NCBI GenBank assembly: GCA_905234625.1
Contig: CAJOIC010000011.1
Location: forward strand, 1 to 47,891
Length of the DNA: 47,891 nt
Origin: an uncultured Oscillospiraceae bacterium
Lineage (GTDB): Bacteria > Bacillota > Clostridia > Oscillospirales > Oscillospiraceae
Direction: 5' to 3'
This document shows positions 1 through 47,891 of this stretch, piece by piece (the stretch's first letter is position 1; each line of letters starts with the position of its first letter). The translations under genes were made by a program, and so were the position numbers. The notes beneath the pieces are model-generated. The model was not told where the DNA came from and did no database searches. It saw only the letters and a list, made by a program, of their open reading frames with translations.

Positions 1-2
1 GC

Positions 3-404
3 TATTGGCGCATCAACAACGACAAGTACTTCAACTACTATCCCGGCAACGGCCCCGAGCTCGCCAAGTGGCTGATGTACGAGAAGAAGATCAAGGCCAT
101 CGCCGGCACCTACGGCGCATCCGACGCCGTCGTGTGGCATTGCCCCTGCAAGGAGCAGATGCCCTGGCTGTACAACAACTACAAGCTGGCCACCGGCCGC
201 GACATCGACGTCGATTATCCCGACTATGAGCCCTGCCACCGCCTGTTCGGTCAGCACGGCCTCATGGCCATCGAGAACGCCGGCGGCGATATCGACCAGG
301 TCACCGGCAAGCGCATGACCATCGCGGCCTTCCCCTTCCGCTGCGAGGCGGCCGACGGCGGCATGGTTCGTCTTGTTGCCTGGGAAGAGGGCACTACCTG
401 GTGA
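3..404 (+). CDS. Cyclase-family (PF04199-type) metal hydrolase, C-terminal 133 residues only
   Basis: The open frame runs in from the left edge without a start and stops at TGA 402-404. The visible tail has the shape of the cyclase/kynurenine-formamidase-like family: a His-containing segment HRLFGQHGLMAIEN, then AAFPFRCEAADGGMVRLVAW, which matches the closing 'P...GxGxPxRxxA' block of that family. The diagnostic HxGTHxDxPxH metal motif would lie upstream and cannot be checked. In this context (next to a hydroxyacyl dehydrogenase, transhydroxylases and a BKACE) the attractive candidate is dihydrophloroglucinol cyclohydrolase, which opens the ring of dihydrophloroglucinol to 3-hydroxy-5-oxohexanoate. 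The family call is moderately sure; the exact reaction is inference from context. Alternative: another cyclase-family amidohydrolase. Confidence 0.6.
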   Translation, partial: YWRINNDKYFNYYPGNGPELAKWLMYEKKIKAIAGTYGASDAVVWHCPCKEQMPWLYNNYKLATGRDIDVDYPDYEPCHRLFGQHGLMAIENAGGDIDQVTGKRMTIAAFPFRCEAADGGMVRLVAWEEGTTW

Positions 405-550
405 TTTGACGGATCTTTTTCCGTATGGCGTCACCTCATTCGGTTGACGTACCTGAAGTACGCCTTCCCTCACTCGGTTTAGCCATACGAAAAAATCTCT
501 CGTCAAATGAGGGCTTTTCCGTGTGGCGTCGTCTTGCGAAAAAATCCCTC
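403..550. repeat. Palindromic intergenic repeat element, copy A, with a truncated inner copy
   Basis: The outer arms 403-428 and 482-508 are imperfect inverted repeats (ATTTGACG...CGTATGGC against its reverse complement). The centre has a short hairpin, CGTAC-CTGAA-GTACG (about 447-461), followed by CCTTCCCTC. A second, shorter palindrome, GAGGG at 509-513 with CCCTC at 546-550, repeats the left-arm sequence (TTTTCCGTGTGGCGTC at 515-530 against the same block with one change at 417-432). A related element lies at 23539-23660. It looks like a dispersed palindromic repeat and not a gene. Confidence 0.55.
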
Positions 551-576
551 ATTACCTGAGCAACTTGTATACACAT

Positions 577-606
577 CTGCAAGCCGGAACCCTTTCCGGC
601 TTGCAG
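577..606. terminator. Perfect 12-bp hairpin before the dehydrogenase gene
   Basis: Left arm CTGCAAGCCGGA (577-588), six-base loop, right arm TCCGGCTTGCAG (595-606). There is only a weak T stretch after it (TCTT), so it may be a weak terminator for the cyclase gene or a transcript-processing/stabilising stem in the leader of the dehydrogenase mRNA. Confidence 0.5.
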
Positions 607-649
607 TCTTATGCCGAGATTGTTAATTATTAAAGAAAGAAGTGTTATC

Positions 650-1615
650 ATGAAAACGCTTGCGGATATCAAAAAGATCGCCGTCCTGGGCGCCGGCACC
701 ATGGGCCCCGGCATCGCCCAGACCTACGCCATGGGCGGCTATGCCGTCACCATGTGGACCCGGTCCGAGGCCACCCGGGAGAAGGCCAAGGCCGCCTTGC
801 GGACCCAGCTCGAGACCTTCGCGGAGGAGGGCGAGATCGAGGCGGCGGACGTGGAGCCCATCCTCGCCCGCATCGACTTTGCCATGACGGTGGAGGAAGC
901 CGTCGCCGGCGCGGACTTCATCCAGGAGACCATCGTGGAGAATCGGGACGCCAAGACCGCCCTGTACGAGCAGCTGGCGGCCTGCGTGCCCTCCGATGTG
1001 ATCATCGCCTCCAACACCTCCGCCATGAACATCTTCGAGGTGGTCCCCGAGAAGCTCCTGCCCCAGCAGATCATTTGCCATTGGTACGCGCCCCCCCAGC
1101 TCATCCCCCTGGTGGAAGTCGTGAAGAGCGAGCAGGCGCCCCAGGAGTATGCGGACATCGCCATGGAGCTCCTCAAAAAGTGCGGCAAGACCGCCGTGCT
1201 CATGAAGAAGTTCATCCGGGGCTATATCGTGAACCGGCTCCAGCAGTGCCTGAACCGCGAGGTGTTCTACCTTCTGGACAACGGCTACTGCGACGCGGAG
1301 GCCATCGACCTGGCGGCCAAGGCCAGCTTCATCCCCCGGGCCTGCGTCCTGGGGCTTGTCAAGCGCGCCGATTTCGGCGGCCTGGACATGACCGCGAACA
1401 ACTACCGCAACCATTCGTATCACATGCCCGAGCACGGGGACGATATGCCCCATGTCCTGGAGGAGCATGTGGAGCACGGCGAGCTGGGCATCAAGACCGG
1501 CCACGGCTTCTATGACTATTCCGGCATGGACATCGAGGCTCTGAAGCAGAAGCGCGACAAGCAGCTGTTCGAGATCTTCCGTCTGGAGAAGAAATTCCTG
1601 AAAGACCCCGTGTGA
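650..1615 (+). CDS. 3-hydroxyacyl-CoA dehydrogenase family protein (candidate 3-hydroxy-5-oxohexanoate dehydrogenase)
   Basis: 321 residues. The N-terminal Rossmann fold has the NAD motif LGAGTMGPGIA (residues 13-23), SNTSAMNIFE follows at 121-130, and the catalytic His-Glu pair is H144 (HWYAPPQ) and E156. The C-terminal domain has the family's RGYIVNR and GHGFYDYS blocks. It is longer than 3-hydroxybutyryl-CoA dehydrogenase (about 282). I start it at ATG 650, where the protein begins MKTLADIKKI; a longer in-frame start at 611 adds unrelated residues and overlaps the hairpin region. Family membership is firm. Because it follows a cyclase-type hydrolase and sits in a transhydroxylase island, oxidation of (S)-3-hydroxy-5-oxohexanoate to triacetate is a specific but unproven proposal; a beta-oxidation role is the alternative. 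Confidence 0.85.
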   Translation: MKTLADIKKIAVLGAGTMGPGIAQTYAMGGYAVTMWTRSEATREKAKAALRTQLETFAEEGEIEAADVEPILARIDFAMTVEEAVAGADFIQETIVENRDAKTALYEQLAACVPSDVIIASNTSAMNIFEVVPEKLLPQQIICHWYAPPQLIPLVEVVKSEQAPQEYADIAMELLKKCGKTAVLMKKFIRGYIVNRLQQCLNREVFYLLDNGYCDAEAIDLAAKASFIPRACVLGLVKRADFGGLDMTANNYRNHSYHMPEHGDDMPHVLEEHVEHGELGIKTGHGFYDYSGMDIEALKQKRDKQLFEIFRLEKKFLKDPV

Positions 1616-1624
1616 TCTGATTTT

Positions 1625-3013
1625 ATGAGTATCTCTGTCTTCGTCGGCGTCCTGGTCACGGTCGTCCTCATCCTGGGCCTGAGCGTATACTCCGGCACCA
1701 GGATGAAAAAGGGCGGCAGCCAGCTCAACGGCACGGCTCTGACCGCCGGCATCATCATGGGCACCCTGGTGGGCGGCTCGTCCACCGTGGGTACCGCCCA
1801 GCTCGCCTACAATTACGGCATGTCCGCCTGGTGGTTCACCCTGGGCGGCGGCTTGTCATGCCTTGTGCTGGCTCTGGTCTTCGTGGGACCCCTGCGGCAT
1901 AACGGCGGACGCACTCTCATCGGCATGGTGGAGCACGAGTTCGGTCCCGCCGCGGGCCTGTCCGCCTCCATCCTGAACACCGTGGGCACCTTCATAAACG
2001 TCATATCCCAGATGATCGCGGCGTCGGCGGTGCTGGCGGTGCTGTTCCCGAAGATGGGCCTTGTGTGGGAGCTTATCATCTCCATGGCCTTCATGATCGC
2101 CTATGTGGTCATCGGCGGCCGGAAGGGCGCCGGCATGGTGGGCATCCTGAAGCTGGTGCTTCTGTATATCGCCATGATCGGCAGCGGTGTGATGGTGCTG
2201 AGGATGACCGGCGGCGTGGCGGGGTTCACGGACATGGTCCGGGGCATCGACAACCCGGACGGGGTGGATTTCTTCAGCCTGTTCGCCCGGGGCGCCGGAA
2301 CGGACCTCGGCGCGGGGGTGTCGCTGCTTCTCGGCGTGCTGACCACCCAGACCTACGCCCAGGCGGTGCTCTCCGCCAAGTCCGACGCCTCCGCCCGGGC
2401 GGGAGCCCTGGTCTCCACCTTCCTCATCCCGCCCATCGGCATCGGCGGCATCCTGGTGGGGCTGTATATGCGGGCGCACTTCCCCGGCATCGCCGCGAAA
2501 ACGGCTCTGACCTCCTTTGTCACCATGTATATGCCCGGGGCTTTGGGCGGCATCGTCCTGGGCACCCTGTTCATTGCCGTGGTGGGCACGGGGGCGGGAC
2601 TGGCGCTCGGCATGAGCTTCGTGCTGAACGAGGATATCCTGGACCGCTTCACCCACAGGTTCGACGGCCCCCAGAAGCAGCGGCTCATGGGCCGGGTGTG
2701 GATGGTGCTGGTGCTTGCGCTGGCCTGCGTGCTGTCCATGGGAAGCCTCGGGGACACCATCCTGTCCTTCGCCTTCATGTCCATGGGTTTCCGGGCGGCG
2801 GCGGTGTTCGCGTCCCTGTGCGCGGCGCTGTTCTTCCCGGGGAAGGTGGACCGCCGCTGGGCGGTGGCCTCCATCATCACGGGTCCCGTGGCGGTGCTGG
2901 CGGGGAAACTCATGGGCCTGCCCTTCGACTCCCTGTTTTTGGGCATCGGCGTGGGGATCGTCCTGATCCTCATAGGCGCCGCCGTCCGGGCACGCCGGAC
3001 CGGGCAAGCTTGA
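1625..3013 (+). CDS. Sodium:solute symporter family transporter
   Basis: 462 residues, strongly hydrophobic, about 12-13 membrane segments, starting 9 bp after the dehydrogenase stop and so probably in the same operon. The early segment VGGSSTVGTAQLAYNYGMSA is typical of the SSS family (cation/solute symporters such as PanF/PutP relatives). The substrate cannot be read from sequence. Given its position between the aromatic-catabolism enzymes and a LysR regulator, uptake of an aromatic acid or polyphenol fragment (gallate, for example) driven by Na+ is the natural inference. The ribosome site is weak (GTGATCTGATTTT precedes the ATG), which suggests translational coupling to the upstream gene. 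Confidence 0.85.
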   Translation: MSISVFVGVLVTVVLILGLSVYSGTRMKKGGSQLNGTALTAGIIMGTLVGGSSTVGTAQLAYNYGMSAWWFTLGGGLSCLVLALVFVGPLRHNGGRTLIGMVEHEFGPAAGLSASILNTVGTFINVISQMIAASAVLAVLFPKMGLVWELIISMAFMIAYVVIGGRKGAGMVGILKLVLLYIAMIGSGVMVLRMTGGVAGFTDMVRGIDNPDGVDFFSLFARGAGTDLGAGVSLLLGVLTTQTYAQAVLSAKSDASARAGALVSTFLIPPIGIGGILVGLYMRAHFPGIAAKTALTSFVTMYMPGALGGIVLGTLFIAVVGTGAGLALGMSFVLNEDILDRFTHRFDGPQKQRLMGRVWMVLVLALACVLSMGSLGDTILSFAFMSMGFRAAAVFASLCAALFFPGKVDRRWAVASIITGPVAVLAGKLMGLPFDSLFLGIGVGIVLILIGAAVRARRTGQA

Positions 3014-3037
3014 TTTTGCCGCGCTGTCTGCTATAAT
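3010..3037 (+). promoter_or_regulatory. Sigma-A-type promoter of the LysR gene
   Basis: TTGATT (3010-3015), 16-bp spacer, TATAAT (3032-3037). The -35 box overlaps the TGA stop of the symporter, so the regulator has its own transcript even though it follows the operon closely. Confidence 0.75.
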
Positions 3038-3061
3038 GGACGCAACGGAGGAAAACGTATC

Positions 3062-3949
3062 ATGCTCAACGAGGTGTCGATCCGCTGTTTTCTGACCCTG
3101 GCCCAGACGCTCAGCTTCACGGAGACGGCGAAAATTCGATACATGACCCAGCAGTCTGTCAGCAAGTACATCGCCAAAATGGAGGAGGACCTGGGCTTCC
3201 AGCTGTTCATCCGCACCCATCACTATGTGAAGCTGACGAAGGCCGGGGAGGCGTTCTACGCCTTTTTCAAGGAGTTCAGCGAGAGGTTCGAGGACGTATC
3301 CGAGCAGACCAAGAACTACTACGACAGCATGTTCAACTCCCTCCACATCGGCTATCTGGAGTGGCTGGAGATCTCCGCCAGCATCGGCAAGGCGCTGAAG
3401 GTCCTCCAGGGGACGAACCCCGCCCTCCGGTTCGTGGGGGAGAAGCACCCTCAGTATGAGCTGAACGAGCTCTTCATGAACCGGAAGCTTGACCTCATCA
3501 TCACGTATAAGGAATTCGCGCCCAACGGGACCGGCCTCAAGAAGCTGAAGATCCAGGAGTCCCCCCTGGTGCTGCTGGTGTCCCCGGACCACCCCAAGGC
3601 CACGGACGCCGCCACGGTGGACGATTTCCGGCACGAGCCCTTCATCAAGGCCGCCTCCAGCCGGGAGACCCTGTCCGAGAGCAAGAACCGCGCCAGACGC
3701 CAGTGCCGGGAGCTTGGCTTCACCCCGTCGGAGATCATGATCTCCCCGAACCTGGAGTCCGCGTACATGGCGGCGGAGTTCGGCCAGGGGGTGCTGGTCT
3801 CCACCATGCTCTCCCGCATGAGCCTCCACTCGGAGCTCAAATGCTACGATATCGGCGTGTCGGAGGATCTTCTCTGCTTCTGGCACGAGGACGAGGAAAA
3901 ACCCGCAGTGGCGGCCTTTGCTTCGGTGCTGGAGCAGGTGCACAACTGA
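3062..3949 (+). CDS. LysR-family transcriptional regulator
   Basis: 295 residues. The N-terminal winged helix-turn-helix (residues about 3-62: VSIRCFLTLAQTLSFTETAK, then MTQQSVSKYIAKMEEDLGF) is the standard LTTR DNA-binding domain, followed by a periplasmic-binding-like effector domain (about 90-290). The start ATG 3062 has an upstream GGAGGAAAA. It has its own promoter and ends in a strong hairpin shared with the convergent thioesterase. LTTRs usually control neighbouring catabolic genes in response to a pathway intermediate, so the symporter/dehydrogenase operon is the likely target; the inducer is unknown. Confidence 0.92.
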   Translation: MLNEVSIRCFLTLAQTLSFTETAKIRYMTQQSVSKYIAKMEEDLGFQLFIRTHHYVKLTKAGEAFYAFFKEFSERFEDVSEQTKNYYDSMFNSLHIGYLEWLEISASIGKALKVLQGTNPALRFVGEKHPQYELNELFMNRKLDLIITYKEFAPNGTGLKKLKIQESPLVLLVSPDHPKATDAATVDDFRHEPFIKAASSRETLSESKNRARRQCRELGFTPSEIMISPNLESAYMAAEFGQGVLVSTMLSRMSLHSELKCYDIGVSEDLLCFWHEDEEKPAVAAFASVLEQVHN

Positions 3950-3968
3950 TATTGATCGTAGATGACAT

Positions 3969-4000
3969 ACGCCCGCACGGCATTCCGTGCGGGCGTTTTG
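3969..4000. terminator. Bidirectional terminator between LysR and thioesterase genes
   Basis: Perfect 12-bp stem ACGCCCGCACGG (3969-3980) / CCGTGCGGGCGT (3985-3996) with a CATT loop, followed by T residues on the plus strand. It serves two convergent genes. Confidence 0.8.
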
Positions 4001-4007
4001 AATGTCT

Positions 4008-4424
4008 CTAGACCTCCGGCTCCACCGCGGCGGTGAGCTTTGCGTACACCTCCGGGAGGGCGGCCTCCATGTCCAGGCTCCTGTGGTCCGGGCCGGTCCA
4101 GATGTGGAAGGTATCGCACACGTTCACGAGCTTTCCCTCGCAGAAGGTCTCGTAGTGCAGCCGCAGCTTCTTCGGCGCGCAGAAGGTGGCCTTTGTCCGG
4201 ATGAGGACGGTCCCGGGGTAGGATACCGCCGCCTTGTATTGGACGTGCAGGTCTACCATGGGCGGGTCGATGCCGCGCTCGTGCATGGCGCTGTATCCGA
4301 AGCCCAGCTTCTCGAAATAGTCCATCCGGGCGATCTCGTACCACACGGGATATACCGCGTGGTGGACGATGCTCATGGGGTCGCAGTCGGGGTAACGGAC
4401 GGCGACGGCGGTCTCAGATATCAT
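4008..4424 (-). CDS. Acyl-CoA thioesterase, hotdog fold (YbgC/FadM-like)
   Basis: 138 residues, close to the usual length. The N-terminal block VRYPDCDPMSIVHHAVYPVW is the signature of the 4-hydroxybenzoyl-CoA thioesterase/YbgC group; D15 aligns with the catalytic Asp and is followed by the conserved HHxxY. Start ATG at 4424 is preceded by AAGGAGG. It hydrolyses an acyl- or aroyl-CoA thioester, substrate unknown. It lies just downstream of the transporter pseudogene but a terminator hairpin (4442-4477) separates them, so it probably relies on read-through or an unseen promoter. Confidence 0.85.
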   Translation of the reverse strand: MISETAVAVRYPDCDPMSIVHHAVYPVWYEIARMDYFEKLGFGYSAMHERGIDPPMVDLHVQYKAAVSYPGTVLIRTKATFCAPKKLRLHYETFCEGKLVNVCDTFHIWTGPDHRSLDMEAALPEVYAKLTAAVEPEV

Positions 4425-4441
4425 AGTATCCTCCTTATGGA

Positions 4442-4477
4442 AAAACTGCCCTTGCCCTCACGGACAAAGGCAGTTTT
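4442..4477 (-). terminator. Terminator of the OFA transporter gene
   Basis: Arms AAAACTGCC (4442-4450) and GGCAGTTTT (4469-4477). On the minus strand the stem ends in a T run, just after the transporter stop and just before the ribosome site of the thioesterase. Confidence 0.7.
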
Positions 4478-4487
4478 CGGGTTTTCA

Positions 4488-5709
4488 TTACGCGCTCCGC
4501 TTTTTCAGGTAGGAGTTTATGTACATCATGAGGAACACGGGGATGATGGCGGTAATGGCGCCCATGATGAAGGTGGAGTTGATGCCGGTGGCGGTCATGG
4601 TGGACACGTCCACGCTGGCGTTCAGGAAGGTGGCGGAGACCCAGTTGAAGAAGATGGACGAGAAGCCCAGGGCCAGCATGGCGACGCCGTAGTTGGTGCC
4701 GGAGTTCTTCGGCCCGAAGAGGTCGGTGGACAGCGCCGCGTTCAGCGCGGAGGGCCCGCCGTAGGCAAAGGCGATGATGGCGATGGTGGCGAAGTAGCCG
4801 AAGCCGCCGATGAAGGTCATGAGGATGGCGCCGAGGAGCGTCAGCCCGCAGAGGACATACATGGTGTTGGAACGGCCGATCTTATCGGACAGGGAGGCCA
4901 TGATGAGACGGCCCGCGGCGTTCGTGATGCCGGTGAAGGACACGCAGGCGATGGCCATGGACTCCGTCAGGCCCCGGACCATGCCCAGGTCCTTGATGAG
5001 GGGGACGCAGAGGTTCCAGGTGCCGTTGATGAAGAAGATGGAGAAGAACAGGGCCCAGAAGGCGGGGAGCTTGATGGCCTGGCCCAGGGTGAAGTTCACA
5101 TCGCCGGACACGGTCTTGGCGGGGAGGTTCAGACCCTGCAGGTACTCCTCGTCGGGCAGGGAGATGAACAGGCAGGCGACGAAGCCGGCCACGGCGAACA
5201 CGATGCCCAGGGTCAGGAACACCGGGACGAAGTTCACGATGCCCTCCGCGTTCCGCCACTGGTTCATGAGCATGTTCGATACCGGGGTGAACACCACGGT
5301 GGACAGTCCGAAGGCGGAGCAGGCGAGGCCGGAGGCCAGGCCGCGCTTATGGGGCAGCCACTTCTGGATGCAGGAGATGCAGGCGCCGTAGGCAAAGCCC
5401 GAGCCCAGACCCGCCATCACGGCGTAGGTCAGGTAGAACAGGCCGGGGGACTTCACGAAGGCAGTGAGGATGACGCCCACGGAGAAAAGAGCGACGCCCA
5501 GGATGCAGGTGAGCTTGGGGCCCTTCTTGTCGTTGATGACGCCGCCGATGAGGTTGCCGAAGACGAAGGCGAAGATCATGTAGGACGACCCAGCCGTAGG
5601 CGGCCACGATGTTGGAGCGGAAGGCGCTCCATAGATACAGGATGCCGACGCACAGCTGCACGACCAGACACGCGATAATGGAGACCCAGGGATTTTTCCG
5701 GTTTTTCAC
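4488..5709 (-). pseudogene. OFA-family MFS transporter broken by a frameshift with a small internal deletion
   Basis: Two frames make one protein. Residues 1-40, starting at GTG 5709 with an upstream AGAGGAA, read MKNRKNPWVSIIACLVVQLC and continue to AAYGW; the rest, from about 5588 down to 4488, continues SSYMIFAFVFGNLIGG with the remaining membrane segments. The break is at 5586-5592. Compared with the intact OFA protein at 29096-30295, about 8 residues between the Trp and the next helix are missing, and the lost length is not a multiple of three. OFA proteins are oxalate/formate-antiporter relatives carrying organic anions. Either this is a recent pseudogene or the assembly lost about 23 or 26 bases. 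The reading frame is otherwise well kept, with no internal stops, which favours a very recent event or an assembly error. Confidence 0.75.
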
Positions 5710-5730
5710 GACACATTCCTCTTTTCCAAT

Positions 5731-5785
5731 AATTAGGTAACTAATTGAACATTGGAATTATACCACGGTGTGCCGTCTCCGTCTA
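5731..5785 (-). promoter_or_regulatory. Promoter and candidate operator of the OFA transporter gene
   Basis: On the minus strand TAGACG (5780-5785), 17 bp, TATAAT (5757-5762). Just downstream is the dyad AATTAG-GTAA-CTAATT (5731-5746), itself flanked by CCAAT (5726-5730) and ATTGG (5751-5755). Its place right after the -10 box suits a repressor site. Confidence 0.55.
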
Positions 5786-5989
5786 CTATTGATACAAAAT
5801 AAACTACAAAGATCTTCAGCGGGCCGCCCCGGGCCCGGCGATCTTCGGGCTGAGTGGGGTGCGGTGACGAGCCGCTGTCGGTGAAGAGTATATCTCGCGA
5901 ACTTTTATGGATGTTCGCTCGACACACTCTTCCCCTCCACGGCATCGAGTCGGGCTTTCTGCGTCAGCCCGGACAACACCCGGTACGGC
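5786..5989. other. Intergenic region between modC and the OFA transporter
   Basis: No gene recognised. A hairpin, GTCGGGCT (5949-5956) with AGCCCGGAC (5966-5974), lies just past the modC stop and could end the mod transcript on the minus strand, but it has no clear T run. Confidence 0.4.
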
Positions 5990-7039
5990 TTACTCCTCCA
6001 GCAGCATCAGCGCCTCGTCCGGGAAGCGGAGGAGGAGCCGGCCCTTCGGCAGCGCCGCATATTCCTTTTTGGTAACGGCCCATTCGAACGGTTTCCCGTC
6101 AAAGCCCGGGCGGCGCAGGAATACGACATATTCGAAGGGATCCTCGAGGACGGATACGACCTCCATCTGGTATGTGTTTTCGCCCGGAGCGTCGGCCAGC
6201 TCCGCGTAGTGCCGCCGCAGACCGGCGATGTCTCCGGTCTTCTCGCCGCGGACGGACAGCTCCATGCCCCAGTCGTCGGCGGTGAAGACCGTGCGTCCGT
6301 TTTCGTGCCGCAGATGCGATACGGCGCTGAAATTCTTGCATCCGGTGAGCATGGCGGCGGTGAGAGTGCCGGGATCACGGAACAGCTCGTGCTTCTCGCC
6401 GATGGCGTCGATCTGTCCGGCGTTGTAAACGGCGATGCTGTCCGCCATGCGGAACACCTCGTCCCGGCTGTGGCTGACGAGCAGCGTCGTGCCGCCGAAA
6501 TCGCGCAGCACGGCCGTCACCTCCCGTTCCATGCGGTCCCGCAGGTGGGAGTCGAGGGCGGAGAAGGGCTCGTCGAGCATGAGCAGCTCCGGGCGTCCGA
6601 CCATGATGCGGGCGAGCGCCGCCCGCTGCTGCTGTCCGCCGGAGAGCTCGGAGGGGAGACGGTCCTCGAGTCCCTGCAGCTGGAAGCGCTCCGCCGCCTC
6701 CTCTGCGGCAGCACGGCGCTGCGCCCTGGTGCCCGTGCGGACGCCGGTCATGATGTTCTGCAGTACGGTCATCGTGGGGAAGAGAGCGTAATTCTGGAAC
6801 AGCAGGCCCACATGCCGCTTCTGCGGCGGGAGGTTGATCCCGTGCTCGCTGTCAAAGAATACCCGTCCGTTCACGGCGATGTATCCGCTGTCGGGCGTGA
6901 TGATGCCGGCGATCGCCCGGAGGGTAAGGCTTTTGCCGCAGCCGGAGCCGCCCAGCAGGGCCAGGATCTCGTCTCCGGCGGTGAAGGCCACGTCAAGCTT
7001 AAAGGAACCGAGATCTTTTTTTATTACAGCTTCGATCAT
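5990..7039 (-). CDS. modC: Molybdate ABC transporter, ATP-binding subunit
   Basis: 349 residues. Walker A GGSGCGKS (30-37), Q-loop FQNYALFP, signature LSGGQQQR, Walker B LLMLDEP and the H-switch VSH are all present, so the ATPase looks active. About 110 residues follow the nucleotide-binding domain, in the place of the usual regulatory TOBE/Mop region. It lies 3 bp after modB, in one transcription unit. Molybdate import fits the two molybdoenzymes and the Moco operon downstream; tungstate is the main alternative substrate. Confidence 0.88.
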   Translation of the reverse strand: MIEAVIKKDLGSFKLDVAFTAGDEILALLGGSGCGKSLTLRAIAGIITPDSGYIAVNGRVFFDSEHGINLPPQKRHVGLLFQNYALFPTMTVLQNIMTGVRTGTRAQRRAAAEEAAERFQLQGLEDRLPSELSGGQQQRAALARIMVGRPELLMLDEPFSALDSHLRDRMEREVTAVLRDFGGTTLLVSHSRDEVFRMADSIAVYNAGQIDAIGEKHELFRDPGTLTAAMLTGCKNFSAVSHLRHENGRTVFTADDWGMELSVRGEKTGDIAGLRRHYAELADAPGENTYQMEVVSVLEDPFEYVVFLRRPGFDGKPFEWAVTKKEYAALPKGRLLLRFPDEALMLLEE

Positions 7040-7042
7040 GGG

Positions 7043-7744
7043 TCACCAGCGCCTTTCCCGTTTTCCGCCCGTCGTAAGGTTCATGAGCACCACGATGCCG
7101 AAGGCGATGAGCATCACGACCGCGACCCAGATGCCCGCGGTCACATAGTCTCCGTTCTGGACGATGGCGGTCGCGATCTTCTGCGAGATCGTGCCGGTCT
7201 TGCCGGCGATGTTCCCGGCGAGCATGCTCGTCGCGCCGTACTCGCCCAGCGCCCGGGCGAAGGTCAGGATCGCGCCGGAGACGATGCCCGGACGCGCCGT
7301 GGGGATGACGACGCGCCGGAAGATCTCGCCCTCCGACATGCCGAGGGTGCGCCCGGCGTAGATGAGGTTTTCGTCGACCTGCTCGAAGGCGGCCCGGGCG
7401 TTGCGGTACATGAGCGGGAAGGCGATGACGCTCGCCGCAATGATACAGCCGAGCCAGGTCTGTACGACCTTGATCCCCATCTCGTGGTACAGATAGGAGC
7501 CGAAGGGCCGCCGCAGACTGAAGATCAGCAGCAGGAAAAAGCCCGCTACCGTCGGCGGCAGGACCATGGGCAGCGTCAGAAAGCCGTCGATCACGGCGCG
7601 GGCGCGGCTGCCCAGCCGGAGTACGCCGCGGGCGGCCCACAGACCGAGAAAGAAGCACAGGATCGTCGCCACGACGCCCGTCTTGAGGGAGATCCACAGC
7701 GGCGACCAGTCGAGGGAGCGAAAAATGTCCAGAAGCTCCTGCAT
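7043..7744 (-). CDS. modB: Molybdate ABC transporter, permease subunit
   Basis: 233 residues with about five membrane segments and the ABC permease EAA-like loop (DENLIYAGRTLGMSEGEIFR). The segment TLPMVLPPTVAGFFLLL is typical of ModB. I start it at ATG 7744 (MQELLDIF), because GAGGTGAT lies 6-7 bases upstream; a GTG at 7753 is also in frame but would overlap that ribosome site. It is followed 3 bp later by modC. Confidence 0.9.
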   Translation of the reverse strand: MQELLDIFRSLDWSPLWISLKTGVVATILCFFLGLWAARGVLRLGSRARAVIDGFLTLPMVLPPTVAGFFLLLIFSLRRPFGSYLYHEMGIKVVQTWLGCIIAASVIAFPLMYRNARAAFEQVDENLIYAGRTLGMSEGEIFRRVVIPTARPGIVSGAILTFARALGEYGATSMLAGNIAGKTGTISQKIATAIVQNGDYVTAGIWVAVVMLIAFGIVVLMNLTTGGKRERRW

Positions 7745-7767
7745 GCATATCACCTCACGTTTTCTTC

Positions 7768-7796
7768 ATTATAACAGAAAAAGGGGCTGCGTGAAA
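7768..7796 (-). promoter_or_regulatory. Candidate promoter of modBC inside the modA terminator
   Basis: On the minus strand TTTCAC (7791-7796), 17 bp, TATAAT (7768-7773). The -35 box falls in the loop of the terminator hairpin that follows modA, so modBC could be transcribed separately from modA. Confidence 0.5.
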
Positions 7797-7810
7797 GCGG
7801 CCCCTTTTCT
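7776..7810 (-). terminator. Hairpin after modA
   Basis: Arms 7776-7787 and 7800-7810 (AGAAAA-GGGGC type, one bulged A) with a 12-base loop; T-rich on the minus-strand exit. It probably attenuates transcription from modA into modBC, giving more binding protein than permease, as is common for ABC importers. Confidence 0.65.
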
Positions 7811-7824
7811 TTTCGGTGATCGGA

Positions 7825-8835
7825 TCAGCCCACGTTCGAGATGAACATGTAGTTCTCGAAGATCTCCATGACCTCCGGGGTCTGGAGGAATTCGAAGAAA
7901 TCGTCCGCCGCGGCGGTCTGGGCGTCGTCGGCTTCCTCGTTCTGCACGCGGCACACGGGATAGATGATGCTGCCCGTGAGATCGGTGGAGACCATCTCGA
8001 GGATGTCGATGTTGTCGATCTCGGAATAGGCGTCGGAGTAGTACACGGTGCCGACTTCGTTGGAGCCCTCCACGACGGCCATGAGCGTCTTGGAGACGTT
8101 CGCGGTCTCGTTGATCTCCACACCGCCGAGGGCCTTGGAGACCTCTTCGGTGGTGATGTCGGCGGGTTCGGCCTCCGCGTCGAGGACGCCGAGGGCCTGC
8201 AGCGCGGCGCGGGTGTACTTGCCGGCGGGCACGGAGCCGTCCGCCAGGGCGATGGAAGCGGCGTCGCCCAGGTTGTCAAGGCCCGTCACGGCCGTGCCGG
8301 AGCCCTTCCAGGTGATGAGGGCGAGCTGGTTCTGCAGCAGATCGACGCGGGTGCCGTCGATGACGAGACCGTCCTCCTCGAGGGCCTTCATCTGCTTCAC
8401 CGCGGCGGAGAAGAAGATGTCGCACTCAAAGCCTGCCTCGATCTGGGACAGGAGCTGTCCGGAGGAGTCGGGGTTGAGCGTGACGGTGACATCGGGCCGG
8501 GACTCGTTGTAGAGGGCCACGATGTCCTGGAAAGCGTTGTCGAGAGAAGCGGCGATGAACACCTGGATCTCCGCGGGGGCAATCTCCGGCGCGGACTCAG
8601 CCGCAGCGGCTTCTTCGGCGGGGGCTTCTTCTACGGCGGCGGCAGCGGCCTCGGCGGCGGCAGCGGCTTCTTCGGCAGCGGCGGCCTGCTGGGCGGCGAG
8701 CTCATCCACCGCGGTCTGCAGGGACTGTACGGCGCTGAGGATCTCGTCGATCTGACCGGCGTCTACGGCGCTGCCGCAGGCGGTCAGGGCGAAGATCATG
8801 CACAGCGCCAGCGCAAGAGCAAGGATCTTTTTCAT
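7825..8835 (-). CDS. modA: Molybdate ABC transporter, substrate-binding lipoprotein
   Basis: 336 residues. A lipoprotein signal peptide ends at LTAC (C20), so the mature protein is a membrane-anchored binding protein. From about residue 90 (IQVFIAASLDNAF) the ModA fold begins; IAASL is the conserved oxyanion-binding block. Unusually, about 70 residues separate the lipid anchor from this domain: a short heptad-like stretch (26-50) and an almost pure Ala/Glu segment (47-88). Start ATG 8835 is preceded by GAAAGGAAG; the longer frame upstream lacks a signal-peptide start. It is transcribed away from the TH1 operon. Confidence 0.9.
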   Translation of the reverse strand: MKKILALALALCMIFALTACGSAVDAGQIDEILSAVQSLQTAVDELAAQQAAAAEEAAAAAEAAAAAVEEAPAEEAAAAESAPEIAPAEIQVFIAASLDNAFQDIVALYNESRPDVTVTLNPDSSGQLLSQIEAGFECDIFFSAAVKQMKALEEDGLVIDGTRVDLLQNQLALITWKGSGTAVTGLDNLGDAASIALADGSVPAGKYTRAALQALGVLDAEAEPADITTEEVSKALGGVEINETANVSKTLMAVVEGSNEVGTVYYSDAYSEIDNIDILEMVSTDLTGSIIYPVCRVQNEEADDAQTAAADDFFEFLQTPEVMEIFENYMFISNVG

Positions 8836-8910
8836 TTGGATATACTTCCTTTCTTTGTTTTCCGCCCTCATTATAGTTGTCCTGCAGGGCGTTTTTCAAT
8901 GAGGAAAAAA

Positions 8911-8960
8911 CGGTCACAACCACAAAATTCTTTGTAACAACTAATGAGTGTAACAAAGAA
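8911..8960. promoter_or_regulatory. Inverted and direct repeats in the modA/TH1 intergenic region
   Basis: In the 359-bp gap between divergent modA and TH1. GTCACAACC at about 8913-8921 recurs at 12769-12777. TTCTTTGT (8928-8935) pairs with ACAAAGAA (8953-8960) across 17 bp. TGTAACAA is repeated in direct orientation at 8933-8940 and 8949-8956, and inverted (TGTTACAA) at 9089-9096. This looks like a multi-site binding region for a regulator of modA, TH1 or both. Confidence 0.45.
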
Positions 8961-9088
8961 AAACCCGGAGGGAGGGACGGAAAAGGGGCGTTTTTCGGGA
9001 AAAATCGCCGATAAATTCAGTATTTTTTCTGTGGGGTTCAGCCTTTTTTCAGAGAGAGAAAAGCGAGGAAGGTACGGTATCAAAATGC

Positions 9089-9129
9089 TGTTACAACGTT
9101 TCGTTGTGAATATCCACACAAATTGTGTG
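9089..9129. promoter_or_regulatory. Candidate operator upstream of the TH1 promoter
   Basis: Overlapping dyads: ACAACG (9093-9098) with CGTTGT (9102-9107), then TTGTG (9104-9108) N8 CACAA (9117-9121), A, TTGTG (9123-9127). They end on the -35 box, the right place for an activator or repressor. The TTGTG-N8-CACAA dyad resembles the one at 12758-12776. Confidence 0.5.
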
Positions 9130-9156
9130 ACAGAAGAAATGCCGGAGTGCTATAAT
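9127..9156 (+). promoter_or_regulatory. Promoter of the TH1 operon
   Basis: GTGACA (9127-9132), 18 bp, TATAAT (9151-9156). The gene starts 38 bp later, with AGGAGG at 9181-9186. Confidence 0.7.
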
Positions 9157-9194
9157 GAAACCGTGTCAGAAAATGCACGGAGGAGGCCGGCGTC

Positions 9195-11936
9195 ATGGCA
9201 GACAAATTCACGCCCGACCAGCAGAGCATCGTCAGCACAAGTCTCACCGGGCCGGAGAGCGGCGCGCCCTGCGTTGTGGATACGAACGACGGAAGGATCA
9301 CGCGCATCCGCCCATATTACTATGATACGGAATATACGGACGCCAACTGCAATCCCTGGAAGATCGAAGCGCGGGGCAAGGTCTTCAGGGCCCCGGATCA
9401 CGTGATGCTCACGCCCTTCGGCCTGGGCTACAAGTCCAGGGTCTATTCCCCGAACCGGGTCATGTACCCCCTCAAGCGGGTGGACTGGGACCCGAACGGG
9501 GAGCGGAACCCCCAGAACCGGGGAAAGTCGAAGTACGTCCGCATCTCCTGGGACGAGGCCGCCCAGCTCGTGGCCGATGAGCTCAGGCGCGTCAAAGCGG
9601 CCTACGGCCCCGAGGCCGTGCTCTGTCAGGCCGATATGCACGGGGAAGGAAAAAACGTGGCGCCTGCCCATGGCTGTCCGAACCGCCTGCTGTCCCTGAT
9701 GGGGGGCTATACCCTCCAGATGCGGAACCCGGACTCCTGGGAGGGCTGGCACTGGGGCGCGAAATACGTCTGGGGCTGTGAGCCGGTGGGTCAGATGGCG
9801 CCGCAGACGAACCTGTATCCGGATATCGCCAAAAACAGCGATTCTCTGCTGTTCTGGGGCTGTGACCCGGAGACTACCCCCTATGGCTTCGGCATGTGCA
9901 TGCCGGGGCGGCTCTGCTATTGGCTGTCGGAGATCGGCCTGAAAAGTATCTATATCTGCCCGGATCTCAATTACGGCGCGGCGGTCCATGCGGACAAATG
10001 GATCCCCATCCTCCCCAACACCGACGCGGCCCTCCAGCTTGCCATCGCCTATGTCTGGATCACCGAGGGGACCTACGACAAGGACTATATCGCCACCCAC
10101 GCCTACGGCTTCGACAAGTTCGAGGACTACGTTCTCGGCCGGGAGGACGGCGTGCCCAAGACGCCCGCCTGGGCCAGCGAAAAATGCGGCGTGAAGGAGT
10201 GGACCATCAAGGCCCTCGCCCGGGACTGGGCGAAGAAGACGGTCTCCATCATCCACGGCAACGGCGGCGGGCTGATCCGGGGTCCCTATTCCTCCGAGCC
10301 CGCCCGCCTGGAGGTCATGCTCCTGGGCATGCGGGGCGTGGGGAAGCCGGGCGTCCATCAGGCCAAAATGCTGGAATGGAACCTGTGGAACCGGGACTAT
10401 CCCGTGCCCTATCAGGGCCAATGGGTGCCGAAGATCACGCAGATCGCGGATCCTCTCCGGCCGGTGGACGGCGACGTGGACCCCAAGGTCAATATGGACC
10501 GCTATGTACTCAACGACGCCCAGAAGAAGCGCGCACCGGAGCTGATCAAGCTCTTTACGCAGTTCCCTGCGCCGAAGCAGTTCATCCCCCGGCCGCTGAT
10601 CCACCGGGCCATTCTGGAGGGCCATGCGGAATGGTACGGACTGCAGGTGTTCTCCTCCTCCCAGCAGCCCGATCAGAACAACTTCCGCCAGCCCACACAG
10701 CAGTACCAGTTCCGGCATATGAAATATCCCCGGGACGGCTTGAGCCGGGTACACATGATCTGGACCGACGCGCCCTGTCAGATCACCTGCTGGAACGACG
10801 GGAACCTGACGGCCAGAGCCTATCAGGACCCCTCCATCGAGTGCATCGTGGCGCAGCATCCCTGGCTGGAGAACGACTGCTACTATGCGGACATCATCTT
10901 CCCGGTGATCACGAAGCACGAGATGGATGATCTTGGAAACGATATGTCCTCCGGGGGCTTCACCTCCATCTATCTGGAGGAACGGTGTGTGCCGCCGCTG
11001 GGAGAGAGCCTGTCCGATTTCGACGTCTGCGCGAAGGTCGCGGAGAAGCTGGGGCCGGAGTATTACGACGCCTACACCGACAACATGGACGAAAAGACCC
11101 GTGTGCGGTTCTTCTACAAGGCCACCGGCTGCGAAGAGTATATGACCTGGGAGGAATTCCGGAAAAAACGGATCTATGTTGTCCCGTGCAAGACCCAGGA
11201 GGAGCTGGACAAGCTCCCCGCGGGCCTCTATCCGTTTTATGCCGATCCCGAGAACAATCCCCTCACCACCCCCACCGGAAAGCTGGAGTATTACTCCACC
11301 CTGCTCGGGGAACACGCGCCGGACGATCCGGAGCGGCCTCCGGTGCCTCATTGGATCGAGAAAAGCGTCAGCCACGACGAGCGGCTGAGCTCCGAGCGGG
11401 CAGAAAAATATCCCCTGCTGTGCGTCTCCAACCACGGCCGCTGGCGGATGCACTCCCAGTGCGACGATATCGTCTGGAACCGGGAGGTGGAGACCATGAA
11501 GATCCGGGGGAAGGACGGCTATCAGTATGAGCCTGTGTGGCTGCATACCTCCGAGGCGGAGAAGCGGGGCATCCGCCATGGCGATATCGTCAAGGTGTTC
11601 AACGAACGGGGCGTGGTGCTCTGCGGAGCCTACGTCACGGAGCGGCTGATGCCCGGCGTCTGCTATGTGGATCACGGCTCCCGCCTGGACCCCATCGTCC
11701 CGGGCTGGCTTGACCGGGGCGGGGCCATCAACACCATCACGCCCACCTCCACCACCTCCCGGATGGCCACAGGCATGGCCGTGGCCGGCTTCCTGGCCCA
11801 GGTGGAGAAGGTCGCGGACGAGGAGATGGAAATGTGGCGGAGGGATTACCCCGAGGCGTTCGCAAGACATATCGACCCAGACGCCGGTGTCTGTCTGGCG
11901 GGATGGATGATCGGCGCAGAGGAGGCGGAAAAGTAA
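9195..11936 (+). CDS. Transhydroxylase-type molybdopterin oxidoreductase, large subunit (TH1)
   Basis: 913 residues, DMSO-reductase superfamily, with no N-terminal CxxC Fe-S motif and no Tat signal, so a cytoplasmic bis-MGD enzyme like pyrogallol-phloroglucinol transhydroxylase (875 residues in Pelobacter). By my hand alignment the Mo ligand is S181 in NPDSWEGWHWG, with D180 and W182 matching D174/W176, and H149 matching H144. The region of the Pelobacter Tyr404 is remodelled: the loop after GVGKPG is about five residues shorter and Y402 is only a possible match. It is clearly further from the Pelobacter enzyme than TH2 is. Related enzymes with other reactions (anaerobic resorcinol hydroxylase, gut catechol dehydroxylases) show that function varies in this branch. 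It overlaps its small-subunit gene by 1 nt (TAATG). Arg codons are mostly CGG/AGG, unlike TH2. Confidence 0.85.
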   Translation: MADKFTPDQQSIVSTSLTGPESGAPCVVDTNDGRITRIRPYYYDTEYTDANCNPWKIEARGKVFRAPDHVMLTPFGLGYKSRVYSPNRVMYPLKRVDWDPNGERNPQNRGKSKYVRISWDEAAQLVADELRRVKAAYGPEAVLCQADMHGEGKNVAPAHGCPNRLLSLMGGYTLQMRNPDSWEGWHWGAKYVWGCEPVGQMAPQTNLYPDIAKNSDSLLFWGCDPETTPYGFGMCMPGRLCYWLSEIGLKSIYICPDLNYGAAVHADKWIPILPNTDAALQLAIAYVWITEGTYDKDYIATHAYGFDKFEDYVLGREDGVPKTPAWASEKCGVKEWTIKALARDWAKKTVSIIHGNGGGLIRGPYSSEPARLEVMLLGMRGVGKPGVHQAKMLEWNLWNRDYPVPYQGQWVPKITQIADPLRPVDGDVDPKVNMDRYVLNDAQKKRAPELIKLFTQFPAPKQFIPRPLIHRAILEGHAEWYGLQVFSSSQQPDQNNFRQPTQQYQFRHMKYPRDGLSRVHMIWTDAPCQITCWNDGNLTARAYQDPSIECIVAQHPWLENDCYYADIIFPVITKHEMDDLGNDMSSGGFTSIYLEERCVPPLGESLSDFDVCAKVAEKLGPEYYDAYTDNMDEKTRVRFFYKATGCEEYMTWEEFRKKRIYVVPCKTQEELDKLPAGLYPFYADPENNPLTTPTGKLEYYSTLLGEHAPDDPERPPVPHWIEKSVSHDERLSSERAEKYPLLCVSNHGRWRMHSQCDDIVWNREVETMKIRGKDGYQYEPVWLHTSEAEKRGIRHGDIVKVFNERGVVLCGAYVTERLMPGVCYVDHGSRLDPIVPGWLDRGGAINTITPTSTTSRMATGMAVAGFLAQVEKVADEEMEMWRRDYPEAFARHIDPDAGVCLAGWMIGAEEAEK

Positions 11937-12757
11937 TGGCGAAAGCATTTGTGATCGACGTGGCGAAGTGCTCCGGCTGCTACAACTGCCAGCTGGCCTG
12001 CAAGGACGAGCACGCGGAAAACGACTGGACCCCCTACGCCAAGGCCCAGCCCCTCACGGGTCAGTTCTGGTGCCGGGTGACGGACCATCCCCAGGGCACC
12101 ATCCCGAAGGTCCGCATCCACTATATCCCCCGGCTGTGCAGCCACTGCGAGAATGCCCCCTGCATCGCCGCGGCCAAGGACGGCGCCGTGTACCGCCGGG
12201 AGGACGGCCTTGTCATCATCGACCCGGAGAAGGCCGCGGGCCAAAAGCAGATCGCCGAGGCCTGCCCCTACGGCGCGGTGTTCTGGAACGAGGAGTTACA
12301 GCTTCCCCAGAAATGCACCGGCTGCGCCCATCTTCTCGACCACGGCGCGAAAAGACCCCGCTGTGTGGAGGCCTGCCCCACCGACGCCATGATGTTCGGG
12401 GAAGAAGAGGAGCTGGCCGACTATATCGAGGGCGCGACGGTCCTGCAGCCCGAGACGGGCTGCCACCCCCGGGTGTACTATCGGAACATCCCCGGGAAAT
12501 TCATCGCCGGGACGGTGTACGACCCCGTGGAGAAGGAGGTCGTCATCGGCGCGCGCTGCCTGCTCAATTCCGGCGGCAAGCGCTGGGAGACCAGGACGGA
12601 TGAATACGGCGATTTCTGGTTCAATGACCTGCCCGTGGGGCTCTTCGATCTCTCCATCCAGACCCCCGGCTATGAGCCGAAGCTCTTCGAGAGGCTCCGC
12701 ACCCGGGAGTGCGTGAATCTTGGAGATATCCCCCTGGACCCGGCGCGGAAACAGTAA
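11936..12757 (+). CDS. Transhydroxylase-type Fe-S subunit (TH1 beta)
   Basis: 273 residues, the same length as the Pelobacter transhydroxylase beta subunit (about 274). An N-terminal ferredoxin-like part carries several four-Cys sets: C12/C15/C18/C22, then LCSHCENAPC, EACPYG, QKCTGC and RCVEACP, enough for three or so [4Fe-4S] clusters. From about residue 190 a TTR/Cna-B-like beta domain follows (FIAGTVYDPVEKEVVIGARC, then TDEYGDFWFNDLP), the hallmark that separates this family from ordinary four-cluster electron-transfer subunits. The ATG overlaps the large-subunit stop, indicating translational coupling and fixed stoichiometry. Confidence 0.9.
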   Translation: MAKAFVIDVAKCSGCYNCQLACKDEHAENDWTPYAKAQPLTGQFWCRVTDHPQGTIPKVRIHYIPRLCSHCENAPCIAAAKDGAVYRREDGLVIIDPEKAAGQKQIAEACPYGAVFWNEELQLPQKCTGCAHLLDHGAKRPRCVEACPTDAMMFGEEEELADYIEGATVLQPETGCHPRVYYRNIPGKFIAGTVYDPVEKEVVIGARCLLNSGGKRWETRTDEYGDFWFNDLPVGLFDLSIQTPGYEPKLFERLRTRECVNLGDIPLDPARKQ

Positions 12758-12776
12758 GTTGTGTCATAGTCACAAC
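12758..12776. promoter_or_regulatory. Perfect dyad GTTGTG-N7-CACAAC before the TH2 operon
   Basis: GTTGTG (12758-12763) and CACAAC (12771-12776) lie directly after the TH1 beta stop codon. The same kind of dyad (GTTGTG at 9103-9108, N8, CACAA at 9117-9121) lies in front of TH1, so one regulator could bind at both transhydroxylase operons. Confidence 0.5.
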
Positions 12777-12840
12777 CGATAGGTTGTTACGGAAAATGAA
12801 ATGTCCTGCATTATCAAGGCTTTGCGGGTTTCGAGAAGGG

Positions 12841-12906
12841 ACGGTTTCACGGCGAGAGGATGTAAATGCCTGTTGACCTTGAAACCGTTCCATAGTTTAT
12901 TATATT
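12841..12906 (+). promoter_or_regulatory. Candidate promoter and dyad for the five-gene/TH2 operon
   Basis: TTGACC (12873-12878) lies 17 bp before TTTATT (12896-12901) or 19 bp before TATTAT (12898-12903) in a sharp AT-rich island. An inverted repeat, ACGGTTTC (12841-12848) with GAAACCGT (12881-12888), surrounds the -35 box and may be an operator or leader hairpin. Confidence 0.5.
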
Positions 12907-12949
12907 TTAATAATAGAGTAGACACGCCCCGAAAGGAGGGGAACGCGGC

Positions 12950-13405
12950 ATGGAGGAAGAGAAAAAGCCCCGGAACAGCAAGGACCGGAAGGAGCGGAAC
13001 GACCACTCCAACGACGTCCGGCTCCGGCTCATGGAGATGGACGGCGACAAGCTCATCCGGGCCCTGGGAAACGCCAAAATGGTGGGGGTGCTCTCCGGCC
13101 AGGAGGTCATGTACGTCTTCGTGTTCCGTGACCAGTACCAGTGCTTCATACACAAGCTGGACGCGGAGGAGGGACGGCGAAGGGCCTTCCCGGTGGACGA
13201 GCGGAACACCGCCATGCTGAAGAACCTCACCTCCGCGGCGGATAAGCTCTTTGAGATCACCCCGAAGCCGGACATGGACCCCCTGGGGGTCATGGTGGCG
13301 GCGGAGCGGGGCATCATTTCCTATCTCGACATGACCGGTCAGCTCCCGGCGGACGATGTCGACTTTATGGATTGGGAAAAGCCCGAAGACCCGGATGAAA
13401 CGTGA
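12950..13405 (+). CDS. Uncharacterised 151-residue protein, first gene of the TH2 operon
   Basis: Real gene by its ribosome site (AAAGGAGGGG, start ATG 12950) and position. The N-terminal about 25 residues are highly charged (MEEEKKPRNSKDRKERNDHS), then a mixed alpha/beta body with hydrophobic strands (VLSGQEVMYVFVFRDQYQCF) and an acidic tail (EKPEDPDET). No signal peptide, membrane segment or Cys cluster. I do not recognise the family. It uses CGG-type Arg codons, unlike the four genes after it. Being first after the AT-rich promoter, a regulatory or accessory role for the transhydroxylase is possible but not shown. Confidence 0.7.
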   Translation: MEEEKKPRNSKDRKERNDHSNDVRLRLMEMDGDKLIRALGNAKMVGVLSGQEVMYVFVFRDQYQCFIHKLDAEEGRRRAFPVDERNTAMLKNLTSAADKLFEITPKPDMDPLGVMVAAERGIISYLDMTGQLPADDVDFMDWEKPEDPDET

Positions 13406-13440
13406 AATCCATTCTCTGACAAAATGATAGGAGGTAGAGG

Positions 13441-13638
13441 ATGAAGGAATACATTTTTGACTGCCGCAGCACCCCCGGCGGCCTCAAGCAGTGGTGCAGC
13501 TGCCTGGAGGACGGCGTGGAGGTAAAGCGCATCGACCGCGACGTGCAGCAGGAGACGGTCAGCCAGTTCCGGCACCGTGTCAGCGCCGAGCTGGAGGCGG
13601 AGGGTTATGTGCCCGCGCCGAACCAGTACACGCTGTGA
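13441..13638 (+). CDS. Uncharacterised 65-residue protein
   Basis: Starts at ATG 13441 after TAGGAGGTAGAGG. The compact protein has two Cys close together in QWCSCLEDG, and a C-terminal half rich in charged residues (KRIDRDVQQETVSQFRHRVS). No family recognised. It is separated by only 16 bp from the next gene, so it belongs to the TH2 operon. A small metal- or cofactor-related accessory protein is conceivable, without direct evidence. Confidence 0.65.
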   Translation: MKEYIFDCRSTPGGLKQWCSCLEDGVEVKRIDRDVQQETVSQFRHRVSAELEAEGYVPAPNQYTL

Positions 13639-13654
13639 GAGGGAGGAACGACCG

Positions 13655-14119
13655 ATGAAAACAGTATCTGTTCTGATCCAGCATCACCAGGGCCCTACCG
13701 GGGATGTGCTGATCTGCAGGAATGCGGACGGCGTCTGGGAGTTCCCCCACGACCGTGAGCGTACCAACGAGACGGAGGCCGCTGCCGTTGCCCGCATCGC
13801 CGGGGAGCAGCTGGGCATGACCGTCACCGTGGGCAAGCTCGCCATGCGGGGCCGCAAGAAGCCGTCGGACGGTACGGTGGAGCATCTGCCCGAGGGCAAC
13901 ATCACCCACAACACCAACACCAAGGACGACTACCACCTCTACATGGAGGCGGTGAACACCTGGCAGTCCGAGCCGAAGGCCGGGACCTACGCCGAGTTCA
14001 AGTGGGTGCACCCCTCGGAGCTTGCGCAGTATGAGTTCGCCGGCGACGACGTGAACTTCCTTGCGAAGTACGCCCCCTGGGTGAACGGTCAGTTCATTCC
14101 GGACGTGCGGATGTATTGA
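13655..14119 (+). CDS. Nudix-fold-like protein with a degenerate Nudix box
   Basis: 154 residues, ATG 13655 after GAGGGAGGAACGACC. The N-terminus (MKTVSVLIQHH, then DVLICRNADGVWEFP) and the helix ETEAAAVARIAGEQLGM have the layout of a Nudix hydrolase, but the REUXEEXGU catalytic box reads RIAGEQLGM: the Glu after Arg is Ile and one of the paired Glu residues is Gln. If the fold is right it is probably not a classical pyrophosphatase; a ligand-binding or scaffold role is more likely. It lies in the TH2 operon and shares the CGC/CGT codon preference of TH2. Confidence 0.6.
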   Translation: MKTVSVLIQHHQGPTGDVLICRNADGVWEFPHDRERTNETEAAAVARIAGEQLGMTVTVGKLAMRGRKKPSDGTVEHLPEGNITHNTNTKDDYHLYMEAVNTWQSEPKAGTYAEFKWVHPSELAQYEFAGDDVNFLAKYAPWVNGQFIPDVRMY

Positions 14120-14131
14120 GGAGGAACGGCC

Positions 14132-14440
14132 ATGAAAAAGTATTTCTTTGAAGCCGACAAGAAGCAGTGGGAGAAGCCCACGGAGCCGAAGTACGTGTTC
14201 TGCGCTCCCGCCCGTGTCTGGGCCGTCGCCGGGTCCGAGGCGGAAGCCCGCGCCCTCGCGCTGGAAAAGCTCGCGGCCAAGTACGGCTGCACCGGCACGA
14301 TCCTGGACGACGAGCATCTGCGCCTGACCAAGGCCGTCGATCTCGCGGTGGACTGGAACTACGGCTACGGCGACGCGCGCGGCACCGGCTCCGCCGGGGA
14401 CAAAGCGGCGCTGTTCGACAACAATCTCGGCAAACTGTAA
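14132..14440 (+). CDS. Uncharacterised 102-residue protein
   Basis: ATG 14132 follows GAGGAACGGCC, 12 bp after the Nudix-like gene. The sequence has an amphipathic helix (SEAEARALALEKLAAKY) and a Gly/Tyr-rich segment (DWNYGYGDARGTGSAGD) with no Cys set beyond two isolated residues. No family recognised. Codon use is like TH2 (CGC, CTC, AAG), suggesting strong expression with it. A structural or accessory subunit is possible. Confidence 0.65.
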   Translation: MKKYFFEADKKQWEKPTEPKYVFCAPARVWAVAGSEAEARALALEKLAAKYGCTGTILDDEHLRLTKAVDLAVDWNYGYGDARGTGSAGDKAALFDNNLGKL

Positions 14441-14452
14441 GGAGGGAACACC

Positions 14453-14968
14453 GTGGATCTTGTTAAGAAATATACGCTGCGGCTCCCGGAGGGCGTGGTC
14501 ACCATGGAAAAGGAGGAGCTCGTCGCGAAGATCAAGGCGATCCTCAAGGACCACCCCAGTGAGCACATGAACGCCTACCGTGTGTGGTACGAGGGCTTTG
14601 AGGGCTGCGGCATGCCCGACGCCTATGTCTACGATGTGATCGTGGAGACCTTCCGCGAGCTCAAGGACGACTGGAAGGACATCGGCCCCCGCCGCTGGGA
14701 GAAGTACGGCGTCGTGAACCCCAGCTTCGAGAACCTGCATTATGCCGAGGCCCGCAAGACGGACGAGCACGGCAACGACATGCTCCTGCACCGCTTCCAC
14801 CTGGGCGCCCACTATCAGGGCCCGGACGGCAGGGTGTTCTGGATCCCCGTTATGGAGGAGTTCAACATGCGCGGCTTTGAGCGCAAGGACGGCAAATACG
14901 TCGGCACCATGGTGGAGATCGATCCCTTCAGCGACTATGCCAAGGCCATGGTCGAAGTGAAGGCCTGA
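14453..14968 (+). CDS. Uncharacterised 171-residue protein directly before TH2 alpha
   Basis: Starts at GTG 14453 with AAGGAGGGAACACC upstream and ends 14 bp before TH2 alpha. The body is rich in aromatic residues and His (VWYEGFEGCGMPDAYVYDVI; LLHRFHLGAHYQGPDGRVFW), with several conserved-looking His/Trp/Tyr positions that could line a pocket. No membrane segment or signal. I do not recognise the family. It is the closest of the small genes to the molybdoenzyme, so a dedicated maturation, substrate-handling or extra-subunit role is the working idea. Confidence 0.7.
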   Translation: MDLVKKYTLRLPEGVVTMEKEELVAKIKAILKDHPSEHMNAYRVWYEGFEGCGMPDAYVYDVIVETFRELKDDWKDIGPRRWEKYGVVNPSFENLHYAEARKTDEHGNDMLLHRFHLGAHYQGPDGRVFWIPVMEEFNMRGFERKDGKYVGTMVEIDPFSDYAKAMVEVKA

Positions 14969-14982
14969 GGAGGGAAACGATT

Positions 14983-17682
14983 ATGAGTTTTGAAAAAGCG
15001 ATGAAATCCGACTCCAAGCGGGAGAAGATCTCCCACAGCGTATGCGTCGGCGGCCCGATGACCCTGCACACCATCGACGGCGTGATCCGCCGCGTGCGCC
15101 CCATCGTGCTGACGGACGACGATCCCGCCGGCTGGGTCATCAAGGCCCGCGGCAAGGAATACACGCCCCAGCGCAAGTTCACCATGAGCCTTCTCGGCTA
15201 CTGCGAGAAGGACCGCACCTACGCCTATGACCGGCTGAAATACCCCATGATCCGCGAGGACTTCGTGGAAACGCCGGACGGCAAGAACCGCAACACCGAA
15301 AACCGCGGCAAGTCCGGCTATCGCCGGGCCTCCTGGGACGAGGCGCTGTCCCTCGTCGCCCGCGAGATCAAGCGTCTGCAGAAGACCTACGGCAAGGAGA
15401 CCATCACGGCCTGCACCTCGTCCCACCACTCCTGGGGCCTCGTCGGCTACAAGATCTCCCTGTTCAACCGCTTCTTCTCCATGATGGGCTACACCCGCAT
15501 CGCGGACAACCCCGACTCCTGGGAGGGCTTCCATTGGGGCACTCCGCACAGCTATGGCTACTACTGGCGTCTCGGCGGCCCGGAACCCTACGATATGCTC
15601 GAGAGCGCCATGCAGAACGCCGATACCATCATCTGCTGGTCCTCCGACCCCGACACCAGCCGCGGCGGCTACTCCGCGCAGGAGTCCGCGCTGTGGCGCT
15701 GGTGGATGAAGGAAATGGGCATCCAGTTCGTCTATGTCGATCCCTTCAACAACTACACCTCCGTCAAGCACGCCGACAAGTGGTACGGCCCCCGCATGGG
15801 TACCGACTCCGCTCTGCTCGAGGCCATCGCCTATGTGTGGATCACCGAGGATACGTTTGACCACGAGTACGTCCGTCAGCACGGTCACCGCTTCGAGGAG
15901 TTCAAGAACCACATCCTCGGCCTCGGCCCGGACGGCACGCCCAAGACCCCGAAGTGGGCCGAGCAGCTGACCCTCATCCCGGCCATGGACATCAAGGCTC
16001 TGGCCCGCCGCTGGGCGCAGACCGCGACGACCGTCGGCTCCGGCATGCGCGGCGGCTTCGGCGGCGCCTGCCGTCACTCGAACGGCACGGAGTACGCCCG
16101 TCTGCTTACCCTCCTGTCCTGCATGCAGGGCATGGGCAAGCCCGGCCGCGGCTTCTGGGGCCCCGGCTGCGGCGCGCCGATGAACTACAACTTCTGGTTC
16201 GGCGGCTACTCCGACCCCCTGGCCTCCATCGCCAAGTACCCCGTCTGCGACGATATGCCCATGAACTCCGTGGAGCAGGTGCTGTACCGTCCGAACCTCC
16301 CCGACGCTATCCTGGACGGTCACTACGAGTGGTACGGCGAGGGCTTCTGCGGCGGCGGCATCGACCTCGAGTTCACGCGCCATGTCTATCCCGCGCCCGG
16401 CTATAACAAGGTCCACTGCTTCTGGCGTTACGGCGGCTCCTTCTTCGGCACGATGCTCGACACGAACAAGTGGGCCAAGATGTACAAGAGCCCCGAGCTC
16501 GAGTTCGTCATCAACCAGGACATCTACCTCACGCCCGAGACCCGTCACGCGGACGTCATCCTGCCCGCCTGCACGAACATCGAGCGCACGGATATCGGCG
16601 AGGTCGGTTCCTCCGGTCTCGGCGGCTACTGCTCGCATTCCGAGTCCGGCAACTCCTGGCAGATGATCGTCTATCAGGAAAAGGCCATCGAGCCGCTGTG
16701 GGATTCCCGGTCCGACTTCTGGATCTTCTCCCAGGTCGCCGCGCGTCTCGGCTGGGGCGAGCGCTTCACCGAGGGCCGTACCGAGGAGGAATGGGCCAAG
16801 CGCTTCTGGCAGTTCTCCGATCTGCCCAAGGCCATGAACTGGGAAGACTTCAAGAAGAAGGGCTACTACATCATCCCCGTCTCCATGCACGAGGAGGACA
16901 AGGACCCGAAGACCGGTCTGTACGAGAACTGGGACCGCCGTCCGGGCTTCCAGTGGTTCGCCGAGAACCGCGCCTGCGACACCATGAACCACAAGGTGTT
17001 CCAGGAGGAGCACCTGCTCGGCACCTTCTCCGGCAAGTTCGAGTTCGTGTCCGAGTCCCTGACCTACTGGGCGCCGGACGACGAGGCCCGCCGTCCCGAT
17101 TCCTGGGAGGGCCACAAGTCCCTCTCCGCGGACAAGTACCCGTACGGCCTTATCTCCCCGCACCCGCGCTTTGACTATCACACCCACTACAATCAGCACG
17201 CCAAGTGGCTGTGGGAGGTCCCCAAGAACCGCGTCATCATCAACGGCAACCCCTACCTCGTCTGCCACATCAACGCCCAGGTCGCGGCGCAGAAGGGCAT
17301 TGCCGACGGTGACGTCGTCCGTCTGTACAACGATCGCGGCAGCGTCCTGTGCGTCGCCCGCGTCACGAACCGTCTGTGGCCGCAGACGATCCACGCCTAT
17401 ACCTCCTCCGGTATCTACAACCCCATCGAGTACGGCAAGTACGGCAGCACGGACAAGGGCGGCTCCATCAACGTCCTCACCCCGGGACGCCTCATCGGCG
17501 ACTATGTCCCGGCCATGGCTCCGTACAGCTGCAACATCGAGGTGGAAAAGGCCGATCCCGACCCCAACTACGGCCAGGGCTGGGAGTTCATCCTGGACGC
17601 GGTCGACAAGCAGCAGCTTGAGACCGAGCGCCCCATCCGCACCTCCGCCGAAGCGGATCTCCTCTTCGGCGAGAAAGACTAA
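14983..17682 (+). CDS. Pyrogallol-phloroglucinol transhydroxylase-like large subunit (TH2)
   Basis: 899 residues, bis-MGD enzyme without an N-terminal Fe-S motif. From my memory of the Pelobacter acidigallici enzyme, all named active-site residues have exact counterparts: H148 (SSHHSWG; Pelobacter H144), D178-S179-W180 in NPDSWEGFHWG (D174, Mo-ligand S175, W176) and Y409 in WFGGY, the same 21 residues after GKPG as Y404. The reaction would convert pyrogallol to phloroglucinol with 1,2,3,5-tetrahydroxybenzene as hydroxyl donor/co-substrate, in the cytoplasm. Start ATG 14983 has GAGGAGGG. Codons are strongly CGC/CGT and CTC biased, as expected for a very abundant enzyme. It is followed 15 bp later by its Fe-S subunit. 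Confidence 0.9.
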   Translation: MSFEKAMKSDSKREKISHSVCVGGPMTLHTIDGVIRRVRPIVLTDDDPAGWVIKARGKEYTPQRKFTMSLLGYCEKDRTYAYDRLKYPMIREDFVETPDGKNRNTENRGKSGYRRASWDEALSLVAREIKRLQKTYGKETITACTSSHHSWGLVGYKISLFNRFFSMMGYTRIADNPDSWEGFHWGTPHSYGYYWRLGGPEPYDMLESAMQNADTIICWSSDPDTSRGGYSAQESALWRWWMKEMGIQFVYVDPFNNYTSVKHADKWYGPRMGTDSALLEAIAYVWITEDTFDHEYVRQHGHRFEEFKNHILGLGPDGTPKTPKWAEQLTLIPAMDIKALARRWAQTATTVGSGMRGGFGGACRHSNGTEYARLLTLLSCMQGMGKPGRGFWGPGCGAPMNYNFWFGGYSDPLASIAKYPVCDDMPMNSVEQVLYRPNLPDAILDGHYEWYGEGFCGGGIDLEFTRHVYPAPGYNKVHCFWRYGGSFFGTMLDTNKWAKMYKSPELEFVINQDIYLTPETRHADVILPACTNIERTDIGEVGSSGLGGYCSHSESGNSWQMIVYQEKAIEPLWDSRSDFWIFSQVAARLGWGERFTEGRTEEEWAKRFWQFSDLPKAMNWEDFKKKGYYIIPVSMHEEDKDPKTGLYENWDRRPGFQWFAENRACDTMNHKVFQEEHLLGTFSGKFEFVSESLTYWAPDDEARRPDSWEGHKSLSADKYPYGLISPHPRFDYHTHYNQHAKWLWEVPKNRVIINGNPYLVCHINAQVAAQKGIADGDVVRLYNDRGSVLCVARVTNRLWPQTIHAYTSSGIYNPIEYGKYGSTDKGGSINVLTPGRLIGDYVPAMAPYSCNIEVEKADPDPNYGQGWEFILDAVDKQQLETERPIRTSAEADLLFGEKD

Positions 17683-17697
17683 AGAGGTGGACCTACC

Positions 17698-18561
17698 ATG
17701 CTGAAAACCAAAATGAAAAAGCCCGGCATCGCCATCAACTCCGCACGGTGCATGGCCTGCTATGCCTGCTTCATGGCCTGCAAGGACGAGCACTGCGGCT
17801 GGGATACCGCCCTGTCGAAGTCTCAGCCCGAGCTCGGCCAGTACTGGATGAACATCGTGGAGTGGGAGCGCGGCGACAATCCCCGCCATGTCCGGACCGC
17901 CACGGTCCCCACCCCCTGCAACCACTGCGATAACCCCGCCTGCATGGCCGCCGCTAAGGACGGCGCCGTGTACAAGCGGGAGGACGGCATCGTCATCATC
18001 GACCCGGAGAAGGCCGTGGGCCAGAAGGCCATTGCCGACGCCTGCCCCATCCACGCTGTGTTCTGGAACGAGGATCTGCAGCTTCCCCAGAAATGCACCA
18101 TGTGCGCGGAGCTGCTGGACGATCCCGACTACCCCGGCTTCGAGCCCCGCTGCGTGGAGGCCTGCCCCAACCAGGCGCTGGTGTTCGGCGACCTCGCCGA
18201 TCCCGAGAGCAGCATCTCCAAGCTCATCGCCGCGAACAAGGTCACTCCGCTCTCCGGCCTGGAGGGCAATGTGGTCCACCTGAACATCCCTCAGAAGTTC
18301 CTGGCGGGCACCGTCGCCTATCCCCAGGAGCTGGAGGAGGTCTGCATCGGCGCGAAGGTCGTCATCACCTGCGCCGAGACCGGCGAGACCCACGAGACCG
18401 AGACCAACTGGGCCGGCGACTATGAGTTCGAGGATCTGCCCGAGGGCAAGACCTGGACCGTCACCATCACCTTCCCCGGCTTCAAGCCCGCCGTGTACGA
18501 GGGCGAGCGCACCGACCACGACCATTACGTCGGCATCACCTATCTTGTACCCGAAGACTGA
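17698..18561 (+). CDS. Transhydroxylase-like Fe-S subunit (TH2 beta)
   Basis: 287 residues, ATG 17698 after AGAGGTGG. Cys sets: C18/C21/C24/C28 (RCMACYACFMAC), then NHCDNPAC, DACP, QKCTMC and RCVEACP, for several [4Fe-4S] clusters. The C-terminal about 90 residues form a TTR/Cna-B-like beta domain (FLAGTVAYPQELEEVCIGAK, then WAGDYEFEDLPEGKTW), as in TH1 beta and the Pelobacter subunit. It is about 14 residues longer than TH1 beta, mostly at the N-terminus. A hairpin follows the stop. Confidence 0.92.
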   Translation: MLKTKMKKPGIAINSARCMACYACFMACKDEHCGWDTALSKSQPELGQYWMNIVEWERGDNPRHVRTATVPTPCNHCDNPACMAAAKDGAVYKREDGIVIIDPEKAVGQKAIADACPIHAVFWNEDLQLPQKCTMCAELLDDPDYPGFEPRCVEACPNQALVFGDLADPESSISKLIAANKVTPLSGLEGNVVHLNIPQKFLAGTVAYPQELEEVCIGAKVVITCAETGETHETETNWAGDYEFEDLPEGKTWTVTITFPGFKPAVYEGERTDHDHYVGITYLVPED

Positions 18562-18568
18562 TTTTTCC

Positions 18569-18595
18569 CCGGCCTCATCCCCGTGATGAGGCCGG
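18569..18595. terminator. Hairpin after the TH2 operon
   Basis: CCGGCCTCAT (18569-18578) / ATGAGGCCGG (18586-18595) with a 7-base loop, starting 8 bp after the TH2 beta stop. No strong T tract follows, so it may terminate weakly or stabilise the 3' end, allowing read-through into the thiolase. Confidence 0.55.
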
Positions 18596-18634
18596 ACACA
18601 CTATTCATTTTGATTGAGAAAGGAAGCGATACCG

Positions 18635-19885
18635 ATGGAACTTCGAAACGCTGTGATCGTGGACGCCTGCCGCACCGCCGTCGGCAAGATGGGCGGAGCG
18701 TGCAAGCCCCTGTCCGCTCTGGACATGGCCTGCGCCACGATGAAAGGAAACCTGGACCGCACAGGCATCGACCCCGCCGTCATCGACGAGGTCATCCTCG
18801 GTCAGTGCCGCCAGACCTCCGATGAGCCCAACATCGCCCGCGTGGCGGCGCTGAAGGTCGGCATCCCCGACAAAGCCTCCGCCCATACTGTCATGCGCCA
18901 GTGCGCCTCCGGCATGACCGCTGTGCAGAACGGCGCCATGCAGATCATGACCGGCGTGTCCGACTGCGTTCTCGCGGGCGGCACGGAGAGCATGTCCAAT
19001 GCCGTGTTCTACGTCCGGGGCGCCCGCTGGGGCCTCGGCACCGGCAACACCACCTTCGTGGACGCGCTGACCGAGGGCCAGTTCAAGAGCCAGCCCGAGG
19101 AGAAATACGGCTCCTATAACATGGGCGCGACCGCCGAGCGCGTGGCCCAGGAGCTCGGCATCACCCGCGAGGAGCAGGACGCCTTCTCCCTCGAGAGCCA
19201 GAGACGGGCCATCGCCGCCATCGACTCCGGCCGCTTCAAGGACGAGATCATCCCCATGGTCATCCCCCAGGGCCGGAAAAAGGACCCCATCGTCTTTGAC
19301 ACCGACGAGTTCCCCAACCGCACGACGAACGAGGAGAAGATGGCGAAATTGAAGCCTGTCTTCAACATCGAGGTCCACGAGGACGGCAGGATGTACAACT
19401 CCAAGGAGCTCACCGGTACCGTCACCGCCGGGTCCTCCTCCGGACGCAACGACGGCGCTTCCTCCATGCTCCTTATGAGCGAGGAGAAGGCCGCGGAGTG
19501 CGGCCTCAAGCCCATCGCGAAGATCATCGGTATGGGGCAGAGCGGCTGCGATCCCCAGCAGATGGGTCTCGGCCCGGTGTACGCCGTGCCCAAGGCGCTC
19601 AAAAACGCCGGCCTCACCATCGACGATATCCAGCTCATTGAGCTCAACGAGGCCTTCGCCGCCCAGTCCCTCGGCTGCATAAAGCTGCTCGGCTGGGAGG
19701 ACAAGATGGACATCATCAACGTCAACGGCGGCGCCATCGCCCTGGGTCATCCCGTGGGCTCCTCCGGCTGCCGCATCCTCGTGACCCTCATCCATGAGAT
19801 GAAAAAGCGCGGCCTGAAGTATGGCCTCGCCACCCTGTGCATCGCGGGCGGCATGGGCCAGGCAACTGTTATTGAGATGCTTTAA
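18635..19885 (+). CDS. Thiolase (acetyl-CoA C-acetyltransferase family)
   Basis: 416 residues. The acylated nucleophile is C90 (VMRQCASGM), with NEAF at 338-341, H372 in GHPVGSSG and the second catalytic Cys C402 (LCIAGGMG). I start at ATG 18635 because AAAGGAAG lies 8 bp upstream; a TTG at 18614 would precede that site. Thiolases split acetoacetyl-CoA to two acetyl-CoA or run in reverse. Placed between TH2 and a beta-keto-acid cleavage enzyme, cleaving the acetoacetyl-CoA produced from ring-derived triacetate is the fitting role; general butyrate-pathway use is the alternative. Confidence 0.92.
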   Translation: MELRNAVIVDACRTAVGKMGGACKPLSALDMACATMKGNLDRTGIDPAVIDEVILGQCRQTSDEPNIARVAALKVGIPDKASAHTVMRQCASGMTAVQNGAMQIMTGVSDCVLAGGTESMSNAVFYVRGARWGLGTGNTTFVDALTEGQFKSQPEEKYGSYNMGATAERVAQELGITREEQDAFSLESQRRAIAAIDSGRFKDEIIPMVIPQGRKKDPIVFDTDEFPNRTTNEEKMAKLKPVFNIEVHEDGRMYNSKELTGTVTAGSSSGRNDGASSMLLMSEEKAAECGLKPIAKIIGMGQSGCDPQQMGLGPVYAVPKALKNAGLTIDDIQLIELNEAFAAQSLGCIKLLGWEDKMDIINVNGGAIALGHPVGSSGCRILVTLIHEMKKRGLKYGLATLCIAGGMGQATVIEML

Positions 19886-19910
19886 GACCGCTGCGCTGGG
19901 TCTTAAAGCA
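19878..19910. terminator. 12-bp hairpin over the thiolase stop codon
   Basis: TGCTTTAAGACC (19878-19889) / GGTCTTAAAGCA (19899-19910), loop 9 bases. The TAA stop (19883-19885) is inside the left arm. No T run follows. A further 8-bp hairpin, TTCGCGTC (20017-20024) / GACGCGAA (20029-20036), lies just before the next gene. Confidence 0.5.
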
Positions 19911-20072
19911 TGAGGGTATGCGCTCCGCTCAGCGCACTCGCTGGCGCTCGCACGTTCCCTCCGCGATAAGTATTTTTTCCGACGTACACGCCGCCGGAAA
20001 TAATGATACAACTCTATTCGCGTCTGCGGACGCGAACTCTGTGAGACAAATCAAGAAAGGAAAGTGATACCC

Positions 20073-20984
20073 ATGTCCAAGTCCAATAAGATCATCATCC
20101 AGTGCTGCATCTGCGGCGCCGGCACCAAGAAGTCCCAGGCGCCCACCGTGCCCTACACCCCCGAGGAGATCGCCCGGGAGGTCGTCGCCGTCGCGAAGGC
20201 CGGCGCCTCCGTCGCCCACATCCACGTCCGCGAGGACAAGGAAGTGAACGGCAAGATGGAGATCGGCTATAAATCCATGAGCCTCCAGAAGTTCACCGAG
20301 GCCGTGGAGCTCTCCCGCAAGTACTGCGCCGAGGAGGGCCTCGACATCATCATCAACCTCACCACCTCCGGCGGCGAGTACGAGGACTTCAAGCGCCTGC
20401 AGCACCTGAGCGCCCTCTTCGACCCGAACACCATCAACTGGGCCAACTCCTATATCTTCGAGAACAGCCCCCGCTTCCTGAACCTGCTGGCGCAGGAGGT
20501 CGTGGCTACCGACGTGAAGCCCGAGTTCGAGGTCTTTGATACCGGCCACATCGACTCCGTCATGTATTATGTAAACAAGCATGGCATCCCCAAGCCCCCC
20601 CACATCCAGTTCATCATGAACGTGGGCGGCTCCATGCCCGGCACGGCGGAAAACCTGGCGTTCCTCGTGAATAAGCTGCCCGAGGGGGCCACCTGGTCCG
20701 TCTCCGGCATTGGCCGGGCGCACATGCCCATGATGCTCGCCGGCCTGGCGCTGGGCTGCGACGGTCTGCGCGTGGGTCTTGAGGACAACGTCATGTACGG
20801 CAAGGACGCAGACGGCAACAAGATCATCGCCACGAACGTGATGCTCGTCGAGCGCGCGGTGCAGCTGGCGAAGCTCGCCGGGCGCGAGATCGCCACGGCG
20901 GACGAGGCCCGCGAGATCCTGGGCATCACCCGCCACTGCCTGCGCGACGGCAAGACCGAGCCGGTGAACATCACCGCGAAATGA
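20073..20984 (+). CDS. Beta-keto acid cleavage enzyme, BKACE/DUF849 family (candidate triacetate acetoacetate-lyase)
   Basis: 303 residues, TIM-barrel BKACE. The zinc ligands are H49 and H51 (VAHIHVRE) and E237 with D238 (RVGLEDNV), equivalent to those of the 3-keto-5-aminohexanoate cleavage enzyme Kce; the IGRAHMPM and NVGGSMPG blocks are also family features. It condenses a beta-keto acid with acetyl-CoA and releases acetoacetate plus a new CoA ester. Start ATG 20073 (MSKSNKIII) follows AGGAAAG; GTG 20064 is too close to that site. BKACE members differ in substrate; here triacetate (3,5-dioxohexanoate) fits the pathway, but other beta-keto acids are not excluded. Confidence 0.88.
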   Translation: MSKSNKIIIQCCICGAGTKKSQAPTVPYTPEEIAREVVAVAKAGASVAHIHVREDKEVNGKMEIGYKSMSLQKFTEAVELSRKYCAEEGLDIIINLTTSGGEYEDFKRLQHLSALFDPNTINWANSYIFENSPRFLNLLAQEVVATDVKPEFEVFDTGHIDSVMYYVNKHGIPKPPHIQFIMNVGGSMPGTAENLAFLVNKLPEGATWSVSGIGRAHMPMMLAGLALGCDGLRVGLEDNVMYGKDADGNKIIATNVMLVERAVQLAKLAGREIATADEAREILGITRHCLRDGKTEPVNITAK

Positions 20985-21010
20985 TACTTTTTCTTGGAAG
21001 AAAAAGTATC
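20983..21010. terminator. 13-bp hairpin after the BKACE gene
   Basis: GATACTTTTTCTT (20983-20995) / AAGAAAAAGTATC (20998-21010), overlapping the TGA stop. The A/T-rich stem probably ends the catabolic transcript before the Moco operon. Confidence 0.55.
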
Positions 21011-21057
21011 CAAAAAGAACTTTGAATTCGTACCGACGCAGGCAATGATCGCTATGG

Positions 21058-21085
21058 TTGCGCACGGTAACGATACTTGTACAAT
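21058..21085 (+). promoter_or_regulatory. Promoter of the Moco operon
   Basis: TTGCGC (21058-21063), 16 bp, TACAAT (21080-21085). A start near 21092 would place the riboswitch aptamer at the very 5' end of the RNA. Confidence 0.55.
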
Positions 21086-21095
21086 CCAATAACGA

Positions 21096-21206
21096 CTTCT
21101 CCGAGCTGCGGCGGCTAAAGCACCTGCCATGCCGCCGCAGCCGCGGTCGAATGACCGCCGGGGTGGCGCGGGAAACCGCTCCGCCTTCACGTCTGAAAAG
21201 GAGAGC
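21096..21206 (+). ncRNA. Moco (molybdenum cofactor) riboswitch aptamer
   Basis: Not coding. Closing helix: CTTCTCC (21096-21102) against GGAGA near 21200-21205. Next is a perfect 11-bp stem GCTGCGGCGGC (21105-21115) / GCCGCCGCAGC (21131-21141) with loop TAAAGCACCTGCCAT, a small stem CGGTC (21143-21147) / GACCG (21152-21156), and a stem capped by a GNRA tetraloop, GCGG-GAAA-CCGC (21168-21179). CTCCGAG, AAAGCACCTGCC and GGGAAACCGCTCCGCC match what I remember of the Moco RNA motif, and the downstream genes are exactly its known targets. High Moco would be expected to stop transcription at the terminator that follows. Confidence 0.8.
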
Positions 21207-21226
21207 GACACCCGGGTATCATGGGG

Positions 21227-21260
21227 GCAGCTCTGTCTTTTCGGAGCTGCTTCATTTTTT
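21227..21260 (+). terminator. Riboswitch expression-platform terminator
   Basis: GCAGCTC (21227-21233) / GAGCTGC (21244-21250), extendable by two pairs, followed by TTCATTTTTTT. It lies between the aptamer and the moeA ribosome site (AAGGGG 21265-21270), with no gene upstream to end, so it is a regulated terminator. Confidence 0.8.
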
Positions 21261-21278
21261 TCGGAAGGGGCGATGTCC

Positions 21279-22499
21279 ATGGAAACGAATATCGAATACA
21301 AGGCGGCGCGGGAGCTGCTGCTGGAGCGGGTGAAGCCCATGCCCGCGGAGCCGGCGTCCATCGACGCGGCTCGGCTCGTCGGCGCGGTGCTGGGGGAGGA
21401 TATCACCGCCTCCGAGAACGTCCCGCCCTTCGACCGCTCGCCCTTCGATGGCTATGCCTTCCGCGCCGCGGACACGGCGGGGGCGGACGCCGATCACCCC
21501 GTCACCCTGCGCATCCTCGAGGAGATCCCCGCCGGGACCATGTGGACCCGGACGGTGACGGAGGGGACCGCGGCAAAGATCCTCACCGGCGCGCCCATCC
21601 CCCCGGGCGCGGACGCCGTCACGAAGTATGAGGAGACGGAGTTCACGGACGAGCAGGTCACGATCTTCCGCGCCTTCTCCGCCGGGGAGAACATCGTCCC
21701 GGAGGGGGAGGACGTGATGCGCGGCGACCTGCTGGCGGCGAAGGGCACGGTCATCGACCCGGCGCTGCTGGGGGTCCTGGCGGCGCAGCATATGACAATT
21801 CCCCTGGTGTATCGCAGGCCCACGGTGGCGGTCATCACCACCGGCAGCGAGCTTGCGGCGGCGGATGAGGCCCTCTCCGGCGGCAGGATCGTGAATACGA
21901 ACATCTACACCTTCCGCGCCGAGGCGGAGAAGCTCGGCTGCGCCTGCGTGACGCATACCGCCTCCGACGATCCCGGGGAGATCGCCGGGACGCTCCTAAA
22001 GGCGCTGGAAACGGCGGATATGGTCATCACCACCGGCGGCGTCTCCGTGGGGGATTACGACTATACCCCGGAGGCCATGGACCGCGCGGGCGTCGAGACC
22101 TTCATCCGCACCCTGCGCCTCAAGCCCGGCGGCGCGTCGGCCTACGGGGTGAAGGACGGAAGGCTCGTCTGCGGCCTGTCCGGCAACCCCGCGTCGGCCC
22201 TGACGAATTACTACGCCGTGGTCCTGCCCGCCCTGCGGAAGCTCTGCGGCTATAAGGACCCGCGGCTGACGGAGATCACCGTTTCCCTGGCGGAGGATTT
22301 CGGAAAGAAAAGTCCCAAGACCCGCCTCATCCGCGGCACCCTGGACCTTGCGGACGGCACCGCGCGGATGCATGTGTCCCACGCCCAGGGCAACGGCGTC
22401 CTGCACAGCCTTTCCGGCTGCGACCTGCTGGCGGAGATCCCCGCCGGAAGCGGCAAACTCCCTGCCGGGACGCAGCTGAGGGCCTATCTCATCCCGTAA
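21279..22499 (+). CDS. moeA: Molybdopterin molybdenumtransferase
   Basis: 406 residues, normal for MoeA. PPFDRSPFDGYAFRAADT near the N-terminus, GAPIPPGADAV in the middle and the MoCF domain with VITTGGVSVGDYDY and LSGNPAS are all diagnostic. I choose ATG 21279 over ATG 21273, six bases upstream, because AAGGGG lies 8 bases before it and only 2 bases before the other. It inserts molybdate into adenylylated molybdopterin. First gene of a six-gene operon controlled by the riboswitch. Confidence 0.93.
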   Translation: METNIEYKAARELLLERVKPMPAEPASIDAARLVGAVLGEDITASENVPPFDRSPFDGYAFRAADTAGADADHPVTLRILEEIPAGTMWTRTVTEGTAAKILTGAPIPPGADAVTKYEETEFTDEQVTIFRAFSAGENIVPEGEDVMRGDLLAAKGTVIDPALLGVLAAQHMTIPLVYRRPTVAVITTGSELAAADEALSGGRIVNTNIYTFRAEAEKLGCACVTHTASDDPGEIAGTLLKALETADMVITTGGVSVGDYDYTPEAMDRAGVETFIRTLRLKPGGASAYGVKDGRLVCGLSGNPASALTNYYAVVLPALRKLCGYKDPRLTEITVSLAEDFGKKSPKTRLIRGTLDLADGTARMHVSHAQGNGVLHSLSGCDLLAEIPAGSGKLPAGTQLRAYLIP

Positions 22500-22512
22500 G
22501 GAGGAGACTGAT

Positions 22513-23538
22513 ATGAAAAAGGTAAAAACAGAGGAGGCCGTTGGTCTGACCCTCTGCCACGATATCACCGAGGTCCGGGACGGCTTCAAGGGTCGGGCGT
22601 TCCAGCGGGGCCACATCGTCACCCCGGAGGACATCCCCCACCTGCTGGACCTGGGAAAGAAGCACCTGTTCATCTGGGAGGAGAACGCCGGGGAGATCCA
22701 CGAGGAGGACGCCGCCCTGCGTCTGGCGGCGCTCGCCCCCATGGAAAACGCCGTCTACACCGGTCCGTCCGAGGGCAAAATGACCCTGACGGCGATGGAG
22801 GACGGCCTGTTCCGGGTGAACCGCCCCCTGCTGAACGAGATAAACCGCATCGGCGACATCACCATCGTCACCCTGCCGGACCACTACCCGGTGCAAAAGG
22901 GCATGAAGCTTGCCGGCGAGCGCATCATCCCGCTGGTCTGCCCGGTCAGCGAGATCGAGAAGGCGGAGGAGCTGGTCCGCGCGTCGGACACGCCCCTCAT
23001 GGAGCTTCTGCCGTACCGGAAGGACCTGCCCGTGGGCATCATCGTCACGGGGAGCGAGGTGTATTCCGGACGCATCCGGGACAAATTCGAGCCCGTGGTC
23101 CGGGCGAAGGTGGCCTCCTTCGGGGCCAATGTCCTGGGCTGCATCTTCTGCGACGACTATATCGAGATGCTGGACGCCGCCATCGCCAAGTGGCGGGAGC
23201 GCGGCGCGAAGCTCATCGTTATGACCGGGGGCATGAGCGTGGACCCGGACGACCTCACCGTCACCGCCATCCGCGGCAGCGGCGCGGAGGTCGTCACCCA
23301 GGGCGTACCCGCCCAGCCGGGGAACATGTTCACCGTGGCGTATCTGGACGATATCACCATCCTGGGGGTCCCCGGCGCGGCCATCCACGCGAAGACCACC
23401 ATGCTGGACGTGGTGCTGCCCCAGGTGTTCGCCGGACAGCGCTTCACCTATGAGGAGCTTCGGAATATGGGCGCGGGCGGCCTGTGCCAGAACTGCTCGG
23501 AATGCCATTTCCCCAACTGTACCTTTGGTTTGTATTGA
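22513..23538 (+). CDS. MoCF-domain molybdopterin-binding protein with a Cys-rich tail
   Basis: 341 residues, ATG 22513, ribosome site AAGGAGGAG overlapping the moeA stop. The N-terminal about 165 residues are MoeA-like in arrangement, followed by a MoaB/MogA-type molybdopterin-binding domain (VGIIVTGSEVYSGRIRDKFE; KLIVMTGGMSVDPDDLT). The last residues carry four Cys, C325/C328/C331/C336, in LCQNCSECHFPNCTFG, a plausible metal or Fe-S site. Such proteins are common in anaerobic Firmicutes next to moeA, but their exact step is not settled; a role in Mo versus W handling or Moco delivery is inference. Confidence 0.8.
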   Translation: MKKVKTEEAVGLTLCHDITEVRDGFKGRAFQRGHIVTPEDIPHLLDLGKKHLFIWEENAGEIHEEDAALRLAALAPMENAVYTGPSEGKMTLTAMEDGLFRVNRPLLNEINRIGDITIVTLPDHYPVQKGMKLAGERIIPLVCPVSEIEKAEELVRASDTPLMELLPYRKDLPVGIIVTGSEVYSGRIRDKFEPVVRAKVASFGANVLGCIFCDDYIEMLDAAIAKWRERGAKLIVMTGGMSVDPDDLTVTAIRGSGAEVVTQGVPAQPGNMFTVAYLDDITILGVPGAAIHAKTTMLDVVLPQVFAGQRFTYEELRNMGAGGLCQNCSECHFPNCTFGLY

Positions 23539-23660
23539 TTTTCGGGCTGATTTGCGTGATACTTCGTTGCGGGAACCTGCCGGTCGGTCACATACACAAA
23601 GTATGCTCCCTTCCCGGCGGGACCCCGCGCCTCGTCTGACACAAATCATCCTCGAAAATG
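23539..23660. repeat. Palindromic intergenic repeat element, copy B
   Basis: Outer arms around ATTTTCGGGCTGATTTGCGT (from 23538) and ACAAATCATCCTCGAAAAT (to about 23660) form an imperfect inverted repeat. The core CATAC-ACAAA-GTATG (23591-23605) is followed by CTCCCTTCCC. Compared with copy A (core CGTAC/GTACG), both arms change together, keeping the hairpin. It separates the first two Moco genes from moaA. Confidence 0.5.
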
Positions 23661-23677
23661 GTTGAGAAGTAAGAAGT

Positions 23678-24622
23678 ATGAAAGACCAATTCGACAGAGA
23701 GATCACCTATCTGCGCATCTCCGTCACGGACCTGTGCAACCTGCGGTGTAAATACTGTATGCCCGACGGCGTATGCCAAAAGCGGCATGAGGATATCCTC
23801 TCCTTCGAGGAGATCGCGGAGATCGCTTCGGCGGCGGCGCAGCTCGGCGTGCGCAAGGTCCGCATCACCGGGGGCGAGCCCCTGGTGCGCCGGGGCTGCG
23901 TGGACCTCTGCCGGATGATCGCGCAGATCCCCGGCATCGAGGAGATCGACCTGACGACGAACGGCACCCTCCTGGACCGGTACGCGAAGGACCTGAAGGC
24001 CGCGGGCGTCACCCGGGTGAATATCAGCATCGACAGCCTGGACCCGGCGAAATACCGCGCCATCACGGGCGGCGGGGAGCTTTCCGCCGCGCTGGCGGGC
24101 ATCCGCGCGGCGCAGGAGGCGGGCCTCATCCCCTTAAAACTCAACACGGTCCTCATCGGCGGCTTCAACGACGACGAGATCCCCGCCTTCGTGAAGCTTA
24201 CCAGGACCGAACCGGTGGAGCTTCGGTTCATCGAGCTCATGCCCATGGGCGGGCACTTCGGGCCGGAGGCGTACCTTCCCGGGGACACGGTGCTGGAGCG
24301 GGTCCCGGCGCTGGAGCCGGTGCCGCACAATGGCGGCGTGGCCCGGCTGTACCGCCTGCCGGACGGCAAGGGCCGCGTGGGGCTCATATCCCCGCTGAGC
24401 CGCCATTTCTGCGCGTCCTGCAACCGCCTGCGGCTGACGAGCGAGGGACATTTGAAGCCCTGCCTGCACTCGGACCGGGAGATCTACGTCCGGGGAAAGC
24501 ACGGGGAGGAGCTTCTCGAGACCCTGCGGCAAGCGATCTACGCGAAACCCCGGATGCACGGCGTCCTGGACGCGGAGCATCCCAGCGGCGCGGGCCGGAC
24601 CATGAACACCATCGGAGGATAG
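23678..24622 (+). CDS. moaA: GTP 3',8-cyclase (radical SAM)
   Basis: 314 residues. The radical-SAM cluster is C20/C24/C27 (DLCNLRCKYCMPDG), the second C-terminal cluster comes from FCASCNRLRLTSEGHLKPC, and the protein ends with the catalytic GG motif (TIGG). It makes (8S)-3',8-cyclo-GTP, the first step of molybdopterin synthesis. The final codons double as the ribosome site of moaC, which starts 3 bp later. Confidence 0.95.
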   Translation: MKDQFDREITYLRISVTDLCNLRCKYCMPDGVCQKRHEDILSFEEIAEIASAAAQLGVRKVRITGGEPLVRRGCVDLCRMIAQIPGIEEIDLTTNGTLLDRYAKDLKAAGVTRVNISIDSLDPAKYRAITGGGELSAALAGIRAAQEAGLIPLKLNTVLIGGFNDDEIPAFVKLTRTEPVELRFIELMPMGGHFGPEAYLPGDTVLERVPALEPVPHNGGVARLYRLPDGKGRVGLISPLSRHFCASCNRLRLTSEGHLKPCLHSDREIYVRGKHGEELLETLRQAIYAKPRMHGVLDAEHPSGAGRTMNTIGG

Positions 24623-24625
24623 ACT

Positions 24626-25114
24626 ATGGCGATAGCGAATGATTTTACCCATTTCGACGATCGGGGCAGCGCCCGCATGGTGGACGTGGGCGGCAAGGCG
24701 GACACGAAGCGCGTCGCCGTGGCGGCGGGCCGGGTGCTGGTGAATCGGAGGACCTTCGATCTCATCCGCACCGGCGGCGTGAAGAAGGGGGACGTGCTCA
24801 CCGTGGCCCAGGTGGCGGGCATCATGGGCGCCAAGCGCACCCCGGAGCTCATCCCGATGTGCCATCCTGTGGCTCTGTCCGGCGTGGATCTGAACCTGTA
24901 TCTCAACGAGGAGATGCTCTCCGTGGAGATCGAGGCAACGGCCTCCTGCACGGGACCCACGGGGGTGGAGATGGAGGCCCTGACGGCGGTGACTGCGGCC
25001 GCCCTAACGGTGTATGATATGTGCAAGGCCGTCCAGCGTGACATGGTCATCGACGATATACGGCTCTTGAAAAAATCCGGCGGACAGTCGGGCGACTTTG
25101 TGAGGGAGGATTGA
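24626..25114 (+). CDS. moaC: Cyclic pyranopterin monophosphate synthase
   Basis: 162 residues. MVDVGGKADTKRVAVA, the PMCHP motif and the GVEMEALTAV...DMCKAV block are standard MoaC. It converts cyclo-GTP to cyclic pyranopterin monophosphate and acts as a hexamer. Tightly packed between moaA (3-bp gap) and the MogA/MoaB gene (3-bp gap). The next enzymes, moaD/moaE, are not in this window. Confidence 0.95.
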   Translation: MAIANDFTHFDDRGSARMVDVGGKADTKRVAVAAGRVLVNRRTFDLIRTGGVKKGDVLTVAQVAGIMGAKRTPELIPMCHPVALSGVDLNLYLNEEMLSVEIEATASCTGPTGVEMEALTAVTAAALTVYDMCKAVQRDMVIDDIRLLKKSGGQSGDFVRED

Positions 25115-25117
25115 AGG

Positions 25118-25648
25118 ATGGAATACACGGCGGCGGTCATCACGGTCAGCGACAAGGGCAGCAGAGGCGAGCGGGAGGATACCTCCGGCCCGGCGCTCGT
25201 GACGATCCTGGAGGAAAACGGCTATACCGTGACCTACACGGCCATGGTGCCGGACGAGATAGAGGACATCCGGCGGGAGCTTCTTCTGTGCGCGGACGAG
25301 AAAAAGCTCTGCCTGGTGCTCACCACCGGCGGCACGGGCTTTTCTCCCCGGGACGTGACCCCGGAGGCCACGGAGGGCGTTCTCGAAAAGCGTACCCCCG
25401 GCATCCCGGAGGCCATGCGGGCGGAATCCATGCGCATCACGCCCATGGGCTGCCTCTCCCGGGAGACGGCGGGCATCCGGGGGGAGACCCTCATCATCAA
25501 CCTCCCCGGCAGCAAAAAGGCCTCCACGGAGAATTTTTCCGCGGTGGTGAAGCCTGTGCGCCACGGCATCGAGATCCTGCGGGGCGTCAGTCACGACTGC
25601 GCCGACCTGCATCACCATCATCACGGGGAGGAGCATCATCATGGCTAA
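25118..25648 (+). CDS. MogA/MoaB-type molybdopterin adenylyltransferase with a His-rich C-terminus
   Basis: 176 residues, one MoCF domain: AAVITVSDKGSRGEREDTSG, LTTGGTGFSPRDVTPEAT and NLPGSKKA are the usual blocks of the enzyme that adenylylates molybdopterin before MoeA acts. The last about 14 residues are unusual: five His in a row at 165-169, then GEE and three more His at 173-175, a likely divalent-metal site. The tail's CATCATCAT DNA contains the start of the MOSC gene (8-nt overlap). Whether it is the mogA or moaB orthologue cannot be decided by eye. Confidence 0.9.
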   Translation: MEYTAAVITVSDKGSRGEREDTSGPALVTILEENGYTVTYTAMVPDEIEDIRRELLLCADEKKLCLVLTTGGTGFSPRDVTPEATEGVLEKRTPGIPEAMRAESMRITPMGCLSRETAGIRGETLIINLPGSKKASTENFSAVVKPVRHGIEILRGVSHDCADLHHHHHGEEHHHG

Positions 25649-26081
25649 GGTATTGGCGGTCTGCGTCAGCGAGGTCCGGGGCATCCAGAAGCACCCCGTC
25701 CCGGAGGCGGAGCTGCGGAAGGACCACGGCATCGTGGGGGACGCCCACGCAGGGACCTGGCACCGGCAGGTGTCGCTTTTGGGCATCGACAGCGTGGAGA
25801 AGCTCCAGGAAAAGCTGGACGCCATCCGCCTGAAGCCGGGGGACTTCGCGGAGAACATCCTGGTGGAGGGCATGAAGGTGTACGAGCTGCCCGTTGGCAC
25901 GCGGCTGCGCGTGGGCACGGCCCTGTGCGAGGTGACCCAGATCGGCAAGGAGTGCCACCAGGACTGCGCCATCCGCAAGGCGGCGGGGGACTGCGTCATG
26001 CCCCGGGAGGGCATTTTCGTGAAGGTCCTGGAGGATGGGACCGTGCGCCCCGGCGACGCCGTGGAGGTCGTGGAAGCGTAA
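25641..26081 (+). CDS. MOSC-domain protein
   Basis: 146 residues, ATG 25641 inside the end of the previous gene. The MOSC fold is recognised by GIVGDAHAGTWHRQVSLL, LKPGDFAENILVEG and the Cys region KECHQDCAIRKAAGDCVMPR. MOSC proteins handle sulfur or the Mo centre during or after cofactor synthesis; small stand-alone forms at the end of Moco operons are common, their exact reaction often unknown. A strong terminator follows, ending the operon. Confidence 0.9.
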   Translation: MAKVLAVCVSEVRGIQKHPVPEAELRKDHGIVGDAHAGTWHRQVSLLGIDSVEKLQEKLDAIRLKPGDFAENILVEGMKVYELPVGTRLRVGTALCEVTQIGKECHQDCAIRKAAGDCVMPREGIFVKVLEDGTVRPGDAVEVVEA

Positions 26082-26086
26082 AAATA

Positions 26087-26119
26087 AATCGTCCGTTTCG
26101 GCATGAAACGGACGATTTT
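26087..26119 (+). terminator. Terminator of the Moco operon
   Basis: AATCGTCCGTTTC (26087-26099) / GAAACGGACGATT (26105-26117), loop GGCAT, then TTG; A-rich on the left side. Perfect 13-bp stem. Confidence 0.85.
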
Positions 26120-26141
26120 GCGAAAAAATTGCGATTATCTC

Positions 26142-26172
26142 TTGACTCTGCACCCGGTTCATAGCCTATCCT
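26142..26172 (+). promoter_or_regulatory. MerR-type promoter with a 19-bp spacer
   Basis: TTGACT (26142-26147), 19 bp, TATCCT (26167-26172). The over-long spacer is the mark of promoters that MerR proteins activate by twisting the DNA, and it lies directly before the MerR gene, implying autoregulation. Confidence 0.7.
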
Positions 26173-26196
26173 GAGGGGCGAAAGGAGGCCGAAAAC

Positions 26197-28053
26197 ATGA
26201 AGATCAACGATCTCGAAAAGCTCACGGGCCTCAAGCGCTCCAACATCTTCTACTATGAGCGGGAGGGCCTTCTCGTTCCGAAGCGGGAGGACAACAACTA
26301 CCGGGAATACGCCGAGGATGACCTGCGCCGCTTAAAGACCATCGTGGTCCTGCGGAAGCTGGGCTTCACCGTAGCGGAGATAAAATCCCTTCTGGACGGG
26401 GAGCGGACGCTTCCCGACATCCTGCCGGAAAACATGACCCGCCTCGCGGAGCAGTCCGCGGAACTGGACGAGGCTCTGGCCCTCTGCCGGGAGATGGCGC
26501 GGCAGAACCTCACCATGGCGGACTTCGACGCCGACGCCTGGTTCGAGACCATCGAAAACGAGGAGAAGCAGGGCAGGCGCTTTTTGGACTTTATGGGCGA
26601 CGTGGCGGACGATGTGACCCGCACCATGGCCTTTGTACAGGATTCCATCGGCCTGCAGGGGCCGGTGTGGGCGCTGTATTTTCTCTCCGAGGAGGGCATA
26701 CGAAAGCGCCGCCTCTGGAAATGGTACTGGATATCCTGGTTGCTGAGCGTTTTCTGGCTTTTGGCGTATCCCATGCTCCTTCCGGGCGCTTACATGCGTC
26801 CGGCGCACCCCTGGGCGGCGTTGGCGTTTGCGGTGGTGGAGGGCGTGGCGGGGAGTCTGGCGCTGCTCTTCTGCGCCCGGTATGTCATTCCCGGCCGGAA
26901 GCCCCGGCAGGCGTTCTGGCTTACGGTCGGGTGCGTCCTGTGCGCGCATCTTCTGCTGTACGCCGCGGGGCGTCCCGCGCTGGAGATGACTGTGGATGAG
27001 GAGAAGCAGCAGACCTATCTCGCCAATATGGGAGAGAGCTCCGGCGCCGTGGAGGACCCCCTGGCCTATGTCCAAACGGAGTACAACGAGAAGTATTACG
27101 GCGGCAAAGCGGAGCTCCGGTCCTGGCAAGCGGAGGACCGGATGTTCGTGTTCTCCTCCTGGGGCGTGACGTTCGAGTTCCGGAGGCAGGGGGACGGCTC
27201 CTGGCTGGAGGTCCGGGGCGTCACCTCCCCCACGGAGAGCGGCACGCTCTATACTGCGGACCCCTACGGTCCGGAGCCGTACCCCTCCCGGCTGATGCTC
27301 TCGGACGGGACGGTAGTCGAGCCGGTGTACGAGGCCCGGTTCGACACGGGATATATCCCGCTGTTTGCCTTCGACGTCTCCCACGGGGAGACCTGCCGGG
27401 GCATCCTCTTCGGCGTGGATGAGACCGGCGGCCTGCGCTATGAGCTTCGGACAGAATACGCCATCGCCCCGGAGCGGACCATGGCCGCCTACTATAATCA
27501 GCCGGGATTCTTCCGGCAGTACGGCGCGTATAGGGTATGGGGAACGGCGGACGGTCCCGCCTTCCTGGCGGCCTGGGGCGATTTTCGCCGGGACCTCTGG
27601 CAGACGGCGCCGGACGTGACCCTGGACACCGGCTCCCTGGGAGTGGATTCCTCCTACGTTCTCTGGGCGGAGCATATCGCGCCGCCGAGTCTCGTGGTGA
27701 TGGGGGAGGGGTCCTATGTCCCGGACGACTGGGGCCTCATGGAGTATAACGAGATCCTGTACTACCGGGACGAGGAGACCTACCCGAGGATCTATGAGCC
27801 CGGATATCAGTACAAGTGGGACAAAAACTGCTGGGGGGACATCACGGCGCTGCTGACCGCCGACACGGTGACCCCGGCGCTGCTGCGGCAGGCGGCGCAG
27901 ACTGTCCTGGGCATGGGAGAGACCGGCGCGACCTTCGCGGGCTTCACGGAATATGCCGCGCCCTACGCGGAGACCCGGACCTGGAACGGGTTGGAGGCGC
28001 CGGAGGAGCTTGTCTCCCTGGGCCTTGCGGTCCGGCGGGAGCTGGGGGGCTGA
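26197..28053 (+). CDS. Membrane-anchored MerR-family regulator with a large C-terminal sensor region
   Basis: 618 residues, more than four times an ordinary MerR core. Residues 1-70 are a clear MerR winged helix (KINDLEKLTGLKRSNIFYYE, then YREYAEDDLRRL), followed by a helical dimerisation stretch to about 150. Three hydrophobic segments follow (about 176-198, 206-230, 238-258), then about 360 residues rich in aromatic and acidic residues and without a recognised domain, which an odd number of membrane passes would put outside the cell. So it could sense an envelope or extracellular signal and act directly on DNA. Start ATG 26197 follows AAAGGAGG. Confidence 0.85.
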   Translation: MKINDLEKLTGLKRSNIFYYEREGLLVPKREDNNYREYAEDDLRRLKTIVVLRKLGFTVAEIKSLLDGERTLPDILPENMTRLAEQSAELDEALALCREMARQNLTMADFDADAWFETIENEEKQGRRFLDFMGDVADDVTRTMAFVQDSIGLQGPVWALYFLSEEGIRKRRLWKWYWISWLLSVFWLLAYPMLLPGAYMRPAHPWAALAFAVVEGVAGSLALLFCARYVIPGRKPRQAFWLTVGCVLCAHLLLYAAGRPALEMTVDEEKQQTYLANMGESSGAVEDPLAYVQTEYNEKYYGGKAELRSWQAEDRMFVFSSWGVTFEFRRQGDGSWLEVRGVTSPTESGTLYTADPYGPEPYPSRLMLSDGTVVEPVYEARFDTGYIPLFAFDVSHGETCRGILFGVDETGGLRYELRTEYAIAPERTMAAYYNQPGFFRQYGAYRVWGTADGPAFLAAWGDFRRDLWQTAPDVTLDTGSLGVDSSYVLWAEHIAPPSLVVMGEGSYVPDDWGLMEYNEILYYRDEETYPRIYEPGYQYKWDKNCWGDITALLTADTVTPALLRQAAQTVLGMGETGATFAGFTEYAAPYAETRTWNGLEAPEELVSLGLAVRRELGG

Positions 28054-28071
28054 CCGGGATTCTCGCATCAA

Positions 28072-28143
28072 TTTAATCGTTTTCTAATCTTTTCTCCATG
28101 ACGGTCTAATCCGGAGGGTGTATCATACGGTCAGATCAAAAAA
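28072..28143 (+). promoter_or_regulatory. Promoter of the DUF4097 gene with OmpR-type direct repeats
   Basis: TTTAATC (28072-28078), TCTAATC (28083-28089) and TCTAATC (28105-28111) are spaced 11 and 22 bp apart, on one DNA face. The -10 is TATCAT (28121-28126), with ATGACG (28098-28103) 17 bp before it. CAGATCAAAAAA starts at 28132. The same spacing occurs before the DUF4342 operon (39790-39850). Confidence 0.6.
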
Positions 28144-28157
28144 GAGAGGTATGAGCC

Positions 28158-29021
28158 ATGAACGAGAATAAGCTTCCTTCTCCCGAGTTCGAGCCGGAGG
28201 AGCCCCGGCGGTCCTCCGTCCGCGCCGTGTCCGTTATCATCGTCGCCGCGCTCCTTCTCGTGGGCCTCGGTGCGCGGGGCCTTCTCCGCCGTTCCGCCCG
28301 GGGCGGAGATATGTCCTGCGTCATCACGGAGCCCTTCCGGGACGTCAGCATCCAGACCGTCAGCAGCGACGTGATCTTCACCGTGGGAGGCGATTCCTGC
28401 GCCGTGGAGTACAGGGGCCCCTCCCGCATGGCCTGCACGGCGGAGGTGAAAAACGGCGCACTGGTCATCGAGGAGAAGACGACCCGGCGCTGGCCGCTGG
28501 TGTTGGGTCTGTTCGAGGATCGCGGCAATCGTCTCACCGTGTCCCTGCCCCGGGAAGCGTATGACGCGCTGTCCGTAGAGACCGTCAGCGGCGATATCGA
28601 GATGCCCGACGGCGGCGTGTTCGAAGACCTGGAGATGACCACCGTCAGCGGAGACGTGGCCCTGTCGGGAACGGAGGATGGGGACGTGACCGTGGAGACT
28701 GTCAGCGGCGATGTGCAGATCCGGGACGGCAGCCTGGAGAGCCTCTCCCTCAACACCGCCAGCGGGGATCAGACCGTGACCTCCGTCCTCGCCGACGGAA
28801 GGATGGAGCTCAGCACCGTCAGCGGCGGCATCAGTCTCCTGGCCTCGGACGCGGAGAGCCTGGAGATCTCCTCTATCAGCGGGGATGTGTACACGCTCCT
28901 CCTCACGCCGAAGGAATATGTCACGGACACTGCGAGCGGCGATGTGACGATCATCGCCTCCCGGCAGGGACCGGGGCGCTGCGGGATCACCACCGTCAGC
29001 GGAGACATCCTGTGCGAATGA
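28158..29021 (+). CDS. DUF4097 beta-helix repeat protein
   Basis: 287 residues, ATG 28158 with AGAGAGGT upstream. A short cytoplasmic N-terminus and one membrane segment (about 25-44, VSVIIVAALLLVGLGARGLL) anchor it; the rest is a DUF4097 beta-solenoid with about nine repeats of the type T(V/A)SGD (VETVSGDIEM, MTTVSGDVAL, VETVSGDVQI, TDTASGDVTI, ITTVSGDILC). LiaG-like proteins of this fold are linked to cell-envelope stress systems in Firmicutes. The promoter suggests control by the two-component system at 40416-42391. Confidence 0.85.
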   Translation: MNENKLPSPEFEPEEPRRSSVRAVSVIIVAALLLVGLGARGLLRRSARGGDMSCVITEPFRDVSIQTVSSDVIFTVGGDSCAVEYRGPSRMACTAEVKNGALVIEEKTTRRWPLVLGLFEDRGNRLTVSLPREAYDALSVETVSGDIEMPDGGVFEDLEMTTVSGDVALSGTEDGDVTVETVSGDVQIRDGSLESLSLNTASGDQTVTSVLADGRMELSTVSGGISLLASDAESLEISSISGDVYTLLLTPKEYVTDTASGDVTIIASRQGPGRCGITTVSGDILCE

Positions 29022-29045
29022 CGCCGGGGCCTCCTGCGCGGGAAA

Positions 29046-29089
29046 AAAACGATCGGGTACGGCAAAACCGTACCCGATCATAGTTTTTG
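29046..29089. terminator. Bidirectional terminator between DUF4097 and OFA transporter genes
   Basis: GATCGGGTACGG (29051-29062) / CCGTACCCGATC (29068-29079), loop CAAAA, with AAAAAAC on the left and TAGTTTTT on the right. Serves two convergent genes. Confidence 0.9.
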
Positions 29090-29095
29090 GAAAGA

Positions 29096-30295
29096 TCACT
29101 TCGCCCTTTTCCGGATGGACAGGATGCCGAGCAGCATCGCCAGAGCCAGGCACGAAATGACGATCATGGCGGCGAAGGTGGTGGTGTAGCCGCCGGAGGC
29201 GTCCTGCAGAACGCCCGAGATAAACGGCCCCAGGATGGAGGCCGGGATGCCGGACAGGGTGGTGACGCTGAAGTTGGAGGCGTAGTTCCGGCTGCCGAAC
29301 TCCTCCCGGACCACCACGGCGTTCATGCTCATGGCGCAGCCGTAGGTGATGCCGGCGGTGATGAGGCCGCAGATCATGAGGACCCTGCTCCCCGTGAAGG
29401 AGGCGATCAGCAGGAACAGTCCCGCGAGGATCGCCGCACCGTTTGACAGGAGCATGGAGGCGGAGGAGCCGAATTTGTCGCAGAAGGCGCCGATGAAGGT
29501 GCGGCTCAGGCCGTTGAACACGGACACGATCATGCCCAGGATGGCGGCGGCGCCGAAGAGCATGGCGATGGCGGCGGAGGAGTTGATGACCATGAGGCCG
29601 CCGGAGGTCATGAACACCACCCACAGGAAAAAGAGCCAGAACACAGGCTTTTTCAGCATCTGGGCGGTGGTGACGTCGTTCCGGCCCGCGGCGGCGGCCG
29701 CCCCGTCGGTACGCTCCGCGGGGGTCAGCAGCGGCGCACCGAAAAAGGCGGTGACCACCACCAGCAGCACTCCGCACAGGAAGGCGGGATAGAAGCCGAT
29801 ACCCTCCGCCAGCTTCATGACGATCGCGCCCATGATGAGGCTGCCCAGGCCGAAGCCCGTCAGCAGCGCCCCGGAGACCAGACCGCCGGTCTTGGGGAAG
29901 CGGGACACGACGCCGCTGATATCGGCGTTATACACCATGCCCACCCCCAGGCCGCAGAGCCCGCCGTAGGAGAGGTACATCATCCACAGGGCGGCGGTAT
30001 CCCCCAGCCTGCCCAGCGTGAGGAACAAAAGCCCTCCCGTCAGCACCAGCGCCGAGCCCAGACGCGCTACCTTGGGCTGGCCCAGCTTCGCCGTCAGCCG
30101 TCCGCCCAGGAGCCCGCCCAGGCAGAAGGTGATGATGAAGATGGAGAGGTTCAGGGACGCGGCCGAGGCCGTCCAGGACGGGAACCGGGCCTGCAGCTCC
30201 ACCCGGAACAGGCTCCAGGCATAGAACACGCCGGAAAACAGCATGATGGCAAAGCCCAGGATGAAGCTTGCGATATTTCGTTTCTTGTCATTCAT
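29096..30295 (-). CDS. OFA-family MFS transporter (intact)
   Basis: 399 residues and about 12 membrane segments. The N-terminus (MNDKKRNIASFILGFAIMLF, then SGVFYAWSLF) and the GGLLGGRLTAKLG loop are typical of the oxalate/formate antiporter (OFA) family. Start ATG 30295 has GGGAGGG upstream; the longer upstream frame runs through the intergenic region and is not credible. It is the intact relative of the broken gene at 4488-5709. Substrate unknown; organic anion exchange or proton symport are the family roles. Confidence 0.88.
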   Translation of the reverse strand: MNDKKRNIASFILGFAIMLFSGVFYAWSLFRVELQARFPSWTASAASLNLSIFIITFCLGGLLGGRLTAKLGQPKVARLGSALVLTGGLLFLTLGRLGDTAALWMMYLSYGGLCGLGVGMVYNADISGVVSRFPKTGGLVSGALLTGFGLGSLIMGAIVMKLAEGIGFYPAFLCGVLLVVVTAFFGAPLLTPAERTDGAAAAAGRNDVTTAQMLKKPVFWLFFLWVVFMTSGGLMVINSSAAIAMLFGAAAILGMIVSVFNGLSRTFIGAFCDKFGSSASMLLSNGAAILAGLFLLIASFTGSRVLMICGLITAGITYGCAMSMNAVVVREEFGSRNYASNFSVTTLSGIPASILGPFISGVLQDASGGYTTTFAAMIVISCLALAMLLGILSIRKRAK

Positions 30296-30338
30296 GGGAT
30301 ATCCCTCCCGAAGTCGTGAAGTCGTTTTTATCTGATAC

Positions 30339-30350
30339 AGTATAGCATAC
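30339..30350 (-). promoter_or_regulatory. Extended -10 promoter of the OFA transporter
   Basis: On the minus strand TATGC then TATACT (30339-30344): a TGnTATACT extended -10 without a good -35 box. The leader contains a tandem repeat of GAAGTCGT (about 30310-30325, plus strand). Confidence 0.5.
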
Positions 30351-30376
30351 AAACGGGATAGTGGGGGATTTTTTTC

Positions 30377-30406
30377 CGAAAAAAGAGGCGCCGTCAAGGC
30401 GCCTCT
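30377..30406 (-). terminator. Terminator of the NhaC-type gene
   Basis: AGAGGCGCC (30384-30392) / GGCGCCTCT (30398-30406), loop GTCAA. On the minus strand the stem is followed by TTTTTTCGG. Confidence 0.85.
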
Positions 30407-30435
30407 ATTCGGTAAGCGGTATTGGAAGGGGTCCG

Positions 30436-31956
30436 TCACTTGGCGGCGGGAGCCTTCTTCCCGGCGGTGGCCCGCAGGATCAGCAGGCAGACGACGGTCA
30501 GAACGATGCCGATGAGCAGGCTCACCACGGCGCTCCGGACGAGGCCGGCGAAGATATAGGTCACGAAGCTGATGCCCGCCACGGTCAGGGCGTAGGGCAG
30601 CTGGGTGGAGACGTGCTGGATGTGGTCGCACTGGGCGCCCGCCGAGGCCATGATGGTGGTATCGGAGATGGGGGAGCAGTGGTCGCCGCAGACGGCGCCG
30701 GCCATGCAGGCGGAGATGGAGATGATCATGAGGGTGTTGGACATATCCGCTCCGAAGACGTTCACCACGATGGGGATCAGGATGCCGAAGGTGCCCCAGC
30801 TGGTGCCGGTGGCAAAGGAAAGGAACACGGCCACCAGGAAGATGATGGCGGGCAGCATGACCATCAGGCCGCCGGCGGCGCCCTCCACGAGGCCCGCCAC
30901 GTACTCAGCGGCGCCCAGGGAGTCGGTCATGGCCTTCAGGGTCCAGGCGAAGGTCAGGATCAGAATGGCAGGGACCATGCTCTTGAAGCCCTCGGGGATG
31001 GCGTTCATGCACTCCTTGAAGCTCAGCACGCGGGTGCAGAGATAGAAGATGACGGTGAGGATCAGCGCCACGGCGGAGCCATAGACCAGGCCAACGGAGG
31101 CGTCGGAGTTCGCGAACGCGTCCACGAAGGTCTCGCCGTCGAAGAAGCCGCCGGTGTAGATCATGCCGATGACGCAGCAGACGATGAGCAGGACGATGGG
31201 CAGAACGAGGTGGATGACCTTGCCCTTGGGGCTGACGGGGGGATTGGGCTGGTCCTCGGCGCCGGTGATGGAGGCGTCCCGGTTGTGCTCCTCGAGACGC
31301 TCGGTCATCTCGGCCAGGCGCATGGGGCCGTAATCGAACTTGCCGAAGGTCAGAGTCAGCATCATCACGATGGTGAGGATGGCGTAGAAGTTATAGGGGA
31401 TGGCCTTGATGAAGAGCTCCAGGCCGTTGGCGCCGTCCACGAAGCCGGTGACGGCGGCCGCCCAGGAGGAGATGGGGGCGATGATGCAGACAGGGGCGGC
31501 GGTGGCGTCGATGAGGTAGGCGAGCTTCGCCCGGGAGATGCCGTGCCGGTCCGTCAGGGGCTGCATGACGGAGCCTACCGTCAGGCAGTTGAAGTAGTCG
31601 TCGATGAAGATGAGGACGCCCAGGACGATGGTGGCGATCTGCGCGCCGACCTTGGACTTGACGTGCTCCACGGACCAGCGTCCGAAGGCGGCGGAGCCGC
31701 CGGCGCGGTTCATGAGCATGACCATACCGCCCAGGATGACCAGGAAGATCAGGATGCCCACGTTCCAGGAGTCGGCCAGAGAGCCCACCATGCCGTCCAC
31801 GAAGACGTGCTCGATGGTGCCCACGAGGTTGAAGCCGGAATAGAGCAGGCCGCCGGTGAGGATGCCGATGAACAGCGAGGAATAGACCTCCTTGGTGATG
31901 AGCGCCAGCGCGATGGCGATGATCGGCGGCAGCAGGGACCAGAATGTCGCGTACAT
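30436..31956 (-). CDS. NhaC-family Na+/H+ (or dicarboxylate) antiporter
   Basis: 506 residues with 10-13 hydrophobic segments. LPPIIAIALALITKEVYSSL at the N-terminus and the conserved IFIDDYFNCLTVGSVM segment with acidic residues in the membrane are typical of the NhaC superfamily. Start ATG 31956 (MYATFWSLL) is supported by GGAGGTAA. Members exchange Na+ for H+, or malate/lactate pairs; substrate cannot be fixed by eye. It has its own promoter and terminator. Confidence 0.88.
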   Translation of the reverse strand: MYATFWSLLPPIIAIALALITKEVYSSLFIGILTGGLLYSGFNLVGTIEHVFVDGMVGSLADSWNVGILIFLVILGGMVMLMNRAGGSAAFGRWSVEHVKSKVGAQIATIVLGVLIFIDDYFNCLTVGSVMQPLTDRHGISRAKLAYLIDATAAPVCIIAPISSWAAAVTGFVDGANGLELFIKAIPYNFYAILTIVMMLTLTFGKFDYGPMRLAEMTERLEEHNRDASITGAEDQPNPPVSPKGKVIHLVLPIVLLIVCCVIGMIYTGGFFDGETFVDAFANSDASVGLVYGSAVALILTVIFYLCTRVLSFKECMNAIPEGFKSMVPAILILTFAWTLKAMTDSLGAAEYVAGLVEGAAGGLMVMLPAIIFLVAVFLSFATGTSWGTFGILIPIVVNVFGADMSNTLMIISISACMAGAVCGDHCSPISDTTIMASAGAQCDHIQHVSTQLPYALTVAGISFVTYIFAGLVRSAVVSLLIGIVLTVVCLLILRATAGKKAPAAK

Positions 31957-31975
31957 GAGGATTACCTCCCAAAAA

Positions 31976-32010
31976 AGTATAGAAAAGCGGACCGCCTTGT
32001 CAAGCGGTCC
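31976..32010 (-). promoter_or_regulatory. Strong promoter of the NhaC-type gene with a dyad
   Basis: On the minus strand TTGACA (31998-32003), 16 bp, TATACT (31976-31981). The -35 box is inside the loop of GGACCGC (31989-31995) / GCGGTCC (32004-32010), so the dyad could be an operator. Confidence 0.7.
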
Positions 32011-32316
32011 ACGGAAACTACGGAAAACCCTCAGGTACATCCGAACGGTCCTTGATAGCGCTCCACAAAGCCTTGTGACAGTCCGGCGGGTATTCCCCGA
32101 CGGCCCAGCCTTGCGGAGCAGGCAAGCTCCGGTCGGCTTCGGCGGCGGTCCCTTTCCCCCGCGGCGGCTTGCCTGCCTTGCCGATGGGTACTCATGAGCG
32201 CCGCGCCTCTATCGCAGCGATTCACTTTTCCCGAGTATAGTAGCACAGCATTGAAGAGCTGTCAACAGGATCCTATTTAATTTGTATAATTTAGTCAAAT
32301 CCCGGTCCCGGAGACC
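32011..32316. other. Intergenic region without a recognised gene
   Basis: About 300 bp. The only structure I see is GCAGGCAAGC (32118-32127) with its inverted copy GCTTGCCTGC (32167-32176), enclosing GC-rich, weakly repetitive sequence, and an AT-rich end near 32270-32295. The short open frames here have no ribosome sites or family features. Confidence 0.4.
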
Positions 32317-32583
32317 TCAAAAAAGCCAGCGCAGCGCCCACATCGCCGCCACTCCGGGCAGGCTCAGGACCGCGGAGACGGGCAGCGTCAGGGCGTTGAG
32401 ACCAAGTCCCACGCCGAAGAGCGCTCCCACCGTGTTCCCCATGAGCAGCGCAGCGAGGCCCATCCCCGCGTGTAGCAGCGCCCGCGCCGCGGGATGCCGC
32501 GCGTGGGTCAGAAGCTCCGCCAGCCGCGCCGTCAGCATGAGCCCTGTCAGCACGAACAGGGCTTTGATCACATAGTCGGGCAT
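32317..32583 (-). CDS. BofA-like (pro-sigma-K processing inhibitor family) membrane protein
   Basis: 88 residues, ATG 32583 preceded by AAGGAGGAAAA. Two or three membrane segments; the C-terminal half, GLAALLMGNTVGALFGVGLG then LPVSAVLSLPGVAAMWAL, has the Asn/Gly spacing and the PGV block of the BofA family. In spore formers BofA restrains SpoIVFB in the mother cell; relatives occur outside that role, so sporulation is suggested but not proven. The gene stands alone between the NhaC-type gene and a topoisomerase operon. Confidence 0.65.
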   Translation of the reverse strand: MPDYVIKALFVLTGLMLTARLAELLTHARHPAARALLHAGMGLAALLMGNTVGALFGVGLGLNALTLPVSAVLSLPGVAAMWALRWLF

Positions 32584-32619
32584 GGCCTTTTCCTCCTTCG
32601 CGTTTCCAGGGTTTGGCGG

Positions 32620-32712
32620 TTGCTTTTCGCCGCCCTCCGGCATATACTATGGCCAGAGAGAGAAAAGTATGCCATGGACCCTTGGGCGGAGCGATGCTCC
32701 GCCCTCTTTTTT
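32620..32712 (+). ncRNA. Candidate short transcript: promoter followed at once by an intrinsic terminator
   Basis: TTGCTT (32620-32625), 17 bp, TATACT (32643-32648), then about 55 nt later GGGCGGAGC (32684-32692) / GCTCCGCCC (32696-32704) with loop GAT and TCTTTTTTG. No plus-strand gene lies upstream to need this terminator, so it may end a small RNA of about 55-60 nt or a leader. Confidence 0.4.
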
Positions 32713-32733
32713 GCGCCGTTCGGGGGCCTTTCC

Positions 32734-32801
32734 TTGATTTTTCCCGCAAATATGATATACTACTTAAACTAGGAATATTATGTCCACCGATCACGGTGGA
32801 C
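32734..32801 (+). promoter_or_regulatory. Promoter and leader hairpin of the topoisomerase operon
   Basis: TTGATT (32734-32739), 16 bp, TATACT (32756-32761). The leader has GTCCACCG (32782-32789) / CGGTGGAC (32794-32801), loop ATCA. The start codon is at 32835. Confidence 0.65.
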
Positions 32802-32834
32802 GGTCACATACAGAAAGGCGAGGAAACCCGCGCA

Positions 32835-34817
32835 ATGGCAAAGACAAAAAGGGAAAATTACGGCAATGAAGACATCAAAGCCCTGAAGGGCGCAGACCGG
32901 GTCCGGAAGCGTCCCGGGGTCATTTTCGGCTCCGACGGGCTGGAGGGCTGCGAGCACTCCGTGTTCGAGATCCTGTCAAACTCCATCGACGAGGCCCGTG
33001 CGGGCTATGGCAAGCTCATCACCGTCACCCGGTACGAGGATCATTCCGTGGAGGTGGAGGACTTCGGGCGGGGCTGCCCCGTGGACTGGAACAGCGCCGA
33101 GGGCAAGTTCAACTGGGAGCTCGTGTACTGCGAGCTGTACGCCGGCGGCAAGTACGATAACAGCGAGGGGGAGAGCTACGAGTACTCCCTGGGTCTCAAC
33201 GGCCTCGGCGCCTGCGCGACGCAGTACTCCTCCGCGTACATGGACGTGACGGTGTGGCGGGACGATACCCGGTACGACCTCCGCTTTGAAAAGGGCGAGA
33301 TCGTCGGCAAGCTCAAAAAGAGCCCCATGGACCGAAAGAAGACCGGCACCACCCACCATTGGAAGCCGGACCTTGAGGTCTTTACGGACATCGACATCCC
33401 CGAGGAGTGGTACCGCCAGACCCTGCGGCGGCAGGCGGTGGTGAACGCGGGTGTCACCTTCCGCCTGCGCATCCAGCACGGCAGCAAATTCGAGACGACG
33501 GATTACGTTTACGAGAACGGCATCCTGGATTATGTGGGGGAGATCGCCGGAGAGGAGCCCCTGACGGCGCCCTTCTTCATGGAGACGGAGCGCCGGGGCC
33601 GGGACCGTGCGGACAAGCCGGAGTATAAGGTGAAGCTCTCGGCGGCCTTCTGCTTCTCCAATAAGGTCAGCCTCACGGAGTACTACCACAACTCCTCGTG
33701 GCTCGAGCACGGCGGCTCCCCGGACAAGGCTGCCCGGGCGGGCATCACCTACGCCGTGGACGCCTATATCAAGAAGATCGGCAAGTATCAGAAGAGCGAG
33801 TCCAAGATCACCTGGCAGGACGTGCAGGACTGCCTGGTGCTGGTGACGAACTGCTTCTCCACCCAGACCTCCTATGAGAACCAGACGAAGAAGGCCATTA
33901 CGAACAAATTCGTCCAGGAGGCCATGACGGATTTCTTCAAGCAGCGGCTGGAGATCTGGTGCATCGAGCACAAGGCCGAGGCGGACCGCATGGCGGAGCA
34001 GTGCCTCATCAACAAGCGCTCCCGGGAGCAGGCCGAGCGCACCCGCCTGAACATCAAGAAAAAGCTCACCGGCACCATGGACATCACCTCCCGCGTGGAG
34101 AAGTTCGTGGACTGCCGCAGCCGCGACCCGGAAAAGCGGGAGATCTACATCGTGGAGGGCGACTCCGCCCTGGGCTCCTGCAAGATGGGCCGGGACGCGG
34201 AGTTCCAGGGCATCATGCCCGTCCGGGGCAAGATCCTCAACTGCCTCAAGGCGGACTATACCCGCATCTTCAAAAGCGATATCATCACGGACCTCTTGAA
34301 GGTCCTGGGCTGCGGTGTGGAGGTGGAGAAGCACGGCAAGGAGCTCAATTCCTTCGACCTGGCGAACCTCCGCTGGAACAAGGTCGTCATCTGCACCGAC
34401 GCGGACGTGGACGGCTATCACATCCGCACCCTCATCCTCACGATGCTCTGGCGGCTGACGCCGACCCTCATCCGGGAGGGATATGTCTACATCGCGGAGT
34501 CGCCCCTGTATGAGATCACCTCGAAGAACAAGACCTGGTACGCCTACTCCGACGCGGAGAAAAACCGCATCGTGGAGGAATTGGACGGCGCGAAATTCAC
34601 CGTGAACCGCTCCAAGGGCCTGGGCGAGAACTCGGCGGAGATGATGTGGCTCACCACCATGAATCCCGAGACGCGCCGCCTCATCCGGGTGCGTCCGGAG
34701 GACGCGGAGCGCACGGCCTATTATTTCGATCTGCTCCTGGGGGACGATCTCGCCGGGCGCAAGACACACATCGTCGAGGACGGGTACAAGTACCTGGAGC
34801 TGGCGGATATCTCGTAA
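32835..34817 (+). CDS. Type II DNA topoisomerase, ATPase (GyrB/ParE-like) subunit, divergent paralogue
   Basis: 660 residues. GHKL ATPase: catalytic E45 and N49 in VFEILSNSIDEARAG (the usual DN before the helix is SN), VEDFGRGCPVDW and SLGLNGLGA. Toprim: VEGDSALGSCKMGRD (normally EGDSAGGS) and CTDADVDGYHIRTL with the DxD metal site. All the main parts are present, so it looks active, but these changes and the surroundings mark it as a second, non-gyrase enzyme. ATG 32835 with weak GAGGAAA. It is followed 18 bp later by the A subunit. Confidence 0.88.
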   Translation: MAKTKRENYGNEDIKALKGADRVRKRPGVIFGSDGLEGCEHSVFEILSNSIDEARAGYGKLITVTRYEDHSVEVEDFGRGCPVDWNSAEGKFNWELVYCELYAGGKYDNSEGESYEYSLGLNGLGACATQYSSAYMDVTVWRDDTRYDLRFEKGEIVGKLKKSPMDRKKTGTTHHWKPDLEVFTDIDIPEEWYRQTLRRQAVVNAGVTFRLRIQHGSKFETTDYVYENGILDYVGEIAGEEPLTAPFFMETERRGRDRADKPEYKVKLSAAFCFSNKVSLTEYYHNSSWLEHGGSPDKAARAGITYAVDAYIKKIGKYQKSESKITWQDVQDCLVLVTNCFSTQTSYENQTKKAITNKFVQEAMTDFFKQRLEIWCIEHKAEADRMAEQCLINKRSREQAERTRLNIKKKLTGTMDITSRVEKFVDCRSRDPEKREIYIVEGDSALGSCKMGRDAEFQGIMPVRGKILNCLKADYTRIFKSDIITDLLKVLGCGVEVEKHGKELNSFDLANLRWNKVVICTDADVDGYHIRTLILTMLWRLTPTLIREGYVYIAESPLYEITSKNKTWYAYSDAEKNRIVEELDGAKFTVNRSKGLGENSAEMMWLTTMNPETRRLIRVRPEDAERTAYYFDLLLGDDLAGRKTHIVEDGYKYLELADIS

Positions 34818-34835
34818 GGAAGGGAGGATACGGAC

Positions 34836-37076
34836 ATGGCAAAACGAACGCCCAAGGAACCGAAGCCCGTCAAGCGCGCCTCCGACCCCAATGTCATCGG
34901 CCTCCACGGGGAGGTCATCGACCAGCCCATCACCGAGACGCTGGAGATGAACTTCATGCCCTACGCCATGAGCGTCATCGTCTCCCGCGCCATCCCGGAG
35001 ATCGACGGCTTCAAGCCCAGCCACCGCAAGCTCCTGTACTGCATGTACAAGATGGGGCTTCTGAACGGACCCCGGACCAAGAGCGCGAACATCGTGGGCC
35101 AGACCATGCACTACAACCCCCACGGCGACGCCGCCATCTACGAGACCATGGTCCGCCTGACCCGGGACAACGAGGCCCTGAACGCCCCCTTCGTGGACTC
35201 GAAGGGCAATTTCGGCAAAGTCTATTCCCGGGACATGGCGTATGCCGCGAGCCGCTATACGGAGGCGAAGCTCGCGCCCATCTGCGCGGAGCTCTTCCGG
35301 GACATCGACAAGGACACGGTGGATTTCGTCCCGAACTACGATAACTCCACCACCGAGCCCACCCTCCTGCCCACCACCTTCCCGAACGTCCTCGTGTCGG
35401 AGAATATGGGCATCGCCGCGGGCATGGCGAGCCAGATCTGCGGCTTCAATCTGGAGGAGGTCTGCCGGACCACCATCGAGCTTCTCAAGAACCCGGACCA
35501 TGAAATACTGACTACGCTCCCCGCCCCGGATTTTCCCACCGGCGGCGAGATCATCTACGACGCCGGGCAGATGGCGTCCATCTATAAGACCGGCCGGGGC
35601 TCCTTCCCTGTCCGGGCCAAGTGGCGTTATCTTGAAAAAGAGCATATCATCGAGATCTACGAGATACCCTATACCACCACGGTGGAGGCCGTCATCGACA
35701 AGTGCCGGGACCTCATCAAGGAGGGCAAGCTCAAGGAGATCTCCGACATGCGGGACGAGACGGACCTGGGCGGCCTGAAGCTGGCCGTGGACGTGAAGCG
35801 CGGCGTGGACCCGGACAAGCTCATGGCGAAGCTCTTCAAGCTCACCCCCCTCCAGGACAATTTCCCCTGCAACTTCAACATCCTCATCGCCGGATCCCCC
35901 CGGGTCATGGGCGTGGAGGAGATCCTGACGGAGTGGATCGCCTGGCGCACGGAATGCGTCCGCCGCCGGGTGTTCTATGACCTGACGAAAAAGAAGGAAA
36001 AGCTCCATCTGCTGGAGGGCCTGCGGGCCATCCTCCTGGACATCGACCGGGCCATCAAAATCATCCGGGAGACGGAGGCGGAGGCCGACGTGGTGCCGAA
36101 CCTGATGATCGGCTTCGGCATCGACGAGATCCAGGCGGAGTTCGTGGCGGAGATCAGGCTCCGGAACATCAACCGGGAGTACATCTTAAAGCGCGTCGCC
36201 GAGACGGAGGAGCTCGCGAAGGAGATCGAGGACCTGGAGGATGTGCTGAAAAACAAGCGCCGGGTCCGCTCCATCATCACCGGGGAGCTTACGCAGGTCA
36301 TCAAGAAATATCCCTCTCCCCGCCGCACGTCCATCGTGTACGCCGGGGAGGTGGAGGAATATGCCGAGGACGCCGCCGTGGAGGACTATCCCGTCCACCT
36401 GTTCCTGTCCCGGCACGGCTACTTCAAGAAGATCACGCCCCAGTCCCTGCGCATGTCCGGGGAGCAGAAGTTCAAGGAGGACGACGGCCTGAGCCAGTAT
36501 TTCGAGGCCACGAACCGCTCCGAGCTTCTCATCTTTACGGATAAGCAGCAGGTGTACTATCTGCGTGTGTCGGAGTTTGCCGAGACCAAGGCCAGCGCTC
36601 TGGGGGACTTCCTGCCCTCCAGGCTGGGCATGGACGAGGGGGAGAACGTGCTCTCCGCCGTCCTGGCGGGGGACTATAAGGGTACCATCCTCCTGTTCTT
36701 CCAAAACGGCAAATGCGCCCGGTTCACCCTGGAGGCGTATGCCACCAAGACCCGCCGCAAGCGGGCCACCAGCGCTTACAGCGACAAAAGTCCGCTCGTC
36801 TGCGTCATGCCCCTGCCGGAGGATACGGAGGTGGCCGTCACCTCCGCCGAGGACCGCTGCGTGGTGTTCTCCACGGCGCTCCTGGCCCCCAAGACCTCCC
36901 GCATCACCCAGGGCGTGCAGGTCATGACCATCAAGAAGCATCCCGTCCGGGAGGTGAAGCCCCTGGCGGAGACCCACATCCAGAAGCTCTCCCGCTACCG
37001 CGTCCGCAGCATCCCCGCCGCCGGCGCCAAGCTCACCGACGAGGACCGGGGCGAGGAGCAGCTCAGCCTTCTGTAA
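34836..37076 (+). CDS. Type II DNA topoisomerase, cleavage (GyrA/ParC-like) subunit, divergent paralogue
   Basis: 746 residues. Breakage-reunion domain with catalytic Y141 (ASRYTEAK) and the quinolone region as NPHGDAAIYE: the positions of E. coli GyrA Ser83 and Asp87 are Ala99 and Glu103. The C-terminal beta-pinwheel (about 510-700) is short, and no QRRGGKG-type GyrA box is visible, so it is closer to topoisomerase IV or an accessory type. ATG 34836 with AGGGAGGA. Forms a two-gene unit with the ATPase subunit; yitT starts 9 bp later. Confidence 0.88.
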   Translation: MAKRTPKEPKPVKRASDPNVIGLHGEVIDQPITETLEMNFMPYAMSVIVSRAIPEIDGFKPSHRKLLYCMYKMGLLNGPRTKSANIVGQTMHYNPHGDAAIYETMVRLTRDNEALNAPFVDSKGNFGKVYSRDMAYAASRYTEAKLAPICAELFRDIDKDTVDFVPNYDNSTTEPTLLPTTFPNVLVSENMGIAAGMASQICGFNLEEVCRTTIELLKNPDHEILTTLPAPDFPTGGEIIYDAGQMASIYKTGRGSFPVRAKWRYLEKEHIIEIYEIPYTTTVEAVIDKCRDLIKEGKLKEISDMRDETDLGGLKLAVDVKRGVDPDKLMAKLFKLTPLQDNFPCNFNILIAGSPRVMGVEEILTEWIAWRTECVRRRVFYDLTKKKEKLHLLEGLRAILLDIDRAIKIIRETEAEADVVPNLMIGFGIDEIQAEFVAEIRLRNINREYILKRVAETEELAKEIEDLEDVLKNKRRVRSIITGELTQVIKKYPSPRRTSIVYAGEVEEYAEDAAVEDYPVHLFLSRHGYFKKITPQSLRMSGEQKFKEDDGLSQYFEATNRSELLIFTDKQQVYYLRVSEFAETKASALGDFLPSRLGMDEGENVLSAVLAGDYKGTILLFFQNGKCARFTLEAYATKTRRKRATSAYSDKSPLVCVMPLPEDTEVAVTSAEDRCVVFSTALLAPKTSRITQGVQVMTIKKHPVREVKPLAETHIQKLSRYRVRSIPAAGAKLTDEDRGEEQLSLL

Positions 37077-37085
37077 AGGACCGAT

Positions 37086-37946
37086 ATGAAGATCACCTTC
37101 CGGGATGTGAGAGAGGCGGCGTCCGTCCTGCTGGGCAGCGCCGTGTACGGCGCCTCCTTCGCCTTCCTCACCTATCCCAATAACATCGTATCCGGCGGCC
37201 TGACGGGCATCAGCCAGATCCTGAACCTCCTGACGGGGCTTCCCGTGGGCGTCATGGTCATGGTGATGAACATCCCGCTGTTTCTGGTGGCGTGGAAGCG
37301 CTTCGGCGTCCGGTTCCTCGTCTACTCCCTCATCGGCATGGCGGCCAACAGCGTCTTCATCGACCTGTTCGGCTCCCTGCATCTGACGTTCACGAACGAC
37401 ACCCTGCTGGCCGCCGTGTACGGAGGCCTCATGAACGGCGTGGGGGGCGGCTTCGTCTACCGGGTGGGCGCCACCACCGGCGGCACGGACATCGCCGCGA
37501 GGCTCGTCCGCCGGCGCTATCCCCATATCAACTTCGGCACCATCACCCTGGGCCTGAACACGGTGGTGGTGATCGCCTTCGCCGTGATCTTCAAGCGGTT
37601 CGACAGCGCCATGTACACCATCATCACCATGTTCGTGTCCTCCAGGGTGGTGAACCTCATCCTGTACGGTCTGTCAAACTCCGGCGTCTGCTATATCATC
37701 ACCGTAAAACCCCATGAGATCAGCCGGGCCATCGGCGAGCAGCTCAGCCGGGGCTGCACCATCCTGCCCGGGCAGGGGGCCTACAGCGGCGAGGAGCGTG
37801 ACGTGGTCCTCTGCGCCCTGCGGCGCAGCCAGATCCCCGCCCTTCGGCGCATCGTCACGGAGCTCGACGAGAGCTCGTTCGTCATCGTCACCGAGTCCCA
37901 TGAGGTGTTCGGCAAGAACTTTATGAACATTTCCAAGACCGATTAA
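37086..37946 (+). CDS. YitT family membrane protein
   Basis: 286 residues. Five to six membrane segments in the first about 200 residues (LTYPNNIVSGGLTGISQIL; GATTGGTDIAARLV) followed by a cytosolic DUF2179 domain (about 205-283, SGVCYIITVKPHEISRAI, then ERDVVLCALRR). Function of the family is not established; transport or signalling has been suggested. ATG 37086 after AAAGGA, close behind the topoisomerase gene, so probably co-transcribed. Confidence 0.88.
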   Translation: MKITFRDVREAASVLLGSAVYGASFAFLTYPNNIVSGGLTGISQILNLLTGLPVGVMVMVMNIPLFLVAWKRFGVRFLVYSLIGMAANSVFIDLFGSLHLTFTNDTLLAAVYGGLMNGVGGGFVYRVGATTGGTDIAARLVRRRYPHINFGTITLGLNTVVVIAFAVIFKRFDSAMYTIITMFVSSRVVNLILYGLSNSGVCYIITVKPHEISRAIGEQLSRGCTILPGQGAYSGEERDVVLCALRRSQIPALRRIVTELDESSFVIVTESHEVFGKNFMNISKTD

Positions 37947-37958
37947 GGAGAGCGTCCC

Positions 37959-38546
37959 ATGGAAAAGACCATCGAAAAACTCCGGAAAAACGGCTTTGAG
38001 GTCACCCGGTTCGCCACCGGGGAGGCGGCCGCCGCCTATATCGGCGAGAGCCTGCGGGGCAAGACCGTGGGTATCGGCGGCAGCATGACCGTCCGGGCCC
38101 TGAATATCTATGACCGCATCAAAGACGATAACACCGTCTTCTGGCACATGGTGGAGCCCGGGGACGAGACCATGGTGAAGGCGTCCTCAGCACAGGTTTA
38201 CATAACAAGTGTAAACGCCATCTCCGAAGAGGGCTTCATCATCAACATCGACGGCCGGGGCAACCGGGTCGCCGGGACGCTGATGCGGAAGGAGAAGGTC
38301 TATCTCCTGGTGGGGAAGAACAAGCTCGCCGGCCCCTTTGAGGAGGCGGTGGAACGTGCGCGGCAGAAGGCTGCGCCGCCCAACGCCAAGCGCCTGGAGT
38401 GCCGCACCCCCTGCGTCATGGACGGGAAGTGCCACGACTGCGCCTCCCCGGACAGGATATGCAACGCCCTGGTGGTGCTCTGGCGCAGGCCCTTCTGGTG
38501 CGAGAGCATGGAGATCCTTTTGATCGACGAGGAGTTGGGCTTCTGA
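37959..38546 (+). CDS. LUD-domain protein with a Cys-rich tail
   Basis: 195 residues, LutC/LUD fold: VGIGGSMTVRALNIYD, EGFIINIDGRGNRVAG and VYLLVGKNKLAG are characteristic. Single-domain LUD proteins of this type are widespread in anaerobic Firmicutes, function uncertain (electron-transfer-linked lactate use in the founding members). The C-terminal part has five Cys in CRTPCVMDGKCHDCASPDRIC order, a possible Fe-S site. ATG 37959 after AAGGAGAGCG. Overlaps the next gene by 1 nt (TGATG). Confidence 0.85.
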   Translation: MEKTIEKLRKNGFEVTRFATGEAAAAYIGESLRGKTVGIGGSMTVRALNIYDRIKDDNTVFWHMVEPGDETMVKASSAQVYITSVNAISEEGFIINIDGRGNRVAGTLMRKEKVYLLVGKNKLAGPFEEAVERARQKAAPPNAKRLECRTPCVMDGKCHDCASPDRICNALVVLWRRPFWCESMEILLIDEELGF

Positions 38547-39772
38547 TGAGACGTTTTGCCGCGCTGGCGCTGGCGCTGCTGCTGTTTTTGACGGCGGGCT
38601 GCGCCGCCCTCTTCGACACGGAGGTGTACCTGGAGGAGCCCTACGAGGCCCCCTCCGACGCCGGGGAGGCCGGAGAGGACGAGAGCGCCGATACCATCTC
38701 CAACTACGCCGCCCTGCGCCGGGCCATCGTCCGGCTGGTGTCGGAGCGGGCGGAATCCGCGGTGCTCCAGTTCCAGAACTACGAAGGCACCGTCAGTCGG
38801 GATATCTCCACCGCCTGCTGGGAGGTCAAGTCCTCCACGGCGCTGGGGGCCTTTGCGGTGGACTATATCAGCTTCGATCTCAGCCGCATCGTGAGCTACA
38901 CCCAGGCGGAGATCAACATCACCTATAAGCGCTCGGAGTACCAGATGTCCTGCCTGGAGCAGCTGCCGAACCTGGCGGCCCTGCGGACAAGGCTGGCCGA
39001 CGCCCTGCGGGCGGGGGACACGTACCTCGTCCTGGAGCTCACCACGGCGTCCCTGTCGGCGGATACGGTGCGGCAGGCGGTGGAGAAGGCCTATTACGAG
39101 GACCCCATGACCTGCCCCGTGCTGCCGGCGGCGGAGGCGACCCTCTATCCCGATTCCGGCGTCAACCGGATCGTGGAGGCCACCCTGGACTACGGACTGG
39201 ACAGCGGGAGCCTCGCCCGGCGGCGGGAGGAGCTGACGTCGGCGCTGGAGACGCTCCTGGCCGCGGCGGTCCCGGAAGAGGGGCCGGCGGAAGAGGACGC
39301 GGAGAGCTCCGGCGAGCCGGAGGAGAGCGGTCCGGCGGAGCTTGTGCGGGGCCTGTGCGCCGCTGTGGCGGACGGCTGCCTCTGGGACGAGGCCGCCGGG
39401 ACCACGGCCTGGGACGCCCTGACCGCCGGGAGCGCCGCCTCCGAGGGCATGGCCATGGCGCTGGAGGCGGCATGTCAGGCCGTGGGCGTGGACTGCCGGA
39501 TCGTCCTCGGACGGCTGGACGGGGAGAGCCACGTCTGGAACATCGTGACCCTGGGGGATGACTCCTATCACGTGGACGTATCCCGCTGGGACGCCGGGGA
39601 GGAGCAGGTCTTCCTGGTGGGGGACGAGGCCCTCTGGGGCGCGTACTGGTGGGATACCAGCGAGTACCCTGCCTGCCCCGCGACCTTCGGCGCTTCCGAA
39701 GAGCCCTCGGCGGAGCTCGCCACCGCAGAGCCGGAGGAGACCGGTGACGGTGAAGAATCTATCGAAAGTTAA
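38546..39772 (+). CDS. Lipoprotein with a transglutaminase-like domain lacking the catalytic Cys
   Basis: 408 residues. Signal peptide with lipobox LTAGC (C19). The C-terminal region (about 265-370) follows the transglutaminase-like pattern: helix around AASEGMAMALEAACQAVGVD, then SHVWNIVTLGDDSYHVDVSRWD. His329 and Asp344 of the triad are kept, but the nucleophile position carries Ser299 instead of Cys. Between lies an acidic low-complexity stretch (244-265). Probably a non-enzymatic binding or scaffold protein on the outer membrane face. Start overlaps the LUD stop. Confidence 0.75.
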   Translation: MRRFAALALALLLFLTAGCAALFDTEVYLEEPYEAPSDAGEAGEDESADTISNYAALRRAIVRLVSERAESAVLQFQNYEGTVSRDISTACWEVKSSTALGAFAVDYISFDLSRIVSYTQAEINITYKRSEYQMSCLEQLPNLAALRTRLADALRAGDTYLVLELTTASLSADTVRQAVEKAYYEDPMTCPVLPAAEATLYPDSGVNRIVEATLDYGLDSGSLARRREELTSALETLLAAAVPEEGPAEEDAESSGEPEESGPAELVRGLCAAVADGCLWDEAAGTTAWDALTAGSAASEGMAMALEAACQAVGVDCRIVLGRLDGESHVWNIVTLGDDSYHVDVSRWDAGEEQVFLVGDEALWGAYWWDTSEYPACPATFGASEEPSAELATAEPEETGDGEESIES

Positions 39773-39789
39773 GCTGTTCCTCATCGGAT

Positions 39790-39850
39790 TTTAATGTTTT
39801 CCTCCTTTGTATTTAAGAATGATGCGCTATCCTGTGTGCAGATCAAAAAA
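39790..39850 (+). promoter_or_regulatory. Promoter of the DUF4342/two-component operon
   Basis: TTTAATG (39790-39796) and TTTAAGA (39812-39818), 22 bp apart; -10 TATCCT (39828-39833) 16 bp after the second; CAGATCAAAAAA at 39839. These offsets (22, 16, 11) equal those of the DUF4097 promoter. Confidence 0.6.
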
Positions 39851-39866
39851 ACAGGAGGTACATACG

Positions 39867-40391
39867 ATGGAACGTTACGAAATGGCTGAGCTGCTGAGCA
39901 GGAAGGCGGGCGTTTCCCTGGAGGAGGCCCGTCAGGCGCTGGCGGAGAACGAGTGGGATCTGCTGGACGCCATGGTGGCGCTGGAGAGAAAGGGCCGGAC
40001 CATGATGGAGACCGTCACGGTGGACCGGAGCTCCGGCGAGCCGGAGGCCGAGCCCAAAAAGGTGAAGAACACCGCCCCCAGGGAGCCCATTTTCACCAAC
40101 GGCTTCGCTGCCATCTGGCACTACATCAAGCGCCTGTGCGAGCTCTCGGTGAAGACGAGCTTCACCGTCTTCCATCGGGAGAAGGAAGTGTTCAGCGTGC
40201 CGGTGCTGGTGATGCTGATCCTGCTGGTGTGCTGCTTCTGGGTGATCCTGCCCGCCCTGGTGATCGGCCTGTTCGTGGGCTGCAGCTACCGGTTCGAGGG
40301 ACAGAAGGCGGCGGAGGCTGCCAACCGCGCCATGGATAAGCTGGGCGACGTGGTGGAGAACATCAAGGACACCCTGGACAACAACGGGTGA
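39867..40391 (+). CDS. DUF4342 membrane protein with an N-terminal UBA-like helix bundle
   Basis: 174 residues. Residues 1-45 (MERYEMAELLSRKAGVSLEE, then ARQALAENEWDLLDAMVAL) have the UBA/EF-Ts-like pattern; a linker leads to a DUF4342-type region with one or two membrane segments (about 110-145, VPVLVMLILLVCCFWVILPA) and a C-terminal amphipathic helix. Function unknown, but genes of this type often sit with envelope-stress two-component systems. ATG 39867 follows CAGGAGGTAC. First gene of the operon. Confidence 0.8.
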   Translation: MERYEMAELLSRKAGVSLEEARQALAENEWDLLDAMVALERKGRTMMETVTVDRSSGEPEAEPKKVKNTAPREPIFTNGFAAIWHYIKRLCELSVKTSFTVFHREKEVFSVPVLVMLILLVCCFWVILPALVIGLFVGCSYRFEGQKAAEAANRAMDKLGDVVENIKDTLDNNG

Positions 40392-40415
40392 TCCGGGACA
40401 AGGAGGACGACGGAG

Positions 40416-41105
40416 ATGGCGGCGAAGATCCTGATCGTGGAGGACGAGGCGAAGATCGCCCGGTTCGTGGAGCTGGAGCTCCTTCACGAGGGGTATGCGG
40501 CGGACAAGGCTGCGGACGGCCGGACGGGGCTTGACATGGCCCTGCGGGGAGGATATGATCTTATTCTCCTGGACGTGATGCTGCCGGGTCTGAACGGACT
40601 TGAAGTCCTCCGGCGCCTGCGGAGCGAGTCCGCCGTCCCCGTCATCCTGCTGACAGCACGGGACGCCGTCATGGACAAGGTCAGCGGCCTGGACATGGGC
40701 GCCAACGACTATATCACCAAGCCCTTCGCCATCGAGGAGCTGCTGGCCCGGATCCGGGTGGTGCTCCGAGGCGCGAACAGGGCGGAGACCGGGACGGGGG
40801 GAGCGCTGCGCTGCGGCGAGCTCTCCCTGGACCCCGCCCGTCATACGGTGACCTACGGCGATACGCCGGTGAACCTTACCTACAAGGAATTCCTTCTGCT
40901 CCAGACCCTGCTGGAAAACCGGGACATCGTCCTGGGGCGGGATACGCTGCTCGAGCGGGTCTGGGGGTTCGACTACCTGGGGGAGACCAACGTGGTGGAC
41001 GTCTATATCCGATATCTGCGGCAGAAGCTGGACGACGCCTTCGGCGTGAAGCTCATCCACACCGTCCGCGGCGTCGGCTATGTCATCAAGGGGGATGCCC
41101 CATGA
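40416..41105 (+). CDS. OmpR/PhoB-family response regulator
   Basis: 229 residues. Receiver domain with acidic pocket VEDE, phosphorylation site D53 (LLDVMLPG) and Lys in ITKPF; the C-terminal winged helix ends with VYIRYLRQKLDD and TVRGVGYVIKG. ATG 40416, ribosome site AAGGAGGACG. It overlaps the kinase gene by 4 nt (ATGA). It is likely to bind the 11-bp-phased repeats before its own operon and before the DUF4097 gene. Confidence 0.95.
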   Translation: MAAKILIVEDEAKIARFVELELLHEGYAADKAADGRTGLDMALRGGYDLILLDVMLPGLNGLEVLRRLRSESAVPVILLTARDAVMDKVSGLDMGANDYITKPFAIEELLARIRVVLRGANRAETGTGGALRCGELSLDPARHTVTYGDTPVNLTYKEFLLLQTLLENRDIVLGRDTLLERVWGFDYLGETNVVDVYIRYLRQKLDDAFGVKLIHTVRGVGYVIKGDAP

Positions 41106-42391
41106 GCGACGGACGCCGGACCACCTCCATCGCCCGCCGGATCGCATGGCGGTTCCAGTGGCGCGGTCTCTGGCGGGCGCTGTGGCAGACAGCCCTGCTG
41201 GGCGCCGCGGCGGTGGCGGGCTGGTGCTTTGCCGTATGGCAGATCGGCGGCCGGGGCGGGGCGATCTATATCGAGTCCTTCGACTTCGGACCCGCCGCGG
41301 AGGAGCTGACGGTGGACTGGTCCTCCATCTTGCAGGCTCTCTCGGGCGAGAGCGTTTTCAACCGGGCCGTTGTGCTGCGCCTGGATAACGGCAGCATCGC
41401 CTATATGGGGGATCTCCTCTTCTGGCTGTGCGTGATCCTGGGAGCCGTCCTGCTGCTGCGGCTGCTGTGGTGGGTCATGACGGCCCTGGGCGCCACCAAC
41501 CGCATCCGGCGGTATCTGCGCCCTATCGACGATATCGCCCAGGTGACGGAGAGCATCTCCTCCCGGGGCTTCGACGAGAGCAAGTTCCACTCCCTGGAGG
41601 AGGCCATCGATCATCTGGGCGTGTCCGGGGACGAGCAGCTCCACATCGGGGACGACGATCTGGCGGGCCTGGAGACGGCGGTGAACAACCTCATCGTCCG
41701 CATGCACAACGGCTATCGGCAGCAGGTCCGGTTCGTGGACGACGCCAGCCATGAGCTGCGCACACCCATCGCCGTGATCGGCGGCTATGCCGATATGCTG
41801 GACCGCTGGGGAAAGACCGACGAGCAGGTGCTGGAGGAGTCCATCCGGGCCATCAAGACCGAGACCGAGCACATGAAGACCCTGGTGGAGCAGCTTCTGT
41901 TCCTGGCCAGGGGGGACGCCGGACGGCAGAACATGGACCGGAAGCGCCTGGATGTGACGGAGCTTCTCCGGGAGGTTTGGGAGGAGAGCCGCATGATCGA
42001 CGCCGGGCACGAGTACGTGCTGCGTCAGACGGAGCCGGTGTTCGTATCCGGGGATGAGGCCCTGCTCAAGCAGGCCGTGCGCATCCTGACGGACAACGCC
42101 GCCAAGTACTCCCCCGAGGACAGCCGCATCACCCTCCGGGCCTACCGGGAGGGGGAGAGCGTCTGCGTGGACGTGCAGGATAACGGTATCGGCGTCAGCC
42201 GGACCGACGCGGAGCGGATGTTCGACCGCTTCTATCGGGCAGACGCCGCCCGCAACAGCGAGACCGGCGGCAGCGGCCTGGGACTTTCTATCGCCCGCTG
42301 GATCGTGGAGCGCCACGGCGGCAGCTTCCGGGTCACCTCCTATGAGGAGATCGGCACCCGGGTCACCATCCTTCTGCCCGCCGCCGCGTAA
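41102..42391 (+). CDS. Sensor histidine kinase
   Basis: 429 residues. Two membrane segments (about 30-48 and 104-128) flank a short extracellular loop of about 55 residues; then a HAMP-like linker, the H-box with H217 (FVDDASHELRTPIAVIGGYA), N-box DNAAKYS, and GIGV and GSGLGLSIARWIVERHGG. Pairs with the overlapping response regulator. The small sensor loop is typical of intramembrane or envelope-stress sensing kinases, but the signal is unknown. Confidence 0.95.
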   Translation: MSDGRRTTSIARRIAWRFQWRGLWRALWQTALLGAAAVAGWCFAVWQIGGRGGAIYIESFDFGPAAEELTVDWSSILQALSGESVFNRAVVLRLDNGSIAYMGDLLFWLCVILGAVLLLRLLWWVMTALGATNRIRRYLRPIDDIAQVTESISSRGFDESKFHSLEEAIDHLGVSGDEQLHIGDDDLAGLETAVNNLIVRMHNGYRQQVRFVDDASHELRTPIAVIGGYADMLDRWGKTDEQVLEESIRAIKTETEHMKTLVEQLLFLARGDAGRQNMDRKRLDVTELLREVWEESRMIDAGHEYVLRQTEPVFVSGDEALLKQAVRILTDNAAKYSPEDSRITLRAYREGESVCVDVQDNGIGVSRTDAERMFDRFYRADAARNSETGGSGLGLSIARWIVERHGGSFRVTSYEEIGTRVTILLPAAA

Positions 42392-42419
42392 AAAAGCCTT
42401 CCGAAAGGAGGCGCCGCCT

Positions 42420-43454
42420 ACGAAGAAGAAAAACAACGGGCTCTGGAACGCGCTGATCTTCGCGCTGATCCTCGTCGGTACGGTGTACGGCGTGTTCCAC
42501 GGGCAGGACATCGGAGCGCTGCGTCAGGCGCTCGGACAGTGCCGCACGGATTGGCTGATCCTTGCGGCTGTCTTCGTTGTCGTCTCCATCGCCTGCGAGG
42601 CGGCTGCCCAGTGGCTCCAGCAGAACTCCTTCGGCATGAGCATGGGCGGCATGACCTGCTTCCAGTCGGCCTGCGTGGGGTTCTTCTTCTCCGCCATCAC
42701 CCCCTCCGCCACCGGGGGCCAGCCCATGCAGGTGTATTACATGCGGAAAAAGGGTATACCGGTCTCGGTGACCTCTGTGGCGCTGCTGGTCATCGCCCTG
42801 TTTTATAAAACCGTACTGGTGCTGGCGGGAGCCGCCATGCTGATCTTCGCCCCGGGCTTTCTTCGGGCGAGCCTGGGCGGATACATGTTCCTGTTCTATA
42901 TCGGCCTGCTCCTCACGGGGGGCTGGACGGTGTTCCTGCTGTTTCTCATCTTCCGCCAGCGCATCGCCCGGGCGATCCTCGTCTGGGGCATGACCGTGCT
43001 GGAGGAGCTGCATATCCTCAAGGACCGTGAGTCCCATCAGACGGCCTTTGAGGTGTCCATGGACCTGTACCAGGACGCCGCGGACCATCTGAGGAAGCAT
43101 CCCCTGGTGATGCTGGGGGTGTTCCTGTGCATGATCGCGCGCAGGGCGGCGATGTATTCTGTGGTCTGGTGCGTCTATAAGGCCATGGGCCTGACAGGTA
43201 CGGGGTGGTCCACTCTGGTGCTGCTCCAGGCGTGCGTCTCCATCTGCGCGGATATGCTGCCTCTGCCGGGGGGCATGGGCATCAGCGAGGCTCTGTTCGT
43301 GAAGGCGTACGGCGCGGTGTTCGGCGCCTCGGTGCTGCCGGGGATGATCCTCAGCCGGGGCATCGGTCATTACAGTCAGCTGTTTTTCTGCGGTGTGGTG
43401 ACGCTGCTGGTGATGCTGTCCCTGCGGCGGAGGAACCAGCCGGAGGAGGATTAG
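42420..43454 (+). CDS. Lysylphosphatidylglycerol synthase TM-region (UPF0104/MprF-like) protein with an apparent ACG start
   Basis: 344 residues from codon 42420. About seven to eight membrane segments, with SAITPSATGGQPMQVYYMRK and LPLPGGMGISEALF, the conserved blocks of the lysylphosphatidylglycerol synthetase TM (MprF flippase-like) family. No ATG/GTG/TTG is well placed: the only in-frame ATG (42342) lies inside the kinase gene. AAAGGAGG at 42404-42411 is 8-9 bases before ACG 42420, after which the protein reads KKKNNGLWNALIFALILVG, a normal N-terminus. It belongs to the envelope operon. Confidence 0.82.
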   Translation, partial: TKKKNNGLWNALIFALILVGTVYGVFHGQDIGALRQALGQCRTDWLILAAVFVVVSIACEAAAQWLQQNSFGMSMGGMTCFQSACVGFFFSAITPSATGGQPMQVYYMRKKGIPVSVTSVALLVIALFYKTVLVLAGAAMLIFAPGFLRASLGGYMFLFYIGLLLTGGWTVFLLFLIFRQRIARAILVWGMTVLEELHILKDRESHQTAFEVSMDLYQDAADHLRKHPLVMLGVFLCMIARRAAMYSVVWCVYKAMGLTGTGWSTLVLLQACVSICADMLPLPGGMGISEALFVKAYGAVFGASVLPGMILSRGIGHYSQLFFCGVVTLLVMLSLRRRNQPEED

Positions 43455-43505
43455 GATCTCTGTCGGAAACGGCCCGGCGTTACCCGGGAGGAAAGGAGAA
43501 GCGTT

Positions 43506-43649
43506 ATGAGCATACTCTGGCTCGCCATCGCCATCGCCATGGTGATCGGCCTCATCAAGACCTCGGTGAAGCTGCTGAAATTCGTGTTCTCGGTCTGCCT
43601 CATCGCAGGACTGCTGCTGTTCGTATGCACGCTGCTGGGTCTTATCTGA
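43506..43649 (+). CDS. Small hydrophobic membrane protein, 47 residues
   Basis: ATG 43506 with AAAGGAGAAGCG upstream. The product is almost entirely membrane-seeking: MSILWLAIAIAMVIGLIK, a short basic turn, then FVFSVCLIAGLLLFVCTLLG. Two helices in a hairpin. No family recognised. It lies between the MprF-like gene and the thioredoxin-like gene with good ribosome sites on all three, so it is probably translated as part of the operon. Confidence 0.6.
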   Translation: MSILWLAIAIAMVIGLIKTSVKLLKFVFSVCLIAGLLLFVCTLLGLI

Positions 43650-43680
43650 CCCGCAGGGGATAGAAAGAAAAGGAGAAATC

Positions 43681-43962
43681 ATGCAGAAGATAACCTATTT
43701 TCACATGAACGACTGTCCCTATTGCGTCCAGGCGGACAAGGTCATCGCCGAGCTGATCGCGGAGCATCCGGACTGGGCGGCGGTGGAGTTCGAGAAGATC
43801 GACGAGCGGGAGCGCCCCGATATCGCCGACCGGTACGACTATTACGCGAACCCCAGCATGTTCCTGGGAAAAGAGAAGCTCTACGAGGCCCATCTCTTCG
43901 AGACCGAGGCGGAGTGCCGCGGTCATGTGGAGGAGGTCTTCCGCCGGGCGCTGGCGGAGTGA
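43681..43962 (+). CDS. Glutaredoxin/thioredoxin-fold protein
   Basis: 93 residues, ATG 43681 after AAAAGGAGAAATC. Redox motif CPYC (C12, C15) after the first strand, and a cis-Pro candidate in NPSMFLG. Small single-domain thiol-disulfide oxidoreductase, cytosolic. Last gene of the envelope operon; a 16-bp hairpin terminator follows 63 bp downstream. Confidence 0.85.
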   Translation: MQKITYFHMNDCPYCVQADKVIAELIAEHPDWAAVEFEKIDERERPDIADRYDYYANPSMFLGKEKLYEAHLFETEAECRGHVEEVFRRALAE

Positions 43963-44025
43963 TACTAGAAAAAAGAAATCGTCTGCTTTTGCGGGAAAAT
44001 AAGATGAAAGACTATTGTGGCGCAT

Positions 44026-44063
44026 CAAAAGGGGCATGACCTGAGAAGGTCATGCCCCTTTTG
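44026..44063. terminator. Bidirectional terminator between thioredoxin-like and surface-protein genes
   Basis: CAAAAGGGGCATGACC (44026-44041) / GGTCATGCCCCTTTTG (44048-44063), loop TGAGAA. Perfect 16-bp stem with A/T-rich base, between convergent genes. Confidence 0.9.
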
Positions 44064-44076
44064 GCTTTTGCGGTGT

Positions 44077-45774
44077 TCAGCCGCGCTCTCCGCGCCGACG
44101 CAGCAGCGTGAAGGCAAGTCCCAGCAGAGAGATCGTCATGATCGCGCTCCAGAGCACGATGGGGCTTTCATCGCCGGTCCTGGGAGAAGGACCGGAGCTT
44201 TGGCCGCTGCCGGTCCCGGGGTCGCTGCCCTTACCGGAGCCGCTGCCGGTCCCGGAGCCGCTGCCGGTCCCGGGGTCGCTGCCGGTCCCGGGGTCGTTGC
44301 CTTTACCGGAGCCGCTGTCGATCCCGGAGCCACTGTCGGTCCCAGGGTCGCTGTCCTTCCCGGATTCCCCGTCGGGATCACCGCTGTTGTCGGGTGCGGC
44401 TTTCACGGTGACGGTGGTGGCCGCTTGGCCGTCGTCAAAGCGGATGGCGACGGTGTGGCTGCCGGCGCTCAGTTTTTCCAGCGCAGAAGCTCGGAGAGTG
44501 ATGACGGTGCTGCCGGAGCGGGCGTCGTAATCCGTGCCGAGGTACAGAGCGGTCCCGTCGATCTCCACGGTGGTGAAGTGGCCGAAGCAGGCGGCGTCTT
44601 CCACGCTGCGCTTGACTGTCAGCTCGTAGGCACCGCCGGACCAGGTGCCGTCCGCGCCGGAGGTCACGGTATAGACCACGGCGGCATCCTTCCAGAGGAA
44701 TTTGACGGTAAAGTCCGTATCGGGAACGGGGAACTCCTCACCGGGGGCGTAGGGGACGCCGCCGATCTCCAAGCCGTCGTATTCCTTCCCCTCGGGGGGT
44801 GTGATCATATCCCGGATCTCGTCCTCGGCAGGGACGGTGATCCGCTCGCCGGGGGTGAGATCAGAAATGCTTTCCCATTCCGGTCCCGTCGTTCCGTCGT
44901 TGGGATCAATGGATACCTGGACGGTATGGGTGTCGGGATCTGGCGTATCCGCGTCCCGCCAGACGCACCGGACGGTGAGGGTGTCCAGCCCCGCCAGGGG
45001 GATGTCCTGCCCCGGAGCGTAGGTGACGCCGTCGGCTTCCAGTCCGGCAAACTCCTTGCCCGCCGGAGGCAGGACATCATAGTCATCCCGGACGGTCAGG
45101 ACGGAGCCCAGGCCGTTGCCGATGTCAGAGGTTTCCTCCCAGCGGGGGCCGGTGGCGCCGCCGTTGGCGTCAAAGGTGACGGTGCACTTGGGAGCGGTAT
45201 CCTCACCGGGGTTTTTCCATTGATAGACAACGGCGGCGTTCTCGTTGAAGGTGTAGTTGTCGGTGGGACCGACGCGCACGCCGTTCACGGTCACGCCGTC
45301 ATACTCCTTGCCCGCCGGCGGAGAGATAAGGTCATCAAATATCTGGAAATCTTCGGTAGAACCCTTGTAGACCACGAGACTGTCTCTCCATAGCGGGCCC
45401 GTGACGCCGCCGTTGGCGTCACGGGTCAGGGTGATGGCCTCGGCAAAGGTGACGTGGACGGTCACGTCGTTTGCGGGCATGTCGATCCATAAGCCGAAGT
45501 TGGGCCAGCCGCTGATGAGCTCATCGTATTCATCGCCCGCAAGTCCGGTCACCGTGAAGGATTCATACGCGTATCCGGGGTCTGCGTCCACGAGGATGGT
45601 GAGAACATCGCCCTCGTTCGCGGATGCGGGGTTTCCGCTGTACGGCGTGCCGTGGCCGTCGGTAGTCACCGTGATGGTGTACGCGCCGTCCGCATAGGCA
45701 GCGATGCCGGTGAAGGGGATGAGAGCGGCGATCAGGATTAGGGACAGGATCGCGCAAAACAGCTTCTTTTTCAT
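44077..45774 (-). CDS. Sortase-type surface protein with three repeats
   Basis: 565 residues, start ATG 45774 (GGAGGATCAACCC upstream). N-terminal signal peptide (MKKKLFCAILSLILIAALIP). After a first InlB-like strand domain come three repeats of about 70-75 residues (about 115-185, 190-265, 268-345), each with D(A/P)N(G/D)G.TGP.W, PP.GKE(Y/F).G and a closing W(K/R)(N/D). Then a separate beta domain (350-445), a Gly/Ser/Asp/Pro linker (450-530) and an anchor: SPRTGD, a hydrophobic segment and RRRGERG, a variant of LPxTG. Extracellular, wall-anchored; ligand unknown. Confidence 0.85.
   Translation of the reverse strand: MKKKLFCAILSLILIAALIPFTGIAAYADGAYTITVTTDGHGTPYSGNPASANEGDVLTILVDADPGYAYESFTVTGLAGDEYDELISGWPNFGLWIDMPANDVTVHVTFAEAITLTRDANGGVTGPLWRDSLVVYKGSTEDFQIFDDLISPPAGKEYDGVTVNGVRVGPTDNYTFNENAAVVYQWKNPGEDTAPKCTVTFDANGGATGPRWEETSDIGNGLGSVLTVRDDYDVLPPAGKEFAGLEADGVTYAPGQDIPLAGLDTLTVRCVWRDADTPDPDTHTVQVSIDPNDGTTGPEWESISDLTPGERITVPAEDEIRDMITPPEGKEYDGLEIGGVPYAPGEEFPVPDTDFTVKFLWKDAAVVYTVTSGADGTWSGGAYELTVKRSVEDAACFGHFTTVEIDGTALYLGTDYDARSGSTVITLRASALEKLSAGSHTVAIRFDDGQAATTVTVKAAPDNSGDPDGESGKDSDPGTDSGSGIDSGSGKGNDPGTGSDPGTGSGSGTGSGSGKGSDPGTGSGQSSGPSPRTGDESPIVLWSAIMTISLLGLAFTLLRRRGERG
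44205..44375. repeat. Coding minisatellite in the surface-protein linker
   Basis: Tandem units built on GGTCCCGGGGTCGCTGCC and CCGGAGCCGCTGCC alternate here, encoding Gly-Ser-Gly and Asp-Pro-Gly-Thr runs. Likely to vary in copy number between strains by slippage. Confidence 0.7.
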
Positions 45775-45917
45775 GGGTTGATCCTCCAATCAGAGTGATG
45801 ACTGCGGGATGAAAACGTGGGAAAAACGCTTTGCCGCCGCATATATCATCGTACCATGCCTCTATAAAAACAGTTGTTGGTTTTATGATAGGTCGCCTGT
45901 TTACGTCGATTTGATTG

Positions 45918-45946
45918 TTGCGTGCGCTCGGAAAATGCACTATGAT
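45918..45946 (+). promoter_or_regulatory. Promoter of the LuxR-type gene
   Basis: TTGCGT (45918-45923), 17 bp, TATGAT (45941-45946), ending 31 bp before the start codon; AAAGGAGATT is the ribosome site. Confidence 0.6.
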
Positions 45947-45976
45947 TTGATTATCCCCAGGCAAAGGAGATTACTT

Positions 45977-47311
45977 ATGCGCAGACATCCCATCATCCTC
46001 TATACTGCGATCATCGCGGTCTGCTATCTATATACGGGCTCGGCTTACATGTCCCAGTTCTACAGGCTGATGGAGTTTTATGACGGCACGACGGTGGACA
46101 TCATCACCTCCGGATGGAACTATCTGCTTCAGGCCGCGGGGATCGGACTGTTCTGTCTGGGATTATGGAAGAAGCCGGATGTTTTCCGCAAGAAAACGCT
46201 TTTCGCTGTCCTGCTGGCCACAGGTGCGCTCTTCATGGCTGCCTCTCAGTTGGCACAGACGGGTCTCGGCGTCGTCCTGTCGGGGTATGTGTTCGAGCTC
46301 CATATCGGCATGTATTTTGGATTCTACCTCACTATGTTCGCCGGGCATGTCCCGGTGGAGTGCGCCGGTCTGTGCTATGGAGCGGCCTATGCGGTTGGGA
46401 GTGTGGGCACGTATATCCTCTCTCTCATCGGAGACGGAGCGTTTCTTGTGTCCAAGGTCGTGGTGTTTGTGTACATCGCCCTGGCGCTGCTTACGGAGGG
46501 GCTCGTCCTCGCCGCCGAGGATATAGATACCGGGCGGGAGCAGACCACGGCCGCAGACAAGAAGCCGGAGCTGCGGTATCTTGTGCCCGTGGTGGCGGTC
46601 ATGATGGTGATCTCCGTGGTGGGCTCCGGGCTTTATTATTCCATGCCCCAGGCCAGGGACGTGGACTGGAATCTGATCCGGGCGTTTTATGCCATGGGTC
46701 TCGTTCTGGCGGGTATCGTGATGGACCGGAGCCGCCTGATCGGCGATATCTGCGCCGCGGCGAGCCTGGCCTACCCGCTGATCGTCATGGCGCTGATCGG
46801 CGAGGGCGTTACGAATACGGTGACGATGGGGCTCAGCTATGCCGTTCGGGGCTTCCTCTCCGTGTATTATGTGCTGGCCTTCACAGATATCGGCGCGGAG
46901 CAGCCCGCCCGCCTGCCCCTGGCGCCGGTGGGACTTCTCATCGCCCGGGTGGTAGAGGCGATCCTGTCCCTTCTCCTGATGTGGTGGGAGGTGCCGGAGG
47001 TGCTGCAGCTGGTGTTTTCGGCGGTCATATTCCTGCCGCTGCTGATTTTGTTCGTGCTTCTGCAGAACCGGAAATACGCCGCGCCGCCGGTCAGCGAGGA
47101 GCGGCGTTATGCCATGTTTGCGGAGCAGTATAACCTGACGGCGCGGGAGAGCCAGATCCTCCGCTGTCTGGCGGAGGGATTGTCCGACGATGAGATCGCC
47201 GGGAGATGCTATATCTCCAAAAGCACCGTCCGCTTCCATATCTCCAACATGCTGAAAAAGACAGAGTCGAAATCCCGGGTCGATGTGATCCGAAAACTGG
47301 AAAAATCCTGA
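45977..47311 (+). CDS. LuxR-family regulator with a polytopic (MFS-like) membrane domain
   Basis: 444 residues, ATG 45977. Residues 1-365 form 10-12 membrane helices; the last about 65 residues are a LuxR/GerE helix-turn-helix (YNLTARESQILRCLAEGLSD, then YISKSTVRFHISNMLKK). Such membrane-bound LuxR proteins are frequent in Eggerthellaceae and some Clostridia; in Eggerthella relatives they accompany molybdoenzyme genes for catechol dehydroxylation, as I recall. Its target is not visible here; the divergent surface protein is nearest. Ends with a strong hairpin. Confidence 0.88.
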   Translation: MRRHPIILYTAIIAVCYLYTGSAYMSQFYRLMEFYDGTTVDIITSGWNYLLQAAGIGLFCLGLWKKPDVFRKKTLFAVLLATGALFMAASQLAQTGLGVVLSGYVFELHIGMYFGFYLTMFAGHVPVECAGLCYGAAYAVGSVGTYILSLIGDGAFLVSKVVVFVYIALALLTEGLVLAAEDIDTGREQTTAADKKPELRYLVPVVAVMMVISVVGSGLYYSMPQARDVDWNLIRAFYAMGLVLAGIVMDRSRLIGDICAAASLAYPLIVMALIGEGVTNTVTMGLSYAVRGFLSVYYVLAFTDIGAEQPARLPLAPVGLLIARVVEAILSLLLMWWEVPEVLQLVFSAVIFLPLLILFVLLQNRKYAAPPVSEERRYAMFAEQYNLTARESQILRCLAEGLSDDEIAGRCYISKSTVRFHISNMLKKTESKSRVDVIRKLEKS

Positions 47312-47320
47312 GACAGACAG

Positions 47321-47352
47321 CGAACCGGCGATCCTGCGGGATCGCCGGTTCG
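47321..47352. terminator. Bidirectional terminator between LuxR-type and desulfoferrodoxin genes
   Basis: CGAACCGGCGATCC (47321-47334) / GGATCGCCGGTTCG (47339-47352), loop TGCG. Perfect 14-bp stem between convergent genes. Confidence 0.85.
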
Positions 47353-47373
47353 TGCTTATGGCGGTTGTCGTTA

Positions 47374-47742
47374 TCAGCCCTTCCAGAGGCTGTGCAGGTT
47401 GCAGTAGGCGTAGACGGCGAGGACCTCGTCGCCCTCGTTCAGGGCGAAGACGGCCTTGGGCGCGTCACCGGGCTTGAGGGGCTTTCTCTGGTTGCCGCTG
47501 GTGGTCTCCAGGGCGATCCATTCGATGTAGTGCTCGGGCAGCATGGGATGCTCCACGGAGCCCACGGTAACATAGACCTTGCTGTCCTTCACCTCGAAAA
47601 CGGGGATGTGCTTTTCCACGGCGGCCTCGGTGGTGCCGGGGACGATCTCGGTCATCTTCTGGCCGCAGCACATGACGGGCACGCCCTTGTCCCGCACCAT
47701 GGCGATGATGTTGCCGCAGTGCTCGCAGATGTAGAATTTCAT
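47374..47742 (-). CDS. dfx: Desulfoferrodoxin (superoxide reductase)
   Basis: 122 residues, ATG 47742 with GGAGGTAAC. N-terminal desulforedoxin iron site C6/C9/C25/C26 (ICEHCG; VMCCGQ), then the superoxide-reductase centre: H45 (EKHIPVFE), H65 and H71 (VEHPMLPEHYIEW), C114 and H117 (YAYCNLHSLW). All ligands are kept. It reduces superoxide to peroxide in the cytosol of anaerobes using electrons from rubredoxin-type donors. Own promoter at 47771-47800. Confidence 0.95.
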   Translation of the reverse strand: MKFYICEHCGNIIAMVRDKGVPVMCCGQKMTEIVPGTTEAAVEKHIPVFEVKDSKVYVTVGSVEHPMLPEHYIEWIALETTSGNQRKPLKPGDAPKAVFALNEGDEVLAVYAYCNLHSLWKG

Positions 47743-47770
47743 ATCGTTACCTCCGTTATTTTTATGACTC

Positions 47771-47800
47771 ATTATACTATAAACCCCGTCGCCGTGACAA
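47771..47800 (-). promoter_or_regulatory. Promoter of the desulfoferrodoxin gene
   Basis: On the minus strand TTGTCA (47795-47800), 18 bp, TATAAT (47771-47776). Confidence 0.7.
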
Positions 47801-47850
47801 GAGCGTATATCATAGGCTTCACGGAGTGTTTGGGACATGTGGTTGTGGTT

Positions 47851-47891
47851 GGAACAGGGGACGGTTCTATGTTCCGTTTTGGAACACAGAA
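47851..47891. repeat. Edge of a palindromic repeat, possibly REP/transposase-associated
   Basis: GGAACA (47851-47856) / TGTTCC (47870-47875), and a near-perfect hairpin TTCTATGTTCC (47865-47875) / GGAACACAGAA (47881-47891) with loop GTTTT. The GGAACAGGGGACGGTTC wording resembles palindromes I associate with REP-associated tyrosine transposases in Clostridia. The element is cut by the window end. Confidence 0.35.

Follow-up and report, generated by a model that had tools for sequence, protein, structure and literature searches.

Can an uncultured Oscillospiraceae bacterium ferment trihydroxybenzenes with an island that carries its own molybdenum supply, and where is the ring reductase encoded? 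The question is raised by the window analyzed here, a stretch of 47,891 nucleotides that is an entire contig (C11) of a metagenome-assembled genome (G000, assembly 82% complete). Pfam, NCBIfam and Rfam searches recovered, each in its assigned place, all of the genes listed in a preliminary description of this DNA (Table 1). Pfam matched 3HCDH, SSF, LysR, AhtL-like/Molybdopterin (twice), Fer4_11 with CarboxypepD_reg (twice), thiolase, BKACE (251 bits), MoeA, MoaA, MoaC, MoCF and MOSC domains. The contig runs from the C-terminal piece of a dihydrophloroglucinol cyclohydrolase-type cyclase (DPGC) through a dehydrogenase (TfD), a symporter, a LysR regulator, ModABC, two molybdoenzymes (TH1 and TH2), a thiolase and a BKACE to a moeA-moaA-moaC-mogA operon led by a Moco riboswitch. 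That no unrelated genes lie between these, as had been stated, is mostly correct. The exceptions are a 4HBT thioesterase, an MFS transporter, a NUDIX-like gene and three small family-less ORFs (12950-14968), and these too stand beside the same pathway genes in some relatives. The N-terminus of the MFS transporter is apparently in a different frame.

Table 1. Features of the window and of contig C39, with the evidence for each.
Feature	Position	Strand	Evidence
DPGC-type cyclase, C-terminal 133 aa	3..404	+	full-length homologues
DPGC N-terminal part	C39:25-423	-	continuation of gene split across C39/C11
(S)-3-hydroxy-5-oxohexanoate dehydrogenase-type (TfD)	653..1615	+	3HCDH Pfam
Sodium:solute symporter family transporter	1625..3013	+	PF00474; in relatives recurs 3' of DPGC/TfD
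LysR-type regulator	3062..3949	+	PF00126/PF03466; syntenic in L239, L240, L245
4HBT-type thioesterase	4008..4424	-	PF13279; also in DPGC clusters L239, L266
MFS transporter (lactate/oxalate-formate type)	4488..5579	-	PF07690; NCBIfam matches under cut-off; translation
ModC-like ABC ATPase	5990..7039	-	PF00005; TIGR02142 197.8 bits (cut-off 285), below
ModB molybdate permease	7043..7753	-	TIGR02141 191.6 bits (cut-off 182.6), above
ModA molybdate-binding protein	7825..8871	-	TIGR01256 113.6 bits (cut-off 62.5), above
TH1 large subunit, bis-MGD molybdoenzyme	9195..11936	+	best PDB match AthL 4v4c, 455 bits
TH1 small subunit (4Fe-4S + transthyretin-like domain)	11936..12757	+	PF13247 + PF13620 on ORF from 11834; start from translation
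Conserved 151-aa ORF, first of TH2 operon	12950..13405	+	homologues in relatives' TH2 loci
NUDIX-like gene, TH2 operon	13577..14119	+	PF00293 28.2 bits (cut-off 21.1); 5' of TH2 in relatives
Conserved ~100-aa ORF, TH2 operon	14132..14440	+	47-69% identity in G273, G327, G292, G320
Conserved 171-aa ORF immediately 5' of TH2	14453..14968	+	relatives' TH2 loci
TH2 large subunit, pyrogallol-phloroglucinol transhydroxylase-type	14983..17682	+	686 bits to AthL 4v4c
TH2 small subunit (4Fe-4S + transthyretin-like domain)	17698..18561	+	PF13247 + PF13620
Thiolase	18614..19885	+	PF00108/PF02803; TIGR01930 above cut-off
BKACE, triacetate acetoacetate-lyase (TAL) candidate	20064..20984	+	PF05853 251 bits
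Moco (molybdenum/tungsten) riboswitch aptamer	21087..21219	+	RF01055 84.8 bits (gathering score 36)
Intrinsic-terminator-like hairpin 3' of aptamer	21224..21253	+	12 pairs + T tract
moeA	21273..22499	+	PF03453/PF00994/PF03454; start read from sequence, 3' of riboswitch
Second MoCF-domain (MoeA/MogA-like) gene	22513..23538	+	PF00994
moaA	23678..24622	+	PF04055/PF06463
moaC	24626..25114	+	PF01967
mogA/moaB	25118..25648	+	PF00994
MOSC-domain protein	25641..26081	+	PF03473

We compared this arrangement with that in other genera, and much of the order recurs. G273, from another genus, has TH1, TH2, thiolase, BKACE and the Moco operon in the same order, and a single contig of G353 carries the Moco operon, then two other ORFs, then regulator, cyclase and TfD. 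Because the same genes co-occur and keep their order in other genera, the cluster is not a product of chance. C11 starts inside a gene that is also broken in several MAGs, as might happen if assembly or binning had joined unrelated pieces, but the shared gene order makes such an artefact extremely improbable. The ParC encoded on C11 is nearest to that of the congener G327 (82%) among 14 other genomes searched, which fits correct binning. With a probability of roughly 0.78, we read the island as a putative fermentative module for pyrogallol-type trihydroxybenzenes, with the molybdenum supply required by two of its enzymes and with a reductase encoded elsewhere.

The cyclase piece on C11 had no match in Pfam or NCBIfam and was identified through full-length homologues (81% and 76%). 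The C39 piece covers homologue residues 1-133 and the C11 piece residues 169-299, and identity to the G273 orthologue is 128/133 and 133/133, respectively. The N-terminal part contains HAATHCDAPNH, matching H..TH.D.P.H, which we take to be the metal-binding motif of DPGC. A hallmark of DPGC is the replacement of Ile/Leu of isatin hydrolase by Trp20 and Tyr22 (PMC10470551). By position counting, a conserved Trp appears to occupy the Trp20 site, and the second site appears to hold Trp, not Tyr. Among 80 named cyclase loci, TfD is a neighbour in 69, BKACE in 60 and a PGR-like gene (44% or more) in 34, the PGR/TfD/TAL neighbourhood expected of DPGC; the window itself has TfD and BKACE without PGR.

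TfD was aligned with one Hbd-like protein, whose gene adjoins an acyl-CoA-dehydrogenase-like ORF; we presume that Hbd numbering maps onto this alignment. The Ser/His/Asn catalytic residues are kept, and the CoA-contact residues Lys56 and Asn221 are lost. The same pattern has been described for CsTfD, and CsTAL is reported to have Trp at the position of KCE Glu14 (PMC10470551). This Glu binds the amine in KCE. If 2y7d carries a 6-residue tag, as assumed in locating the column, the BKACE has Gly there, so that Glu is lost and Trp is absent. The protein is thus a candidate TAL and not a proven one, and Gly at the apparent diagnostic position weighs against our reading of the island.

The preliminary description had predicted a reductase upstream of base 1. 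What lies there instead, on C39, is the cyclase N-terminus followed by a divergent MerR-type regulator, arranged as in relatives, and no PGR is labelled within the first 20 kb of that contig. Neither ordinary PGR nor a variant of it was found in the 82% complete G000, and this absence weighs against our reading. The variant is an insertion-bearing member of the PGR clade that groups among the PGR rows in an SDR tree. Ordinary PGR is lacking in 11 cyclase-positive genomes, and 7 of these carry the variant (the congener G327, plus G273, G270, G292, G298, G346 and G353), which occurs in 0 of the 26 cyclase-positive genomes with ordinary PGR and in 0 of the 113 cyclase-negative genomes. Linkage to pathway-like genes was seen only in G327 (97% complete), where the variant adjoins TfD- and BKACE-like genes, and in L224, a Lachnospiraceae MAG, where it lies within a cluster of this type. 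In G273 it is ~2 kb from a BKACE-like gene, and no pathway-like neighbour is labelled beside it in G270, G292, G298, G346 or G353; this mostly unlinked state also weighs against our reading. At the thresholds used, four of the 37 cyclase-positive genomes (G000, G268, G339 and G373) have neither form, as would be expected if the organism did not reduce phloroglucinol and partner bacteria supplied dihydrophloroglucinol or another ring-reduced substrate. Given the incompleteness of G000 and the placement of the variant in its congener, we regard such dependence on partners as quite improbable.

We next consider the molybdoenzymes. PDB entry 4v4c is, we assume, the AthLS of Pelobacter acidigallici (PMC10470551 also gives this organism). 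TH2, TH3 and AthL form one clade (SH-aLRT 100); TH2 is 41% identical to AthL, and its small subunit likewise combines Fe-S and transthyretin-like domains. All 23 TH2 rows keep His144, Asp174, Ser175 and Tyr404, which presumably act in the AthL active site. Unlike AthLS, TH2 is preceded by small genes of its own: of 14 loci whose TH2 is at least 75% identical, 13 have a homologue of the 151-aa ORF and all 14 have one of the 171-aa ORF, and neither occurs in the three loci with TH2 at 65-67%. TH1 (34%) forms a separate clade, sister to the AthL clade, with an altered pocket. His, Asp and Ser are unchanged in all 20 rows that have letters there, Tyr404 is replaced in 21/21 and Tyr152 in 20/20; lacking equivalents of both tyrosines, TH1 does not classify as a transhydroxylase by AthL residues. 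Across 150 genomes of the family, TH1 is present in 34 of 37 cyclase-positive genomes versus 9 of 113 cyclase-negative ones, and TH2/TH3 in 34 of 37 versus 11 of 113.

The two residues missing from TH1 would also suit enzymes that dehydroxylate or hydroxylate other polyphenols and are mere neighbours of a flavonoid-fed phloroglucinol pathway. Flavonoids can yield phloroglucinol through phloretin hydrolase (PMC10470551), and this family is strong in G222, G246 and G264, but it is weak in G000 (44.8 bits at best) and has no match in G327. Gut catechol dehydroxylases likewise are bis-MGD enzymes that act on polyphenols, and the available part of PMC7028382 reports acetylene hydratase as their nearest kin. 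TH1 and TH2, in contrast, have AthL as their closest solved structure (455 and 686 bits, versus 55 and 37 for acetylene hydratase), a comparison of bit scores made alongside a tree that holds no dehydroxylase sequence. We rejected a placement with the catechol dehydroxylases on these scores, and we consider the neighbour scenario unlikely.

The molybdenum genes fit the module that we propose. ModA and ModB exceed their NCBIfam cut-offs and ModC falls below its own, a result that identifies a molybdate ABC transporter. RF01055 was also detected in G273, G270, G292 and G353. In the window the aptamer stands before moeA together with a terminator-like hairpin (1 such hairpin found, 0.6 expected in shuffles), and in G314 and G320 it lies ahead of the gene that opens the TH2 operon. 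A longer moeA ORF from 21129 would overlap the aptamer.

Other parts of the preliminary description needed trimming. A UbiD-type decarboxylase is present in G273, G353 and G246 and was not found in G000 or G327, which, as regards a pyrogallol source, weighs against our reading. A CoA transferase accompanies 47 of the 80 named cyclase loci and none was seen within the window, so the claim that the window covers everything but the reductase was overstated, also with respect to the decarboxylase. The "transferable module" finds partial support. Some gene trees disagree with ParC, which suggests possible old horizontal exchange, but third codon positions of the island have diverged almost as much as those of core genes, and no mobility genes were seen among the ORFs scanned. 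The central proposal, anaerobic trihydroxybenzene degradation linked to molybdate uptake and Moco synthesis, gained support from relatives in which the genes of the pathway known from the literature (PGR, cyclase, dehydrogenase, BKACE and thiolase) adjoin AthLS-type pairs, for example G222, G246, G264 and Sporobacter termitidis DSM 10068.

We compared the island with known systems. It has in common with the Clostridium scatologenes cluster (PGR, DPGC, TfD, TAL; PMC10470551) the cyclase, dehydrogenase, BKACE, thiolase, transporter and regulator; it adds two AthLS-type molybdoenzymes, ModABC and the Moco operon, and differs in lacking a linked PGR and, in its BKACE, the CsTAL Trp. A stretch of ~21 kb in S. 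termitidis (L216) holds a TH2-type pair, thiolase, PGR, MerR, cyclase, TfD, BKACE, CoA transferase and LysR; PGR is linked there, whereas no molybdenum-supply genes are labelled in that stretch. Anaerobic wetland MAGs express phloroglucinol reductase and pgthAB genes, and phloroglucinol degradation genes occur in 57 MAGs of 13 phyla; cluster linkage, molybdenum supply, TH1 and the variant reductase are not among the features described in the available part of that study (PMC12203004). The pathway is known and its arrangement is new. The molybdenum-gene linkage, the second molybdenum enzyme and the unusual, separate ring reductase look new.

The proposed route would begin with TH2, which, judging from its clade and residues, may convert pyrogallol, such as that derived from tannins, to phloroglucinol by hydroxyl transfer at a bis-MGD molybdenum center. 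An NADPH-dependent reductase from another locus, for which the congener's divergent, insertion-bearing phloroglucinol reductase is a candidate, would form dihydrophloroglucinol. The cyclase would open its ring, TfD would oxidize 3-hydroxy-5-oxohexanoate to triacetate, and BKACE would cleave triacetate with acetyl-CoA supplied by the thiolase, with short acids as the outcome of ring breakdown. The cyclase, TfD, TAL and thiolase steps are known from C. scatologenes (PMC10470551) and are assigned here by homology and context. The weakest step is that of TH1, whose changed pocket most likely accepts another polyhydroxybenzene of the same route, perhaps hydroxyhydroquinone or a tetrahydroxybenzene cosubstrate. 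ModABC would import molybdate, and the moeA operon would make Moco under the Moco-sensing riboswitch; abundant cofactor would probably cause transcription to end at the 21224-21253 terminator.

A broader joint reading is more tentative, and we put it somewhat short of even odds. It holds that a gut Oscillospiraceae lineage may use a two-molybdoenzyme trihydroxybenzene pathway. TH1 would represent a new transhydroxylase-like class, tied to phloroglucinol clusters in several phyla and acting on another hydroxybenzene. The insertion-bearing form would have replaced the usual ring reductase, in most cases at a locus of its own. The supply of Moco would be wired in, in some relatives by a riboswitch before the transhydroxylase operon, such that the enzyme is made only if the cofactor state allows.

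Phloroglucinol breakdown can be a hydrogen sink: in the available part of PMC5633678, steers dosed with phloroglucinol while methanogenesis was inhibited expelled less H2 and shifted fermentation to acetate. The reductase missing from G000 is a testable prediction, and the role of TH1, the reductase used and direct cofactor-sensing control of a catabolic molybdoenzyme become testable as well. The marker set of cyclase, TfD, BKACE, TH1/TH2 and molybdenum supply can be read from genomes, and it points to uncultured gut bacteria that may ferment tannin rings, beyond merely modifying them.

The window is the complete 47,891-bp contig C11 of G000, a metagenome-assembled genome (MAG) that is 82% complete and comprises 118 contigs. 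Its layout is listed in the table below. Beyond the pathway genes and the Moco operon, the right part of the window holds ordinary genes, including a MerR-type protein, a lysine-riboswitch-led antiporter-family gene and a topoisomerase pair. The antiporter-family gene possibly encodes a lysine transporter. The MFS gene at 4488-5709 seems, from its reading frames, to be frame-shifted, either truly or through an assembly error.

Coordinates and order of features in the window and in related loci
Feature	Location	Strand	Remark
Cyclase-type hydrolase, C-terminal 133 aa	window, leftmost		
3-hydroxyacyl-CoA-dehydrogenase-like gene, SSF symporter, LysR	window, after cyclase piece		in this order
4HBT thioesterase, MFS transporter, then ModCBA	window, right of LysR	-	
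MFS gene	window 4488-5709		first transmembrane segment read in a different frame
TH1 large and small subunits, four small genes, TH2 large and small subunits	window, right of ModCBA		in this order
Four small genes directly 5' of TH2	window 12950-14968		one NUDIX-like, three without family
Homologue of first TH2-operon gene of G314 and G320	window 12950-13405		
171-aa ORF	window 14453-14968		
Thiolase, BKACE, Moco riboswitch	window, right of TH2		in this order
Terminator-like hairpin	window 21224-21253		follows the aptamer
moeA	window, start 21273		
Moco operon			moeA, second MoCF gene, moaA, moaC, mogA, MOSC gene
Na+/H+ antiporter-family gene	window 30436-32040		
Lysine riboswitch	window 32048-32219	-	92 bits, before the antiporter-family gene
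Cyclase, N-terminal part	C39:25-423		another contig of G000
Small operon with variant SDR, congener G327	L138:191-3169		
Moco aptamer, G314	L078:10437-10578		directly 5' of TH2 operon
Moco aptamer, G320	L084:14649-14786		directly 5' of TH2 operon
Second arrangement	L242:6591-16335; L116:10907-19998		two Oscillospiraceae-type genomes

The 133-aa cyclase piece returned nothing useful from Pfam, NCBIfam or PDB searches; its full-length relatives share 81% and 76% identity with it. A search with the full-length protein located the missing N-terminal part on contig C39 of the same genome. The N-part is identical to the orthologue of G273, a genome of another genus, at 128 of 133 positions, and the C-part at 133 of 133. 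G273 was closest to the N-part among four genomes compared and tied with locus L239 as closest to the C-part among eight. Because both parts occur in G000 and are near-identical to one orthologue, C39 most likely lies ahead of C11, about 0.1 kb of the cyclase gene being missing between them. Outward from the cyclase, C39 carries a divergent regulator that shares 54% identity with its MerR-type counterpart in G222, a genome arranged as TH-L, TH-S, thiolase, PGR-like SDR, divergent regulator, cyclase, TfD, BKACE. Mis-binning of the contig was rejected on the core gene ParC, which among 14 other genomes searched is closest to that of the congener G327 (82% identity; 64% for G273). The cyclase gene is also a shared contig break or split point in the MAGs G000, G280, G292, G339, G346 and G368, which would fit near-identical copies common to co-resident strains.

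We compared the two molybdoenzymes with solved structures. AthL, the large subunit of pyrogallol-phloroglucinol transhydroxylase (PDB 4v4c), was the best solved match to both TH2 (686 bits) and TH1 (455 bits), whereas acetylene hydratase scored 37 and 55 bits, respectively. Catechol dehydroxylases are placed nearest acetylene hydratase and apart from pyrogallol hydroxytransferase in the portion of PMC7028382 consulted, and a catechol dehydroxylase identity for TH1 or TH2 was rejected on these scores. In a tree of 57 rows, with one 23% row left out, TH2, a third group (TH3) and AthL fell on one side and TH1 on the other (SH-aLRT 100). The catalytic residues of AthL, which we take to be His144, Asp174, Ser175 and Tyr404, are all kept in 23/23 TH2 rows. 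Equivalents of His144, Asp174 and Ser175 are kept in the 20 TH1 rows with letters at these positions; the Tyr404 position is Ile, Arg or Val in 21/21 TH1 rows, and the Tyr152 position is Pro or Ala in 20/20. Since the tree separates the groups and the AthL residues are kept in TH2 and partly replaced in TH1, TH2 fits a pyrogallol-phloroglucinol transhydroxylase and TH1 a related enzyme that would act on a different substrate. Among the small genes 5' of TH2, the 171-aa ORF (mean pLDDT 51.8 in a single-sequence structure model) occurs in 14/14 loci whose TH2 is at least 75% identical and a 151-aa ORF in 13/14; neither was found in the three loci with TH2 at 65-67%.

In the published Clostridium scatologenes route, PGR reduces phloroglucinol to dihydrophloroglucinol, the cyclase opens the ring, TfD converts 3-hydroxy-5-oxohexanoate to triacetate, and TAL cleaves triacetate with acetyl-CoA. 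Compared with a 3-hydroxybutyryl-CoA dehydrogenase-like protein, the window TfD, an (S)-3-hydroxy-5-oxohexanoate dehydrogenase-type protein, retains the catalytic Ser, His and Asn and lacks the CoA-contact Lys and Asn. CsTfD, the C. scatologenes enzyme, is described with the same residue pattern in the section of PMC10470551 consulted. The window BKACE lacks the Trp of CsTAL, which counts against the pathway reading, and it is a candidate triacetate acetoacetate-lyase (TAL) only. A UbiD-type decarboxylase was present in G273, G353 and G246 (3/9 genomes searched), and none was detected in G000 or in G327. G000 also gave only weak matches to the phloretin hydrolase family, so pyrogallol may enter from outside or arise from intracellular gallate.

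Cyclase loci were surveyed using the best 80 of 116 found, many of them cut by contig ends. TfD was labelled in 69/80, BKACE in 60/80, CoA transferase in 47/80, PGR-like SDR (44% or more) in 34/80, an AthL-type large subunit (45% or more) in 21/80 and at least two Mo-supply genes in 2/80. Sporobacter termitidis DSM 10068 is represented among these 80; its species is described as using methoxylated aromatics for growth, via O-demethylation and ring cleavage (PMC4585845, in part). Among the matches listed, the cyclase family occurs at 77-83% identity in genomes labelled Synergistota, Spirochaetes and Deltaproteobacteria.

Co-occurrence was scored in 150 genomes of the family, the same draw by handles being searched with each protein. 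Thirty-seven were cyclase-positive at about 70% identity or more, with contig-end fragments counted (for example in G280, G292, G339, G346 and G368) and matches at about 40% or less not counted (G055, G085 twice and the second G291 match). TH1 (E up to 1e-200) was present in 34/37 cyclase-positive genomes versus 9/113 others, TH2/TH3-type enzymes (E up to 1e-80) in 34/37 versus 11/113, and ordinary phloroglucinol reductase (PGR; 58% or more, that of G314 counted from a contig-end fragment) in 26/37 versus 7/113. Fisher values are descriptive only, because the genomes are related.

The preliminary description had placed the reductase upstream of base 1. This expectation found no support: none of the genes labelled along the first 20 kb of C39 was a PGR, and genome searches found no ordinary PGR-type SDR in G000 or G327. 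A looser search revealed an insertion-bearing, PGR-like SDR, about 295-300 aa long, in several genomes without ordinary PGR. This variant was full-length at 72% identity or more in 7/150 genomes: 7/11 cyclase-positive genomes without ordinary PGR, 0/26 with it and 0/113 cyclase-negative genomes. One of these genomes, G346, also has a 50% PGR-like gene in a cyclase cluster and had counted as lacking PGR at the 58% threshold. This finding and the four cyclase-positive genomes with neither reductase count against the pathway reading. In G000 the variant had no convincing match down to E = 0.001 (best, 30% identity).

In an SDR tree of 64 rows, with one fragment left out, the fork containing the variant and the PGR rows around it has 47 members and support of 82/99, below the 95/80 mark; long branches occur elsewhere in the tree. 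The variant is sister (100/100) to an SDR of G085 that lies beside BKACE-, thiolase-, CoA-transferase-, MFS- and TfD-like genes, as does its G312 counterpart. For the related SDRs in G285 and G291:C14 (55-56%), the stretches seen showed no labelled pathway neighbour. In the Lachnospiraceae MAG locus L224, the variant lies within a cluster of ModBC, TH1, thiolase, cyclase, TfD, BKACE, CoA transferase and symporter. The only pathway-like neighbour of the G273 copy is a BKACE-like gene at a distance of about 2 kb, and none was labelled in G270, G292, G298, G346 or G353, which also counts against the pathway reading. A second small operon, in G327, joins the variant SDR (2267-3169 of L138, minus strand) to genes resembling TfD (33%) and BKACE (38%). 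The best 60 of 275 PDB matches did not include the solved PGR structure that the consulted part of PMC10470551 names.

In contrast to ParC, several pathway genes are closer to G273 than to G327. Identities with G273 and G327 are 95% and 81% for TH1L, 94% and 88% for TH2L, 91% and 81% for TfD, and 100% and 69% for the cyclase C-part. The TH2 small subunit departs from this pattern, with 87% identity to G327 and 83% to G273, and the Moco genes share only 68-81% identity with those of G273. The window pairs with G273 for both TH1 and TH2 in the TH tree, and pairing of the window with G327 was rejected for TfD (p-AU 1.1e-5) in a test set up after the identities had been seen. Third-position identity with G273 is 0.65-0.72 for the cyclase piece, TH1L and TH2L versus 0.60 for ParC. 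Recent transfer from G273 was therefore rejected: divergence at third positions comes close to that of ParC, so any transfer is old at best. The proposal of a transferable module survives in part. Gene trees set against ParC make an old horizontal exchange likely, but current mobility found no support, as no mobility gene was detected among 50 frames searched with Pfam. No tRNA was found in the window.

The molybdenum supply was compared across genomes. BKACE is followed by a Moco operon of the same gene content in G273, G292, G353 and G270, each with the riboswitch. These are 4 of the 14 fetched loci whose TH2 is at least 75% identical; contig ends truncate some of the 14. Because the 3' part of the window aptamer is predicted to pair with the 5' arm of the terminator, the moeA riboswitch fits mutually exclusive folds and would act by feedback termination. 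An Rfam E-value scan found no second Moco aptamer at 12650-14500 of the window. The G314 and G320 aptamers precede the molybdoenzyme's own genes, not Moco synthesis genes, and in G297 (L082) and G332 (L083, two) Moco aptamers lie near TH2, not directly 5' of its operon. Searches of literature titles and abstract openings, mostly outside subscription journals, found no description of the Mo-supply linkage or of a reductase with this insertion. In the part of PMC12203004 consulted, wetland MAGs are reported to express genes for PGR and pyrogallol transhydroxylase.

In the second arrangement, cyclase and TfD lie beside ModBC and Moco genes that belong to another lineage (35-54%); L242 has two Moco aptamers and G320:C27 one. 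This juxtaposition suggests that molybdenum supply was joined to the pathway more than once. In L224, ModBC and TH1LS form one run. Because arrangements differ among the G273-type loci, G314/G320, L242/G320:C27 and L224, we conclude that the link between the pathway and molybdenum supply is recurrent but variable.
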